This document shows, piece after piece, positions 1-64,000 of a stretch of DNA of 64,000 nucleotides. This DNA comes from Diplonema papillatum (lineage: Eukaryota; Euglenozoa; Diplonemea; Diplonemida; Diplonemidae): NCBI GenBank assembly GCA_030068145.1, contig JAPJBO010000245.1, positions 62,001 through 126,000 on the forward strand, written 5' to 3'. A program made the position numbers and the translations under genes. Position 1 is the stretch's first letter, and every line of letters starts with the position of its first letter. The notes under the pieces were generated by a model. It was not told the origin of the DNA. It searched no databases and saw nothing but the letters and a program-made list of their open reading frames with translations.

Positions 1-1270
1 TTTTTCTGCTGTGGGGGGGGATTCGCTGGCAAGGAGAAACCCTTGCCGCTAGAGGAGACTTTGGGTGGGATTGCAAGAACGTGCTTGGAATGGGTATGTG
101 CTCAACACCGCACTGGTCCCGTCTGCGCCGGGTTTCGGTCCTTCAAGTCACGGACACAGAAGGCGGACCATCACCAGCGCGGAACCTGAGTGTCTGCAGA
201 CAGGACAGGCGGTGTGAGTCTGGTTTGTCAGGCGGCTGTTCGTAGCTCGTCACAGCCAGGACCACCCGTGCTACTAGAGACAGGCGAATCCGTCACGGGG
301 AGAAGGCCCCTACAACCGTGTCTGAGCAATCACTTAAAAAACTCAGGGCACTCGCCCTGATTGTGAGTGCGCGGGGGAGTGGGAAGGGGGTTTGCACAAA
401 AGCAACAGGTGACCCACATGAGAGACTCTTGAGGCTGTTCCTTTCTTTCTTCTTCTATTTGATCGCGGCCGGGTGCTCCCTTATAGCTGCTCTCGGATAC
501 GGGTTGCTTGTCGGACGCCACGTGGCTAAAGACAAACCCGGGCGGGGACTTGATCTACTACTAGTAGCGTCGGCTTGCATACCTGGCCGTTCTTTCTCTA
601 TAATTGTAAGAGTCTATCTGCGTGCGGCGCCCCGGCGGCCATCCTTTCGTGAACGTCGGGTTTGGGGTTGCTTGTCGGGCCACATGCCCGAAGGGTGGGG
701 TCGGGGGGTGTCAAAACGTGCTTGGAATGGTTATTTGCTCCGCACCGCACAGGTACAGGTTCTGCACCGTGTTTCGGTCTTTTTGGCGCATTAGGGCGGA
801 CCCGGCGGTGCTAAAACGTGCTTGGAATGGTTACCAGCTCCACGTTAGGCGGACCGTCATCAGGGCGGAAGGTGAGCAGACAGGGCACTGGTGGCAGGCG
901 GGTCTGCGTAGCTCGGCACAGCCAGGACTATTGCAGTACCCCACTGAGGGAATTTGTGTACGGAGGAGGTGCGGAAGTGCACATACGAACAACACAGGCA
1001 GTGGGTTGTTTCTCCTAGCTAACCGTTGGAAAATTGCCCACCCTCCCTTTCCCCCAAAGTGACTTCACCGGGTTGTTTCTCCAACCTTGCTTTTTTTCCA
1101 TCTCGCAAGTTACCATGTATTCGGTTGACCGGGATGTTTCCCCACTCTTGTTTTCTTCCATCTCACAAGTCACCATGTATTCGGTTGATTGGATGACTAC
1201 TGAACGAGTTTTCCCTTCCTTCTACGCGAGCAACGATCCCACAGCTAATTCCCACCACCCATGCCACGGC
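1..1270. other. Gene-poor repeat-derived DNA
   Basis: No convincing gene is visible. The stretch is made of diverged copies of the same few segments. The phrase AACGTGCTTGGAATGG occurs near 77, 715 and 817. A segment starting GGCGGACC and ending CACAGCCAGGAC occurs near 161-262 and again near 846-932. A segment with GGGGTTGCTTGTCGG occurs near 665 and again near 1482. This looks like decayed mobile DNA. Confidence 0.5.
1073..1193. repeat. Tandem duplication, about 61-bp unit
   Basis: Two adjacent copies of a unit of about 61 bp share TTTCTTCCATCTC-like sequence followed by CCATGTATTCGGTTGA. The second copy has several substitutions, so the duplication is not recent. Confidence 0.7.
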
Positions 1271-1279
1271 TCGTTCTTC

Positions 1280-1432
1280 CACGGTGTCGCGTCCAGCCTC
1301 AAAAACTGGAGCTAACAGCTGGTGTCGGACGCACTTCAGGTAAACAATTGCACACGTTTCGGATGTAGCCCATCCGCGTTTCGGGCGTGCCCTCTTTAAT
1401 GACGGCTTCTGGTGCTGGACTCCTCAACCGTG
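1280..1432 (+). mobile_element. Foldback MITE, family M, copy 1 (diverged)
   Basis: The left end reads CACGGTGTCGCGTCCAGC and the right end contains GGTGCTGGACTCC then AACCGTG, giving an imperfect terminal inverted repeat. The CTCTTTAA element before the right arm is shared with the other four copies at 7810, 9396, 10646 and 16825. It is non-coding and the most diverged of the five. Confidence 0.5.
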
Positions 1433-1904
1433 TCCTCTATCCGACGCGACCGTCATCCTTTCGTAAACGGTCGGTTTTGGGGTTGCTTGTCGGGCCCCGG
1501 GATGATCATGCGCCGGCGAACCGCTACTGGGTGGCGGCGGGCACTCCCCGAACGGTGTCAGCAACATGCAAAACACGAAGGAACCCAATGCCAGACAAGG
1601 CCGCATTACCGTGCGCGCCGCAACCACCACGAAACGGCCGGCAGGTGCATCGGCATTGCGCAACTGGGCTAGACTCCGCTCAGGGGGGTTCCCCATAACT
1701 GAAATCACGCACACGGACACACACTTCTACAGGGCTTCTTTGATGCCAAGATGTGCACACAGCCCAGCCAAGGCAAGGTGAATTGCTCGCCTCAAAGCTG
1801 CCACTGACGAGCTTGCTCGGAACGCGCAGGATTGCCGAAAGGGAATGCGTGAACATTCCGCAACCCGGATGCAGAGATCTGAAGTGGAGACACATTGACG
1901 ATTG

Positions 1905-2324
1905 CAGAGGCACGTCGTACAACACGAGTCCCTGCGCACGGTGCGTTTTGAGCTCCTTCGACGTGGAGAGGTGCGCACTGGCTTCAAAGACGCGCCTCCC
2001 AAAAGGGGGCGGAAGCTACCCCTGCAGGAGTCCTCGAAGCCCGCATCCCCGACAGGGAAGACACGAAGAACGAAGCGATCGCGGCAGGCCGCGAACACCA
2101 CGACGCACGAGGTAGGAAGTGGAATGTCTGACATCTTCCCCGCCACCGACTCGGAAACAGCCAAAAAGGCCCGGAAAGACCGCACCGCGAACGCAAGCGG
2201 GAATAGAGCTCGACTTGGAAATGACCAGTTTGACCTCATCCTCATCATCGTCGACGACGACGTCATAAAAGTAACACTAGCCCGTGAACAGTACTCGCCT
2301 GCCTTGATGGCACTTGCACTTTAA
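1905..2324 (+). CDS. Possible exon(s) of an unrecognised plus-strand gene
   Basis: An open frame follows an acceptor-like site (GATTGCAG, then AGGCACGTC at 1905) and has the composition of coding DNA. It includes the stretch TVRFELLRRGEVRTG followed by a Lys/Arg-rich segment. A donor-like site CACGAG/GTAGGA lies near 2111, but the frame also stays open to a stop at 2324. A short candidate upstream exon sits near 1732-1780, between CTTCTACAG and CAAG/GTGAAT. I recognise no domain. If real, it would be the only host gene on the plus strand, which lowers confidence. Confidence 0.3.
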   Translation, partial: QRHVVQHESLRTVRFELLRRGEVRTGFKDAPPKRGRKLPLQESSKPASPTGKTRRTKRSRQAANTTTHEVGSGMSDIFPATDSETAKKARKDRTANASGNRARLGNDQFDLILIIVDDDVIKVTLAREQYSPALMALAL

Positions 2325-3737
2325 AGAACTCAATACTGGACGGGCGTGCCTGACGGCACGTTTAGAGACGAAACAGCTGGCGACGAACCGCTGGCGATGG
2401 GTGCGATACGCAAATGCGCTCCCCCCCCCCCCACCGAATCGCAAGAATATGAGAAGCATCGAGATGACCTGCGAGGAAGCGCAAGCGCGAGGTGGCAACC
2501 CGCGATCGTCACCAACCCGCGCAAGCCCCTCAGCTCTTGTCCGCAGCCCCGGGCAGAACCTGGGCACAATGGAACGCGGACATTTTTGGGGTTGCTGTGT
2601 GCGTGCAACGGAAAAAGGAGTGCGGGGGAGTATAGCCTGCGGGCTGAGAGCAGCAAGAGCCGCATGCGCGGCTGGGGGAAATCATTGGTTGAAAGTTGGG
2701 CGATATGCCTCCTCGCGTGCGTGTTTGAGAGAGAGTGAGAGAGACGAGTTGGAGTGCAGGGACCACCTCTCCGAGGACTTTCCGGTCGCCTCACTACTGC
2801 CACGTACTAGGCGGGCGTAGGTCGTTCTGTCGGAGGCGCGGTGCGGGCTGCGGCCCCGCCACCGAAGGTGACGGCGTCGGTGTAGACACAACCGGGGCCG
2901 ATCTGGCAGGCGGGCGAGCCCGTTTCGCGGGGGAGCACCGTCTTGACGCGTCGCGGGCTCTCTTCTTCTCGGCAATTGCACAAAGAAAATAATGAAAAAA
3001 ACTTTCGCGTGCGCGTGCGTTTGATGCCAGCCATCAACGCACGCAAAAGTTGGCTTGTGCGCCTGGGAGCTTGGTTCCATTGTTTCCTGAACGCTCCGAC
3101 GGTCTTTTCGACGTGGTGGTGGTCGCGCCTTAGCAGCCCCACGACCTCTCCCTACCCACGAGTGCGAGACACCGTAAGCAGGGAGTGGTTTCGTGCTTCC
3201 GACGATCCCGAATGGGCGCACAGATTGGTGTCTTTCGACCTTTTGTGTGTGCCTCTTCTTCTTTCTTCCACCCGCGGTGGGTGAGCTATGAACAAAAATG
3301 AATGTATCTTCACGGATTGGCTCGGGCGAATGAACAAATGTCTCGGTGTTGTTACCCACGACGAGCACTTGTCCATCCGCGAGCGATATTTCACTGATTT
3401 TCGACCCGGTTGGAGACACGGGATCTGCCGTTGGCCGGAGCTGATTGGTATTTTGTTCTTTCGCTGAGTACAATGGCCAGGGGGGTCTGAAAATGACCGC
3501 AAGGACAACTTTGGACCACCATACGGCGAGGTCACGCCGCATACAGAGAGCGACCAACAGTGCGGGTGTCAAGGATACTTGAGTCGCTTGCCGCAGGCTA
3601 CTCGTCGGGCAGAGGAGAGTGGTTCTGCACTACAATCATGTGCGCAAGCGGGCAATCAAGCGGCTGAGCGACGGCCCACCAGCAGGTGGAAACGTCGCAT
3701 CGTGCAAAACATGCAGTAGCGTCTGCCCCGGCGAACT
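2325..3737. other. No clear gene; possible minus-strand exon remnants
   Basis: A GC-rich patch at about 2815-2965 reads as a basic, Pro/Ala-rich open frame on the minus strand in two frames. A second short open segment lies near 3290-3440 on the minus strand. No start, domain or phase-matched splice pair could be established. Otherwise only short low-complexity runs are seen (C10 near 2420, GA-rich near 2730). Confidence 0.35.
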
Positions 3738-3978
3738 CGACGCGTAAGAAAAAGAAGGCAAATTGCCGGTTTTCAGTAGTGATGCCGGACGGCCACCCGG
3801 TGCGGGCTGCCGGCTGCGCGGCGGCTTGGCGCCCGCGGGCAGCCGGTGCGGGGAAGTAGCGACTGCAGCTGCGGGGAAGTAGCGAACTCGACGCGTAAAA
3901 CGAAAAGAAGGCAGGCAGGTCGGGTCGGTTTCAGTAGTGCTGATGGACGGACACCCGGTGCGGGCTGCCGGCCGCCGA
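3738..3978. repeat. Tandem duplication of the 3' end of the CNBD gene
   Basis: Two copies, about 152 bp apart, each contain GAACTCGACGCGTAA, then GAAAAGAAGGC or AAAAAGAAGGC, then a stop codon (TCAGTAGTG on the plus strand), then the last codons of the neighbouring gene (CACCCGGTGCGGGCTGCCGG). The upstream copy is the stop used by the 3931-6297 gene. The second, at 3777-3810, is a spare copy of the last dozen codons plus stop. Confidence 0.75.
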
Positions 3979-6297
3979 GCCCCGCAGCGTGTCCTGCCAC
4001 GGCGCCCGGCGGGCAACCTTCGACATGCGCAGGGTGCGCGCCTGGTACTTCCCGCGCGGCGGCGTCGGCGCCAGCGCCGGCAGCACCCCGCTCGCAGCTG
4101 CGCCACCGCCGCCGCCGCCGCGCTTGGCGGCGGCAGCCACCGCCGGAGACCGGCGCAGCGCGGCTAACGCCTCGCTTCCTCTCCCGGCGGCCCTGCCGGC
4201 AGTGTTTGGGGCTGGGGTTGAGGTCGAGGTTGAGGTTGAGGTCGAGGCGGCGGGCGGGAGGGCGTCGGCCGGCGGCTGCGGGTCCGGCTTCTTCTGCGCG
4301 GCGAGCCAGTCGGCCCGCGCGGGCAGCGCGGCGGCGCTGCCGGCGCGGTGCCGCGCCGCCGGCGGCGGCGCGTCGTCGGCGCGGCGCTGCAGCTGCGGGA
4401 AGTAGCTCTGCGCCCGGTCGAGGCGGCGCCGGCCGCCGCGCGGCGCCGAGTCGGCGGAGCTGCCGCTGCCGCGGCGGCGGCGCGGCGGCGGCGACGCCGG
4501 CGGCTTGCCCGGCTGCCGCCGCTGCTGCTGCTGCTGCAGGCCGGCGATGCGCGACGCCGCGCGGCCGTCGATGCGCGCCGCCTCCGACGCGGGGAAGTGC
4601 AGCGGGAGCCCCGGCGGGCTCTGCCGCACGGCCGACTCGTACGACGGCGCCGGCAGCGACGCGAGGTACAGGTCCTCCGGCGACCGCACGTGGTACGACA
4701 TCACGTGCCCGACGCCGGCGGGGAGGCCCTTGATCGGGTGCAGCAGCGGCGGCTCGGTCTCCGTCCGCGCGAGGCGGGCCACGCCGCCCTGCAGCACGAG
4801 CAGTTTGCGGGTCTGCACCGCGGCGGCCTTGATCAGGCCGTGGTGCAGGAGGACATGGTACAGCGTGTTCCGGTCGATCTTCCACACGTCACACGTCGAC
4901 GACGCGGCCACGGGGAAGAGCCACCGGTGCTCTGCTAGGCACGTGTACCCGATCACGTCGCCCGTTTCGACGTACGCCGGCTGCTGCGTCAGCTTCTGGC
5001 GCACGAGTGCCTTCCCCCGCGAGAACACCAGCAGCCGGTCGCACACGTCGACCGCTGATGCGATCGGGTGCCCTGGGACGAAGACTTCGGGTTGCAGCGA
5101 CGCGCACACGTCGTCGAAAAAGGAGTCGTTCGCGTTGAGGTCGCGGAGCATCGGCGCGCGGCGGAGCAGGGCCTTGAGGTGCGCGCTGGTGCGGGTGGTC
5201 TCCTTCCCGGGCCCCGCGAGGTACTGCAGCCGGCGCAGGTGCGCGGCGGTGTGCACCTTCGCGGCGAGGTCCGCGTCGTTGGCCGTCAGCGCCTTGAGCG
5301 CCGACGGCGACAGGACCCAGAAGTCGCACAGCGTCTTCGTTCGCAGCGCGACGCCCTTCCTCCCCCCGAACACGAGCCCCAGCTCGCCGAACGCCTGCCC
5401 CGGCATCAGCGGCGCGCCGGCGGCCGGCAAGCCGTCCGGCTGCACCTCCGCCTCGCCGCGCCTCAGGAGGACGAGGTCCCGCCATTTCCCCTCCTTCGCC
5501 TCCTTCCCGTCCCTCCCCGGCTCCTTCAGCACGTTGACGCCCGCCTTGTACGAGACGGGCACCAACCGGTTGCCGATGTTGTCGAGCTGGAGGTCAGTCA
5601 TGTGCTGGAACAGGCAGCAGGCCGACCGGAGCCCTTCGCGGGTGAGTTTGAAGTACGCGCGGAGGACCCGCTTGCGGGACTCGAAGACCGCGGGCCAGAT
5701 CTCGTCCTGCAGGTCGCGCGGGAGCGACGAGAGCCCGCGGAGCAGCGTGCGCTTGTGGATGAGGCTGCCGCGGCAGGTCGCGGCGGCGACGAACTGCGGC
5801 GCGGTCGGGTCGTCGGTGAGCACGTTGTCGCCGCCGAGCAGGACGGGCGCGAGGATCCTCCGGCGCTGCTTGCCGTTGGCCGTCTCGAAGACGCTGCCTT
5901 CGTGCAGCAGCATCAGGCCACCGGCCTCGAGCACGTTGTCGTCGACCATGAACTGCACCGGCTTGCTGCTGATGACCAGGTCCCGGAGCACCTCCAGCGG
6001 CCACCGCTCGGTCAGCCGGTGCGTCGCGAGCAGAGACGCCGACGCGTCGTGGTGCATCGAGTTCTCGGTCACCTTCCGCGTGTGCGCTGCGAGCCACAGC
6101 CGGCACCGGGGCACCAGCAGCGAGCGCAGGCGCTGCAGGGCCATGCGCCGGACCTCCTCCTGCAGCCCCTCCGGCATGTCCTTCAGCTCGTCGTACGTCG
6201 GAAGCGACACGGTGCCTTCGTCGGGCGACGCGGAGCTCATCGCGGGGCTCCCGATCACCATCTGAAGCCTGCGGACGGCGACCAGCGCTGTCGACAT
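3931..6297 (-). CDS. Multi-domain cyclic-nucleotide-binding-like protein
   Basis: This is a single open frame of 788 residues. I chose the ATG at 6297 because the frame upstream has only a GTG. The clearest domain is at about residues 235-345, where PGQAFGELGLVFGGRKGVAL matches the phosphate-binding cassette of the cNMP/CAP-ED fold. Two more regions, about 100-185 and 395-495, have the same beta-roll look but weaker motifs (the third has VETGDVIGYTCL). The cassette Arg that contacts the phosphate is not obvious, so nucleotide binding is uncertain. No membrane segment is seen. Residues 500-788 are disordered and rich in Pro/Ala/Arg, with a run of five Gln and a Ser-Thr dipeptide repeat. Proteins with several CNBDs are common in kinetoplastids, often flagellar or PKA-like; that role is inference. 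The 3' end is tandemly duplicated. Confidence 0.85.
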   Translation of the reverse strand: MSTALVAVRRLQMVIGSPAMSSASPDEGTVSLPTYDELKDMPEGLQEEVRRMALQRLRSLLVPRCRLWLAAHTRKVTENSMHHDASASLLATHRLTERWPLEVLRDLVISSKPVQFMVDDNVLEAGGLMLLHEGSVFETANGKQRRRILAPVLLGGDNVLTDDPTAPQFVAAATCRGSLIHKRTLLRGLSSLPRDLQDEIWPAVFESRKRVLRAYFKLTREGLRSACCLFQHMTDLQLDNIGNRLVPVSYKAGVNVLKEPGRDGKEAKEGKWRDLVLLRRGEAEVQPDGLPAAGAPLMPGQAFGELGLVFGGRKGVALRTKTLCDFWVLSPSALKALTANDADLAAKVHTAAHLRRLQYLAGPGKETTRTSAHLKALLRRAPMLRDLNANDSFFDDVCASLQPEVFVPGHPIASAVDVCDRLLVFSRGKALVRQKLTQQPAYVETGDVIGYTCLAEHRWLFPVAASSTCDVWKIDRNTLYHVLLHHGLIKAAAVQTRKLLVLQGGVARLARTETEPPLLHPIKGLPAGVGHVMSYHVRSPEDLYLASLPAPSYESAVRQSPPGLPLHFPASEAARIDGRAASRIAGLQQQQQRRQPGKPPASPPPRRRRGSGSSADSAPRGGRRRLDRAQSYFPQLQRRADDAPPPAARHRAGSAAALPARADWLAAQKKPDPQPPADALPPAASTSTSTSTSTPAPNTAGRAAGRGSEALAALRRSPAVAAAAKRGGGGGGAAASGVLPALAPTPPRGKYQARTLRMSKVARRAPWQDTLRGSAAGSPHRVSVHQHY

Positions 6298-6344
6298 CTT
6301 CCCACCGACTCCCCCCCTTTGCACCCACGCAGTGCAGACCCTGA

Positions 6345-6655
6345 TTTGGAGTTGAAATCCGCTGGAAATTCCAGGATCTTAGGGTATCCGGGTGACCGTT
6401 GCCGAATGTTGAGGAGGTAAGGTGCTGTAGTTCACACGTAACACAGGCAAACTACAACAACTTTGTAGTTGTAATTGTTGCACCACCCTAGGCTTGAAGT
6501 TCGCTGGAAACTCCGGGATCCCAGGGAGTGTGTGGGCGTGGGATTTTGCAATGCTTGTCGAGGCTGCCCGTTGCGAAAAAGTCAAGGAGGTTAGGTGCAG
6601 TCTGCACGAAAAAAAAGGCAAACTACAACTTTGTAGCTGTTGCTCCACCCCTCTA
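6345..6655. repeat. Tandem duplication upstream of the CNBD gene
   Basis: Two units of about 145-165 bp share CGCTGGAAA, then GAGGTTAGGTGC or GAGGTAAGGTGC, then GGCAAACTACAAC and TTTGTAG. They lie just 5' of the minus-strand gene that starts at 6297, so they could be part of its 5' flank. A diverged relative lies at 11400-11800. Confidence 0.65.
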
Positions 6656-6914
6656 ACCTCGTCGGAATGGGCACGACAGTCCCTCGGGGTGTTGTGGTTG
6701 CTCACAACCACAAAAGCACCGACGGAACGGTGGGCGCGGGCGCACGATTTTGGCGCCGTTTTCCGTTTGCCTTCGTGCTCGGAGGCACTGCAGAGCCATA
6801 GGCTCCACCCTACTGCCCCGTTCGAAAAGCAGCAGGACCATGGCGGGCTGGCGCTGGTGGACACATACTGACTCCATGCTGAAACCTCTTCGAATTCTCG
6901 TCAGATTCTCCACC

Positions 6915-7148
6915 GTTCATAGAGCACAGATCTTGATGCGAGGGGTTGATCCCAGCCTTCTGAATACCAGCAGTACGCTGATGCCCAGCAAACTGGGCCA
7001 CCTTGCAACCTGAGCTCTAGATCCAACTACGAGCTTTTTAACAGCAGCAGCTGTTGGTGCTGGAATTACCGCGGGTGCTGGCACCAGACTTGTCCACCAA
7101 TTGTGTTCATTTACAGGTTTAGATATCATCCATTGCTTCTAACGTACT
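6915..7148 (-). pseudogene. Fragment of nuclear 18S rRNA gene
   Basis: Read on the minus strand, the segment contains GTGCCAGCACCCGCGGTAAT, TCCAGCACCAACAG and GTTAAAAAGCTCGTAGTTGG. These are the universally conserved '530 loop' region and the stretch just before V4 of eukaryotic small-subunit rRNA. CAGCACCCGCGG is the variant seen in kinetoplastids and relatives. Only about 230 bp is present, and no other rRNA sequence is seen nearby, so this is a dispersed fragment. The outer limits, inside fast-evolving parts, are approximate. Confidence 0.85.
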
Positions 7149-7173
7149 AAGTACGTGTCGAGGCTATTTCTCT

Positions 7174-7220
7174 TGTCGAGAGGGCGTTCTTCCCCCGCGG
7201 GGAAGAACGCCCCCTCGACA
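7174..7220. repeat. Near-perfect 20-bp-arm hairpin
   Basis: The left arm TGTCGAGAGGGCGTTCTTCC and its complement ending CTCGACA are separated by a few bases (CCGCGG centre). There is one mismatch. It lies directly beside the 18S fragment. Confidence 0.8.
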
Positions 7221-7809
7221 GCGTTGCAGCCCCAGCTAGCATTTGGGAAAGAGAGTACGCAAGAAGTGGAGAACCAGCGTTGGGTTTATTTTCCTCTAAA
7301 CGACGCAGCTGAGAGGCTAGGTAGGAAGAAAAAGGCTGCGGGAGGGAAGGGCGAGGGAAACTCTTCGATCCCCTGGCTGGTGGCATTCTGTTGCTGGTCC
7401 GCGTAGCAGACCTTTGTCGACAATTTTTTTGCTCGCGATCAGCTTCGATGAAGAGATCCGTGAAACATAGACCCGGGAATCAAACATTACGTGCGTGTCC
7501 GCGGGTTCTTACAGGATGCAGAGCACCGGGCGTGGAAGCCACCCCACCCGGTATGCATTGAGCAGGACGGGTATCGATCGATTGTTCAATGTACGGGGGT
7601 CTCAGGCCGGCGTTCCCTCCGAGGACAGCAAGGTGCCAGGCCCACCCAGGGGCGGTTGGTTCCTGCTGGGTAGGGGCCTTCGGGAGTTGCATGGCGTCGA
7701 ACCTCGTTAAAACGTTTCCCCATCGGCAATTGGCTCGCTTCTTCATTTTCCCTTTCATTTTTTTTTTTTTTTGAAGGGGGGGTGGTGCATTTTTTGGACC
7801 ACGTCTCTG
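7221..7809. other. No recognisable gene
   Basis: Short open frames exist on both strands, but none has a recognisable domain or splice context. A T12 run lies near 7760. Confidence 0.4.
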
Positions 7810-7975
7810 CACGGTGAGGTCCAGCCTCAGAAGCTGGAGGGGTACCGTGGGTGTGCCCGGGTCACACCCGAAAAGCGGGTGTGCTACAACCAAGACGCGT
7901 GCAAATCCACACCCGAAAAAGCGGGTGAGACACCCGCTTTTTTAACTCCGGCTTCTGAGGCTGGACCTCACCGTG
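7810..7975 (+). mobile_element. Foldback MITE, family M, copy 2 (best preserved)
   Basis: The element has a 25-bp perfect terminal inverted repeat starting CACGGTGAGGTCCAGCCTCA. Inside are complementary GC-rich blocks (CACCCGAAAAGCGGGTG, then a related block ending ACACCCGC), so the whole 166 bp can fold on itself. No target duplication is obvious. It is non-coding and would need a transposase from elsewhere. Confidence 0.75.
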
Positions 7976-8279
7976 TGCTCAACCCCGTCCCGTCTCGCGA
8001 TCTATCGTGGGAATTCCACAAAAGGCAAACGAACCCTCTCCGGGAATCTATCGGTTTGGCCCAGGTAGGAGATTTTCTCTTGTTTCCCACCAATCCACGG
8101 ATGGTCTCAAGAAGACCCCCCTCCCAGCCTGCAGAGACAGGGCAGCGTTCTCCACGAGGCTGGTAGCTGTCCGCAGCTCGCTACCAGCCCGTGTTTGGGT
8201 GATTCCTGCCCATCGTGTACCTGCGATTCGCCTGCACGCGTCGGCTCGGCTCCGTTTCTGTAGGGGGAAGAACGGGTGG

Positions 8280-8638
8280 GGGGGGTGGCGGGGGCAGCGC
8301 TCTTGTTAAGGATCAGCCACTTTGGCCGGATGGCCGGATAAACCAGACCCCCCCCCCCTCTACAGTGCAGTTGCCTTGGAGGCTGGGTGGTCAAATTCTC
8401 TAAGGTGAAATGGTCAAAATTCCCTGCCAAAAGTGGGCCCACAAAAATTTTCCAAAGTGTGGTATTTGGGGTATTTGGGGCAAAAAAAAAATTATTTTTT
8501 CTGACCGCCCACCGTGGTGACCACCTTAGAGTGTGACAGGTAGCGTCTCCCCCCTCCACAGTGAAAATAGCCTGAGGGGGGGGGGGGTCAGCCGGCTGAT
8601 GGATGGATGGATGGTTCTTAACAAGATGCCTGGGCGGG
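8280..8638 (+). mobile_element. Inserted dispersed repeat, with an empty site in the window
   Basis: The right 265 bp recurs in reverse orientation at 50145-50405. Shared sequence includes TGCCTTGGAGGCTGGGTGG, CAAAAGTGGGCCCAC, GGTATTTGGGG and GATGGATGGATGG. The flanks (about 8230-8280, then GAACTGTTTTGCAGAGCGG) are contiguous in a related sequence at about 9575-9680, which therefore looks like the site without the insert. Termini are approximate and no clear inverted repeat is seen. Confidence 0.6.
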
Positions 8639-8719
8639 GGAACTGTTTTGCAGAGCGGTCGTTCGACTTTCTGACCAGAACCTTGGGACCCCAGATCAGG
8701 TGGTCTGGAGCATCCCAGC

Positions 8720-9066
8720 TACCCACACTCTGGAGACACGTGTACCACTAGGATACACCACTCAGGCCTAATACGGTGTCCTCAGGACTACCACACTCTG
8801 GAGACACGTGTACCACTAGGATACACCACTCAGGCCTAATACGGTGTCCTCAGGACTACCACACTCTGGAGACACGTGTACCACTAGGATACACCACTCA
8901 GGCCTAATACGGTGTCCTCAGGACTACCACACTCTGGAGACACGTGTACCACTAGGATACACCACTCAGGCCTAATACGGTGTCCTCAGGACTACCACAC
9001 TCTGGAGACACACCACTCAGCTGGAGACACGTGTACCACTAGGATACACCACTCAGGCCTAATACA
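8720..9066. repeat. 68-bp tandem array, about 5 copies
   Basis: The phrase CACACTCTGGAGACACGTG recurs at 8724, 8792, 8860, 8928 and 8996, a regular 68-bp period. The copies are nearly identical. The last is shortened and rearranged (CTCTGGAGACACACCACTCA). Confidence 0.9.
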
Positions 9067-9395
9067 GGGTAAACCACTGTACAGGCGTAGTGGTGGGTTT
9101 GTGGTGGGAGCTTGTGGAGTGCTACGCATGTCCACAGAGACCGTCCTCAACACACATGACGGACTATGACGCTGATGATTTTTCGAGCAGGCCAGAGTTT
9201 GGTGGTAGTCCTCTCTTCAGGTAAGTTGCTTCATTGAAGGGCAACCCAATGGTTTGTTTGTGCGCGCGGTTGCCCGTTTTCCCAACTGTTTTTTACCCCG
9301 TTTCATTCATATCGGGCTAGGACCTCTGATCAACCGGCAAACGCTGCCCCTGTCGTCGTAGCCTTCACAACACAATGTAGGGCCGCCGTCTTGCG

Positions 9396-9511
9396 CACGG
9401 TGGAGTCCAGCTTCAGCTGGATCTGCAAAGCGGGTGGCAACCGCCCTTTTCGGGCATGCCGCGTACGCACCATCTTTTTAACTCCGGCTTGAGGCTGGAC
9501 ACCCGCCGCAC
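9396..9511 (+). mobile_element. Foldback MITE, family M, copy 3
   Basis: Ends CACGGTGGAGTCCAGC and GAGGCTGGACACCCGCCGCAC form the family inverted repeat. The inner AAGCGGGTGGCAACCGCCC and the TTTTTAACTCCGGCTT block are also shared. Its left flank (GTCTTGCG) matches that of the copy at 10646, so the two copies belong to a larger duplicated segment. Confidence 0.65.
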
Positions 9512-9689
9512 AAGACCGACCATGCGTCTACGGACGCATGACGTCGCCAGGTTTGTTCGGTTTCGAGCCCGGTCTGAAGCCGTCTGCACGCGCCGGCTCG
9601 CCTCTGTTGTGTGAAAGGGAAGGGGTGTGGGGTGCGGGGGGAACTGCTATGCAGAGAGCGGTCGTTCAATTTTCTGACTGAGTCTACTG

Positions 9690-10620
9690 GAACATATGAC
9701 GGACTATGATTCTGATGATTTGTCGAGCAGGCCGAGTTTGGTGGCGGTCCTCATTTCAGGTAGTCTTTTTGTGCGGTCGACGATATACGTCGTTCTGATG
9801 TCTGACGACTTTGTTTCCTTGCTTGCTTTGTTTTCCTTGTGGACCTTTTATTTCCTCCTTTCTTTTTTCTTTTTACCAAAAAATGCGACAAAGTCCCAAA
9901 CTAAAGCATCGTGGCGCACCTTGGCGCTTGGGCTGAACACAAGCTTGTCGAGACGGTCAGCCACAGGGCAGAGCGGACGGTGTAGCACTGAGCTGCCTCC
10001 GGCTCAAGCTTTGTAAGCTGTGGTTGACCGTCACGTTCCTGGACCCATAGCGGCCTCTTCCTTTTCCTTCCTTCCAAAAAATGCAATGCTGGAGAACGCG
10101 CCACAGGCCATCCACGGCGTTTCCTTGCGCCCCGTACCAAACGTCCAGGGTAAAAGCGCTCAACAAAAAGGTGACGTGGCTCTTCTTTACGCACAGCCGT
10201 AAAAAACAATTCCCTCCCATCACATTCCGGTTTCAACCGTGGTTGGCCAGTGACGCGTCTTATTTTTCCCCCCGCCTGGTATGTCTTGTGCCGTATGAAG
10301 CACGCACATGTAAACTGAACCGGTGACTTGGTCTTCAGTATGATATTGCTTCGCTCATTGCTCAGGCGCTTTCGTTCGTTGTTGTACGTGCGGTTGACCG
10401 TTTGCTCAGCTGTTTTTAGCCATGCAATGTGTGAGGAAACTGAACCGCCCAAGTAGGGACCTTCTGATCACCAAATTCGTCCCAAGTGCGGTCAACGAAA
10501 ACTCTATGGTTTCCCTTTCTACTATCGCGGTGTACGGGGGGGGGGGTTCACCCGTTCCAGTTTTCAGGTTGGGACTTCTGATCAACCACCGTACGCCGCC
10601 CCTGTTCTTTTAACCTCGCA
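9690..10620. repeat. Dispersed repeat sequence, fragments elsewhere in the window
   Basis: No gene is seen. Pieces recur elsewhere. The segment with TGTGCGGTCGACGAT and CGTCGTTCTGAT (9768-9830) is repeated at 40508-40565. The segment with GCAATGTGTGAGGAAACTGA (10424-10480) is repeated at 56031-56090. A segment with GTGACGTGGCTCTT and TTTACGCACAGCCGT (about 10170-10200) recurs at about 56149-56182, inside element E3. Confidence 0.6.
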
Positions 10621-10645
10621 CAAAACGCTGGAGGGCGGTCTTGCG

Positions 10646-10753
10646 CACGGTGGAATCCAGCTTCAGAAAAGCGGGTGGCATGCGCACTTTTCGGGGAAGA
10701 CTCGTGCACACATCTTTTAACTCCCCAGCTTCCGAGGCTGGACTCCGCCGCAC
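10646..10753 (+). mobile_element. Foldback MITE, family M, copy 4
   Basis: The left end CACGGTGGAATCCAGCTTCA and right end GAGGCTGGACTCCGCCG are the family inverted repeat. Inner AAGCGGGTGGCA and CTTTTAACTCCCCAGCTTC are also shared. Confidence 0.65.
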
Positions 10754-10908
10754 CAAACCGGACCCTTGCCCTAAGCCAGCCCAATTGAAGACCCGCCTGG
10801 CCGTACTTGGATGTGCAACGGGGGTGTTCGTGGGGTGTACTTGCGAAGTTCAGGGGAAGTTCAGTATTACTGTGGATACACCACTAGATGCCGAAGACCA
10901 TCACCTAT

Positions 10909-10976
10909 GCGTTGTTCGGGTTCTCAACCTTGTTGGTACGTTTGAGTACCAACAAGGTTGAGAACCCAAACAACGC
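10909..10976. repeat. Long, nearly perfect inverted repeat (31-bp arms)
   Basis: GCGTTGTTCGGGTTCTCAAC continuing to TTGGTAC is followed after six bases by the complementary arm ending AACAACGC. There is one mismatch per arm. It could extrude as a stable hairpin and may be a solo inverted-repeat element. Confidence 0.85.
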
Positions 10977-11399
10977 ATTCGAAGGCCGCTAGTCTTTCAC
11001 TTATAGAAAGGAACATCACCATCTCCGCCCCCCAAGCAACTCCCGGATGGATAGATACACTTAGTGCAGAAGAAGACTTGCTGCTAGCATCAAACATGCA
11101 TAGACGCAGACTGCCCCTGGCGTGTCTGACACACAAAGCTGTCGTCACGAGTGGGAGGGGCCGAAAGACCGGCACTTTTTTTCACTTTTCTTGCAGTTTC
11201 GGGGGGACCGATTTAGGGAAAGGAGGCCAATTGATGCGGAGTGGTCTGGGGCGAGCCCTAAACGCTTTACGTTTCCTCGTTTCGAACCCCGGTTGCAGCC
11301 CGACGTTCTCGGATCGCATCTGCTGTTGCGCGAGGGGGGGGGCGGGTTCTGTTCAAAACGAAGGGTTTCGTTTCGATTTTTTTCTTTGTATAAGCACCT

Positions 11400-11800
11400 G
11401 CTTTGTAGGAAATGCTTGAGAAGACCAGTTGCTATAGATCAAAGGAGGTAAATGTGCCCAAATGTGACACACATGAAACACAGGTAAATTTGGGTTTAGT
11501 GGCAGGCGTAAGCGTTCAACAAAAAAGACCCACTTTGTGTAGTTGTATTGTTTTCTCCCCCTCTAGCCTCTTTCGAAATGAGCACAAGGCAGTCCCTCGA
11601 GTATTTTCGGACAAGAGAGGCCCGAAGCCAGCCAGGTCGGGAGCCGAAAGGAGGTGCACAGCCAGGGGAAAGCACACACGCAGCGGCTGGGAAACAAGAG
11701 GGAGGATTCTCCAACAATGAAACAAAAACGGAAACGAACGAACCGGGGGCTCTGCCCCACTCTCTCAAACGGGCAACCAACCAAAAGTCAGGGGCGGAAC
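11400..11800. repeat. Diverged relative of the 6345-6850 segment
   Basis: Shared order: GAGGTAAATGTGCC or GAGGTAAGGTGC, AACACAGG, CTTTGTGTAGTTGT or CTTTGTAGTTGT, and GCACAAGGCAGTCCCTCG or GCACGACAGTCCCTCG. No gene is recognised in it. Confidence 0.5.
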
Positions 11801-11904
11801 CTTGGTTTAGTTTTCAGGCAGTACTGTCCGCCTTTTGTGCATGTTTGCAGATCCCGAGCTCATGGTGGCATCCACAGCAGCCCGCCTGATACACCGCTGA
11901 GGAG

Positions 11905-13380
11905 TGGTATTACCACGTAGTACGTATGATAACACCCATAATACATATATATTATGGGCATACGTACTCTGTAGGTAGTATGTAGGTACGTATACAACAC
12001 CAGTAGATACTACGGTGTGGTACTCTGTAGGTAGTATGTGGTACGTATAGATACTAGTATGTAGGTACGTATACACCACCAGTAGATACTACGGTGTGCA
12101 GTGTGGTACTCTGTAGGTAGTATGTGGTACGTATAGATACTACGGTGTAGGTAGTATGTAGGTACGTATACAACACCAGTAGATACTACGGTGTGCAGTG
12201 TGGTACTCTGTAGGTAGTATGTGGTACGTATAGATACTACGGTGTAGGTAGTATGTAGGTACGTATACAACACCAGTAGATACTACGGTGTGCAGTGTGG
12301 TACTCTGTAGGTAGTATGTGGTACGTATAGATACTAGTATGTAGGTACGTATACAACACCAGTAGATACTACGGTGTGCAGTGTGGTACTCTGTAGGTAG
12401 TATGTGGTACGTATAGATACTACGGTGTAGGTAGTATGTAGGTACGTATACAACACCAGTAGATACTACGGTGTGGTACTCTGTAGGTAGTATGTGGTAC
12501 GTATAGATACTAGTATGTAGGTACGTATACAACACCAGTAGATACTACGGTGTGCAGTGTGGTACTCTGTAGGTAGTATGTGGTACGTATAGATACTACG
12601 GTGTAGGTAGTATGTAGGTACGTATACAACACCAGTAGATACTACGGTGTGGTACTCTGTAGGTAGTATGTGGTACGTATAGATACTAGTATGTAGGTAC
12701 GTATACACCACCAGTAGATACTACGGTGTGCAGTGTGGTACTCTGTAGGTAGTATGTGGTACGTATAGATACTACGGTGTAGGTAGTATGTAGGTACGTA
12801 TACAACACCAGTAGATACTACGGTGTGCAGTGTGGTACTCTGTAGGTAGTATGTGGTACGTATAGATACTACGGTGTAGGTAGTATGTAGGTACGTATAC
12901 AACACCAGTAGATACTACGGTGTGGTACTCTGTAGGTAGTATGTGGTACGTATAGATACTAGTATGTAGGTACGTATACAACACCAGTAGATACTACGGT
13001 GTGCAGTGTGGTACTCTGTAGGTAGTATGTGGTACGTATAGATACTAGTATGTAGGTACGTATACACCACCAGTAGATACTACGGTGTGCAGTGTGGTAC
13101 TCTGTAGGTAGTATGTGGTACGTATAGATACTAGTATGTAGGTACGTATACAACACCAGTAGATACTACGGTGTGCAGTGTGGTACTCTGTAGGTAGTAT
13201 GTGGTACGTATAGATACTACGGTGTAGGTAGTATGTAGGTACGTATACAACACCAGTAGATACTACGGTGTGCAGTGTGGTACTCTGTAGGTAGTATGTG
13301 GTACGTATAGATACTACGGTGTAGGTAGTATGTAGGTACGTACACACCACCAGAAGATACTACGGTGCGGTACTACGTAG
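11905..13380. repeat. 1.5-kb satellite of about 78-94-bp units
   Basis: Units contain GTACGTATACAACACCAGTA, then GATACTACGGTG, an optional TGCAGTGTG, then GTACTCTGTAGGTAGTATG. Two junction types alternate (AGATACTAGTATG and AGATACTACGGTGTAGG), giving a higher-order arrangement. The left edge has an AT-rich palindrome (CATAATACATATATATTATG). Long open frames of Tyr/Thr/His on the minus strand are artefacts of the repeat. Confidence 0.9.
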
Positions 13381-15617
13381 ATACCATCACCTCTAGGATG
13401 TCCCTCGGGATGGATACCACGAAGTCTGGAGAAGACCGAGAAAAAGAAGTGACAAAGGGAAGAATTGGCATGACTTCTTCTGATGGGGGATGAAACGAGG
13501 GGCCGACCCTCGTTTTTGATCTTTTTTCACCGCGGTGTTCGGTGCAGCTCGTTCTTCTTTTTTGTCGCACGCGGATGCCACCATGCAGCGGCAAAAGTCT
13601 GGAGGAGGAGACGAGAGTCTCTCCCGACGAGCCTTAACTCCCTATTCCTCGCGGGTTTGGGAGCTGCAGAGTCGTCGCCCAGGGGGATTGCTTTTCGACT
13701 GCTCCGAACGTTTTTTTTGCCATGGGCATTGGATACACCACAGGACCGGATAAGAAACTGTCGCCACGCACGCGATAATACACTCCTTGATGAAGAACGG
13801 GCAAGTAAAGGCGAAGTAGACAAAACCTACAGTGCGAGGGGAAAACACGCAGACCGCGAGCCTCTCGTGATTCAAAGCAACGACAGCGCATCAAGGCATC
13901 CTGCGGGCGCCTTGCTCCTTTTCGAGGCTGCACTCACGGGTACACTCTGAGTATCGGATGCAGAAACACGTCCTGGCTGTGACCTTAGGTCACAGCCAGG
14001 ATACGTGGGGACGGACCACAATTCACTGCCCGGTGGCAGCAGGTGACAATCCCTTCCAAGCGCGCTAGCTAGATGGGTGGTATTGTCCCTTGACAGAGTG
14101 AGCCGATGCCTTTCATCCCACCTTTAAGACACGGCAGTGCCACGCATGCTCTCGACAGACGCTAGCGTCCGGCATTGTGAATGCGTGTTACAAGTGCGCT
14201 AGATGGGTGGGGTCAGCACAGTATTTTTCAGAATGCAAGTTTTTCTAGCGTTATTTTCGTTCGGTTTTGCGTTAACAATGCAATGTTGGTACTAAAAATT
14301 AGTTGTTGGCAGCGTACTACATGAAACTTACCAAAGCAGGTGAGTTCCGCTTTTGCGCACAAACAAAAGAAAGCGCCATACTATTTTTTTTCCAACGCAC
14401 GGCGTGCGCGTTCAGCTGGTTAAATTCGAAGCGCGTTTTTTTTATTCCACCCGGCAGGCTGCCACAAAATCAGCCGGGTTTTCACAGAGTAAAACTTGGC
14501 TGAGTCGCCCCTAGCGCGGTCGTACGAAGCCCGGCGGATTTGTGGGTTGCCCTACACACTAGTGGTGCGGCTTTTTCCTAGCTCAAAGTAGCGACATGGT
14601 TGAAGTTGCTGGGCTAGGGCCCTTTTGTGCTGTATTGGCGATACTTTTTGTGCTAGGTTCCGTCTTTTATTGTTTGCGGGTAGAATCCTAAAATGCTGTA
14701 CTCATGCAAGTATGTTAATCATCGGCCCCGTCAAGGCCGAGCTCGCCGATGGGTGAACAGAGCAAACAGGGCGGATTGCTTGTCTCGTATCGTGAACCCG
14801 CGTACGGTCCGGCTTCTTGCCAGTTTAGGGCACGCTGCTCATTTTCCCCCTGGTTGTCATTACTCAGAGAGAGTCCTTTGTTGGTGTGTGGTATCTGATC
14901 GACTTCCTTCTTGCTCACCCTGCTTCTTTCTCGGTTCGGTGTGCTGACCAGCCCACACTGGGTCTTAGCCTCTCGGATGTTGAATGCAGCAAGCAATATT
15001 CAAGGCCTATAACCTGGGATGGAAACCGATTGCTATTGGACGAACTAGAAGTCGCAGATCGAGTAAGACAAGAACAGAAGGGGGCGGGGTTTTTCACAAA
15101 TGCTGGTTGGCAAGGGGAGGTTTCCCCGGCATTGCATTACCTACGTATCATAATGGGCTTTAGTTTTTTGCGCTCCAGAGTATCCAAGCCGGTCCTATAG
15201 TAGTACTGAAGTTCCTGGCTCTTTTCGGTAAGGGTTGCAAACACCGAGTAGCAAGTGTGCAGATGCGTTCAAATCCTCTAACATTGCTTTTTTATAAGCC
15301 CCGGACTGATCCCGTGGTGTGTCGTACACAGAGTGTTCGACAGCTCTTGCAGCAGATAGGGATGGACATGGAGATGCACCGACCGTGGTAGACAGCGGCA
15401 GGAAATCGAGTGCAACTCTAGCCGGGGTAGTCATGGCTTTAACAAAGAAAGCAGCATCGCCGAGCGCCGGTATCGGTTTCGTAAACTCCCCAGGCTGGGG
15501 CCCAGCTGTGGGGGAAGATCCGGCAGGTATCTGGAGCAACGGCGAAGAACCGCTCAAGCCCCTGCGCCAGGCGATCTTGTTCTCAGTCACAGTTTCAACA
15601 AACGTGCGTGAGTGACT
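13381..15617. other. No recognisable gene
   Basis: Several open frames of 60-150 codons exist on both strands, but none shows a domain, coding-like composition or a phase-matched splice context. The only structure noted is the hairpin at 13967. Confidence 0.4.
13967..14007. repeat. Hairpin, about 18-bp arms
   Basis: CACGTCCTGGCTGTGACC is followed after TTA by its complement, with one extra base (GGATACGTG). The phrase CACAGCCAGG also occurs near 255 and 918, so it may be part of a dispersed repeat. Confidence 0.7.
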
Positions 15618-17787
15618 TCAGGCGTCGACGTGTGAGAGTGATCCGTCTGTCGGATAGATCGGCTCTGTGCATTGAGCCCCGTGCAAGGACGAGGGGTTGG
15701 GCGTGTCGCCCACATCTTCGACGACGATGTCAACAATCGAGCCACTTGGTGTGGAGAATGGATGGTCTGGGATGGTCCTGGCCAGAGGCGGCGTGTTGCC
15801 TCTGCAAAAGGGAGAAGTCGTCGGAGTAACGGCAGGCGACAGCTTCGGCAACGGGGGGGTACTGACGTCCTGGGGAGGTTGTTGCGTTGTGAGGGTCGTC
15901 GGGTAGCACACCATAGCTTCCAGGTCTTCTCTGCAGAGTGGGCACGCCGGGCTCGTGGTTTCCAAACAACGCTTCTTGCGTTGCTGCTTGACGTGCGTCT
16001 CTTCTATGGTCAGCGCACAGCTTCTGCAGCAGCAGATGTGGTTGCACGGCAGGAAAACAACCTCGACGGGCTGGTCGACGCACGCAACGCAGACTTTCTC
16101 TTCGTCCGCGTGCGTGATCGGGAGGTACCGACTTTCGTGCTCCGGCTCACTCCCGTTCTCGGGATAATCCTCACCGAAACGGTACTTCGCGACGATCTGC
16201 AAAGAAATGCGTAGTTTTGTTTTATTCTTTTACTTGTTAGGAAAGGAGGGTTTTCAGAAGGAAGCAAATACTCATGTGCCTAATTGAGAGAAACTGTACT
16301 GAGGCGCCCCCAGATGTTGTGGACACAGGAGATTCGGCTGAGATTTTCGGAAGACCAGCGCTACCCCTTTGCGGGCAACGAAATACAGTTGGACCATCAC
16401 TCTTCTCCAGACTCGGATGACGTCGTGCTTATGCTGAATTTGCCGTGGCCTCACGAGTACTTTCGCCAGGTTTCCAGACTCGGGCCAGAGAAAGTTTTAC
16501 TAAAGCGGACATCTCGCCGACTGCGGTGCTGGCTTCCAAATACCGGTAGCTTCAAATACACACCTTCGCAGGGGGCAACGGCTGCCCGTCCGGAACTAGC
16601 CTACTGTTAGACACGGCATGCTGGCGCCGGATTTGCATGCGATACAAGAACAGAACAGTGCACCCGATACAGCAAACTCCTGACAAGACCATTGCCAAGC
16701 CTACGGCAAGCCACATCGAATCTGCTGTTGGCTCGACCGCAAGCACCTGCGTGAAGGGTTCTACCTACGTACAACGTTCGAGTAATTGTTCGAATCGGGT
16801 CCGAGCCCTTTTGCAGTCGTTTTGCGCGGTGTGGGCTCATTTTGGGGTCCCCAGAAGCTGGGGTAAAGCGGGTGTCACCCCCGCTTTTTCGGGTGTCACT
16901 CGGGGCCGGAGCTGGAGTCGGGCACACCCTCTTTAACCGCAACCTCTGAGGCTGGACCTCCTACACCGTACACGTGAGTGAAGTCCTACTGTAGAGTAGC
17001 TGAATTTCAGATAGCTGGATCATGGGCATACCAAACCGGTCGCGCATGCGGTGCACTCTTCTCCGATGGTGGATCGAGAATTGTTTACAACGCGGGTGCC
17101 GATGAAGGAAAACCGCCCGCACGTGTTGGCGCTGCTTGCACTGGTCATATCACCGTGCATGCAACGCGCCGACGAGCAGCACCATCCGCAGCCGCCGACG
17201 GAACCTTCACGTGTACAGCTTTCACACGTTGAGAACAAGTTGCAGCGGTCAGGGCACAGCTCCGCACTGCTCACAACCGCACCAGCACAGACCATGTTCG
17301 ATTCCATGCACGAGTTTGTAGCGCAGCACCATGAACACCCTGCGGCACACGAATCGGTCCATGAGCAACTATCCCGGACACAGCCCCGGGTCGGATGGCA
17401 GCTCTCATCTGGCAGACAGCAGTCAACACTTGTGCGTGCACCCGGGAACAACTTGGAAAAGCAACAGTCGGTCCCCATAGGGCACCCGCCACCCATCTCT
17501 CCACTGTTTCCGGGGTCGCAGCAGGTGTACCCCGCCTTAAAACAGTACGCGATATCAGTGTCAACGCCACAGCAAACGGGACGAGCCGTACTGCACGTAG
17601 CCGTCGGGGTGCATCGCACTCGTGCCAGAGTGTCCGCCGTACGAACGGTTTCGGTAAACCCGTCCAGTTGTGAAGCTAGTGATCCCAGTAAAATCACCGC
17701 CGCCATGCCCCCTATGCCCAATCCTGTCAACGTTTGTTGCCTCTTTCTTTCAACAGTAAGAGCTCTCTCTGCAGAGTCAATTGCCAT
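15618..17787 (-). CDS. Cys-rich membrane protein with cytosolic RING finger (probable E3 ubiquitin ligase)
   Basis: Three exons join in frame: 17032-17787, 16564-16746 and 15618-16196 (505 residues). Introns of 285 and 367 bp have CACGCAG and TTGCAG acceptors, and all junctions are phase 0. Residues about 22-42 are hydrophobic (signal anchor or signal peptide). Residues 55-250 hold over 30 Cys in CC, CxxC and WCC patterns, as in granulin- or PSI-like extracellular modules. A second membrane segment (LAVGLAMVLSGVCCIGCTVL) lies in exon 2. Exon 3 has a C3HC4 RING at residues 349-401 (CVAC, then PCNHICCCRSC, then CPLC). The layout suggests a receptor-like E3 with lumenal Cys-rich and cytosolic RING parts; the substrate is unknown. 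The only in-frame ATG lies inside the end of transposon E1, so the true 5' end is uncertain. A MITE sits in intron 1. Confidence 0.8.
16825..16969 (+). mobile_element. Foldback MITE, family M, copy 5, inside an intron
   Basis: CCCAGAAGCTGGGG, AAAGCGGGTGTCACCCCCGC, CTCTTTAACCGCAACCTC and GAGGCTGGACCTCC follow the family order. It lies wholly inside intron 1 (16747-17031) of the RING gene and makes up about half of it. Confidence 0.6.
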
Positions 17788-18135
17788 TATAGTCCGTGTT
17801 TTGTTAGATTTTGCCATTATAGTCCGTGTTTCCTTAGATTTTGCCATTATAGTCCAGGTCGCTTAGATCTTTCCATTATAGTCCATGATCCTTAGATTTT
17901 GCCATAATAGTCCAGGCCCTTAGATCTTTCCATTATAGTCTGTGTTTCCTTAGATCTTTCCATTATAGTCCGTGTTCCTTAGATCTTTCCATTATAGTCC
18001 GTGTTTCCTTAGATCTTTCCATTATAGTCAGATCTACAGTCCTGTCCGCTGTGACCAAGATTGTGGGCAAGTTGGACCCAAGTTGGGACCCAAGTTGCAG
18101 GAATGCGTGGATGGTGAGTGCTGCTCTTGAACACG

Positions 18136-18625
18136 GCGACTCCGGGTGAGCATGAAATGTAAGAATGAGCTTTTCACACCAGTGCGGACCCTAAGTTGGT
18201 CCAAAATCCCACCCAAACTTGGACCCACAAATTTGAACCAAAACTTGAGCCCGAAACTTGGACCCAAAACTTGGACCCAAAACTTGGACCCAAAGCTTGG
18301 ACCCAAAACTTGGACCCAAAACTTGAATTCAAACCTTGGACCCAAAACTTGGACCCAAAACATGGACCCAAAACTCGGACCCAAAACATGGACCCAAAAA
18401 CTTGGAGTAGAAACTCTTGTTTTGGACCAAAAACTTGGACCCAAAACTTGGAGTCAAAAGTTTTGTTTGGGGGCCCAAGTTTGGGTCGGCTTTTGGTTCA
18501 AGGTTTGGGTCCAAATTTTGGGCCAGCTGTGGGTCCGCACGTTGGCGTGAAACGCCGGTCACGGGCCCCGGTACGTCTGCTGCCGCTTTTTGCATTCTTA
18601 CGTTTTCATGCTCACCTTTTGTTGT
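18136..18625. repeat. Fold-back segment carrying a 14-bp array
   Basis: Inverted arms (GGTGAGCATGAAATGTAAGA at 18136 and its complement near 18588-18620) enclose about 18 diverged copies of a 14-bp unit, GGACCCAAAACTTG (18230-18480). It lies in the left half of E1 and has no counterpart in the right half, so it may be a separate insertion. Confidence 0.65.
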
Positions 18626-18886
18626 TCAATGTGGCAATTTCTGCTGTGTTTGCCGCCAGTTCTATTCCGCCAAGGGTGAAATACCGAAACCGTACGGTTT
18701 TCTGAGTTTTTGCCCAAAACAGTACTTTCCCCCAAGTTTGTGCTCAAAAGATCACCGACATTGGGACCCAAACTTGGGACGCAAACTTGGGACCAAAACT
18801 TGGGACCCAAACTTGGGACCCAAACTTGGGACCCAAACTTGGGTCCCAAACTTGGGTCCCAAACTTGCTTGGGTACCAAACTTGGG

Positions 18887-20720
18887 GGGCCAAAACCCAT
18901 TACAGTATGTTATCCAAACTTTGAACCCATTACGGTACATGATCCAAACTTTGAACCCATTACGGTATGGTGCCAAACTTTGAACCCATTACGGTATGGT
19001 TTTCCAAACTTTGAACGAATTACGGTAGGTTCCAAACTTTGAAACCCATTACGGTATGGTTTTCAAACTTTGAACGAATTCCGGTAAGTGTAAAATTTGA
19101 CATTGTCTTGACATTGAAATTTGACGTTGTCAGTCGAGGTCTGCAAGTTGTTAACAACGCAGTGTAATTGGGCGACAAATTCATCTTCTGTGGTGACTCT
19201 ACAGTGCCACGTCAGTGGTCGATCAGTCAGACTCTAAGGCAGACGGGTGATGGTTGCAGCTACCATGTCTTCAGTAGGCCGATCCTAAGTCATCATCCTT
19301 CTGCACCGCAGTAGCAACAGATTCACTTTCATCTCCAATTCGGCGACCTCCGAAATCCACGTTCAACGCAAAGATGCGGCGTTAGACTACCGTCACTACG
19401 GCTCATGCTGGCCGAGCGGCTGTGTGCTGCTGCTAGTAAACCTCGTGATCAGCAGGCACTGAAACCTACGGCCACGTCCGGATTGTGATTGGACCGGAAG
19501 AAGAGTCATGCTCATCGAGCTGCTTGCCACTTAGCCGCACCGTTGCGACAAATTTAAGAACAAAGTTCACAATCAGAAACGAAAGGTAAACCTGATCATT
19601 GTGGACGCATTTTGGGAAGCTTTGGAACGTTCGCGCCATTCGCAGATGATTCTGTCCATCACTTGCGTCAACAGGAAGGCAAAAAGAGAGAGATGAGGAG
19701 GAGGAAGGGTAAACTTCATGATCAGCAGTGAAAGTTGGCAGGCACTGCCCCTACTGTAGTACGGCGACCTCGGAAGCTCAGTGGAGTACTCTTCTCCCTG
19801 TTGCGAAAGCAGGATCCCTACCGACAGCGTAGGAGAGGAATAACCACCGACGGCCCATTACAGGGGGGGGGCTAAATACAACGAGCGCCCGTTGTATTCA
19901 AAGCGTCAAGCTCAAAATGCAGGTTCGCGGCAGAACGTGGTCTTCGAACACAACTGTTTTTCCATGCTAATCAACCGTGGGATTCTGCCCCCGTACAGAG
20001 GGAGCAGTTTTCGAGCAGCATTTGATACTTCGCAGTCGGTCTGAGTCCGCGACTCTGACTCCGCGAGCGTCACTGGATCCGGAAGTAGCAGCGGCGTTTC
20101 AGCCACAGGGTCGACTCGAGCGTGAATCGGACAAGCCGAATCGGAAGTGGACTCGTCGGGACCTCCTCCCATGAAGTCTGATGACGAGTGACGGAGGGCC
20201 CGGACCGCCGTCCGACCTGCTGGACAGGGAAGGAAGGCATTGGACCGGACCCCGGGGTGGGCGGATCGGGGGCGAGTGCGCCGCAATGGTGGTTGCCATG
20301 CACCGACTCTTCTTCAAACCCGAGCACTTCCCCTGGGGATGCATCTGTGCGAGGTCCTTCAGAAATCGAGAGGTCCAAAGCAAGCAGCCAACGTCGAGCA
20401 TGTGCCAAAAGACACAAACTGGATCCATCGACGCCAACTTCACATCTATGATCTCTCTCCACGTCCGCTTCTACGTATCTCGTTGGTGTTGGGCTTATAA
20501 CCTGACAGTGACACCGAAATGCTCAAACTTGAGAGTCAAAGTTTACAAATCATGCCGGAATTGGTTCAAATTTGGAACCTCACCGTAATGGGTTCAAAGT
20601 TTGAAAACCATACCGTCATGGGTTCAAAGTTTGGGACCATACCGTAATGGGTTTCAAAGTTTGGACCATACTGTAATTCGTTCAAAGTTTGGATAACATA
20701 CTGTAATGGGTTTTGGCCCC
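18887..20720. mobile_element. Transposon E1b nested inside E1
   Basis: Ends are perfect inverted repeats, GGGCCAAAACCCATTACAG on the left and its complement on the right. The 9-bp sequence AAACTTGGG flanks both sides (18878-18886 and 20721-20729). Inside each end are about six oppositely oriented units of roughly 30 bp (CCAAACTTTGAACCCATTAC with GGTATGG). It is inserted in E1's own 14-bp array, splitting it. The core, 19090-20570, has open frames of up to 135 codons but no domain I recognise. Confidence 0.85.
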
Positions 20721-21194
20721 AAACTTGGGTCCCAAACTTGGGTACCAAAGTTGGGTCCCAAACTTGTCTAATCTAAGGAATCACGGACTATAATGGAAAG
20801 ATCTAAGGAAACACGGACTATAATGGAAAGATCGAAGGAAACACGGACTAGAATGGAAAGATCTAAGGGCTTGGACTATAATGGCAAAATCTAAGGAACA
20901 TGGACTATAATGGCAAAATCTAAGGAATCGTGGACTATAATGGAAAGATCTAAGAATCGTGGACTATAATGGCAAAATCTAAGAATCGTGGACTATAATG
21001 GCAAAGTTCCCCTCTCTGCAGGCACCGCATGCGTCACTGGCACCCACAACTCTCCCACAGTGTTGAGGCCAAATTTTGAGCAAAATTCGGATTTTTTTTG
21101 GGATGGAAAGAGCTATTCACGGCGCGTATCGGCACCTTTTTGGACACTTTTTGCAGTGATGCCCCGCGATTTGGAATGGGGTTTTTTGGGAGGG

Positions 21195-21302
21195 GCAATT
21201 GCATGCTTACTGACCTGGAGGCCCGGGTTCGAACCCTGCCGAGGACACTTTTCCGGCCGAAAAGATTTTCGGGTTTTCGAGGCGTAATGTGCTGAAAATT
21301 GT
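21195..21302 (+). mobile_element. tRNA-derived SINE-like copy S1
   Basis: The B-box-like GGGTTCGAACCC at about 21228 is followed by CACTTTTCCGGCCGAAAAGA and AATGTGCTGAAAATTGTG. The same order appears, diverged, in the minus-strand copy at 34437-34580. The upstream A-box region is weak here. Confidence 0.5.
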
Positions 21303-21423
21303 GTTTTTTCAATGTCCCCGGTATTTGTAATTCGAGTCAGCTTTTAGCAACGCCTGCTTCAACGCCCGCTTCAGGATCGTTTTCGCCCATTTTGAATCAA
21401 TTTTTTTTTCTCTGGCCGCAGAC

Positions 21424-21496
21424 GCCTCCCTAGCTCAGTCGGTAGAGCGCAAGGCCCTTAACCTTGTGGTCGCGGGTTCGAGCCCCGCGGGAGGTG
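21424..21496 (+). tRNA. trnK-CUU: tRNA-Lys (anticodon CUU), copy 1
   Basis: A complete 73-nt cloverleaf: acceptor GCCTCCC with GGGAGGT (one G-U pair), D-arm GCTC...GAGC, anticodon stem CAAGG/CCTTG with loop CCCTTAA (CTT anticodon), T-arm GCGGG-TTCGAGC-CCCGC. There is no intron. It is followed by T5, a Pol III terminator, and then within 75 bp by a 14-bp satellite. It is identical to the copy at 58385. Confidence 0.97.
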
Positions 21497-21567
21497 CTTT
21501 TTCTGTGGCTTGGCGAGTCAATTCCTGTGTTCTTGTTTTCCGTGCTCGTGCTGGCCCTCACGAAGCT

Positions 21568-22932
21568 GGAGCCAAAGACTTGGAGCCAAAGACTTGGAGC
21601 CAAAGACTTGGAGCCAAAGACTTGGAGCCAAAGACTTGGAGCCAAAGACTTGGAGCCAAAGACTTGGAGCCAAAGACTTGGAGCCAAAGACTTGGAGCCA
21701 AAGACTTGGAGCCAAAGACTTGGAGCCAAAGACTTGGAGCCAAAGACTTGGAGCCAAAGACTTGGAGCCAAAGACTTGGAGCCAAAGACTTGGAGCCAAA
21801 GACTTGGAGCCAAAGACTTGGAGCCAAAGACTTGGAGCCAAAGACTTGGAGCCAAAGACTTGGAGCCAAAGACTTGGAGCCAAAGACTTGGAGCCAAAGA
21901 CTTGGAGCCAAAGACTTGGAGCCAAAGACTTGGAGCCAAAGACTTGGAGCCAAAGACTTGGAGCCAAAGACTTGGAGCCAAAGACTTGGAGCCAAAGACT
22001 TGGAGCCAAAGACTTGGAGCCAAAGACTTGGAGCCAAAGACTTGGAGCCAAAGACTTGGAGCCAAAGACTTGGAGCCAAAGACTTGGAGCCAAAGACTTG
22101 GAGCCAAAGACTTGGAGCCAAAGACTTGGAGCCAAAGACTTGGAGCCAAAGACTTGGAGCCAAAGACTTGGAGCCAAAGACTTGGAGCCAAAGACTTGGA
22201 GCCAAAGACTTGGAGCCAAAGACTTGGAGCCAAAGACTTGGAGCCAAAGACTTGGAGCCAAAGACTTGGAGCCAAAGACTTGGAGCCAAAGACTTGGAGC
22301 CAAAGACTTGGAGCCAAAGACTTGGAGCCAAAGACTTGGAGCCAAAGACTTGGAGCCAAAGACTTGGAGCCAAAGACTTGGAGCCAAAGACTTGGAGCCA
22401 AAGACTTGGAGCCAAAGACTTGGAGCCAAAGACTTGGAGCCAAAGACTTGGAGCCAAAGACTTGGAGCCAAAGACTTGGAGCCAAAGACTTGGAGCCAAA
22501 GACTTGGAGCCAAAGACTTGGAGCCAAAGACTTGGAGCCAAAGACTTGGAGCCAAAGACTTGGAGCCAAAGACTTGGAGCCAAAGACTTGGAGCCAAAGA
22601 CTTGGAGCCAAAGACTTGGAGCCAAAGACTTGGAGCCAAAGACTTGGAGCCAAAGACTTGGAGCCAAAGACTTGGAGCCAAAGACTTGGAGCCAAAGACT
22701 TGGAGCCAAAGACTTGGAGCCAAAGACTTGGAGCCAAAGACTTGGAGCCAAAGACTTGGAGCCAAAGACTTGGAGCCAAAGACTTGGAGCCAAAGACTTG
22801 GAGCCAAAGACTTGGAGCCAAAGACTTGGAGCCAAAGACTTGGAGCCAAAGACTTGGAGCCAAAGACTTGGAGCCAAAGACTTGGAGCCAAAGACTTGGA
22901 GCCAAAGACTTGGAGCCAAAGACTTGGAGCCA
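21568..22932. repeat. 14-bp satellite, about 97 copies, unit GAGCCAAAGACTTG
   Basis: The array is an essentially perfect tandem of a 14-bp unit over 1365 bp. Each unit contains CCAA-AGAC-TTGG, so the arms are palindromic. As 14 is not a multiple of 3 and the unit has no stop in any frame, it is open in all six frames; the 470-540-codon frames here are artefacts. Confidence 0.98.
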
Positions 22933-24018
22933 CGGCACGGACAACTGTAATCTACAGTGTAGATACCAGACACAAAAGAGAAGAAATGATACAGATCATG
23001 AACAATTGCGAGCTCGGGCTAGAAGCGATTGGGCAGGCAGATGGATTGCGGAAGACACGCAGATGAAACGTTGACAACTTGCATGAGAGCCTTTCTCCGC
23101 CGGAAGAAAGCATCTCCCGCTCGGGAGGTGTCCATCAGAACGCACGTTGGGGTTGTTTTCCTTTTTACATTTCTAAAAGAGGGAGGCCATTGCCAACCTT
23201 CAAGGCTCTGGGAACTGGAATAGTCTGTGGTGAGCTCACGCACCGCTGATTTATGATGAATCATCGGACGGGGTGTTGTGCCACAGTGCCAGATTTCAAA
23301 CTACTAAGTAGGTCCAGACTTTCTCTGGCCCAGTCTGACAGACTGAGCCAGTGCCAGCGTGGAAGCTTTCGTAGCTGAAATCCTGCTCTGGGTTCTGGCT
23401 ACCGAAATGCACTCATTGTGCCGCCAAAGTCTGGCACAGAAGAAGATAGAATCATATTAAGTCACACAACGCAGCAAGAGGACGCCTTTCGGAGCCTTCT
23501 GCGGTTCACAACGTTTGATGAGGTTCGTCACGAGAGGCATCCTTCACCGCAGTTTGCACTGTGCTTACGGCGGGGCTAACTTCGAGACAAATGCGCAAAA
23601 CCTTCGCGGTAAGGCTTGAACAGCCACGACTCTGACAGTAGAAGTTGCGCGATAAAAGCGCAGGCGTCAACTAGCAGCCTCTTGGTTACTCGATTCGCCG
23701 TGGAACAGGCGATCCGAGACCAGGGCTTGCTGCTGGAGCGACTTGTATTTCGAAGCCTGTTCGGTTTTGGAGCTATGAATCGTGGCACCGACCTCCGCAC
23801 CGGGGCGAGCTGATCTCGAGCAAAAGATCGTCGAAAAAGGATCTGCAACGTGAACCAGCGACTCTGAGCGAAAAACAGTCCAAAAAACGACAACCCAGTG
23901 CATCGAACCAGCGCACCGCACCGCACCGGCCCCGCCCACACTGATCGTGGTGTCAGCAGGACGTGCAACAGTGCTCGCGAAGAAGAGGACGGAACATAGT
24001 GACGTATTTTCTCGATAC
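22933..24018. other. No recognisable gene
   Basis: Unique-looking sequence lies between the satellite and the next gene. A small imperfect palindrome (CCCAGTCTGACAGACTGAG) is near 23330. The minus-strand open frame at 23576-24034 lacks coding-like features. Confidence 0.4.
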
Positions 24019-24762
24019 TTAAACTAGGGGCCACACCGGTTCCTGTTTAATGTACTTGTTGATGAGCTGCTGGCGCTTGTTCTTCGTGTTCGTAATGCCT
24101 TCGTAGTACAGCTTGTTGGTTACAACTGTGTCGTCAACCTTACGCCCCGCAGCGGTCCCGGGAGCGAAGCGGCGTCGAAGGCTGACAATGGTGTCTTCTT
24201 TGTGTTGCATGGCCTGGCTGTAAAGGCGGTCGACTGAAGCCTGCAACTGCTTCTGGTCCAGCTTTTCCTCCTGCTTGCCCGAGCTCAGGAAGCGCCGCCT
24301 GATGTCCTCGTGGTGCTTCCTCTGACGCTCCCGGCTCTGGGTGTACATACGATCCACGGCTTTCTGCTCCTCTTCCGCTGTGAAGCGCTTCGATTTCAGC
24401 TCCTGCGAATATGTTTCTGCATCGTCCATACTGTACAGCGAACAAACGCGCACAATCGACCGACTTGGCCTTGCTTACTAGTAAGCCCTGATTCTAAACG
24501 ACGTGTTTAGCTTTGGTTTTACCAGAAAAACAACGAAACCTTGGACATTCAATTCATCACGTGATTTTCTTGTGACTCAGATCGGAACCGAAACTTAACC
24601 TACGAACACGCAAGCGCACCCGCCGAACAGTAAGCGGCAATCGCATACCTGGTTGTGTCTTTCGCGCAGGTGCTCCAACCTCTTGTCCCTGGCTTCCGTG
24701 TAGTGCGAAGTCAGGCGCTTCGAGACCTCGTCGATCTGCGTCGGTTCGGGGTATGAGTGCAT
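24019..24762 (-). CDS. Small basic protein with RLY repeats (unknown function)
   Basis: Two exons, 24649-24762 and 24019-24402, join in phase 0 across a 246-bp intron (CAACCAG/GTATGC to TTCGCAG/GAGC), giving 165 residues. The protein is almost entirely charged helix and holds four spaced, related motifs: KRLTSHY, DRMYTQS, DRLYSQA and NKLYYEG. The second and third are followed after about 15 residues by IRRRF or LRRRF, a 35-40-residue repeat. Small RLY-type repeat proteins of this look occur in kinetoplastid gene sets, which fits a euglenozoan source; I cannot name the family with certainty. The first ATG after the AG at 24770 was taken as start. Confidence 0.75.
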
Positions 24763-24800
24763 TACGTAACCTGACTCGGTCCTGAGCAGTGCGAGCCGCA

Positions 24801-24833
24801 CCAACTTCCGCACCCACTGGGTGCGGAAGTTGG
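24801..24833. repeat. Perfect 15-bp-arm hairpin
   Basis: CCAACTTCCGCACCC, a 3-base loop, then GGGTGCGGAAGTTGG. It lies about 40 bp upstream of the start of the RLY-repeat gene. Confidence 0.85.
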
Positions 24834-25241
24834 GGGCCGAATACATTGTCTTGGAATACAATTGTCTTTTTTGGCCGGTTTCAGAGTCCGGCCAGCTGAA
24901 TAGAATTGTGTTGGAAGACAGTTGTTGTTAGTGCAGTTGCCGTGGAATACAATTGTGCACACGGTTTCTGATCGTGGCACAATAGGTCTGGACTCCGGTA
25001 GACTGGAGACCGGTGGCAGTGACTGGTGTGAAACTTTTACCTGGCTTTGTGGCCGTCACGAGCCTGTAAGAAGGCAGGGATGTGGTAGGCGGTGGCGAAG
25101 GGCGACACCCGGTACTGCTGCGGCCTGCCGGCCGTAGAAGATTTTTCCCGCAAAATCAGTGGTGAACCAGAGTGTTTTTGTCCGGGCCCGTAGTGGTGGC
25201 GCATTCGTCGGCGGAAGTCCGGAAAAGACCCTGACCTGAGC

Positions 25242-28200
25242 CTATACATGGCAGGTCGCTTCTCCGAGAAGTTCTCGCAGTTGCTGGGGAAGTGGAAGAC
25301 CATGCTTCGATTAGGATGTGCACCCCGTGTTCTTTAACGAAGTTCGAAACAAACACACCTCTTCCGGTGAGAGCTTCCTGGGTTTGCGCCCGAACATCGG
25401 GTATACTACAGGGTCGTACGGCTCGACTCGCCATGGCTCGATACGCGAATGTCGCATCGGCAGGTGGCCGGCTGCATGTCGCTGTTGAGATGGGATTTTG
25501 GTTGGGCGAGGGCAACTGCACACAAAAAGGACCAGAGAAGCAGAAGCACGTCTGGCACACCTCTGGCGACGTCGCACCTCCACGATGCGGCGAGTCTTGG
25601 TCGATGTCGCACTTGGCTTCGTGGGGGTAGCCGCCGGGGTAGTCGACGACGACGAGGTCCTGCGTGAGGGTATACTGGCTCGCAGCGTACGCGCTCCGTG
25701 ACTCGCCGCCCCCGCCGAAGATTACCGCACGGCACGAAAGGTGCCCCGCCGCCGCGTCGGCACGGTTTGCGGCGGGGTCCCCGTTTTGCGTCGGTTCTCC
25801 CGCAGGCACGCGGATCAGCTGCATGGCGAAGAACTGCCGCGCGACAGCGGCCTTCGGCCCGACGTCGACGGTCCGCCACACCAGCGTCGCGAGGTTCAAC
25901 GCGCAGCACTCCGTCGCAAACGCCATGTGCCCCGTCGTCCCGCCCACCACTACCATCTCACTCTCCCACATTGCAGCAGCGTGTCCGGACCGACCCTCCG
26001 GCATCTGCCCGTTGCAAACCTGCAGCGCCCAAACGCCCGCGGCGAAGTCGTAAGAGAAGACGTCCGCGCACGGGTCGCCGTCGCTGTTCTTCCCGCCAAA
26101 CACCCACATGCGCCCCTGGTGGACTACCGCCGTGTGGTTGATCAGCGCCGGCGGGGCTTTGGCCTGGTCGCGCGGGCTGCCGGCCGGCTCCCGCCGCTTT
26201 GCGGGGACCCACTTCAGCTTCTTGAGGTGCACCACGTCCAGGACGCTGCACGGGCCGTGTCCCCGGTTGCCGCCGAAGACCCACAGCCGCCGGTCGAAGG
26301 CGACGGCCGTGTGCCCGCGGACCATGCTCGGATCCCGCGCCGGCAGGTCGTTCGGCCTCCACGCCGCGGGGTCCCGCAGCGAGTCGCCGGCGACCGCCGT
26401 CCACCTCTTCGTGTCCAGGTCGAGGAACAGCACATCCCGGCACAGCCCGTACCCTGCGGCTCCGGATCCCGACGACGCCACCGCGGCGCGACTAGACACA
26501 GGCGATCCGGGCGGGGAAGGCGCGGAGTGGTAGTCGATGGAGTGATGCGCATTGTATGTATGCGCTCCGTTATACCCGTTCCTGCCCCCTCCGGTGCGAG
26601 GCGTCGGGTGGTAACCGTTGTGCGCGTGGTGCTCTGAAGGTGACTCCAAGAGCAGCGGCACCTGCGGACCGTACCCCCCGAAGATCACCATCGACGTCGA
26701 CGATGCACCGTCGCCCCACGGCAGCTTCCCGGTGAACAGCGTCGCGGTGTGTCCGTGCCGGCCGAAGGCCGGCTTCGAGCCGAAGGTCGCGAGCTTTTTC
26801 CAGGCAGCCGTGCCCGGGTTGAACGCGTGGACCCCGGCGTCGAGGTCCGCCGCCTTCGCCGTCGCGTGCCCCCGCCCGCCGAAGAAGTAGACGTTGCTGC
26901 CGTGCGCGACGCACGCCGCCTTCTCGCGCTTCGACGGCGTGAACGCCGCCTTCCGGAACGTGTACACCACCCCCGGCGCGCCCCGCGCGGGCCCGGCGCC
27001 GTTGCCGGCGCCGTCGCCGCCCTTCCCCGGCTGCGCGCGGCGGGCCGTCGGCGCCGTCGCCGGGCGCTGCGGCGCGAGCATCTCCTTCCGCTGCCCCGCC
27101 GACGCCGAGCGCGGCGGCTGCGCCGGGTCGGATGGCTGCTGCTGCTGCTGCTGCTGGGGTCGCGCGAGGCGCGTGGCCTCGCCGGCGATGCGCTTCGCCT
27201 CCTCCTCGGCCCCGCGCGCCCGCACGCGCTCCTCCTCGAGCTGCTCCTCGAGCTGCCGGATGCGGCCCTCCATCCGCTCCGAGTCGTCGCCGTCGCCCGC
27301 CGGCCGCGCGGCGAACCCGGCCCGCGGCTTCGCCGCCGCGGCCACCGCCTTCGCGCCCACCGGCGTCCCCGCCGCCGACGACGCCGGCGCGTGCGAGTCC
27401 CGCGGCGTCTCGAGCGCGTCCGAGTCGGCCTTGTTCCCCTGCTGTTGCTGCTGCGGCGGCGCCTCGTCTTCGACCTCCTCCGCTGCTGAGGCCGCCGCCG
27501 CCGCCGCCTCCCGCCGGCGCGGCGTCGCGACTTCGTCGCGCGGCGTCGCGTGCCCGCCGGGCGGTGGGTCGCCCGCCTTTTGCGCGAGGCTACCGCCGCT
27601 GCCGCTGCTGCTGCTGCTGCTGCCGCCGCGCTGCGGGCCCTCGCCCCGCGTCTTCGAGCCCGCGCTGCCCCCGGCGCCGTCCGCCGGAGCCTGCCGCCGG
27701 CGCGGCGTGCCGGCGCTCGACGCCGCTTCGCCACCGTCCTCTCCGCGGCGCGGGTTCGGGTCCTTCGAGGAGTGCTTCGACGCCCGGTCGCTGTCCTTGC
27801 CCTTGCCCTTGCCCTTGTTCGCACCCGATTTTTTCGAAGGCGTGTCGGACGCTTGGGAGGCGTCGGCGTTGTCCGCTCGGACTTGCTTTGAGTCCTTCCT
27901 CGTCGCCTGTGCTGCGGAGGTGTTGTCCGTGTCGGCTGCTTTCGACGATTTCCTCGGCGTAGAGGCAGCACTCGCGCCGTGCTCTGTGTGCCGATCGGTT
28001 TCTTTTGACTTCTTCCTCGAAAGCTTCGCGGTGGACGCTTCCGATTCGTGCCTTGCGAGGCCTTCGTCGCCGCGGGCTTCGGCTTCCTTGGACCTTTTCG
28101 AAAGCTTCGCAGTCGACGCTTCCGACGCGTGCCTTGCGACTCTCGCTGTGCGGCCTTCGCCGTCGTCGGGGTCGCCCTGCTGATCGGTTTCTTTCGACTT

Positions 28201-30078
28201 CTTCCTCGAAAGCTTCGCGGTGGACGCTTCCGATTCGTGCCTTGCAAGGCCTTCGTCGGCGCGGGCTTCGGCTTCTTTGGACTTTTTCGAAAGCTTCGCG
28301 GTCGACGCGTCCGACGCGTGTCGTGCGACTCGCGCCGCGCGGCTTCTTTCGTTGTCGTCTTGGTCTCCCTGTTGATCAGTTTCCTTCGACCTCTTCCTCG
28401 AGAGCTTCGCGGTCGACGCTTCCGATTCGTGCCTGGAGACTCTTGCCGTGCGGCTTTCGTCGTCGTCGACGTCGCCGTGTTGGTCCGTTTCTTTCGACTT
28501 CTTCCGCCCGACCTTCGCCGTCGAGGCGGAGCCGTGTCTCGCCGTGCCTTCCGCGCTGGCGTTCTCGTCGTCTGCGGCCTGCTGCCGGGGGGTGGTCAGC
28601 TGGTCCGAGTCTCTGGACTTCTTCTTCGAATTCTTGGACGACGACGCGGCGCTCGCCGCCCGGTCTTCGTCGTCTTGTTGGGCTTCTTTCGACTTTTTCC
28701 GCTCGCCCTTTTTCGGAGTGCCGCGGTCCGCGCCGCCTTCGTCGTCCAAGTCTTCCTGTCTGGATGCCCGGGCCGCTTCTTTCGACTTCTTCCTCGCAGC
28801 TTTCGACGTTGCCGGGCTTTCCGCAAGGTCGTCGTCATCCGGGGGTTCTTGTCGGGAGGAGTCTTTCGACTTCTTCCTCGCAGCTTTCGACGTTGCCGGG
28901 CTTTCCGCAAGGTCGTCGTCATCCGGGGGTTCTTGTCGGGAGGAGTCTTTCGACTTCTTCCTCGCAGCTTTTGACCTTGAGCTCTCCGCGAGGTCATCGT
29001 CATCCAGGGGTTCTTGCCGGGCGGACTCCTTCGACTTCTTCCTCGCAGCCTTCGACGTTGCCGGGCTCTCCGCAAGGTCGTCGTCATCCAGGGGTTCTTG
29101 CGGGGCGGACTCCTTCGACTTCTTCCGTGCAGCTTTTGACGTTGAGCTCACCGCCAGATCGTCGTCATCCAGGGGTTCTTGCGGGGCGGACTCCCTCGAC
29201 TTCTTCCTCGCTGCCTTCGTGACCGACCCGGCGAGGTCGTCGTCGTCGTCGTCGTCCTCGCCCGGCTGCCGGTCGCCGCGCTTCGCCTTCGACCCCTTGC
29301 GCCGGGCGGCGGACCCCTTGCGGGCGCCGGCAGCCGCCGCCTTCTGGCCGCCGCCCGCGGCGGCCTCGCCGTCGGCCCCGCGGCCCGCCTGCGCGGGGCC
29401 CTTGCGCTTCTTCTTCGAGGACCCGTTCAGCGGGCGCCCGTCGTCGTCCGACTGCCTCCGGCTCTCCTGCCGCGCCGCCGCCGGCGGCGCCGGCGCGCCG
29501 TCCAAGTCGGTGAAGTCGCTCGAGTAGCTCCCGGTTCGCTGCGTCAAGTTGAGCACCGGCTGCTCCTCCGGCTTCTGCGCCATGCGGGCCACGTCGGAGG
29601 CCATCTTCTTCATGAGCTCCGCATGTTCCTCCGCGTCCTTCGCATCCTCGGAGTCCGTGTATATGTCGTCGGTCCGGTCGCGCTGGGGCGCCGCCTGCTC
29701 GGCCCCGTCGAGGGTGCCGTCCAAGTCCGAGCTTTCGGCCTCCTCCTGCTCCCGGAGCGTCCCGCGGTCGGGGGCCTGCTTCGGCTTTTTGTTTTTCTTG
29801 CTCTTGCCCTTCGCTGGCTCTTCGTCTTCTTCCCTTTTCTTGCCCTTCTTCTCCGCCTTCTTCCTCCCGCCGGGCTCCTCCTCCGCGTCGGACCGCTTGC
29901 GCCGCTTCTTGTCCTCTTTCTTCTTGCCGCCCACCTTCTCCTTCCCCGGCTTCTTCTTCTCCTCTTCCTCCTTCTCCTCCGCCGCCGGCGGCGGCACCGC
30001 CCCTCCCGCTACCGGCCCCGCGTCCTCGAACCCGTCGCTGTACGCCTCGTCGAAGTCGTCCTCGTAATCATCGCTCAT
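25242..30078 (-). CDS. Large acidic/basic disordered protein with C-terminal kelch propeller
   Basis: Three exons, 25578-30078, 25359-25471 and 25242-25283, total 4656 nt (1551 residues) with consistent phases (1, then 0). Introns are 106 and 75 bp. The start ATG is followed by a strongly acidic segment, then Lys-rich blocks (residues 30-110). Residues 280-435 hold about six 25-residue repeats (SKAARKKSKESA, then DDDDLAES). Residues 525-695 hold a second repeat type (STAKLSRKKSKETD). A short coiled coil lies near 935-970. Residues 1040-1495 form a kelch domain: six blade motifs VYFFGG, MVIFGG, LWVFGG, MWVFGG, MVVVGG and AVIFGG. Kelch propellers bind protein partners; the tail looks like a scaffold or nucleolar-type charged region, but the role is unknown. 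A further minus-strand open frame at 25037-25303 was rejected as its continuation. Confidence 0.85.
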
Positions 30079-30250
30079 CTCTCCCCCCCCCCCACTCCCC
30101 CCGCCGCCGGGAATACTTCGGCCGATCCAGCCCTCGTCGCCCGTTTCCCCCGGCGCGTTTGCTGCGGGTGGGGTTTTGGAGTTGAAAGTTCGTATGAGAA
30201 TACGGGATTAGAGGGTTTTTGGGTGGGGTCGGCGGTTCGAAGTCTCAGCC

Positions 30251-30515
30251 TGAAGAACGTTGTAGTATGGTCATGGTAAGATAAAACCAGTGGTGGCACC
30301 TGATGAAGAACGTTGTAGTATGGTCATGGTAAGATAAAACCAGTGGTGGCATCTGATTAAGAACGTTGTAGTATGGTCATGGTAAGATAAAACCAGTGGT
30401 GGCATCTGATTAAGAACGTTGTAGTATGGTCATGGTAAGATAAAACCAGTGGTGGCACCTGATGAAGAACGTTGTAGTATGGTCATGGTAAGATAAAACC
30501 AGTGGTGGCATCTGG
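30251..30515. repeat. 53-bp tandem array, 5 copies, upstream of the kelch gene
   Basis: GAACGTTGTAGTATGGTCAT recurs at 30255, 30308, 30361, 30414 and 30467. Copies differ at only a few positions (CACCTGATGAAG or CATCTGATTAAG). It begins about 170 bp 5' of the kelch gene start. Confidence 0.9.
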
Positions 30516-30522
30516 TGCTGAT

Positions 30523-30612
30523 GATAAAAGTACGTGCGCTCGGCTAAAGGCCGGCGCGGGGCGAGACTGGAGGCAGCTGTTAAAGTTCGGGAAACAGTAA
30601 AGTTCTTTTGTT
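30523..30612 (+). repeat. Dispersed repeat, partner at 33852-33930
   Basis: GTACGTGCGCTCGGCTAA and CGAGACTGGAGGCAGC, then GTTAAAGTTCGG and AACAGTAAAGTTC occur in the same order in gamma-tubulin intron 2. Here it follows directly after the 53-bp array. Confidence 0.7.
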
Positions 30613-32301
30613 GTAGGTGATCACGCCTCAATCCCAGGGTCCTGCATGTGTGCTCGTGATTATTCGCTACTGCGCTAGCATTTCCCGAGTGAGAGAGAGA
30701 ACGCATCAACCCAGGTCAGGGGTAAAAGACAAATTGTCGCAAAGCCTGCAATGAACCCACAACCCACATCGTTGCATCCAGCGCACTACTAGCCTTTCTT
30801 ACAATTGGGCAGGCAGTTCTTGTCTTCGTTTCCTGTCAATTACAAGATTTGTCACCTGCGAGAGGCTCTCGCAGTCGCGGCGCAATGGACAATACAACGG
30901 CAAATAAATCTCGCTCACTTCTTTTCTTTTTTTTGACGAGGCGATCTAGCAAACAGCGCCTGCAACGGCACGAAGAAACGGGTAGGGGGTAGTCGATACT
31001 AGAAATGAAAACGTAAAAAGAAAAGCCGCGTGGTGGTGTGCGGTGTGCTTGGGTTGTGGAGAGTTCGTGGAGATCCCAGAAGTTAGAGTGTTTTGTCCTG
31101 CACGTACACCTACGTCAGCGGCGAACCTCTTGGATTGATGGAGACATTCGTGCCGCGCGAGATGACAAGAACGATCGGCATTAATCAAGAAGCAGCACTT
31201 CGATATCCAGCCCGCTTTACCCGGGCCGGCTATGTCTTCTAGAAAGAAAAAAAACGAAGAAGGTGGGAAACTGGCACGTTGAGGAGGGCCAGGAACTGGG
31301 GAATCGGGTGCCTACTGAATGCAAAGAAGCTCTATTTCAGATTTCACGGCGCGGGGGGAAAGAAACTTGTACCGTGTGCTTTTCGGACCTGAAGGAGCAA
31401 ATTTGTGGACGGCCGAGCGGAGCCAACGGACCAAGTGGCTGCCGATCGAAGAAAAGCATCACCGGAGCCTGGCGCTTGCCGGTAGAAAGAGCTAACTGTA
31501 TGGCAGGAAGCTGACATGTCTGCAACATGGACCGAAGCTTGCCTGGGAACGTGCAAGGGCAGTTCGCGAGCGCAGCCGCAGGACGGCACAAACTCACTGC
31601 AATACTTCCCACACACGGTCTTCGTTCATTGTCATAGTCCACTGGTGTGGACGTCAACCTTATTCTAGCTGTCCGAGCCTTGCTCCTTTTGCACACGCGC
31701 ATCCCCGTCGTTGTCATAAAGCCATCGAATAAATTGAATAGAACACTCTATAGATCGATTCTAGGACGTTGAGCTGTTAGAACAGCTGCAACACTATGGA
31801 TATCGATGCTGCGTTCCGCGAGGAGGTAGAGCGCAAGCCTGGGGATCGAACTACCCCGCCTTTCCCGTGAAAAAGCTCGCTTGACTCCGGGAAAAGAGAG
31901 TCTCCGGGCGAACACCAACCAACGGAGTACTGCGTATTCGTGACACGTGAACAAAGGGGGCGGCGATACACGAAGAACAGAGAGTGTCGGCGGGCACCTT
32001 TGTTTTCGTTTGCTGGTCACTTTTTGCGGCTTCGGCCATAGTCCACGCCACTACAAACGGTCGGCCTGTATCAGCCAAGTGACAGGTCCGTCTAAAGTAC
32101 TCAAGTAGAAGGTACTCAGCGAGCATGCTTGAGGGTAGCGCATCTGGCCGAAGCGCCGCACGGTGTTGCAAGTTGCATAAAATTACACAAACGAGGGCAC
32201 CTAAATTCGCCAAAGCGTGTAAAAGCTACCGCTGGTGGAACATTTGACTAGGAACCTGACGTGGTGTTGTCAGGCACAGAGACAGGTGAGCCGGCGGATG
32301 C
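30613..32301. other. No recognisable gene
   Basis: This is the intergenic region between gamma-tubulin (3' end) and the kelch gene (5' end). The small open frames found on both strands have no domain and no coding-like composition. Confidence 0.45.
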
Positions 32302-35300
32302 TCAAAATGCAACGTCCTTCAAGAAGTTCTCTGTCGCTGCGTCCTCGTAGTCCTTGATCAGCGAGTTGACAACTTCTTCGCTGTCATCGAACTCGTCTAG
32401 ATTTTCCTTGAGCGGGTCAAACTTCCGGTACTGGTCGAGGTACACGTTTCTCTTGCGCATAGTACGGTATTGTGACACGATTCGTTTGAACAGATTGGAA
32501 ACGGACGTGTGATTGGTAAGCATGAGCCCCGACACACGGTGGGCAGTCTCCACGTATGGGGACTTGCGGGACAACGCTATCTGACAGCCTGCGGGACCCC
32601 AGGGGATGAACCGGAGGTCTCTGCTTTGCAGCCGCACGAGGGACTGGTGCACTTCAGACGGATCGACGTCGCCTTGGATGATGCACTGTATCGACATGTA
32701 CGCGCCGGATTTCATGGTGACAGACACCATGTTGTTCTTCGGGTTGAGGAGGCGGGTGATGACATCGAGAACTGAAGTTTTGCGCACAGTCGAGACCGGG
32801 CCTGTGTTGATAGACAGCGGCGTGTAGCCCGTCATGAGGAAGTGTGTCCGAGGGAGCGGGATCAGCGAGGCTATCAAGTCTTCGAGCCCGTTGTTCATGT
32901 ACCCAGGGTAGCGGAGGGTTGCGGTGGAAGCTGCCATGACAGTGGCCACGAGACGGTTAACCTCGTCTTGGTCGGGATCAGGCACCTTAAACGTGTCTTC
33001 CGCGATCCTGTTCAGCGCATTGTTGTCGAGGACGACAACGCTGTCGGCGCACAGCGTCAGGCGCTTCAGCGTGAGGAGCGAGTTGTACGGCTGCACGACA
33101 ATGTCTTCAGCTCCCTTTTTGCTGTTCGCGGGGAAAACGCTGTACGTCTGCATCAGCTTCTTCGGCCAGTGGTCGGACAGGTGCTCCAGCAGGTACGAAC
33201 CCAACCCAGACCCGGTACCACCGGCGATACCATGCGTAAGGACAAACCTGTCGTTTTTAGAGCTATAGTTCGCGTGAGAATCCGGGATTTTATGACCTTC
33301 GTCGAATGGGTTCTTTTGAAGCTAATGCGTACTGGGTGGGCTTGGGGGGCATGCATGGCTTCTTTCGTGTACACTTTACACCGGCGACCATGCGTAAGGA
33401 CAAACCTGTCGTTTTTTAAAAAGCTTTTTTTTAAACCACTGAGCTGTACTGGGTGGGCTTGGGGGGCATGCATGGCTTCTTTCGTGTACACTTTACACCG
33501 GCGATCATGCGTAAGGACAAACCTGTCGTTTTTTAAAAAGCATTTTTTAAACCACTGAGCTGGAGCCGCGGGGGAATTCTCGCCAGAGGTTTGCGACATA
33601 ACCAAACGTGTGTCCCTGTATCACAGCAAACCCCCCTGAAACACAAACTCACTCGGGCCACGGCACGAGCCAGAAAGAAGCTCCCCAACCGGACTTCTAA
33701 CCGGAGCCGACAACAAGGCACCCCGGAAACCGTTCCTCCTCCCGACCTAACGGAGCTAAAGGATGGCCAGGTACATTCATGTTCCCGATGTTTCCCTCTC
33801 AAAAGGCTAAGGTCCAGCCTCCGTTTGTTGTCCTAGTGAGCTCTATACTTCAAAGTACGTGCGCTCGGCTAAGGCCGGCGCGTGGCGAGACTGGAGGCAG
33901 CAGTTAAAGTTCGGGGAACAGTAAAGTTCGGGCGAAGCTAAGTTCGGGCAATGCTGGTGAAGCTAAGTTCGAGTGATGCTTAGTTCGGGCGTTGCTAAGC
34001 GCTCAGGCTGCGCTGGTACTAAAAAACAGTTCGGGCACGAAGCGAAGTTCGGCCAGGGTGTAAAGTCCGGGTGAAGCCAAGGTCGGTGCTCGTACCCGGG
34101 GGGACACCCCCCCCGGACCCCCCCCGACCCACCGAGTGCGGGAAAAGTTTGGCGCTGGTACCCGGGTGGGCGCCCCCCCCGCCGCCCCCCGGCGAAGCAA
34201 AAGTTCGGGCGGAGCTGAGTTCGGGTGAAGCAACGTTCGGGCGCAGCTGAGTTCGGGCGAAGCAAAGTTCGGGCGATGCTAAATTCTGGTACGGGCGCAG
34301 CTGAGTTCGGACGAAGCAAAGTTCGCACGAAGCTGAGTTCTGGTGAAGCAAAGTTCGGTTCTCGTAGCAAGTTTGGCCTGTGATGGCAAGCTCGGCCGCC
34401 CGACTCCGTTTCCCGGGGTGACCCACATACCGCGAGATGCAATTTTCGGGCACATTTGACCCCGAAACGCAACAAACCTCGAAAACAATCTTCGACCGGA
34501 AAAATGTCATGGGCGGGGTTCGAACCCGGACTCACCGCCGGCGCCCGGTCACTCTGCCACCCGCATACCTTCTGCGAGGAAAAAAAAAGCTTGCCCGGCT
34601 CTTTCCAAAAACAATACACTTTTTTCATGAAAAAAGCCGGGTTGGCTCGAATAGAGGCGATTCACATTGCATGTTCATAGGACCTCCAGTCCAGGGGATT
34701 AGCTTCTATATCCACATTAGGACTGTCAGTCCAAATTTGGAAAGGCCGCCGAGAAAAAAGAAATAAAAAATGGGACTACACCACCACCAAGCCCCGGCAG
34801 AGTGGCCAATGTGCAATCTGAGGCCTCTCAGGACCCAGCCTATACGTCGCGTCGCGCTGTATTGAGCCTATTTCCTGGGCTGCAGGTCTTTCGAAGAGTT
34901 CGGCAAATACAATGTATCGAATGGGTCGGCGGGTGTGTGGGGCAACTTCTGTTCGCGCTGCCCTTGCGACAGGGTGGTGGAGGAGGGAGCAAGCTAGCTT
35001 GGAAGTCTGTGCATGATGGACAATACCGTTTCTTCGGGCCTGGAAATTTGGTGTACCATACCGTTTTTTTCCGGCTCGCTACGCGAGCCGAAAAATTGAT
35101 TATTAGTATTTGAGGAGGGCTGACCACACATGTTACGACCATTAGTTAGAGTGCGTAGTGTGTAACTCCATTCTTCTACTGTACTCAGAGACAAGATGTT
35201 GTGGTACCGGGGGTTCCAGTCGACAAATCCTGGCTGTTGCTACACCGCGACACTAGAGGTTGAGGCCGGAGAGGTGGCAGAGACCCGTGCGACACTGGCA

Positions 35301-36365
35301 GGTGAGCCCCCTAAGTGCAGAAACTGCTGAAAAACAGTGAAAACGCAAAAAGCCGTTAGCGGTCCAAATTTGGAAAATGGGCTGGAGACCAAGCTAATGC
35401 CCTGCTCCAGTCTCGAAAAAAAAAAAAAATACGGGAGGCGGAGCCGGTGACGATGTGGGTTGGGGTGCCGGATGGCGGCCTGACGGCAGCGGAGAAGGAG
35501 GACCCGTTCTCATGCAAGCTGGGCGGGTTCGCGATCTCTCTATCGTAGACGTTGTATTGGCTTGCCGCCGGGTACAGGCCCGCTTCTCTACTTCTCTGCT
35601 ACGTGGCATGTTGGTTGAAGTTCATCCGCATCTGGCGAGCAGCAGTCGTCCCCCAAACCCAGAGTTGTCGATAGCTTGCATACCCTTCAAACGAATCGCT
35701 GCCTTCGACTTCCCGCGAAATCATCTCGTTCAGGGTTTCCGATATTTCATGCCCGATGCTGAACCTGTACGATTGGGTACGACAGATGCGTGGTTCATTG
35801 TCAATTTCTTCAATTTCAATGCGTTGGAAACCTCTGGCCCGGGTTGGTTTGGGGCTTTCGGTGCGAAGGTTCCTTCTCTTGACCATCCTTGGCGCGGTTG
35901 CTTGTTTTCTACTGTAGGTTACAGTAAAACGCCTGCGTGCGGGTTCTTCGTTCACGCAACTGGCGTGCCCGGCTGCACCGGGCTGATCCTCGTGCGTCGG
36001 AATTTGTTTGTCCCGAGATGGAAGAAGTTGAAACAAGCATACCCTTTTGCCCAATTGTTGCCGGCCCCGGCGCCTTCGCCGTGGACGTACATGTTTTCGG
36101 GGTTGAAGAGATCAGCCTGCTCGGACTTCCGGATGCGGTTGACGACACGCGGCTCCAAGTCGATGAGGAGCGCCCTCGGGACGTACTTGTGGTCGTCCGC
36201 TTGGTAGAAGAAGACATCCTTGCAGTCACCCGCGCCGTCCATCGCGAACGGCTGCAGCGTCCCGTCGTCGCCTATGCCGTGTTCGAGGCACAGTTGCTTC
36301 CAAAACGAGCTGCCGACTTGGTTCCCGCACTGCCCGACCATCAGGTTGCATAGTTCCCTCGGCAT
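32302..36365 (-). CDS. TUBG1: Gamma-tubulin
   Basis: Three exons, 36043-36365, 35684-35764 and 32302-33247, give 449 residues, the usual length. Both junctions are phase 2 with GTATGC donors. Introns are 278 and 2436 bp. The start was set at the ATG giving MPREL, since the codon before it is GTG. N-terminal [21 protein letters not shown], and the tubulin GTP-binding signature [13 protein letters not shown] are present. [20 protein letters not shown] and the acidic C-terminus match gamma rather than alpha or beta tubulin. It nucleates microtubules at basal bodies with gamma-TuRC partners. Intron 2 is swollen by a duplicated splice acceptor, a degenerate array, a SINE-like copy and a hAT-like element. 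The tiny 81-bp exon 2 restores the segment between GNNWAKG and FVLTHG. Confidence 0.95.
33225..33561 (-). repeat. Duplicated 3' splice-site region in gamma-tubulin intron 2
   Basis: The functional acceptor and first coding bases of exon 3 (AACGACAG/GTTTGTCCTTAC on the minus strand, at 33247) occur twice more upstream in the intron. The copies lie at 33405 and 33522, in two 117-bp tandem units. The copies keep the AG and about 25 nt of exon, then diverge, so they are potential decoy acceptors. Confidence 0.9.
33852..34375. repeat. Degenerate short-unit array (AAGTTCGGGCGAAGC)
   Basis: After a copy of the 30523 repeat, the sequence is built from 15-18-bp variants of AAGTTCGGGCGAAGCT or GAGTTCGGGCGAAGCA. 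They are interrupted near 34080-34200 by C-rich sequence with GTACCCGGGGGG and GTACCCGGGTGGG. It lies inside gamma-tubulin intron 2. Confidence 0.75.
34437..34680 (-). mobile_element. tRNA-derived SINE-like copy S2
   Basis: On the minus strand: an A-box-like TGGCAGAGTGACCGG, a B-box-like GGGTTCGAACCCC, then TTTTTCCGGTCGAAGATT and AATGTGCCCGAAAATTGC (shared with 21195). Upstream are GGGCAAGCTTTTTTTTTCC and ATTCGAGCCAACCC (shared with 54986). The acceptor arms do not pair well, so this is not a working tRNA. GCAAGCTTTTTTTTTT also precedes the real tRNA-Gly at 36899. Confidence 0.6.
34692..35404. mobile_element. hAT-like non-autonomous element in gamma-tubulin intron 2
   Basis: The element is flanked by a perfect 8-bp duplication, CTCCAGTC (34684-34691 and 35405-35412). 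The ends are CAGGGGATTAGCTT and, inverted, CAGGGCATTAGCTT. An 8-bp duplication with CAGGG termini is typical of hAT transposons. Its 713 bp code for nothing I recognise, so it would depend on a transposase in trans. Internal GTCCAAATTTGG occurs near both ends. Confidence 0.85.
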
Positions 36366-36828
36366 CACGCCACCCCCGCACGCCTCCCTTTAGTACTCCC
36401 GACAACCGAGATCGTGTTCGGGAGGGCGTGCCCTGCCGAGTTTATAGTGGGTTATGTCAAACGTGGTTCTTTTGGCACTACCGCGATTTTAGCTGCGGAG
36501 GTTTTGCCTAACCCGGGTGCGGTTTCCAAATGATTGAAATTGAAATTGAAATTGAATTTTTCCGTCTTCTTTCTTATTTCCCTCGTCGACCCCCCCCTTC
36601 CTATCCCCTAACCTGTGGACCTGTCACTCGTGCGCGTGTCTCTTGGCGCAAACGGGCTAGTAACGCCTGACCGTTCCGGATGCTGCTCTTCTGAGCGGCT
36701 GAAGGAACGGTGCTTGTTTTTCATTCATTCATTCATTTTTCCCCCAGGCACAATGGTCGCCCGCTTTTGATCCGGACCTGAGGATGGTATGGTGTTTTTT
36801 TTCCTTGCGGCATGCGATTCGCAAAAAA
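36366..36828. other. Intergenic, simple repeats only
   Basis: 5' flank of gamma-tubulin. It holds a (TGAAAT)n run near 36533-36557 and (CATT)n near 36722-36738. No gene is seen. Confidence 0.5.
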
Positions 36829-36899
36829 TGCGTAAACCGGGAATCGAACCCGGGCCGACCCCGTGGCAGGGGGCCATTCTACCACTAGACCATTTACGC
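36829..36899 (-). tRNA. trnG-GCC: tRNA-Gly (anticodon GCC)
   Basis: A complete 71-nt cloverleaf: acceptor GCGTAAA/TTTACGC plus A, D-loop AGTGGTAGAAT, anticodon loop CTGCCAC, T-arm CCGGG-TTCGATT-CCCGG. T6 follows on the minus strand as terminator. Confidence 0.97.
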
Positions 36900-37415
36900 T
36901 ACAAAAACAGGCAAAAAAAAAAGCTTGCCGGGAACCTATTTGCGGCCAGCTCTCGCAAGAAAACGATCGTCGAAGGTGCGTGCAGGCTGGAAAGCTTGCC
37001 GCGAGAAACCTGATGCATACGATGCATCGCATAAAAGGCTCCACTACTCTTGTTGTCGCTTTACTGTTCCGATGAACGAGCGGGCTAACCTGCTGCAGCT
37101 AAAGTAGTGAGTACGAAGTTGGTTTTTGGTTACGGTGGCCACGCCAAAGTCAATTCGCGGTCGGATGTTTCTTCAACGTACCCTGAGCCTGACCGGAAAT
37201 TTCACGGATTCCGGTGAAATCATCAATTCCGCCATTTGGGGGTTTTTACGACCTACCCGACGGTGGTAACACATTTTAGGCTGACGTGGCAACGTATCTC
37301 ACCACCAATGTAAAAGGTTTCGGCTCGTTTTCTCGGGTTTGGGTTATTCCCATCTCTACCGATTTTGATGCGTAGTTTGTCCAAGCGCAGTCGAGCGATT
37401 TTCTCGCGCCGGGCC
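36900..37415. other. No recognisable gene
   Basis: Sequence between the tRNA-Gly and the tRNA-like segment. A short inverted pair, GGAAATTTCACGGATTCCGG with CCGGTGAAATC, is near 37195-37225. Confidence 0.4.
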
Positions 37416-37483
37416 CGACCTGGCGTGGCGCAGTTGTCAGCTCTTGATCCTGAGGATCGTGGGTTCGGATCCCGCGGGGGAGG
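37416..37483 (+). pseudogene. tRNA-like segment (degenerate tRNA or SINE head)
   Basis: An A-box-like TGGCGCAGTTGTCAGC and a B-box-like GGTTCGGATCC lie at tRNA spacing, with GAGGATCGTGGG between. The acceptor ends do not pair, so it is not a functional tRNA. It lies at the 3' side of the 37510 gene. Confidence 0.4.
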
Positions 37484-37509
37484 AATTACTGACCGTCGGC
37501 CAAGGCCGC

Positions 37510-38052
37510 TCATGACATCGGGAGCGCGTGGCTCGGAGGCGGAGGGCGCCTCTTTTTCAACCGCCGCCAGTACGGTTTGAGGTGCGGGTCACCCTTCGCG
37601 TCGTACTCCGGGTCCAGCCACCCGTCGTTGCGGATGGCGAAGGCAGCGCCCAGCCGGTGGTGGGCGGCCGGTCTGAAGGCGGTCACCGGGTGCTTCATGT
37701 GCAGCCGCCGCGCCGCCTCCTCCAGGTACCGTGGCGGGAGAACCTTGCAGCAGTGCCGGGCGGCGCGGGCGGCAACGGCGTCGGAGGTGTTTTCCCTTCG
37801 ACTGGCCTCGAGCTCTTCCTGCAATTGCTTGGGACGGTACAGACGGGAGGTGCACCGTTCCTGCGACCCGGCAGAGTGTTTCGTGATGCCAGCGACTCGG
37901 GCGCCCGCCTCGGTATCCAGAGGCGCCAGGATGACCTTCGAGTCCCGCGTCCCTCCCCTGTCAACGGCGAACGTTGTGTGGTGCGCGACAGTCAGCACCT
38001 TGCTTTCATCCTCATCTTGTAACGACCCTTCCCGCCGCCGTCCCTCCTTCAT
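37510..38052 (-). CDS. Hypothetical basic protein, 180 residues
   Basis: A single-exon frame with ATG at 38052 and GC-rich codon use like its neighbours. No domain is recognised. The middle (LYRPKQLQEELEASRREN) is a charged helix. The C-terminal half is rich in His, Pro, Trp and Arg (PYWRRLKKRRPPPPSH). No signal peptide or membrane segment is seen. It lies between gamma-tubulin and TatD on the same strand, consistent with one polycistron. A real gene is likely but the function is unknown. Confidence 0.6.
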   Translation of the reverse strand: MKEGRRREGSLQDEDESKVLTVAHHTTFAVDRGGTRDSKVILAPLDTEAGARVAGITKHSAGSQERCTSRLYRPKQLQEELEASRRENTSDAVAARAARHCCKVLPPRYLEEAARRLHMKHPVTAFRPAAHHRLGAAFAIRNDGWLDPEYDAKGDPHLKPYWRRLKKRRPPPPSHALPMS

Positions 38053-38523
38053 TACCCCCCGCTCCTAAGTGTTGTTCAACTTGTCGCTGTCGCCGCAGCG
38101 TCGGCGCTGACAGCGCAGCTGACTGAGGAGGCCAATACTCAATAGTGTGTCGGTCGGATCACGCCGGCGATGTCTCTTTCATGGCCACAAAATGCTTGCT
38201 CGGGCGCCGCTCTCTTTCAACTTGAAATACAGTTCAAGGCAGCAGACTCTTTCAAAGTCTTTGCGACCTTGCTGCCACTAACAGTGTCACGCTCACTCAC
38301 GGTGACTGTGCAGCAGCCAACCGTCAAGTTTTCCGGCCAACGGTCAACGGTTCATCGGCGATTCTGACTCTCCCGTAAACGTGAAGGAGAAACCGTTTTT
38401 GTACTGAGAATGCGTGCCGTCAGGGGCTGAGGCAGGGCGGCAAGTGCGACGTTGCAACATCTGTACTGCCAGACGTGTTTGCCAGATTGGCTTGAACTTT
38501 GATGGAACCAGCGCGTCTGCACA
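38053..38523. other. Intergenic, nothing recognised
   Basis: Short spacer between two same-strand genes, with no repeat or RNA structure noticed. Confidence 0.45.
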
Positions 38524-39369
38524 TCAGAAGGCACCATAGATATCCTCGGCGTTGCGCTCCAGCTGTGCAAGGGCGTCGGCGAGAGGCACTTGCTTGAGGG
38601 AGGCGATGCTCTCGGCCACAACGGCTGCATGTCCGGGGTGCGCCACCGCGCCTCGGTACGGGGCGGGCGCCATGAACGGCCCGTCGGTTTCAGTCAGGAT
38701 CTTGTCCAGCGGCAGCGCAGCGACGGCGGCGCGCACGTCGCGCGCGTTGTTGAACGTCACGACGCCGGTGAAGCCGACCTTCGCGTTCGGGAACGCGGCC
38801 ACGAACGCGAGCGCCTCGGCCGCCCTTCCGGTGAAGCAGTGCACGTGGATTTTCGCCGTTCGAGGCACGTGCTCCTGCAGCAGCCGCAAGCAGTCGGCTT
38901 CGGACCGTCGGGCGTGGATGACGATCGCCTTGCCCGGGTGCCCGGCCGCGCACCGGAGCTGCTCGCTCAGGACCGCGCGCTGGGCTTGCCGCTCGTCTTC
39001 GGACTTGGCGTGGTGGTAGTCGAGCCCGCACTCCCCCCAGGCGACCACCCGGGGATCCCCCTTCAGCAGCGAGTTCAGCTCGTCCGCGACGCTGGGCGAC
39101 CACTCGCTGTGGTTGCACGGGTGGATCCCGACGGCAGCCTTGATCCGGAACCTGCCGGTTCCCGCGTCCAGCACCGCGCGGACGTCCCGCAAGCCCGTGC
39201 GCGAGCACGCGACGTGCACGCAGCCCTTCAACCCAACCTTGCCGACCTTCGGGACCTCGGTCGCCACCAACTGCCCTACGGACGCTGTCAGGTCGCGGGT
39301 GCTCCACCCGAGTCGCCGTACGATCATGTCCAAGTGAACGTGCGTGTCGACGACACAGCGCGGCATCAT
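38524..39369 (-). CDS. TatD-family metal-dependent nuclease
   Basis: A single exon of 281 residues, the normal family length. Two ATGs are adjacent (39369, 39366). The family's metal ligands are visible: DTHVHLD at the N-terminus (HxH), GECGLDYH (Glu), IVIHARRS (His), HVHCFTG (His) and ETDGP (Asp near the C-terminus). TatD enzymes are TIM-barrel 3'-5' exonucleases/deoxyribonucleases linked to DNA repair and to DNA breakdown in cell death. In trypanosomes a TatD protein is reported in kinetoplast DNA degradation; any such role here is inference. No targeting signal is evident. Confidence 0.93.
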   Translation of the reverse strand: MMPRCVVDTHVHLDMIVRRLGWSTRDLTASVGQLVATEVPKVGKVGLKGCVHVACSRTGLRDVRAVLDAGTGRFRIKAAVGIHPCNHSEWSPSVADELNSLLKGDPRVVAWGECGLDYHHAKSEDERQAQRAVLSEQLRCAAGHPGKAIVIHARRSEADCLRLLQEHVPRTAKIHVHCFTGRAAEALAFVAAFPNAKVGFTGVVTFNNARDVRAAVAALPLDKILTETDGPFMAPAPYRGAVAHPGHAAVVAESIASLKQVPLADALAQLERNAEDIYGAF

Positions 39370-40336
39370 TACACACACCCAAGTTTCCGTCGGTGTGCTT
39401 CGGTGGTGGTGGGGGAAGGTGTTGTCAAAGTCATGAGCGGGTCCCCCAACGGTCCAAAAGCCTCTGGGCCCCCTCTGGAGAGAAATAACTTTTCACGATC
39501 GAGAGAAAAGGGTGTTTGTGCTCACGAGTCACGGCACAAGCTGAGTGCACAGCAGGCCCGTCGCTGTCTCTGGACCCTGGAGTCTGGTGCCAGAGCAGAA
39601 CCCGAAGCTTTTAAAAATTGGCACATGGCGCCAGAGCAGAAAACAAAGGTTTTACAAATATGCACAACCTCTACTACAGTGACATTCGAAGTTCGATGCC
39701 ATCTTGCGATCCTCTACGTACAGCACTGTCAGTCACGACAGTCACGAAATCCGACGCTACAACTTACAAAGGGGGAAACCATGAAAGAAGGCATCCGCTT
39801 GCAATTCTATTCTTCACAATACAACAGGGTTGCTGCTGGGGCTACACAGCCTCCAACAAGCTCGAGTGAGGGCGGCCATCGATCAACAACAACGTACGGC
39901 ACCGAAAAAAGAATGGGAGGCGGGAGAAAGGTGTATTCGGACTACGGAGCCGCGTATTACCGGGTAGGTGCTTCCGTAATAGAAAGCGTCCCAAGGCGAG
40001 GCCCTGGTCTTCGCGCTTCTTGACATCGTTTATCGCCTTTGATCACTGTGTGAAGATGTCGGCGGCTGTACTAGTGCTACCAGCACAGTACGTAGCTCTC
40101 CAGCCCTGCTGCTGTGCATGCTGTACACGTGATGTACATAGCTCTGCTCATGCGGCAGCCTCGTACCACGCAAAATGCGCGGAAGCGAAGTACTGCGAGG
40201 CTTGACGAGATGAGCCCTTCGCAGAAGCTTGCGAGTAACAGACTCACCTCCTCTGCTGCAGGCTTGTGTTGCTTGCAATTCGCACCCGGTGGCATCGCGA
40301 AGCACGCCAGCTCAACAGGCCGCAAGCATGCTTCGC
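39370..40336. other. Intergenic, nothing recognised
   Basis: Region between the 3' end of the coiled-coil gene and the 5' end of TatD. The long plus-strand frame that crosses it (38590-40023) is mostly the antisense of TatD. Confidence 0.45.
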
Positions 40337-43300
40337 TCAACGCCAATCCGGCTTGTCAGCTAGCGAATGCTTCCGGCTGGACCCTGACAGCGAGCTGTCA
40401 GAAGGTTCATTGCGGAGTTTCCGTTCGGCATCTCCGTAGCCCGGCGTCCGAGAGCGGGTCTGCGGCGGTCTCTCCGTGTGCGAACGCGACGAGGCCGGCT
40501 GCGGGGTTTTGTGCGGTCGACGATTTGCGTCGTTCTGATATCTGGCGACTTTTCTTTAATTTTGTTTCTGTGCTTTTTGTTTCGAAGCGCGGGACACTTG
40601 TTTGTACAGTGCTCCCCGGAGTTTGTCCAGAGAAATGCTTCTTCGCTCACAGTGCTTCACTGCGACCTGGGTCGTTTCGGCAGAATCCTCTGCCTCTCGT
40701 GCTTGTTTTGGTGCTAGCATCGTGTCTGGGGGGGAAATCTTAGTTTCGTGTTTAGGCAACACGTTCTGCCTCTCGTGCTGCCTCTCGTGCACGTTTGGGT
40801 GCTAGCATCGAGTCTTGAGGGAAAATCTTAGTTTAATGTTTAGGCAGGACACTGCCTCTCACGCAGGTATGATGAGGGGGGAGGCAAAGCTTCGTTTAGT
40901 GTTTAGGGTGGGTAAAGCTTCGCTCGGTGCTATAGGGTGGGGGGTGTCGGTGTATTCAAAGAGGGAACGCGGGGGCCAAACCTGGCGCTTCTGCGGGCTG
41001 AGCGGCGACGCGCCGCTCTCCTTGTCGCTGTCGCCGTCGCGGCGCTGCAGCAGCTGCTGCTGCAGCTGGCCGCGCCGCGCGGCGTCGGGCGGCGGGTACA
41101 GAATGCCGCCCGCCATGTCCGAGATGGACGAGGCGAGCGTGTCGTCGAAGGAGGCCCGCTTGGCGGCCGCCTGCCCCAGCAGCGGCTCGGGCAGCTTGAA
41201 CGGGTTCCTCGACGCGCCGCTCGGCGGCGACGCGGGCTGCCCGCGCGGGCTGCGCGACCGCGCCTCGGCCAGGCTGATCAGCCGCTGCGGCGACGCGCCG
41301 TTGTGCCGCTGCTCGTAGTCGGTGACGTACCGAGCCACGATCAGGTTGACCCGCTCCTTCGCGTCGTCCGCCGCCGCCTTCACCTTCGCAGTCGCCTCGG
41401 CCAGGAACGGGCCGGACACCCGCGCGACGCCGGTGCCCGCCCCGTGCAGCGCCTTCTTGAACGCAGCGTCCCTCGTGAAGTACCGGTGCGCCTCCTTCGC
41501 CGCCTCCTTCAGCACCCTGCGCAGCTCCATGATCGCCTGCACCAGCTCCGCTCGGGTGAACAGCACGAACTCCTGTTTTTGGGGTTGCTTTTCTTTTGCT
41601 CGTTTGGCGGCGTGCACCAGACTGGGCCCGGAGGCCCACAGGACCAGACGAACTTCTACTGCTGCTGCATGTCAAAACGGTCCGGTCCGGCGGCCTACAA
41701 TCCAAGTACAGTGCACACAGCGGCCTCACACCTGAGAGTCACAGCCTCTCTTCTACCACCGTGACACACACACACAGGTAGTGACACATGTAAGGAGGTA
41801 TGTCGTGAACACTGTATTTGTGGATTCTACGGGCTCTGTGCAATTCAAAAACACCTGTACAGACGACACAGTGCTACTACCGGCGGCAAACACGCTACAC
41901 GTCTGAGTAACAACCGGACCCCTTGAATCCTCAAAAAAGCAGACCTGCTCCTGCTTCTGCGCGGCAAGCTCGGCCTCTAGGCGCTTCAACGCGTCGTCGC
42001 GCTGGCGGTAGAGCTCCATCTTCTCGTTGTACTCGTTCTCGAGGGCGTGGAGGCGGGCGCGCTCGTCCATGAGCCGGCGGGCGAGGTCGGCGTCGAAGCG
42101 GTCCTGCGCGTCGCGCAGCGCGCGGCCCGCGTCGTCGCGCTCGGATTCGAGCTGCCGGACGCGGTCGGTGGCCGCGAGCAGCTTGTCCTGGTCGCGCTGC
42201 AGCGCGGACGCCGTCCGCTTGTGGCCGTCCTGCTGCTCGAGGGCATCGGCGAGCTCCTTCTGCAGCCTTGCCTGGCTCTCCTGCGCTTCGCGGACCAGCG
42301 CCTGCAGCTCCTTGTTGAGCTTAGATTCCACCGCCAGCGCCTTCCGCTCCTTCTCCAGCGCAGCGTCGAGCTCGTCGACGCGGCGCTGCAGCGACTCTGC
42401 CGCGGACTGGTCGGCTTCCCTTTCGGCGGCCGCGCGCTGCAAGGCACGTTGCGCGTCGGCCAAGGCGCGGCGGACGGTGTCGACCTCCGCCTCGAGCTTC
42501 CGCTTCGCCTCGCGCAGGTGCTCGCAGGTGTCGCCGGCGTCGTTGAGGTCGCCTATCGAGGCTTTGAGGCGCTGGATCCGGTCCTCCTTGGCTGCGAGCT
42601 CCGCGGCCTTCGCCTTCAGCTGCGCCTCGAGGCGCGCCTTCGCGAGCTGCAGCTGGTCGGCCTCGCCCTGCGACGCGGCGAGCCTGCCGGCCAGGTCGCC
42701 CTTCTGCGCCTCCGCGCGGTCGAGCGCCTCCTTCAGCGCCGCCAGCTCGGCCTGCCGGGCCTTCAGCTGCGCCTCGCCGCGGCTCTTCTCGAGCCGCCAC
42801 CCGTCACGCCCGGACCGCAGGTCGTCCAGCTCGGCCAGCGCGTCGCGCGACGACGCTTGCTCGGCGGCCACCTCGGCTTGCAGCTCGGCGAGCTGCGCCT
42901 TCAGCGAAGCAACCTGCTTTTTGAGTTTCTTTTGCTACCAAGGTGCGTCAATCTCGAGGGGTTGTTCGTGCTTCCGGTGAAGGGACGACATTCGCTGCGT
43001 TTCGCAGCAACTTGCATGCGTCGTAGTAGTTGCTTGAACTTGATGTGCAGCAACCATCTCAGATGATAGGCTGCACGCCGTTGTTGCCACCGACTACCTC
43101 TTTACGCGTCGTGGCATGCTTCGGTCGCTTCTTGCCCCGCGTGAGCGGCGCCAATCCGAGCGCACACAGCACCAGTGACGCGTCGGGAGTATTTGGATGG
43201 GGCTGCCGTCATGAGCGTCGACGGCGAACACCAGAAAAGAAATGCGTAGTTTCGGTTTATTCTTTTGCTTTTCGTTGTCGACAACACTATTTGTTTTTTG

Positions 43301-46300
43301 AAAGTATGCCAATGCTGCAGGGAATAGTTGCCTAGACCTCTTGAGTTTGTGCTAACCACGAATTGGGGAGTCGGGAGAACCTACAAAGCCAAAAGCAGGA
43401 CCGACCCCCCCCGTTCGTGAGTCAACTCAACTATTCTCAGCGTCTTTTCATGCCTTTTAGTGACGGTATTTTCCTTCTTTACCGTGGACTTTCTGGACTC
43501 TATAGAGTTGTCGTACTCGAAAAAGAGGAAACCCCCCCGGCGGACCTGCTGCTTCTCCGCGCGCAGCTGGCCCTCCAAGGAGGCCAACTCCGCCCGCCCG
43601 CCCGCCGCGCGCGCGTCGAGGGCGCGCTGGAGGTCGTCCCGCTGCTCGGCGGCCGCCGCGAGCTCCTGCAGGGCCTGCCGGAGCCGCGCCTCGACGGCGG
43701 CGAGGTCCGCCTGCTTCGCCTTGACCTGCGCCTGCGCGGCGGCGAGCCCTTGCTGGTGGAGCGCCGCTCTTTCGAGGTCCCGCGCCCGCGCCGCGGCGGC
43801 CGCGGCTTCGGCGGCCGCGTCGGCGTCGCCGAGGGCGGCCTGCAGGTCGCGGTGCGTCGCCTTGAGCTTTGCGTTGTCCGCGGTCAGGGCGTCGACGGTG
43901 TCCTGCCAGGACTTGGCGTGGCGCTTCGCGGCCGCGTGGGCGTCGCGTTCGTCGTCGAGCTGCTGCTTCGCGGACCGGAGCGCGGCTTCCGCGGCCTCCA
44001 GCGCGGTGGTGAGCTCGTCGATGACCGCGTCGGAGGCCCGCTTCGCGTCGCGGTCGGCGGCCTGCGCCTCGAACTGGGCCCGCAGCCGCTGCACGGCTTC
44101 CGCGTGGGCCCGCTCGGCTTCGGCGGCCTCCCGCTGGAGCTCGGCGACCGTCCGCCGCAGCTTCGCCGCGTCGCCCTCCGCCTGCTCGAGCTTCGCCGCC
44201 GCCTTCGCGAGCGACCGCTTCAGCTCGGCGGCCGCCGCGTGGCTCTCGCCCAGCCTCTCCTCCATCTCCATCCTCCCCTGCTGCAGCTTCAATCGCAGGT
44301 CCTCCGCGGTCTCGTTCGCTTCTTGCGCCTGGGGATGAGATTTTCTTGCGAGTTCAATTTTTCACGTGAAAGGTGGCTTTGCTCTGGAGCAGGCTGAGGA
44401 GGGTCGTCGTGAAGGCTCTCGTGTGCCAGGGATTTTGATTTCAGCAACACAAGTTCTGTCTGTTGCTGGCACTCAAAGAAAACCTTCTGTCAATGCGGGA
44501 GGGAAAACTCAAAGGGTTTGATTGGCGACGCCTGGTGCGAAACCGATATGAACAATTCTTCTTCTGTTCATGCACACCTTGATCTTCAGAGAAGAGATCT
44601 CTTGCAGCTTCTCGAGGAGGGAGGCGCGGTTGCCCGCGCGCTCCTCTTCCAAGTGCTCCGCGGTTTTTGCGTGCAGCGCCTGGTACCGGGCGGCCTCCTC
44701 GCGCGCGGCGGCGGCTTCGATGGTCAACCGCGAGACGTCGGCTTCCAAGCGGTGCGCCCGGGTGGCGTTCTCGTCGGCCTCGGCCTGCGACGCGGACACG
44801 CGCTCCTGCAGGATGCGCCTCTCGGCGACGAACGACGCCCGCAGCGACTCCACCGAAGCGTCGTTGCGCGTCCGAAGCCCTGCAACCTCGTCCTTCGCGT
44901 CGCGCAGCATCCGCTCCAGGGACGCGAGCTTGTCCTCGAGCCTCTCCTTCTCCCTCGCCGCGACGTCCTTCACCCTCCCCACGGTGCTCTGCGAGGCGGC
45001 TTCGTACTCCCTCCGCTCGACGTCGAAGCGCGCGACCAGGTCCCGCGCGTCGCCGTGCCTTTCGGCCTCCTCGAGCTTCTCCGCGCACTCCGCCAACTCC
45101 TTCTGCAGGTCGCCGACCCGCCGCTGCAACTCTTCGTTCGCGCCGCGCAGCGCGGCGTTCTTCTCGTCGGTGCCGTCGGGGCGCGGCTGCTGCCCGGTGC
45201 GGGAGGACGGCGAGCGCCGCGACGCCATTTCGAAGTCGCCCGGCGACGAAGCCGCGGGCGGCGGCGGCGTCGCGTCTTCCGCACGTGGCGTGAAAGGGCG
45301 CCGGCTGTCAAGTGTGCGTGCGTGTGTCGTGTGTGGCACACATCAAAGGCGATAGTACTGAGCCTCGCAGTTTTGAGGACCTATTGCTCGCTCGTTTGCC
45401 CACTCCGGGATCTGGGGGGGTGTCAATTCGTCTAGCCTGCCCTCCAGGAGTCCGAAGGCTGGGACCCCGTTCTGCGAAACGTGCAGCACACACAGCTTTT
45501 CGGGTGAAAAAGAGGGGGGTATCTGAGTTTAATGTTTACGCAGACATTCGGCTCGTGAATCCTCGTTTGGAGACACCAGTCGGGTGGGGAGTTTGGCTGG
45601 GGCAGCACATCTGCTACACATTAACGCAGGTATCCTAAGGCAAGCTCAGCGGAACAGAATTCTCGCGTAGAGCATACGGGTAAAAGCTTGCTCGATCATC
45701 GAGTCGATGTGCACACGATCTTCAGTACCGATCCTCAGTGTGAAAGCATGGCCTAACGATCCGTTGGTCTCGCTTTGCCTCTCATGCGTTTTTGGTGCTG
45801 GGGTACAGGAAACGTTTTTTTTATACCTGCCGAGGTCCATGCCGAGCACCGCGATTTCAGCGAGAGCGTCGCTCAGCTGCGCCCGGAGCAGGGCGACCTC
45901 GTCGTCGCGGGCCCTGCTGCCGGCGCCGGCGGCGGTGAGGGCGTGGAGCTTGCCGGCGAGCGACGCGTTGGCCGCGTGCGCGCCGTGCAGCTCGGCTTCG
46001 AGGCCCCGGACGAGCTCGGCCTGCCCGGCGGCGGGAACTCCCAGCTCGAGGGCGGCGCGGAGCTGCGCGTTGTCGGCGAGGGCCGACTCGAGGTCGGCGG
46101 CAAGCCGGCGCTCGGCGGCGCGCGGCTGCTCGGCGCAGGCGCGGAGCTGCGCGCGCAGCGACCCGATCTCGGCGCAGCAGGCGTCGATCTCGGCCAGCAG
46201 CTCGCCGGGCGACCGGAACCCGGCGCCCGGCGCCCGCACCGGCGACGCACCGCCGCCGCCGCCGCCCTGCGCCGCGCGCAGCTGCGACCGCAGCTGCACG

Positions 46301-47589
46301 ATCTCCGTGAAGCACCGGTTCAGCTCGTCTTCCAACGACACGGGAACCGCCACCGCCGCGGGGTGGTGCACGGGCGGGGGCGCCGCGCGGACGAACGGAG
46401 CGTAGCCGCACCTGGGCGACAGGTGGACGGGGTCCGCCGCCGGAATCGACGGGGAGAACAGGCGGTGGAGGGTCGGCGGGGTGGCCGCCGGGGCGTCGAC
46501 GCCGGCGGCGTGTATCTCGTCCCTGCAGCGGGTCATGTCCGCGAGGATCGAGTGCAGGAGGTCGTGCGGTATGTGGCCTTGGGGGTTCGGCGAGCACAGC
46601 GCCCGCTGGAGGGTGAGAATGCAGCGGTGGAGGTCGCCCGCAAGGTGGTCGGCGCGGTGGAGGGCGGGCTGCGGGGTGGCCGGGTCGGCCAGGGAGCGCT
46701 TCAAGACGTCGATTTCGGACTCGCACGCCGTCTTGTACCGGGCCTGGGCGGCGGCGCCGTCGGTGAGGGCGGCGACGTGCGCCCGCAGGGCGTCGACCTC
46801 CGTCATGAGCGCCGCGGTCCTCGAGTTCGCGTTGTCCGTCAGCGCCACCTGCGCGTCGAGCGCGCGCTGCAGGGACTCGTTGCCCAGGCGCAGCCGCGCC
46901 TCGGCCGGCGCGCCGCCGGCCAGCCGCTCCTGCAAGCCGGCGTTCCGCTCGGCGAGCTCCGCCACCGCGCGGCCGGCCTCGCCCTGCAGCCTCTCCTCCC
47001 TGCTGGCCCACTCGTCCGCCCACTCCGCCTCCTTCCTCTGCAGGTCTTCGCACGCCCGCGTCGCGCACTTCAAAAGCTCCGCGTCCGCGTCCCTGAGCCC
47101 CGGCATCATCGAGCGGGCCGAGACGCCCGGCGCCCTCGCTTTTTCAGCCTCCAGCTGGTAGGCGAGGCTGGTGTTCTCCCGGGTCAAATCCGCGACCAAG
47201 TCGGACAGCCGCGCGAGCTCGCTCCCGTCCGGTTGGAACGCGCCGATGTTCTGGAGCCGGGCGCACTCCGCCTTCGACGCCGCGAGCTGAGATTCGAGCC
47301 ACGACCGCTCCCCCGCCGCGGCCGCGAGGCGGTCGCGCAGCGCCTCGCACGACTGGCAGCCCAGCGCGGAAGGCAGCATCCCCGGGGGCACCGGCGCGGC
47401 AACGGCCGGCAGCCCGGCGGCCGCGCGCGCCAGCGCGCCGGGCGACGCCGGGGCCGCGAACGGAAGCCCGCGCGGCACCGTCGCCGAGAGGTGCATGCGG
47501 AACGCGTCGCCGCCGGTCTCTTCGCGAAGCCGGAACGCGGGCGACGGTGGCCCGCCCGGGGACCGCACTGCCGGCCTCGATACGTTCAT
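40337..47589 (-). CDS. Large coiled-coil protein, 1664 residues, six exons
   Basis: Exons: 45827-47589, 44578-45304, 43546-44328, 41945-42913, 40982-41572 and 40337-40498. They total 4995 nt (1665 codons), with every junction in phase and introns of 522, 249, 632, 372 and 483 bp. The start is the ATG giving MNVSRPAV, as the frame upstream has only GTG. Residues 1-90 are Pro/Gly/Ala-rich. From about 90 to 1400 the protein is long heptad-type coiled coil (for example LEEAERHGDARDLVARFDVE and AALEKERKALAVESKLNKEL), like centrosomal, flagellar or myosin-tail rods. Exon 5 holds a distinct helical region (ELVQAIMELRRVLKEAAKEA) followed by a Ser/Pro-rich stretch. Exon 6 is a basic Ser/Arg tail that could be phosphorylated. 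A structural cytoskeletal role is likely, but the family is not identifiable. Confidence 0.85.
40685..40915. repeat. Tandem repeat in intron 5 of the coiled-coil gene
   Basis: Units contain GCCTCTCGTGC, then GGTGCTAGCATCG, then AAATCTTAGTTT and GTTTAGGCA, repeated two to three times. Parts recur in intron 1 of the same gene (GCCTCTCATGCGTTTTTGGT near 45778; GAGTTTAATGTTTACGCAG near 45524). The segment at 40508-40565 of this intron is a dispersed repeat shared with 9768-9830. Confidence 0.65.
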
Positions 47590-48154
47590 ACCATACGTGC
47601 CATACGGCTGGGCAGCCACCCCTTCCCCTTACCACCCTCACCTTACCAAACTCTTCAGCTCAACTCAGCATCTCAAAGTACAGTGATGTAGGGAAATTGG
47701 TAGGTAGGCACTTGACCCGCGGGCTCTTCCGTACTGCCATGCGCGCTTCTGTCAGTAGACCCCCGGCCGGATCTAATTGTTGTCAAAGTGGTACGAAAAG
47801 AAAGGGTGCCCAAACGGTGGGAAGGTTGGGCTGGGGGAAAGGTCGAGCTATCGCTGGGCGATCAGTACCACCGCGAAAGTACCGAGACGGCGAAACTACT
47901 GACAGAGCATCTGAGAGCTGGTAGTGCACGGCCAAGCTTTGGGCAAGCATTGCGCTCATTCGTTCGTTTTTTTTTTTTTGGGAACATCGGACCACGACAG
48001 GAGGCGCGAACACGCGAGCGAAGAAGGCTTAAATGCTTGGGTCCACGGCAAGGTGTGGAAGCCGCCGCAGCTTCTACCTTATTATTTCCGGTATCAATCA
48101 AAGGACGTGAGTAGAAAACCAGGTCGACGGCACGCGAGGGTGCAACGACCGCTG
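47590..48154. other. Intergenic, nothing recognised
   Basis: Spacer between two same-strand genes. A T12 run lies near 47970. No RNA gene or repeat is seen. Confidence 0.45.
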
Positions 48155-49740
48155 CTACATAGGCATCTGCTCTTGTATGACCTTGAGGATGCGCAGGATG
48201 CGCGTTTGCGCCGTGGCATTAGGCATGTGACTGCGCGCGATGGTGAGGGACTGCACCATGTTGCTGTCGCGGATATCGTATATCTGCTCTTCGTAGCGCA
48301 AGAGAACCAGCAGGATGGAGACGATGTCAGCAGCCATGTTCTCAGACGATGGGTACAGCCGGAGGGCATGCGAGAGCATGCCCACGAGTCGGCTGTGCCG
48401 CAGCACGCCGACCCTCTCGGAGTTGTATGCAGAGGCCGCATACTGCTGTTCCGTCAGCTCACCCCGCGCGAACTCGCCGAGGAACATGATGCATGCTTCT
48501 ATGACCGGCTCGGCTTGCTGGACCATTTCCTTCTTGCTCGCCATTTTTTCGCGGATCGCCAGCATCGTGAAGCCGAGCGACAACCGCAGCTTGTCGACTG
48601 CGATCTTCGGCAACTCCGCTTGCGCGACTTGGACAGACCACCGGTTCGAAAACGCGCACGCCCCGCGCAAAATGGATGAAACCAACGCACCATTCACATT
48701 GAATGTCCTGCGAGAGTTCCACGTTGCTGGCCTCACGACCCGCGCGAGCTTGTACACCCACTTCGCGTCTGCCAGGGAGGTGATAACCCTGAAGTCCTCG
48801 GCGGAGTACAGGAACAGGATGATGCGCGCCGCGACCCTGATGGCATCGTTTTCACGGAACTTCTGCAGCGCCTCGCTATCGCGAGGGCCCGCACGCAAGA
48901 AGCTGGCCTCAATTAGCGCAAAATCTTCTGCGCGAATCTCCGTCAGAAGCGCGGCGTCGCAGGTCACCAGGTCGTACAGCAGTCGATTGAACGTCACTGC
49001 AGATTTCGGCAGCTCCCGCCTCGCCCCCTCGAACTCGGGTGAAGACACCCGCCGCCACCAACGCAGGATCGGATGCACAACCGCGACCTCTCGGAGGATC
49101 GACGTCTTCTGTAGACCGGCCGCAGCTTTTACGACGACTGAGGGGTTTTTAGCGCGAAGTTGGTGTCATTTTGTGGTTCGTGATTCTTGTTACCGTGACA
49201 GCTTGAACATTGTTGACAACTCAAAAAAAAAAAAGTTCACGCCGCTTTTCAAAATGCCACGCATCCCTTGTAGGAATTCAAAATACCTGACAGCAAAGTA
49301 ATGGCTGCAAGAAATGCTTTCTTCCCTTCCTCACTCGCTTCTTTTTGCGTTTTGTAAACATAGCGAGCGGTCGCTTCGAGAATCTGATGACTGTCCAACA
49401 GCTCGTTCATGTACTCCGGAAGCCACTGCAGAGTGCGCGACAAGATGCCCGCAGCCAGAGCTGTAACTTCAAGATCGTCGTTTTGGAGTAATGAAATGAG
49501 AAGATGAACAGGTCGCTTGGCACTATCCAGATTTAGAAACGACCCCCACGCATTAAAGTGACAGTCGAGTTCTGACAAGTCGCCTGCTGCCGGCGGGTCG
49601 AAACTGCTCAGAGTGATTTGCAGGTCGTCAAGCAGCGCAAAGATGGCAGACGAATCCCCTCGCAAGATGGTCTTTGTCATGTTTCGCTTCGTGCGTTCAA
49701 GCGCATCACGAACTGCGTGCGGCAGTGTCTCGGCCGTCAT
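48155..49740 (-). CDS. Helical ARM/HEAT-like protein, unknown function
   Basis: Two exons, 49287-49740 and 48155-49125, join in phase (1 then 2) across a 161-bp intron (CTGTCAG/GTATTT to GTAAAAG/CTGC), giving 474 residues. The start is the ATG at 49740 (MTAETLP). The protein is almost entirely amphipathic helix with leucine-rich pairs such as LLISLLQNDDLEVTALAAGI and NMAADIVSILLVLLRYEEQI, the pattern of ARM or HEAT repeats. No catalytic motif, signal peptide or membrane segment is seen. The acceptor AAAAG is weaker than others in the window; TCTACAG 17 nt on is stronger but breaks the frame. It lies directly beside the left end of element E5. Confidence 0.8.
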
Positions 49741-50144
49741 GCGAACTAACCCCACGTACTGTATTTCGTGTTGCCACGAAACAGACTCCACCGATACACA
49801 GCGCGCGAACGAGGTCTTTCGCCAAGCAACAGCAGTGTTAAAATTGTTTGCCGTCCGCCGTCGAAGAGGCGCGGCTACAAAACGTCGCATCTCGCCTTCC
49901 TTTCTCTCCCCCGGCCTGTTATTCCAACTGCGACCCATCAGTGTGAGACTTAGCTATAGCTAGCTGATAGCTAGCTATAGCTAGCTAGCTATAGCTGAAA
50001 ATAGCTAAAATAGCTAAAATAGCTGACTGAGCATTTTCAACGGAAATGTCACTATTCCGACTATTTTCTCGGATGTTGTGCCGTTTTCCACAGTTTACCG
50101 GGATTTTTCAGGCAGATGATCAGCATGAGGCACACCGTGCTACC

Positions 50145-50405
50145 CCCCCCCAGGCATCTTGTTAAGAACCATCCATCCATCCATCAGCCGGCTGACCCCC
50201 CCCCCTCAGGCTATTTTCACTGTGGAGGGGGGAGACGCTACCTGTCACACTCTAAGGTGGTCACCACGGTGGGCGGTCAGAAAAAAAAAAAAATTTTTTT
50301 TTTTGCCCCAAATACCCCAAATACCACACTTTGGAAAATTTTTGTGGGCCCACTTTTGGCAGGCATTTCACCTTATAGAATTTGACCACCCAGCCTCCAA
50401 GGCAC
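50145..50405 (-). mobile_element. Second copy of the dispersed repeat at 8280-8638
   Basis: On the minus strand it follows the 8370-8636 sequence with few changes, from TGCCTTGGNGGCTGGGTGG to AACAAGATGCCTGGG. About 11 bp present at 8405 (a GGTCAAAATTC repeat) is missing here. Confidence 0.75.
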
Positions 50406-50433
50406 CGTCAGCCGAGCTTGTCAGAGCTTGCTG

Positions 50434-50548
50434 AATAGTTCTATAATGGGCACAAAGTTAAGAACAGTTCTATAATGGGCAAAAAGTTAAGAATAGTTCT
50501 ATAATGGGCACAAAGTTAAGAAAATGTGCTATAATGGGAATTAGCCCC
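50434..50548. repeat. Solo terminal array of the E1/E2/E3 family
   Basis: Four units of 27-29 bp containing CTATAATGGGCACAAAGTTA end in CTATAATGGGAATTAGCCCC. Read inverted, this is GGGGCTAATTCCCATTATAG, the family terminus followed by its array. No opposite end is found nearby. Just beyond is a palindrome, GCGCCAGAAAAC with GTTTTCTGGCGC (50568-50600). Confidence 0.6.
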
Positions 50549-50879
50549 GCGCCAATCGCGCCAAACGCGCCAGAAAACAGGGTTTTCTGGCGCGGCTGGC
50601 GCAGGAGCCACACTGGGCATTCTGAGTTCTCGTTTCTTTTTCTCTCTTGTGCCGTTTCAGCAAAGATCCCCTTCATTGGCCGCCTGGCTTTGTTTGCACT
50701 ACAAGACGCATTTCATTCGCTCTTCTTGATTCCTTGCAGTGGCTTACTTGCAGCTAAGTCGACTCGACAGCTTGAGAGAGACAGCTGCTCTCAGTCACAG
50801 CATGACGATGGTGGCAATGAGGATTGAACCCGAGACAAGAAACGAATACAATTTGTGTTGCAATCACTACCAAATGCAA

Positions 50880-51366
50880 ATTAGTGACCAACTGGGAAAG
50901 AAGTTGCAAATGAGTGATGTATCGGGAAAGAAGTTGCAAATGAGTGATGTATCGGGAAAGAAGTTGTAAATGAGTGATGTATCGGGAAAGAAGTTGCAAA
51001 TGAGTGATGTATTGGGAAAGAAGTTGCAAATGAGTGATGTATCGGGAAAGAAGTTGTAAATGAGTGATGTATCGGGAAAGAAGTTGCAAATGAGTGATGT
51101 ATCGGGAAAGAAGTTGCAAATGAGTGATGTATCGGGAAAGAAGTTGCAAATGAGTGATGTATCGGGAAAGAAGTTGCAAATGAGTGATGTATTGGTGATG
51201 TATTGGGAAAGAAGTTGCAGGTGAGTGATGTTTCGGGAAAGAAGTTGTAAATGAGTGATGTATTGGGAAAGAAGTTGACCGTGTGTGATGTATTGGGAAA
51301 GAAGTTGCGAATGAGTGATGTATTGGGAAAAAAGATGCGAATGAGTGATGTATTGGGAATCCACCC
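50880..51366. repeat. 30-bp tandem array, about 16 copies, with a family-type terminus
   Basis: Unit GAAGTTGCAAATGAGTGATG followed by TATCGGGAAA, period 30, with small variants. The array ends GTATTGGGAATCCACCC; inverted this is GGGTGGATTCCCAATAC, close to the E3 terminus (GGGTCAAATCCCATTCAC). No mirror array is seen, so it may be a solo or broken element. Confidence 0.85.
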
Positions 51367-51399
51367 ATGCTAGAAAGCTGCAAAGAAAAGTGTCAGCCG

Positions 51400-53054
51400 C
51401 ATAGCTGTCAGCCACAAGGTAGCCACTAGTGGCTAATTGGGAGCCACAAAGTAGCCACAAACCTTGTGGCTACCTTTGTGGCTAATTATGCAAAATTTTG
51501 ATACCCAGGAAAACCAGTTTTTCGGCCAGAAAATGCATCTAAAACACAATTTCTGATGACTTTGACAGGTTTTTGGGCCCGAATTTGGGTAAGCTGCTTC
51601 GCCCTGGCCTCGTATCCTCAGCCGCGAGTCAGCGGCAACGTTGGCAACTCTATCAGTAACTTCGTACAACACTGCAAGTAATTCAAGGCTTGAAAAGTTC
51701 AGAAAACAACAACAAGCTGCATCTTGCCAACACGGTCGCAGCACCAATGCTAATGCCATAGTTCTGGTACATTTTGAGTCAGAGAGTGCACCGGAGGAAG
51801 ACGAACCCGTCGAAAGCGATGTTGATATTTCAGACCGCAGAGTCAGTACGAAGCTGCCAATGCTTCTGTTGCCAAGTTTTGGAGCAGGCAAGGAATCAAT
51901 TTAGTTCAAAGGGTCGCTTGTCCGCAAACCCGTTTCAGTTGCGGGGTGCATAGTCTCCAACTTTTCCTGCTAAAGGACCCAAACCACGCCGGTGACAGCC
52001 GTACTAGTAACGGCGATGCACTGATATTCTAAGATACCCAAGGTTAAACAGGACAGCAACGACCCAGCAAACGGAGCATTTCACAATTACGACAGCTCTT
52101 CTACTCGGTACCCCGTCACCAGCGAGTTTGCTTGCTTGCTTGCAAAGTGCACAGAGCTCGCAACTTCACACGGCAGCAGGCATAGTTACTATGATAGTAC
52201 AGCAGGAGCACACTGACAGTGTGACTGACTCCCTGTAACAGCTGTCACTGAGTGGCACTGTTACACTTGTTGCAATCAGCGTCCGAAAGAGTTCAAGGAG
52301 GAGCCAAAGATCCGAGAAAAGTAGCGGGGGCAATCTCTCACACGTCTTGGAAATTCCTCGCAGGCTCCTGTAGCACAGGCCCAGCCAAGGCACAAGGGAA
52401 AGTTGAAAGTGACTGACTTGCGACAATACCAGTCCAGCAGGGCAGCACGGGCCGCAGGCCCGCGGCAGGGAGCTCAAGCTCAGTCACCATCCGCCAGCTC
52501 CTGACTATTATCAGACGGCTGCCACGTTTTCTTTGCAGCTTTCTGGCAGCATTCAAATCTGTTTGGCTGCGGCGGTACTTGCCGCTCTCTCCCACTCCTC
52601 CTCTGGGGTCATTCAAGAGGCTCGGAGAGCGCCGGTCGCTGGTTGAGAGGCCCTCTCAGAGGGTTTCAGGACAGAAATGGTAAGCGCTTTGCAAGTAGAA
52701 TGGGTCTGTCACTCTCGCCAACCTGAATTATGCATGATTCTGTGTGCATAATGCCTACTACTACTTTGGTAGCAGTAGCGGTTTAGTAAACCGTTTACCA
52801 ATGGTACCCCAGGGTGCGCAACCAGGATGCCGAGCCCAGGGTGTAGCAACTAACCCGTATTCTGGCCCAAAACCCTGTCAAAATCGTCAGAAAACGTGTT
52901 TCAGATGCATTTTCTGGCCGAAAAAGTTAGTTCCACGCGGTTTTCCGTGAGACCAAAATTTTGCATAATTAGCCACAAAGGTAGCCACAAGGTTTGTGGC
53001 TACTTTGTGGCTAAATGGGGCCACAATGTGGCAACCTTGTGGCTGACAGCTATG
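51400..53054. mobile_element. Element E6 with about 200-bp inverted repeats
   Basis: The ends start CATAGCTGTCAGCCACAAGG and stay about 80-85% alike over roughly 200 bp (51400-51610 and 52830-53054). They include GTGGCTACCTTTGTGGCTAA and TTTTTCGGCCAGAAAATGCA. TCAGCCG flanks both sides if E2 is removed. The 1.2-kb core has short open frames (51641-51904 plus; 52338-52616 minus) without a recognised domain. Between 52430 and 52560 it contains an inverted copy of the very sequence into which it is inserted. Confidence 0.75.
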
Positions 53055-53056
53055 TC

Positions 53057-54908
53057 GAGTCAATACCCAAGATAGTACGGTTTTTCTTAGAGTTGATCAA
53101 GATAGTACATGTTTCCTTAGAGTTACCCATTATAGTACATACCTCTTAGAGTTGATCAAGATAGTACATGTTTCCTTAGAGTTGCCCATTATAGTACATC
53201 CCAAGATAGTACGGTTTTTCTTAGAGTTGATCAAGATAGTACATGTTTCCTTAGAGTTGATCAAGATAGTACATGTTTCCTTAGAGTTGTCCATGATAGT
53301 ACGTTTTGCTCTGGTACGGTCTCTTATCCTGTTCTGTTCTGTCCTGAACGAAGCCCGGGCAAAACGAGGCTGGGATAAGGTCCAAAACAGTACGTTTCCC
53401 GAGTTTGTGCCCAAAACAGCACCTTTTCCTGTTTGTGCCCAAAAGAGTACTTTGTTCTAACTTGAGTGCGGGTCCAAGTTTTGAGTCCAAGTTGTGTCCA
53501 AGTTTCTGCAGAACCAGGTTCGGTTAGCAAATCCAGACTCTCATCGAATCAAGGACCAAAATGGCAAGGTTTGCTGCCATGCCGATCAAAAACTGAAACA
53601 CAACAGGCATCAATTCCCCTCAGCCGGGTTTTCCTCGCGTGCAGCACGGTGCACCGCGTTTGAGACCCAAGTTTGGGACCCAAGTTTGGGACCCAAGTTT
53701 GGGACCCAAGTTTGGGACCCAAGTTTGGGACCCAAGTTTGGGACCCAAGTTTGGGACCCAAGTTTGGGACCCAAGTTTGGGACCCAAGTTTGGGACCCAA
53801 GTTTGGGACCCAAGTTTGGGACCCAAGTTTGGGACCCAAGTTTGGGACCCAAGTTTGGGACCCAAGTTTGGGACCCAAGTTTGGGACCCAAGTTTGGGAC
53901 CCAAGTTTGGGACCCAAGTTTGGGACCCAAGTTTGGGACCCAAGTTTGGGACCCAAGTTTGGGACCCAAGTTTGGGACCCAAGTTTGGGACCCAAGTTTG
54001 GGACCCAAGTTTGGGACCCAAGTTTGGGACCCAAGTTTGGGACCCAAGTTTGGGACCCAAGTTTGGGACCCAAGTTTGGGACCCAAGTTTGGGACCCAAG
54101 TTTGGGACCCAAGTTTGGGACCCAAGTTTGGGACCCAAGTTTGGGACCCAAGTTTGGGACCCAAGTTTGGGACCCAAGTTTGGGACCCAAGTTTGGGACC
54201 CAAGTTTGGGACCCAAGTTTGGGACCCAAGTTTGGGACCCAAGTTTGGGACCCAAGTTTGGGACCCAAGTTTGGGACCCAAGTTTGGGACCCAAGTTTGG
54301 GACCCAAGTTTGGGACCCAAGTTTGGGACCCAAGTTTGGGACCCAAGTTTGGGACCCAAGTTTGGGACCCAAGTTTGGGACCCAAGTTTGGGACCCAAGT
54401 TTGGGACCCAAGTTTGGGACCCAAGTTTGGGACCCAAGTTTGGGACCCAAGTTTGGGACCCAAGTTTGGGACCCAAGTTTGGGACCCAAGTTTGGGACCC
54501 AAGTTTGGGACCCAAGTTTGGGACCCAAGTTTGGGACCCAAGTTTGGGACCCAAGTTTGGGACCCAAGTTTGGAACTCAAGTTTTGGGCACAAACTCAGG
54601 TCCGAGTCAGGAAACCGTACTCTTTTGGTATTTCACCCAACCAGCAGCCCGTGCCTGGGCCACGGCTGGGAGGGGGGTCTCTAAAAAAAACGAAGAAAAA
54701 GCAAAAACTACGGTTTCTGTGCATTTTTCTTGCATTTCTGGGGGCCTTCCAGGAGTTTCAAGTGTGTGTACTATAATGGGCAACTCTAAGGAAACATGTA
54801 CTATAATGGGCAACTCTAAGGAAACATGTACTATCTTGGGTAACTCTAAGAGGTATGTACTATAATGGGTAACTCTAAGAAAGTGTGTACTATAATGGGA
54901 AATGACCC
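53057..54908. mobile_element. Transposon E2 (E1/E1b/E3 family) with central 14-bp array
   Basis: The 9-bp AGCTATGTC flanks both sides (53048-53056 and 54909-54917). The ends are GAGTCAATACCCA and, inverted, GGGTCATTTCCCATTATAG. About seven units of 27-30 bp (CTTAGAGTTGCCCATTATAG with TACATGTTTC) lie inside the left end and about four inverted ones inside the right end. The centre is a 14-bp array. Sequence between arrays (CAAAACAGTACGTTTCCC and GAGTTTGTGCCCAAAA) also resembles E1 near 18710-18750. No transposase is seen. It is inserted in the last bases of E6. Confidence 0.88.
53662..54573. repeat. 14-bp satellite in E2, about 65 copies, unit GGGACCCAAGTTTG
   Basis: Essentially perfect tandem over about 912 bp. 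Each unit holds CCCAA-GT-TTGGG, palindromic. It is open in all frames, so the 300-400-codon frames are artefacts. Confidence 0.98.
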
Positions 54909-54985
54909 AGCTATGTCAGCCGTCTGATAATAGTCAGGAGCTGGCGGATGGTGACTGAGCTTGAGCTCCCTGCCGCGGGCCTGCG

Positions 54986-55165
54986 GCCCGTGCTGCGAAC
55001 CCGGGAACTCCAGCCCTAAACCCTGGCACCGTTCACTCTGCCATTACGGCGTCAATTTCCAGGGGCAAAAAAAGCTATGCCTACGAAAAAGTGCCCCCGG
55101 GCTTCGCCCCCGACCCCCTAAAAAGTGGGGTTGGCTCGATAGAGCTATTAGCATACCTCTAGTCT
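54986..55165 (-). mobile_element. tRNA-derived SINE-like copy S3
   Basis: On the minus strand: GCTCTATCGAGCCAACCCC, then CATAGCTTTTTTTGCC, then an A-box-like TGGCAGAGTGAACGG and a B-box-like CCCGGGTTCGCAG. This is the same order as the copy at 34437-34680. It starts where the E6 target sequence ends. Confidence 0.5.
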
Positions 55166-55194
55166 CGGAAAATAGCTAGCTGGCCAAATAGCTA

Positions 55195-58176
55195 CTGGGG
55201 GGGGCCAATTACAATTGAGTTCAATTGTAATATAACGATACACGGCGTGGAATTGGGGGGTCTCAGACCCCCCCCAAAAAACACTAGTGTATTACAATTG
55301 AAGTGCAGCTTGCGGGTCAAATCCCATTCACGAGCATTCTCAAAACTTTTTGCCCATCCACGAGCATGCTTGAACTTTTCGCCCATTCACGAGCACTGCC
55401 ATTCCCATTCACGAGCATGATTTTTTTTTTAGCCCATTCACGAGCATTCCTCAATAGTTTTAGCCCATTCACGAGCATAGCCTAACTTTTTGCCCATTCA
55501 CGAGCATGCTTCAAACTTTTTGCCCATTCACGAGCATGCTCAAAACTTTTTGCCCATTCACGAGCATGCTCAAAACTTTTTGCCCATTCACGAGCATGCT
55601 CAAAACTTTTTGCCCTTCACGAGTATTCTTATTTTTTTTGCCCAATCACGAGAATTCAAGCATAACTTGCCATAAGTCAAATTGGCTCAAGCTACCGAGT
55701 GCACATTACACGTGTAGGCGAGTTCAAACTTTCAGCCGTTCAGCTTAGAGCAGGATCAGTTCAATTCTGTCGCTCCCATTCGGTGATACGGATCTCTCAA
55801 CAGCTCAGTCGTGCATGTCATGACTGTCCAGTTCTGTTTTGTGTTTCCGACGATCCCGTTTTTCTCAATTACGTTTCCTTCTTCAAGTGTTTCCTAATAG
55901 TTTTGCGTCGCCGACCATGATGAAAGTCGGCCCGTTTAAAACGGCGTTTTGGGTATTACCGTACTTTGGGTATTGACACCGGCCTGCTCTGACAGATGTA
56001 TTTCGACCTTTGAGTTTTTTTCTTAGCCACATGCAATGTGTGAGGAAACTGAACTGCCCAAGTAGGACCTTCTGATCATGATCATTTGCCAAATTTACCA
56101 CCTGAAACCACGTCCAGGATTTGGCTCAGGGTAGTGCGGTCAAAAAAAAGTGACGTGGCTCTTATTATTTACGCACAGCCGTTTGTTTGTGCGTATGTGT
56201 ATCACCTGTATGGTAATTTCCACAGTACGCTGCCAACCGTCACTTTTTGATAATGACAACCGCGGTTGTTACCATAAAAAAACTTTCCCTTTCTACGTTT
56301 TCCTACTCTCGCGGTGTACGGTTTCCTTGTTTGGTCATTTGAAAAATCGAATCTCGAGTCCAAGAACTACTGCAACTCACTGACTTAGAGCAAGTTAGAC
56401 ACATCCTGAACAGTACCCCTTGCAGAACCAGGATTGAACCAGGATTGTGTTGTCGTTGACTGAGAATCAAGGGAGACAAGCTTTGAGATTTCGTCGCGAG
56501 GTGACCCCTCGCCCGCTAAAATGCCCCCTCTCGGGCTCACCCCCTCGCCATTTTTTTTCGCGTCAAAGTTCCTGTTCTGGCCCTCGGCTCCCTTTGTAAA
56601 AAGGTTGAGCTCTGGGCCGGTGCGGGAGCTTCCCGGCGCGGAGAAGAATGGAGATGGCCATGGTCACCTTTACCACTTTTTCTTCATCGGGTTTGTTAGG
56701 CTGCCGCATATTAGGCATGAGCCTGTGCGGTCGCAAAGCCGGGAACTTTGCCATTATAGTCCACGATTCTTACTGGGGGGGGTCGAATACAAGAGGTACC
56801 TCTTCTATTCGGCGTGCCGATCCTGCAATTTTCCCGAAAAAGAAATGGAAAAAAGTACCGCAAACCCGGAAACCGCGGGAACTCCCTTCTTCTTGAAAGA
56901 CGCACGTAATTTGTGGTCCCCGGGTCTATTTTTCACGGTTCTCTTCATCGGAGCTGAACGCGAGCACAAATTCGCCGGGCAAAAAGGTCTGCAACATGCT
57001 CGTGAATGGGCAAATATTTTGAAGCATGCTCGTGAATGGGCAAAAAGTTTTGAGCATGCTCGTGAATGGGCAAAAAGTTAGGCCATGCTCGTGAATGGGC
57101 GAAAAGTTATGGCCATGCTCGTGAATGGGCAAAAAGTTTAAGGTGCTCGTGAATGGGCAAAAAGTTTGAAACATGCTCGTGAATGGGCAAAAAGTTAAGC
57201 CATGCTCGTGAATGGGCAAAAAGTTAAAGATTGCTCGTGAATGGGAATTGACCCTGCAGCTTGCCTGTTAGAAACACGTTGTTGTCGTGACTAAATGACA
57301 CAGTCACGGTGACAGTGTGAGTACAATGCAACTCCGAGCAAAAACTGAAGGGAAAACCTTCACACAACAAGCGAAAGGTTGGAGCCCGCAGTTAGGACTC
57401 CGAGCCCTGATTTCTCGTGCACCGGGTCGGAAATACCCAACTGGTGCATGCCGTGGGTGTTTCCACCAACACCTGGCAAGACTCCTGCCAAGACTCTTGG
57501 AAGAGAGTACCCTAACTTGGGCCGAAGGTTCACTTTTTCTGGGGCTGTTGCTCAGTATCGGAGTTTCCAACAGCATGGCGACCGCAGTCCGACGAACTTA
57601 CTGCTTCTCTTTTGGAGAGAGAGCGCTGGCGGCAGACGGGAACCACTGATAAATCTGGGGCTAACAAGATGTCCCATCCGATGGGCCATCGCCCCCATGC
57701 CGGGCCACGGTCACGATTGGCAGTGTCTCCGGCTGGCTCCGAAGTCAACTCCGGACCTGGCACAGCAGCTCCGGAGCCACCCCCACACTGCGATTGCCGG
57801 CCCATTGCCATGTTTGTGCTTCATGATCCCCCGCACACAGCCAGCTCCAAGAATTTGGCACGAGCAACGGCATCAGCGACATCATCATGTCAAAACCTTA
57901 GGAAGCCCCGGGTTCCAAAACCTCGTTTTAAGATTTCTTCTCCGCTTTGGAGGTCTAACATGACTTTTCCAAAAAAAGCCGAAACGAAACCGGCCCTGAA
58001 ACCGCCTCACTGGCTGGCTCACACTCAACGGCAGTGCGAAAGTGTCAGCCGTACAGTAACATTACAATTCAATTGTATTATACGGTTGGGATGCGCCGAT
58101 TCCCCGAAAAAAAAGTTCAATTGTATTATACGGTTCAATTGTATTATACGGTTCAATAGTAATTAGCCCCCCCCAG
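55195..58176. mobile_element. Element E4, holding E3
   Basis: CTGGGGGGGGCCAATTACAA on the left is mirrored on the right as CTGGGGGGGGCTAATTACTA. TAGCTA flanks both sides. Inside the ends are oppositely oriented CAATTGTATTATACGGTT units (three or four on the right, fewer on the left). The open frames at 57379-58166 have no recognisable domain. Confidence 0.7.
55314..57254. mobile_element. Transposon E3 (E1/E1b/E2 family)
   Basis: A perfect 10-bp duplication TGCAGCTTGC (55304-55313 and 57255-57264) flanks the ends GGGTCAAATCCCATTCACGA and, inverted, GGGTCAATTCCCATTCACGA. Inside are arrays of about nine 28-30-bp units on each side (GCCCATTCACGAGCATGCTC then AAAACTTTTT), in opposite orientation (55325-55660 and 56985-57245). 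The core includes a fragment of the dispersed repeat also found at 10140-10540. No transposase is seen. Confidence 0.9.
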
Positions 58177-58384
58177 TAGCTAAGTCTCACACTGGAACCA
58201 TCCCCCGAGTTTCACTCCAAGTTGATCCGGGCATGGGGTTTGTGGACGGCGGACATTTTCGAATCAGTTTTCAGTATCAGTTCAGTTTCTAACCCGACAG
58301 TAAACCCGGCCCAGTGAAGCCGTTGCCTACGGGCGTCGACATGTAAAAAAAAAAACAAAAATTTTCTTTTTTCTCGCGGCAGAC

Positions 58385-58457
58385 GCCTCCCTAGCTCAGT
58401 CGGTAGAGCGCAAGGCCCTTAACCTTGTGGTCGCGGGTTCGAGCCCCGCGGGAGGTG
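58385..58457 (+). tRNA. trnK-CUU: tRNA-Lys (anticodon CUU), copy 2
   Basis: Identical over all 73 nt to the copy at 21424. Upstream GCAGAC and downstream GGTG(C/T)TTTTT also match. T6 follows as terminator. The 14-bp satellite begins 7 bp after the gene. Confidence 0.97.
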
Positions 58458-58463
58458 TTTTTT

Positions 58464-61400
58464 CCCAAGAATTTGGTTCCAAGAATTTGGTTCCAAGAAT
58501 TTGGTTCCAAGAATTTGGTTCCAAGAATTTGGTTCCAAGAATTTGGTTCCAAGAATTTGGTTCCAAGAATTTGGTTCCAAGAATTTGGTTCCAAGAATTT
58601 GGTTCCAAGAATTTGGTTCCAAGAATTTGGTTCCAAGAATTTGGTTCCAAGAATTTGGTTCCAAGAATTTGGTTCCAAGAATTTGGTTCCAAGAATTTGG
58701 TTCCAAGAATTTGGTTCCAAGAATTTGGTTCCAAGAATTTGGTTCCAAGAATTTGGTTCCAAGAATTTGGTTCCAAGAATTTGGTTCCAAGAATTTGGTT
58801 CCAAGAATTTGGTTCCAAGAATTTGGTTCCAAGAATTTGGTTCCAAGAATTTGGTTCCAAGAATTTGGTTCCAAGAATTTGGTTCCAAGAATTTGGTTCC
58901 AAGAATTTGGTTCCAAGAATTTGGTTCCAAGAATTTGGTTCCAAGAATTTGGTTCCAAGAATTTGGTTCCGGTTCCAAGAATTTGGTTCCAAGAATTTGG
59001 TTCCAAGAATTTGGTTCCAAGAATTTGGTTCCAAGAATTTGGTTCCAAGAATTTGGTTCCAAGAATTTGGTTCCAAGAATTTGGTTCCAAGAATTTGGTT
59101 CCAAGAATTTGGTTCCAAGAATTTGGTTCCAAGAATTTGGTTCCAAGAATTTGGTTCCAAGAATTTGGTTCCAAGAATTTGGTTCCAAGAATTTGGTTCC
59201 AAGAATTTGGTTCCAAGAATTTGGTTCCAAGAATTTGGTTCCAAGAATTTGGTTCCAAGAATTTGGTTCCAAGAATTTGGTTCCAAGAATTTGGTTCCAA
59301 GAATTTGGTTCCAAGAATTTGGTTCCAAGAATTTGGTTCCAAGAATTTGGTTCCAAGAATTTGGTTCCAAGAATTTGGTTCCAAGAATTTGGTTCCAAGA
59401 ATTTGGTTCCAAGAATTTGGTTCCAAGAATTTGGTTCCAAGAATTTGGTTCCAAGAATTTGGTTCCAAGAATTTGGTTCCAAGAATTTGGTTCCAAGAAT
59501 TTGGTTCCAAGAATTTGGTTCCAAGAATTTGGTTCCAAGAATTTGGTTCCAAGAATTTGGTTCCAAGAATTTGGTTCCAAGAATTTGGTTCCAAGAATTT
59601 GGTTCCAAGAATTTGGTTCCAAGAATTTGGTTCCAAGAATTTGGTTCCAAGAATTTGGTTCCAAGAATTTGGTTCCAAGAATTTGGTTCCAAGAATTTGG
59701 TTCCAAGAATTTGGTTCCAAGAATTTGGTTCCAAGAATTTGGTTCCAAGAATTTGGTTCCAAGAATTTGGTTCCAAGAATTTGGTTCCAAGAATTTGGTT
59801 CCAAGAATTTGGTTCCAAGAATTTGGTTCCAAGAATTTGGTTCCAAGAATTTGGTTCCAAGAATTTGGTTCCAAGAATTTGGTTCCAAGAATTTGGTTCC
59901 AAGAATTTGGTTCCAAGAATTTGGTTCCAAGAATTTGGTTCCAAGAATTTGGTTCCAAGAATTTGGTTCCAAGAATTTGGTTCCAAGAATTTGGTTCCAA
60001 GAATTTGGTTCCAAGAATTTGGTTCCAAGAATTTGGTTCCAAGAATTTGGTTCCAAGAATTTGGTTCCAAGAATTTGGTTCCAAGAATTTGGTTCCAAGA
60101 ATTTGGTTCCAAGAATTTGGTTCCAAGAATTTGGTTCCAAGAATTTGGTTCCAAGAATTTGGTTCCAAGAATTTGGTTCCAAGAATTTGGTTCCAAGAAT
60201 TTGGTTCCAAGAATTTGGTTCCAAGAATTTGGTTCCAAGAATTTGGTTCCAAGAATTTGGTTCCAAGAATTTGGTTCCAAGAATTTGGTTCCAAGAATTT
60301 GGTTCCAAGAATTTGGTTCCAAGAATTTGGTTCCAAGAATTTGGTTCCAAGAATTTGGTTCCAAGAATTTGGTTCCAAGAATTTGGTTCCAAGAATTTGG
60401 TTCCAAGAATTTGGTTCCAAGAATTTGGTTCCAAGAATTTGGTTCCAAGAATTTGGTTCCAAGAATTTGGTTCCAAGAATTTGGTTCCAAGAATTTGGTT
60501 CCAAGAATTTGGTTCCAAGAATTTGGTTCCAAGAATTTGGTTCCAAGAATTTGGTTCCAAGAATTTGGTTCCAAGAATTTGGTTCCAAGAATTTGGTTCC
60601 AAGAATTTGGTTCCAAGAATTTGGTTCCAAGAATTTGGTTCCAAGAATTTGGTTCCAAGAATTTGGTTCCAAGAATTTGGTTCCAAGAATTTGGTTCCAA
60701 GAATTTGGTTCCAAGAATTTGGTTCCAAGAATTTGGTTCCAAGAATTTGGTTCCAAGAATTTGGTTCCAAGAATTTGGTTCCAAGAATTTGGTTCCAAGA
60801 ATTTGGTTCCAAGAATTTGGTTCCAAGAATTTGGTTCCAAGAATTTGGTTCCAAGAATTTGGTTCCAAGAATTTGGTTCCAAGAATTTGGTTCCAAGAAT
60901 TTGGTTCCAAGAATTTGGTTCCAAGAATTTGGTTCCAAGAATTTGGTTCCAAGAATTTGGTTCCAAGAATTTGGTTCCAAGAATTTGGTTCCAAGAATTT
61001 GGTTCCAAGAATTTGGTTCCAAGAATTTGGTTCCAAGAATTTGGTTCCAAGAATTTGGTTCCAAGAATTTGGTTCCAAGAATTTGGTTCCAAGAATTTGG
61101 TTCCAAGAATTTGGTTCCAAGAATTTGGTTCCAAGAATTTGGTTCCAAGAATTTGGTTCCAAGAATTTGGTTCCAAGAATTTGGTTCCAAGAATTTGGTT
61201 CCAAGAATTTGGTTCCAAGAATTTGGTTCCAAGAATTTGGTTCCAAGAATTTGGTTCCAAGAATTTGGTTCCAAGAATTTGGTTCCAAGAATTTGGTTCC
61301 AAGAATTTGGTTCCAAGAATTTGGTTCCAAGAATTTGGTTCCAAGAATTTGGTTCCAAGAATTTGGTTCCAAGAATTTGGTTCCAAGAATTTGGTTCCAA

Positions 61401-62606
61401 GAATTTGGTTCCAAGAATTTGGTTCCAAGAATTTGGTTCCAAGAATTTGGTTCCAAGAATTTGGTTCCAAGAATTTGGTTCCAAGAATTTGGTTCCAAGA
61501 ATTTGGTTCCAAGAATTTGGTTCCAAGAATTTGGTTCCAAGAATTTGGTTCCAAGAATTTGGTTCCAAGAATTTGGTTCCAAGAATTTGGTTCCAAGAAT
61601 TTGGTTCCAAGAATTTGGTTCCAAGAATTTGGTTCCAAGAATTTGGTTCCAAGAATTTGGTTCCAAGAATTTGGTTCCAAGAATTTGGTTCCAAGAATTT
61701 GGTTCCAAGAATTTGGTTCCAAGAATTTGGTTCCAAGAATTTGGTTCCAAGAATTTGGTTCCAAGAATTTGGTTCCAAGAATTTGGTTCCAAGAATTTGG
61801 TTCCAAGAATTTGGTTCCAAGAATTTGGTTCCAAGAATTTGGTTCCAAGAATTTGGTTCCAAGAATTTGGTTCCAAGAATTTGGTTCCAAGAATTTGGTT
61901 CCAAGAATTTGGTTCCAAGAATTTGGTTCCAAGAATTTGGTTCCAAGAATTTGGTTCCAAGAATTTGGTTCCAAGAATTTGGTTCCAAGAATTTGGTTCC
62001 AAGAATTTGGTTCCAAGAATTTGGTTCCAAGAATTTGGTTCCAAGAATTTGGTTCCAAGAATTTGGTTCCAAGAATTTGGTTCCAAGAATTTGGTTCCAA
62101 GAATTTGGTTCCAAGAATTTGGTTCCAAGAATTTGGTTCCAAGAATTTGGTTCCAAGAATTTGGTTCCAAGAATTTGGTTCCAAGAATTTGGTTCCAAGA
62201 ATTTGGTTCCAAGAATTTGGTTCCAAGAATTTGGTTCCAAGAATTTGGTTCCAAGAATTTGGTTCCAAGAATTTGGTTCCAAGAATTTGGTTCCAAGAAT
62301 TTGGTTCCAAGAATTTGGTTCCAAGAATTTGGTTCCAAGAATTTGGTTCCAAGAATTTGGTTCCAAGAATTTGGTTCCAAGAATTTGGTTCCAAGAATTT
62401 GGTTCCAAGAATTTGGTTCCAAGAATTTGGTTCCAAGAATTTGGTTCCAAGAATTTGGTTCCAAGAATTTGGTTCCAAGAATTTGGTTCCAAGAATTTGG
62501 TTCCAAGAATTTGGTTCCAAGAATTTGGTTCCAAGAATTTGGTTCCAAGAATTTGGTTCCAAGAATTTGGTTCCAAGAATTTGGTTCCAAGAATTTGGTT
62601 CCAAGA
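58464..62606. repeat. 14-bp satellite, about 295 copies, unit GTTCCAAGAATTTG
   Basis: A 4.14-kb tandem with CCAA-GAAT-TTGG in each unit. I see a single irregularity, an extra 6 bp (GGTTCC doubled) near 58970. It is open in all six frames, which produces frames of over 1400 codons; none is a gene. Confidence 0.98.
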
Positions 62607-62742
62607 CCGCCTTTTTTGGTTTCTTGCTCGCTGCAGACGGCACCACCGTTTGCGTTTGTGTGTTCTCATGTCTTCAATTTGTTTCCAAAAAAGAAAGGAT
62701 AGAAGGAAAAGGTGCCTCATCCAAAAAAAAAAAAAAAAAAGC

Positions 62743-64000
62743 CCGGCATCGGCTGCACCGACCCGCATAGCCTGGGCAGACGGCTCCGCCAGGAGAGAGG
62801 CTCGCCTCCCACGTTACACGGGCCCTGCGGAGCTGAAACCCTGGTCTACCAACACCACCGACACTACCCTGTGGGGAGGCGGCGGAGTCTACGTGCAGAA
62901 CCCGTTTGGCAACCAAGGCCCGGACTGGAGGCGACCAGTGCACGGCAATGCCATCACATGGATCTGCCCAGTTGGAGCTCATGCAAACAGCTACCGCGCT
63001 GAGCAGGTCTCTCTCCTCAACGCGGTCGAAATCTTGGATGAAGAGACCGCGCAGGAAGCTGCTACGCAGGCAGGTACTGAAGATCCGAAGGTGGCATGGG
63101 TACTCAGCGACTCGCAATCATCGGCAACAGAGCTCAGTCTGGGCGCCCACCGGCAGAAGCGACGCTTGAATCAACTGATCTGGCTCAAATTCGGTAACAT
63201 CGTGAAGAGGGGGTACACCCTGATCCTTCAATTCGTCTTCGGCCACTGCAAACTCGCCGGAAACGACCACGCCGACTCGCTTGCGAAAAAAGCGGCAAAA
63301 CTGGCCTACGAATTGTCGCTATCCCCTGAGATGGTCCTCGCGGTCGGAGTTTCCCGACCACCGCCTTTCTCGTACGTTGAAGCAACGAACCGCTTCAAGC
63401 TGTTCTTGTTCAGGGAGGACGGAGAGAGGGGGGCCAAAGGTGCGATTATGAGGGCAAGACGCCTCGTGGTGGGCATGCCCTTCTACAAGATCGTCGGGGG
63501 GCGCAAAATCCCAGTACCTGACAAGCTGACCGTGAGAGCGGAGAAGGAAATCCGGCAGTTCCGAACCATGCACCACGGTCTTTTCGTCACCCGGTACTTT
63601 TCAGGGTACATGAACCTCCCGGCCGGAGAGAGGGCTCTGTACTTCCGACCCTGCCCGCTCTGTGGCTACCGAGTCCCTAGCTTCCTCCCGCACATATTCA
63701 TCTCATGTAGGCATGCGGAAACGGGGCCTGCACGCGCGGCGATGTGGGATGCGGTGGGATTCGACAGGTCCGCTGCAATTGAGATCCGCTTGTGGGAGCT
63801 CCTATTCAAGCATCCTGACGTCGCCCTCCGCTACCTGCAGCGGATCAACGTCATCCCGCAATACGCGATACAGCGTAAAGATGCAGAGGGGACCCGGTCT
63901 CCATCCATGGAGAGTCGCGAACGCGACGAAGAGCCTGTCCGCCTTCACCGCGGCGACACCGGTCTCGCCCCCTCCTACTCCGCCATCTTCCCCTTCAACT
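62743..64000 (+). CDS. Non-LTR retrotransposon ORF, RNase H and C-terminal part (5' truncated, runs off the window)
   Basis: One frame is open from just after an A18 run at 62723 to the end of the window (419 codons, no stop). Residues 1-190 look like RNase HI: IAWADGSA (first Asp), LWGGGGVYV, EQVSLLNAV (Glu), VLSDSQSSATEL (second Asp) and FGHCKLAGNDHADSLAKKAA (last Asp). Around residues 300-325, CPLCG followed by HIFISCRH resembles the zinc-finger motif found after the RT in such elements. The reverse transcriptase itself is absent, so the copy is truncated at its 5' side. Trypanosome ingi-type elements share an RT-RNase H order; the clade is not determined. Confidence 0.85.

Follow-up and report, generated by a model that had tools for sequence, protein, structure and literature searches.

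Sister MULE families with mirrored tandem-repeat arrays at their ends in Diplonema papillatum

Foldback (FB/NOF) elements of Drosophila have long ends made of tandem repeats, a 9 bp target duplication and a MULE-related enzyme. All of these features are shared by the elements of Diplonema papillatum described here; by description, the repeat units differ. Subterminal tandem repeats are also reported for MULEs of Aedes aegypti, with nine 12 bp copies in Muta1 and repeats of 9-15 bp in 10 of 14 sister families (PMC5225508). According to the same source, Muta1 and the other Aedes MULEs have in common with the D. papillatum elements a MULE transposase, a short terminal motif and subterminal tandem repeats, and the Aedes MULEs also many non-autonomous copies, a variable repeat number and sister families within one genome. 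Target duplications are 8-9 bp long in the Aedes MULEs and 9-10 bp in D. papillatum, which, unlike the former, has 29-30 bp units, ends that differ in unit order, ten array types on one frame, and is a euglenozoan protist. The Tm1 Mutator/Foldback elements of root-knot nematodes, as described in PMC3169594, likewise resemble the D. papillatum elements: they have a MULE transposase, short motifs at the termini and target duplications of 9 bp, their two ends differ in the number of units (1-9 per end in Tm1), and the motif has conserved and variable parts. They differ in their unit, mostly 14 bp, and in having a single transposase lineage, which belongs to the Phantom subclass and carries FLYWCH. 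A sequence-only reading of the D. papillatum locus had not recognised its combination of features as a described family, but tandem-repeat ends with 8-9 bp duplications are already published for MULEs (Muta1, PMC5225508; Tm1, PMC3169594), and the elements therefore add a new host group to an established type. In Galileo, tandem repeats in the ends were shown experimentally to hold multiple binding sites for the THAP domain of its transposase (PMC3688188); Galileo belongs to the P-element superfamily and serves as an analogy for mechanism only.

The window, that is, the whole 64,000-nucleotide stretch of D. papillatum DNA analysed, contains the following features.

17774..21011, no strand: element E1, termini GAGTCAATTGCCATT / GGGAACTTTGCCATT, split by E1b
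17765-17773 and 21012-21020: flanking repeat of E1, CTCTCTGCA, exact, 9 bp
17783..18029, + strand: left terminal array of E1, unit CCATTATAGTCCGTGTTTCCTTAGATCTTT (TRF period 30, 8.4 copies)
20771..21006, - strand: right terminal array of E1, mirror of the left (TRF period 30, 8.0 copies)
18887..20719, no strand: element E1b, family A, termini GGGCCAAAACCCATT, without a transposase match; flanking repeat CAAACTTGGG, exact, 10 bp
18896..19086, + strand: left array of E1b, unit CCCATTACGGTATGG...CAAACTTTGAA
20536..20712, - strand: right array of E1b
50433..50547, - strand: lone end of another family, F, GGGCTAATTCCCATT, unit CCCATTATAGAACTATTCTTAACTTTGTG
53057..54908, no strand: element E2, family D, unit CCCATTATAGTACATGTTTCCTTAGAGTTG, with an internal 13-bp satellite
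53048-53056 and 54909-54917: flanking repeat of E2, AGCTATGTC, exact, 9 bp
53068..53302, + strand: left array of E2
54767..54899, - strand: right array of E2
55314..57254, no strand: element E3, family B, termini GGGTCAAATCCCATT / GGGTCAATTCCCATT, without a full transposase
55304-55313 and 57255-57264: flanking repeat of E3, TGCAGCTTGC, exact, 10 bp
55323..55652, + strand: left array of E3, unit CCCATTCACGAGCATG...AACTTTTTG
56977..57245, - strand: right array of E3
56673..56738, - strand: candidate remnant of the 3' end of a family B transposase in E3 (tblastn of P0001)

All four elements carry arrays with a period of ~30 bp, mirrored at both ends as in Foldback-type elements, and E1b sits nested in a 13-bp satellite within E1. 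For the family F end, our scan yielded no partner that shared a target duplication with it. The four elements had been thought to share one form of terminus. This held for E1b and E3, where GGGYCAAWNCCCATT is exact at both ends, but not for E1 or E2, whose termini (GAGTCAATACCCAAG / GGGTCATTTCCCATT in E2) it does not fit exactly. In each family the terminus is short, GGGNYAANN or GAGTCAA, and is followed by the mirrored subterminal array of ~30-bp units. Copies with the same termini do exist elsewhere, as expected of a transposon: the terminus pattern occurs at 371 places in the assembly, versus 4 for the reversed control. Searches with GAGTCAANNNCCATTATAG for E1 (26 in the genome versus 0 in the control) and with GGGCTAANNCCCATT for family F (365 versus 1), together with a further count of 222 versus 15, support sister families, and the four elements indeed belong to one transposon superfamily.

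The direct repeats flanking the elements are target duplications, as had been proposed. Among 39 terminus pairs of three families, 34 had an exact duplication of 9 bp (19 pairs) or 10 bp (15 pairs) and 5 had no exact repeat, versus 0 of 1482 mismatched pairings. The loci behind this count come from 100 listed of the 371 places; loci with an unpaired terminus were left out, as were E1 and E2, because their termini fall outside families A-C, and locus L030, because its flanks are identical to those of L029. Some identical copies may thus be duplicated contigs. For 6 of the 34 duplicated pairs, E3 among them, a gapless empty site was found at another locus; for E3 such a site is present in both L032 and L010, with 100% identity across 200 bp. 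Of the 8-10 bp originally given for the duplications, 9-10 bp stands, being exact in all four window elements, whereas no 8 bp duplication occurred in the 39 pairs; the repeat of E1b, taken as 9 bp, measures 10 bp. Both observed lengths lie within the 8-11 bp reported for MULEs (PMC6446971).

Copies holding a transposase were found in families A and B. The family B copy (L011; 4336 bp, target duplication CGGTCAACA) encodes between its arrays a MULE transposase of ~860 amino acids, P0001, which exceeded the cut-off of 21 for PF00872 (23.2 bits) and stayed under that of 27.6 for PF10551 (22.4 bits). A relative, P0002, exceeded both cut-offs (PF10551, 44.3 bits; PF00872, 21.3 bits), and the Pfam profiles thus place a MULE/Transposase_mut catalytic domain in the two proteins. 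Their sole NCBIfam match was IS256, far under its cut-off, and in the PDB the alignment was closest to 6xg8, a transposase of the Mutator family (E 9e-5). D261, D324 and E435, candidates for the DDE residues, and C541, C543, C553 and H555, possibly a SWIM zinc motif, are invariant in the three aligned sequences; the SWIM profile itself stayed under its cut-off in P0001 and P0002. The FLYWCH zinc finger of the Phantom subclass gave no match up to E 1 in P0001, P0002 or P0003. Searches for wider homologues, each scoring only the ~8000 candidates with the most shared words, gave only P0002 and P0003. The predicted structure of P0001 (mean pLDDT 43) is too poor for claims.

The family A copy (C571:132179-135942; 3764 bp) is bounded left and right by a 10 bp repeat, CACTGCAGAG, a pattern match unique in the genome; it carries a transposase related to that of family B and the same array type as E1b. 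On contig C489, an H-type terminus and array start lie 888 bp beyond the P0002 match, and at L041 and L005 a start-codon fragment 85% like P0002 precedes an H-type array; the transposase gene at C170:283549 has a J array upstream. We infer that in H and J, too, array and gene lie within one element. Four transposase lineages (A, B, H and J) are thus found inside or adjoining four different arrays. The flanks of six lineages other than that of family B held a fitting array in three (A, H and J); for the C183 and C206 transposases, the 501 bp taken upstream held no array. A link at C170:286882 was rejected, the upstream array being a G-type end in the wrong orientation. Only the C476 frame, together with an N-terminal fragment, ties family C to a transposase. 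For the families of E1 and E2 the only tie is a transposase relic in L009, beside E-type and D-type arrays, in a copy where no target duplication was recognised. In E3, the tblastn match to P0001 spans 22 alignment columns with 77% identity (E 5e-4) and is weak by itself; the same piece was matched in seven other family B loci, and is possibly a leftover of the transposase 3' end. P0001 has at least five full-length copies at 100%, and P0002 at least six, on six contigs, plus one partial copy at 100%, which suggests recent spread. For the other four P0001 copies no target duplication was recovered in stretches that miss most of the ends. The left end of the P0001 copy on C420 has a damaged appearance.

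The array sequence varies between families while the layout is constant, as the sequence-only reading had it. Consensus comparison of ten array types revealed a common frame of 29-30 bp (the ten units were hand-picked, the consensus of type F rests on 3 units and that of type G on 8, and class D is impure). A or C stands at frame position 7 in 10 of 10 types, G at position 10 in 8 and C at position 13 in 9. None of these positions was part of the search anchor; conservation of CCATT is not evidence, because CCATT served as that anchor. Mean identity was 0.66 over the 15 frame positions versus 0.45 over the 12 positions of the block, which is therefore less conserved, yet not random. Common descent alone could keep part of the shared frame. 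Unit order is conserved in families A, B and C, and copies vary in unit number, as do the two ends. When the first four units were compared by alignment score per base, units of equal index in different copies scored 0.94-0.995, versus 0.80-0.86 for units within one element; each end was assigned to one of two sides from the sequence of its units, and the split of family A into 14 and 16 rather than 15 and 15 means that at least one end was misassigned. Arrays are thus passed down unit by unit within a family, and their amplification preceded the spread of each family. The earlier proposal that arrays were amplified and homogenised in each lineage survives in that the array differs by family, but not in respect of homogenisation copy by copy, which inheritance unit by unit argues against.

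Could the direct repeats be coincidental, and the mirrored arrays mere inverted minisatellites? The E1b repeat alone is weak evidence, because it lies inside the 13-bp satellite, and five pairs lack an exact repeat; the excess over mismatched pairings and the gapless empty sites refute this idea, to which we give practically no credence. Duplication length by itself would permit a mover from another superfamily with 8-9 bp duplications, such as Merlin, KDZ or hAT. However, the transposases in or beside the arrays match MULE or Transposase_mut profiles or are relatives of those that do; no Merlin, KDZ or hAT family is among the Pfam matches listed up to E 10 for the L011 frame and up to E 1 for P0001-P0003, which makes such a mover very improbable. 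A weightier alternative is that the arrays are not binding sites and were left at the ends of elements by slippage or gap repair; they might feed satellites or give rise to hairpin RNA. The variation in unit number from copy to copy and end to end, the 13-bp satellites within several members, and the precedent of Tetris, a foldback element described as having seeded a satellite (PMC4079207), speak for it; that ten array types retain a common frame speaks against it, and we consider it unlikely.

We conclude that E1, E1b, E2 and E3, none of which carries an intact transposase itself, are members of sister MULE families of D. papillatum. An N-terminal zinc-binding region of the transposase would bind the repeated unit, making the unit a putative transposase-binding site, and several bound copies would increase the affinity and specificity of the end. 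The MULE core would then cut at the GGG terminus and insert with a stagger of 9-10 bp. In each array, an ancestral unit would have been amplified and the family would have spread afterwards, the middle block of the unit changing in step with its transposase while the frame was retained. As a whole, the explanation by sister MULE families, a putative array-binding transposase and amplification before spread appears highly probable to us. More tentatively, one genome might hold orthogonal pairs of transposase and array, at least four in number and perhaps ten or more, with a fixed 29-30 bp frame, CCATT-MNNGNAC...AACTTTTTG, and a short family-specific block, amplification fixing each new binding specificity; we regard this as possible, though on balance doubtful.

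The layout was known previously from insects and worms (PMC5225508 and PMC3169594, as far as these describe it). The main text of a MULE survey (PMC6446971) lacks the strings 'euglen', 'discoba' and 'diplonem', and in the accessible text of the D. papillatum genome paper mention of MULE ORFs is confined to a single sentence and the list of abbreviations. Our results extend repeat-array MULEs to Euglenozoa, in a marine protist with many sister families, each with its own repeat and at least some with their own enzyme gene. The sister families with matched arrays and enzyme genes, some in copies at 100%, make co-change of transposase and end sequence directly testable. If the pairs are indeed orthogonal, they would form a natural series for the switching of binding sites in MULEs.

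The sequence-only reading had named four transposable elements in the window, and all four are real: each lies between perfect direct repeats of 9 or 10 bp and carries mirrored arrays of ~30-bp units at both ends.

17774-21011: E1
18887-20719: E1b (family A), nested inside E1
53057-54908: E2 (family D)
55314-57254: E3 (family B)

Both ends of E1b and of E3 fit the proposed common terminus exactly; those of E1 and E2 are looser variants of it. E1b is inserted in a 13-bp satellite of E1; satellite of this TTTGGGACCCAAG type lies at 18211-18867 (inside E1) and 53658-54584 (inside E2), and a kindred satellite was seen inside the elements of three fetched loci (L015, L017, L031) and in L009. E2 abuts 51398-53054, whose inverted ends (GCATAGCTGTCAGCCACAAGG.../...CCTTGTGGCTGACAGCTATG) seem to be the bounds of another element, resembled by text in L006 and L014. 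The window also holds a distinct 30-bp array (50875-51359, unit GGGAAAGAAGTTGCAAATGAGTGATGTATC) lacking the CCCATT frame, and two very pure 14-bp tandem arrays, at 21567-22932 (98 copies, 100% matches) and 58465-62606 (295 copies, 99% matches).

A search of the 271 Mb assembly with the terminus pattern found 182 + 189 occurrences, 371 in all, versus 0 + 4 for the reversed pattern. With 100 places listed, we studied 40 stretches around such places, in addition to 8 loci from the search itself. For families A, B and C, each insertion was represented by a single terminus pair, and E1 and E2 are not in this tally. Of the 39 pairs, 34 were flanked by an exact repeat (9 bp in 19, 10 bp in 15); among the five others, L032 shows a 10 bp repeat in which a single base is mismatched. 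Among 1482 mismatched left-right pairings used as a control, no 9 or 10 bp repeat and a single 6 bp repeat occurred. We then fused the flanks of the 34 repeat-bearing elements with a single repeat copy and compared them to the other loci fetched (≥95% identity, ≥150 bp, ≤1 gap). Empty sites were found for six of the 34, a gapless match being available for each. E3 is one of them, its fused flank matching L032 and L010 at 100% identity over 200 bp. In L012, a family C element has inserted into one of family B; E3 itself carries this site uninterrupted (99.5%), as do seven other family B loci. Since empty sites exist at other loci, the direct repeats are target duplications, as had been supposed, and insertion duplicates 9-10 bp.

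A full-length member with a transposase frame was also sought, and one was found in family B.

L011 (contig C153), 4336 bp: family B element, target duplication CGGTCAACA, arrays as in E3, transposase frame between them

The single open frame measures 929 codons between stops and about 860 when started at the first ATG used. It matches the Transposase_mut profile above cut-off, MULE (Mutator-like) below cut-off and SWIM weakly; in NCBIfam, IS256 was the sole match, below cut-off. Among PDB entries, the Mutator family transposase 6xg8 matched best (E 9e-5). D261, D324, E435 and a CxC...CxH motif are invariant in three aligned sequences, which also keep an N-terminal cluster (C53, C115, H136, C138). 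These may correspond, respectively, to the DDE residues, a SWIM zinc motif and a zinc-binding site. The closest database protein is P0002, of D. papillatum itself, and six contigs of the assembly encode it in full at 100%. Searching the assembly with P0002 gave 70 matching stretches (six full-length copies and one partial listed at 100%), and with the L011 protein, P0001, at least 66, with five full-length copies among those listed at 100%. More remote MULE-like frames, ~1000 aa long and present as several copies with equal scores, were 29% identical to P0001 (C177, C207, C643, C684, C151) or 28% to P0002 (C65, C363, C594, C815, C868, C1027). The genome paper gives a size of ~280 Mb and counts >60 ORFs that resemble proteins of TATE, MULE and Helitron elements (PMC10161547).

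A second transposase, on contig C571, is 45% identical to P0001; upstream of it stands an array of the family A type, with GGGCCAAAACCCATT as terminus. Because the predicted target duplication plus opposite terminus occurs at exactly one genomic place (C571:132169), the bounds of this copy could be set.

C571:132179-135942, 3764 bp: transposase-bearing family A copy, flanks CACTGCAGAG, array read at the transposase-upstream end

E1b is a member of this element family. On C489, terminus GGGACAATTCCCATT starts 888 bp beyond the P0002 match and leads into one ATAGTAC-type unit, then CCCATTCTCGAACAC units; the gene at C170:283549 has ACCATTCTCACAC units upstream. The C571, C489 and C170:283549 lineages are the three with a fitting array among the six others sampled; one array was not attributable, and no array was seen in the flanking stretches taken for two. 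In family C, copies retain a fragment from the N-terminal part of a transposase (94 matching stretches), and the start of the C476 frame matches this fragment at 84%. Transposases thus lie inside or adjoin four array types, and other copies have no intact transposase.

The arrays had been thought homogenised separately in each lineage. The first four units from the terminus were compared in elements of family A (15), family B (12) and family C (11). Same-index units, however, score 0.94-0.995 across copies, whereas different-index units within one element score 0.80-0.86, so homogenisation did not occur in each copy. The arrays therefore descend as arrays, with units gained and lost; unit number per end varies (A, 2-11; B, 2-11; C, 1-10). 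Between array types, a common frame is kept, judging by ten types of our choosing aligned on CCATT (an anchor, excluded as evidence): A or C stands at position 7 in 10/10, G at position 10 in 8/10, A at position 12 in 8/10 and C at position 13 in 9/10. In L050 and L053, text adjoining the array ends (GTTCGAGTCCTGC/ACTCGAACCCACGACC) resembles a tRNA B-box, possibly of a SINE.

We suggest that the putative N-terminal zinc-binding region of the transposase would bind the array units and the MULE core would cut at the GGG end. Several transposase-binding sites have been found experimentally in the repeats of the long ends of Galileo, of the P-superfamily (PMC3688188).

The combination had not been recognised as a described family. 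In Aedes, however, Muta1 combines a terminal motif with nine repeats of 12 bp and makes 8-9 bp duplications, and 10 of the 14 MULE families there have repeats of this kind (PMC5225508); Tm1 is likewise described with 1-9 units per end, mostly of 14 bp, and 9 bp duplications (PMC3169594). The array-ended MULE layout was therefore already known. No account of these elements from Diplonema turned up in the portions of the literature searched. The novelty lies in the host group, in a unit of 29-30 bp, and in a set of sister families, four of which have been assigned enzyme genes.
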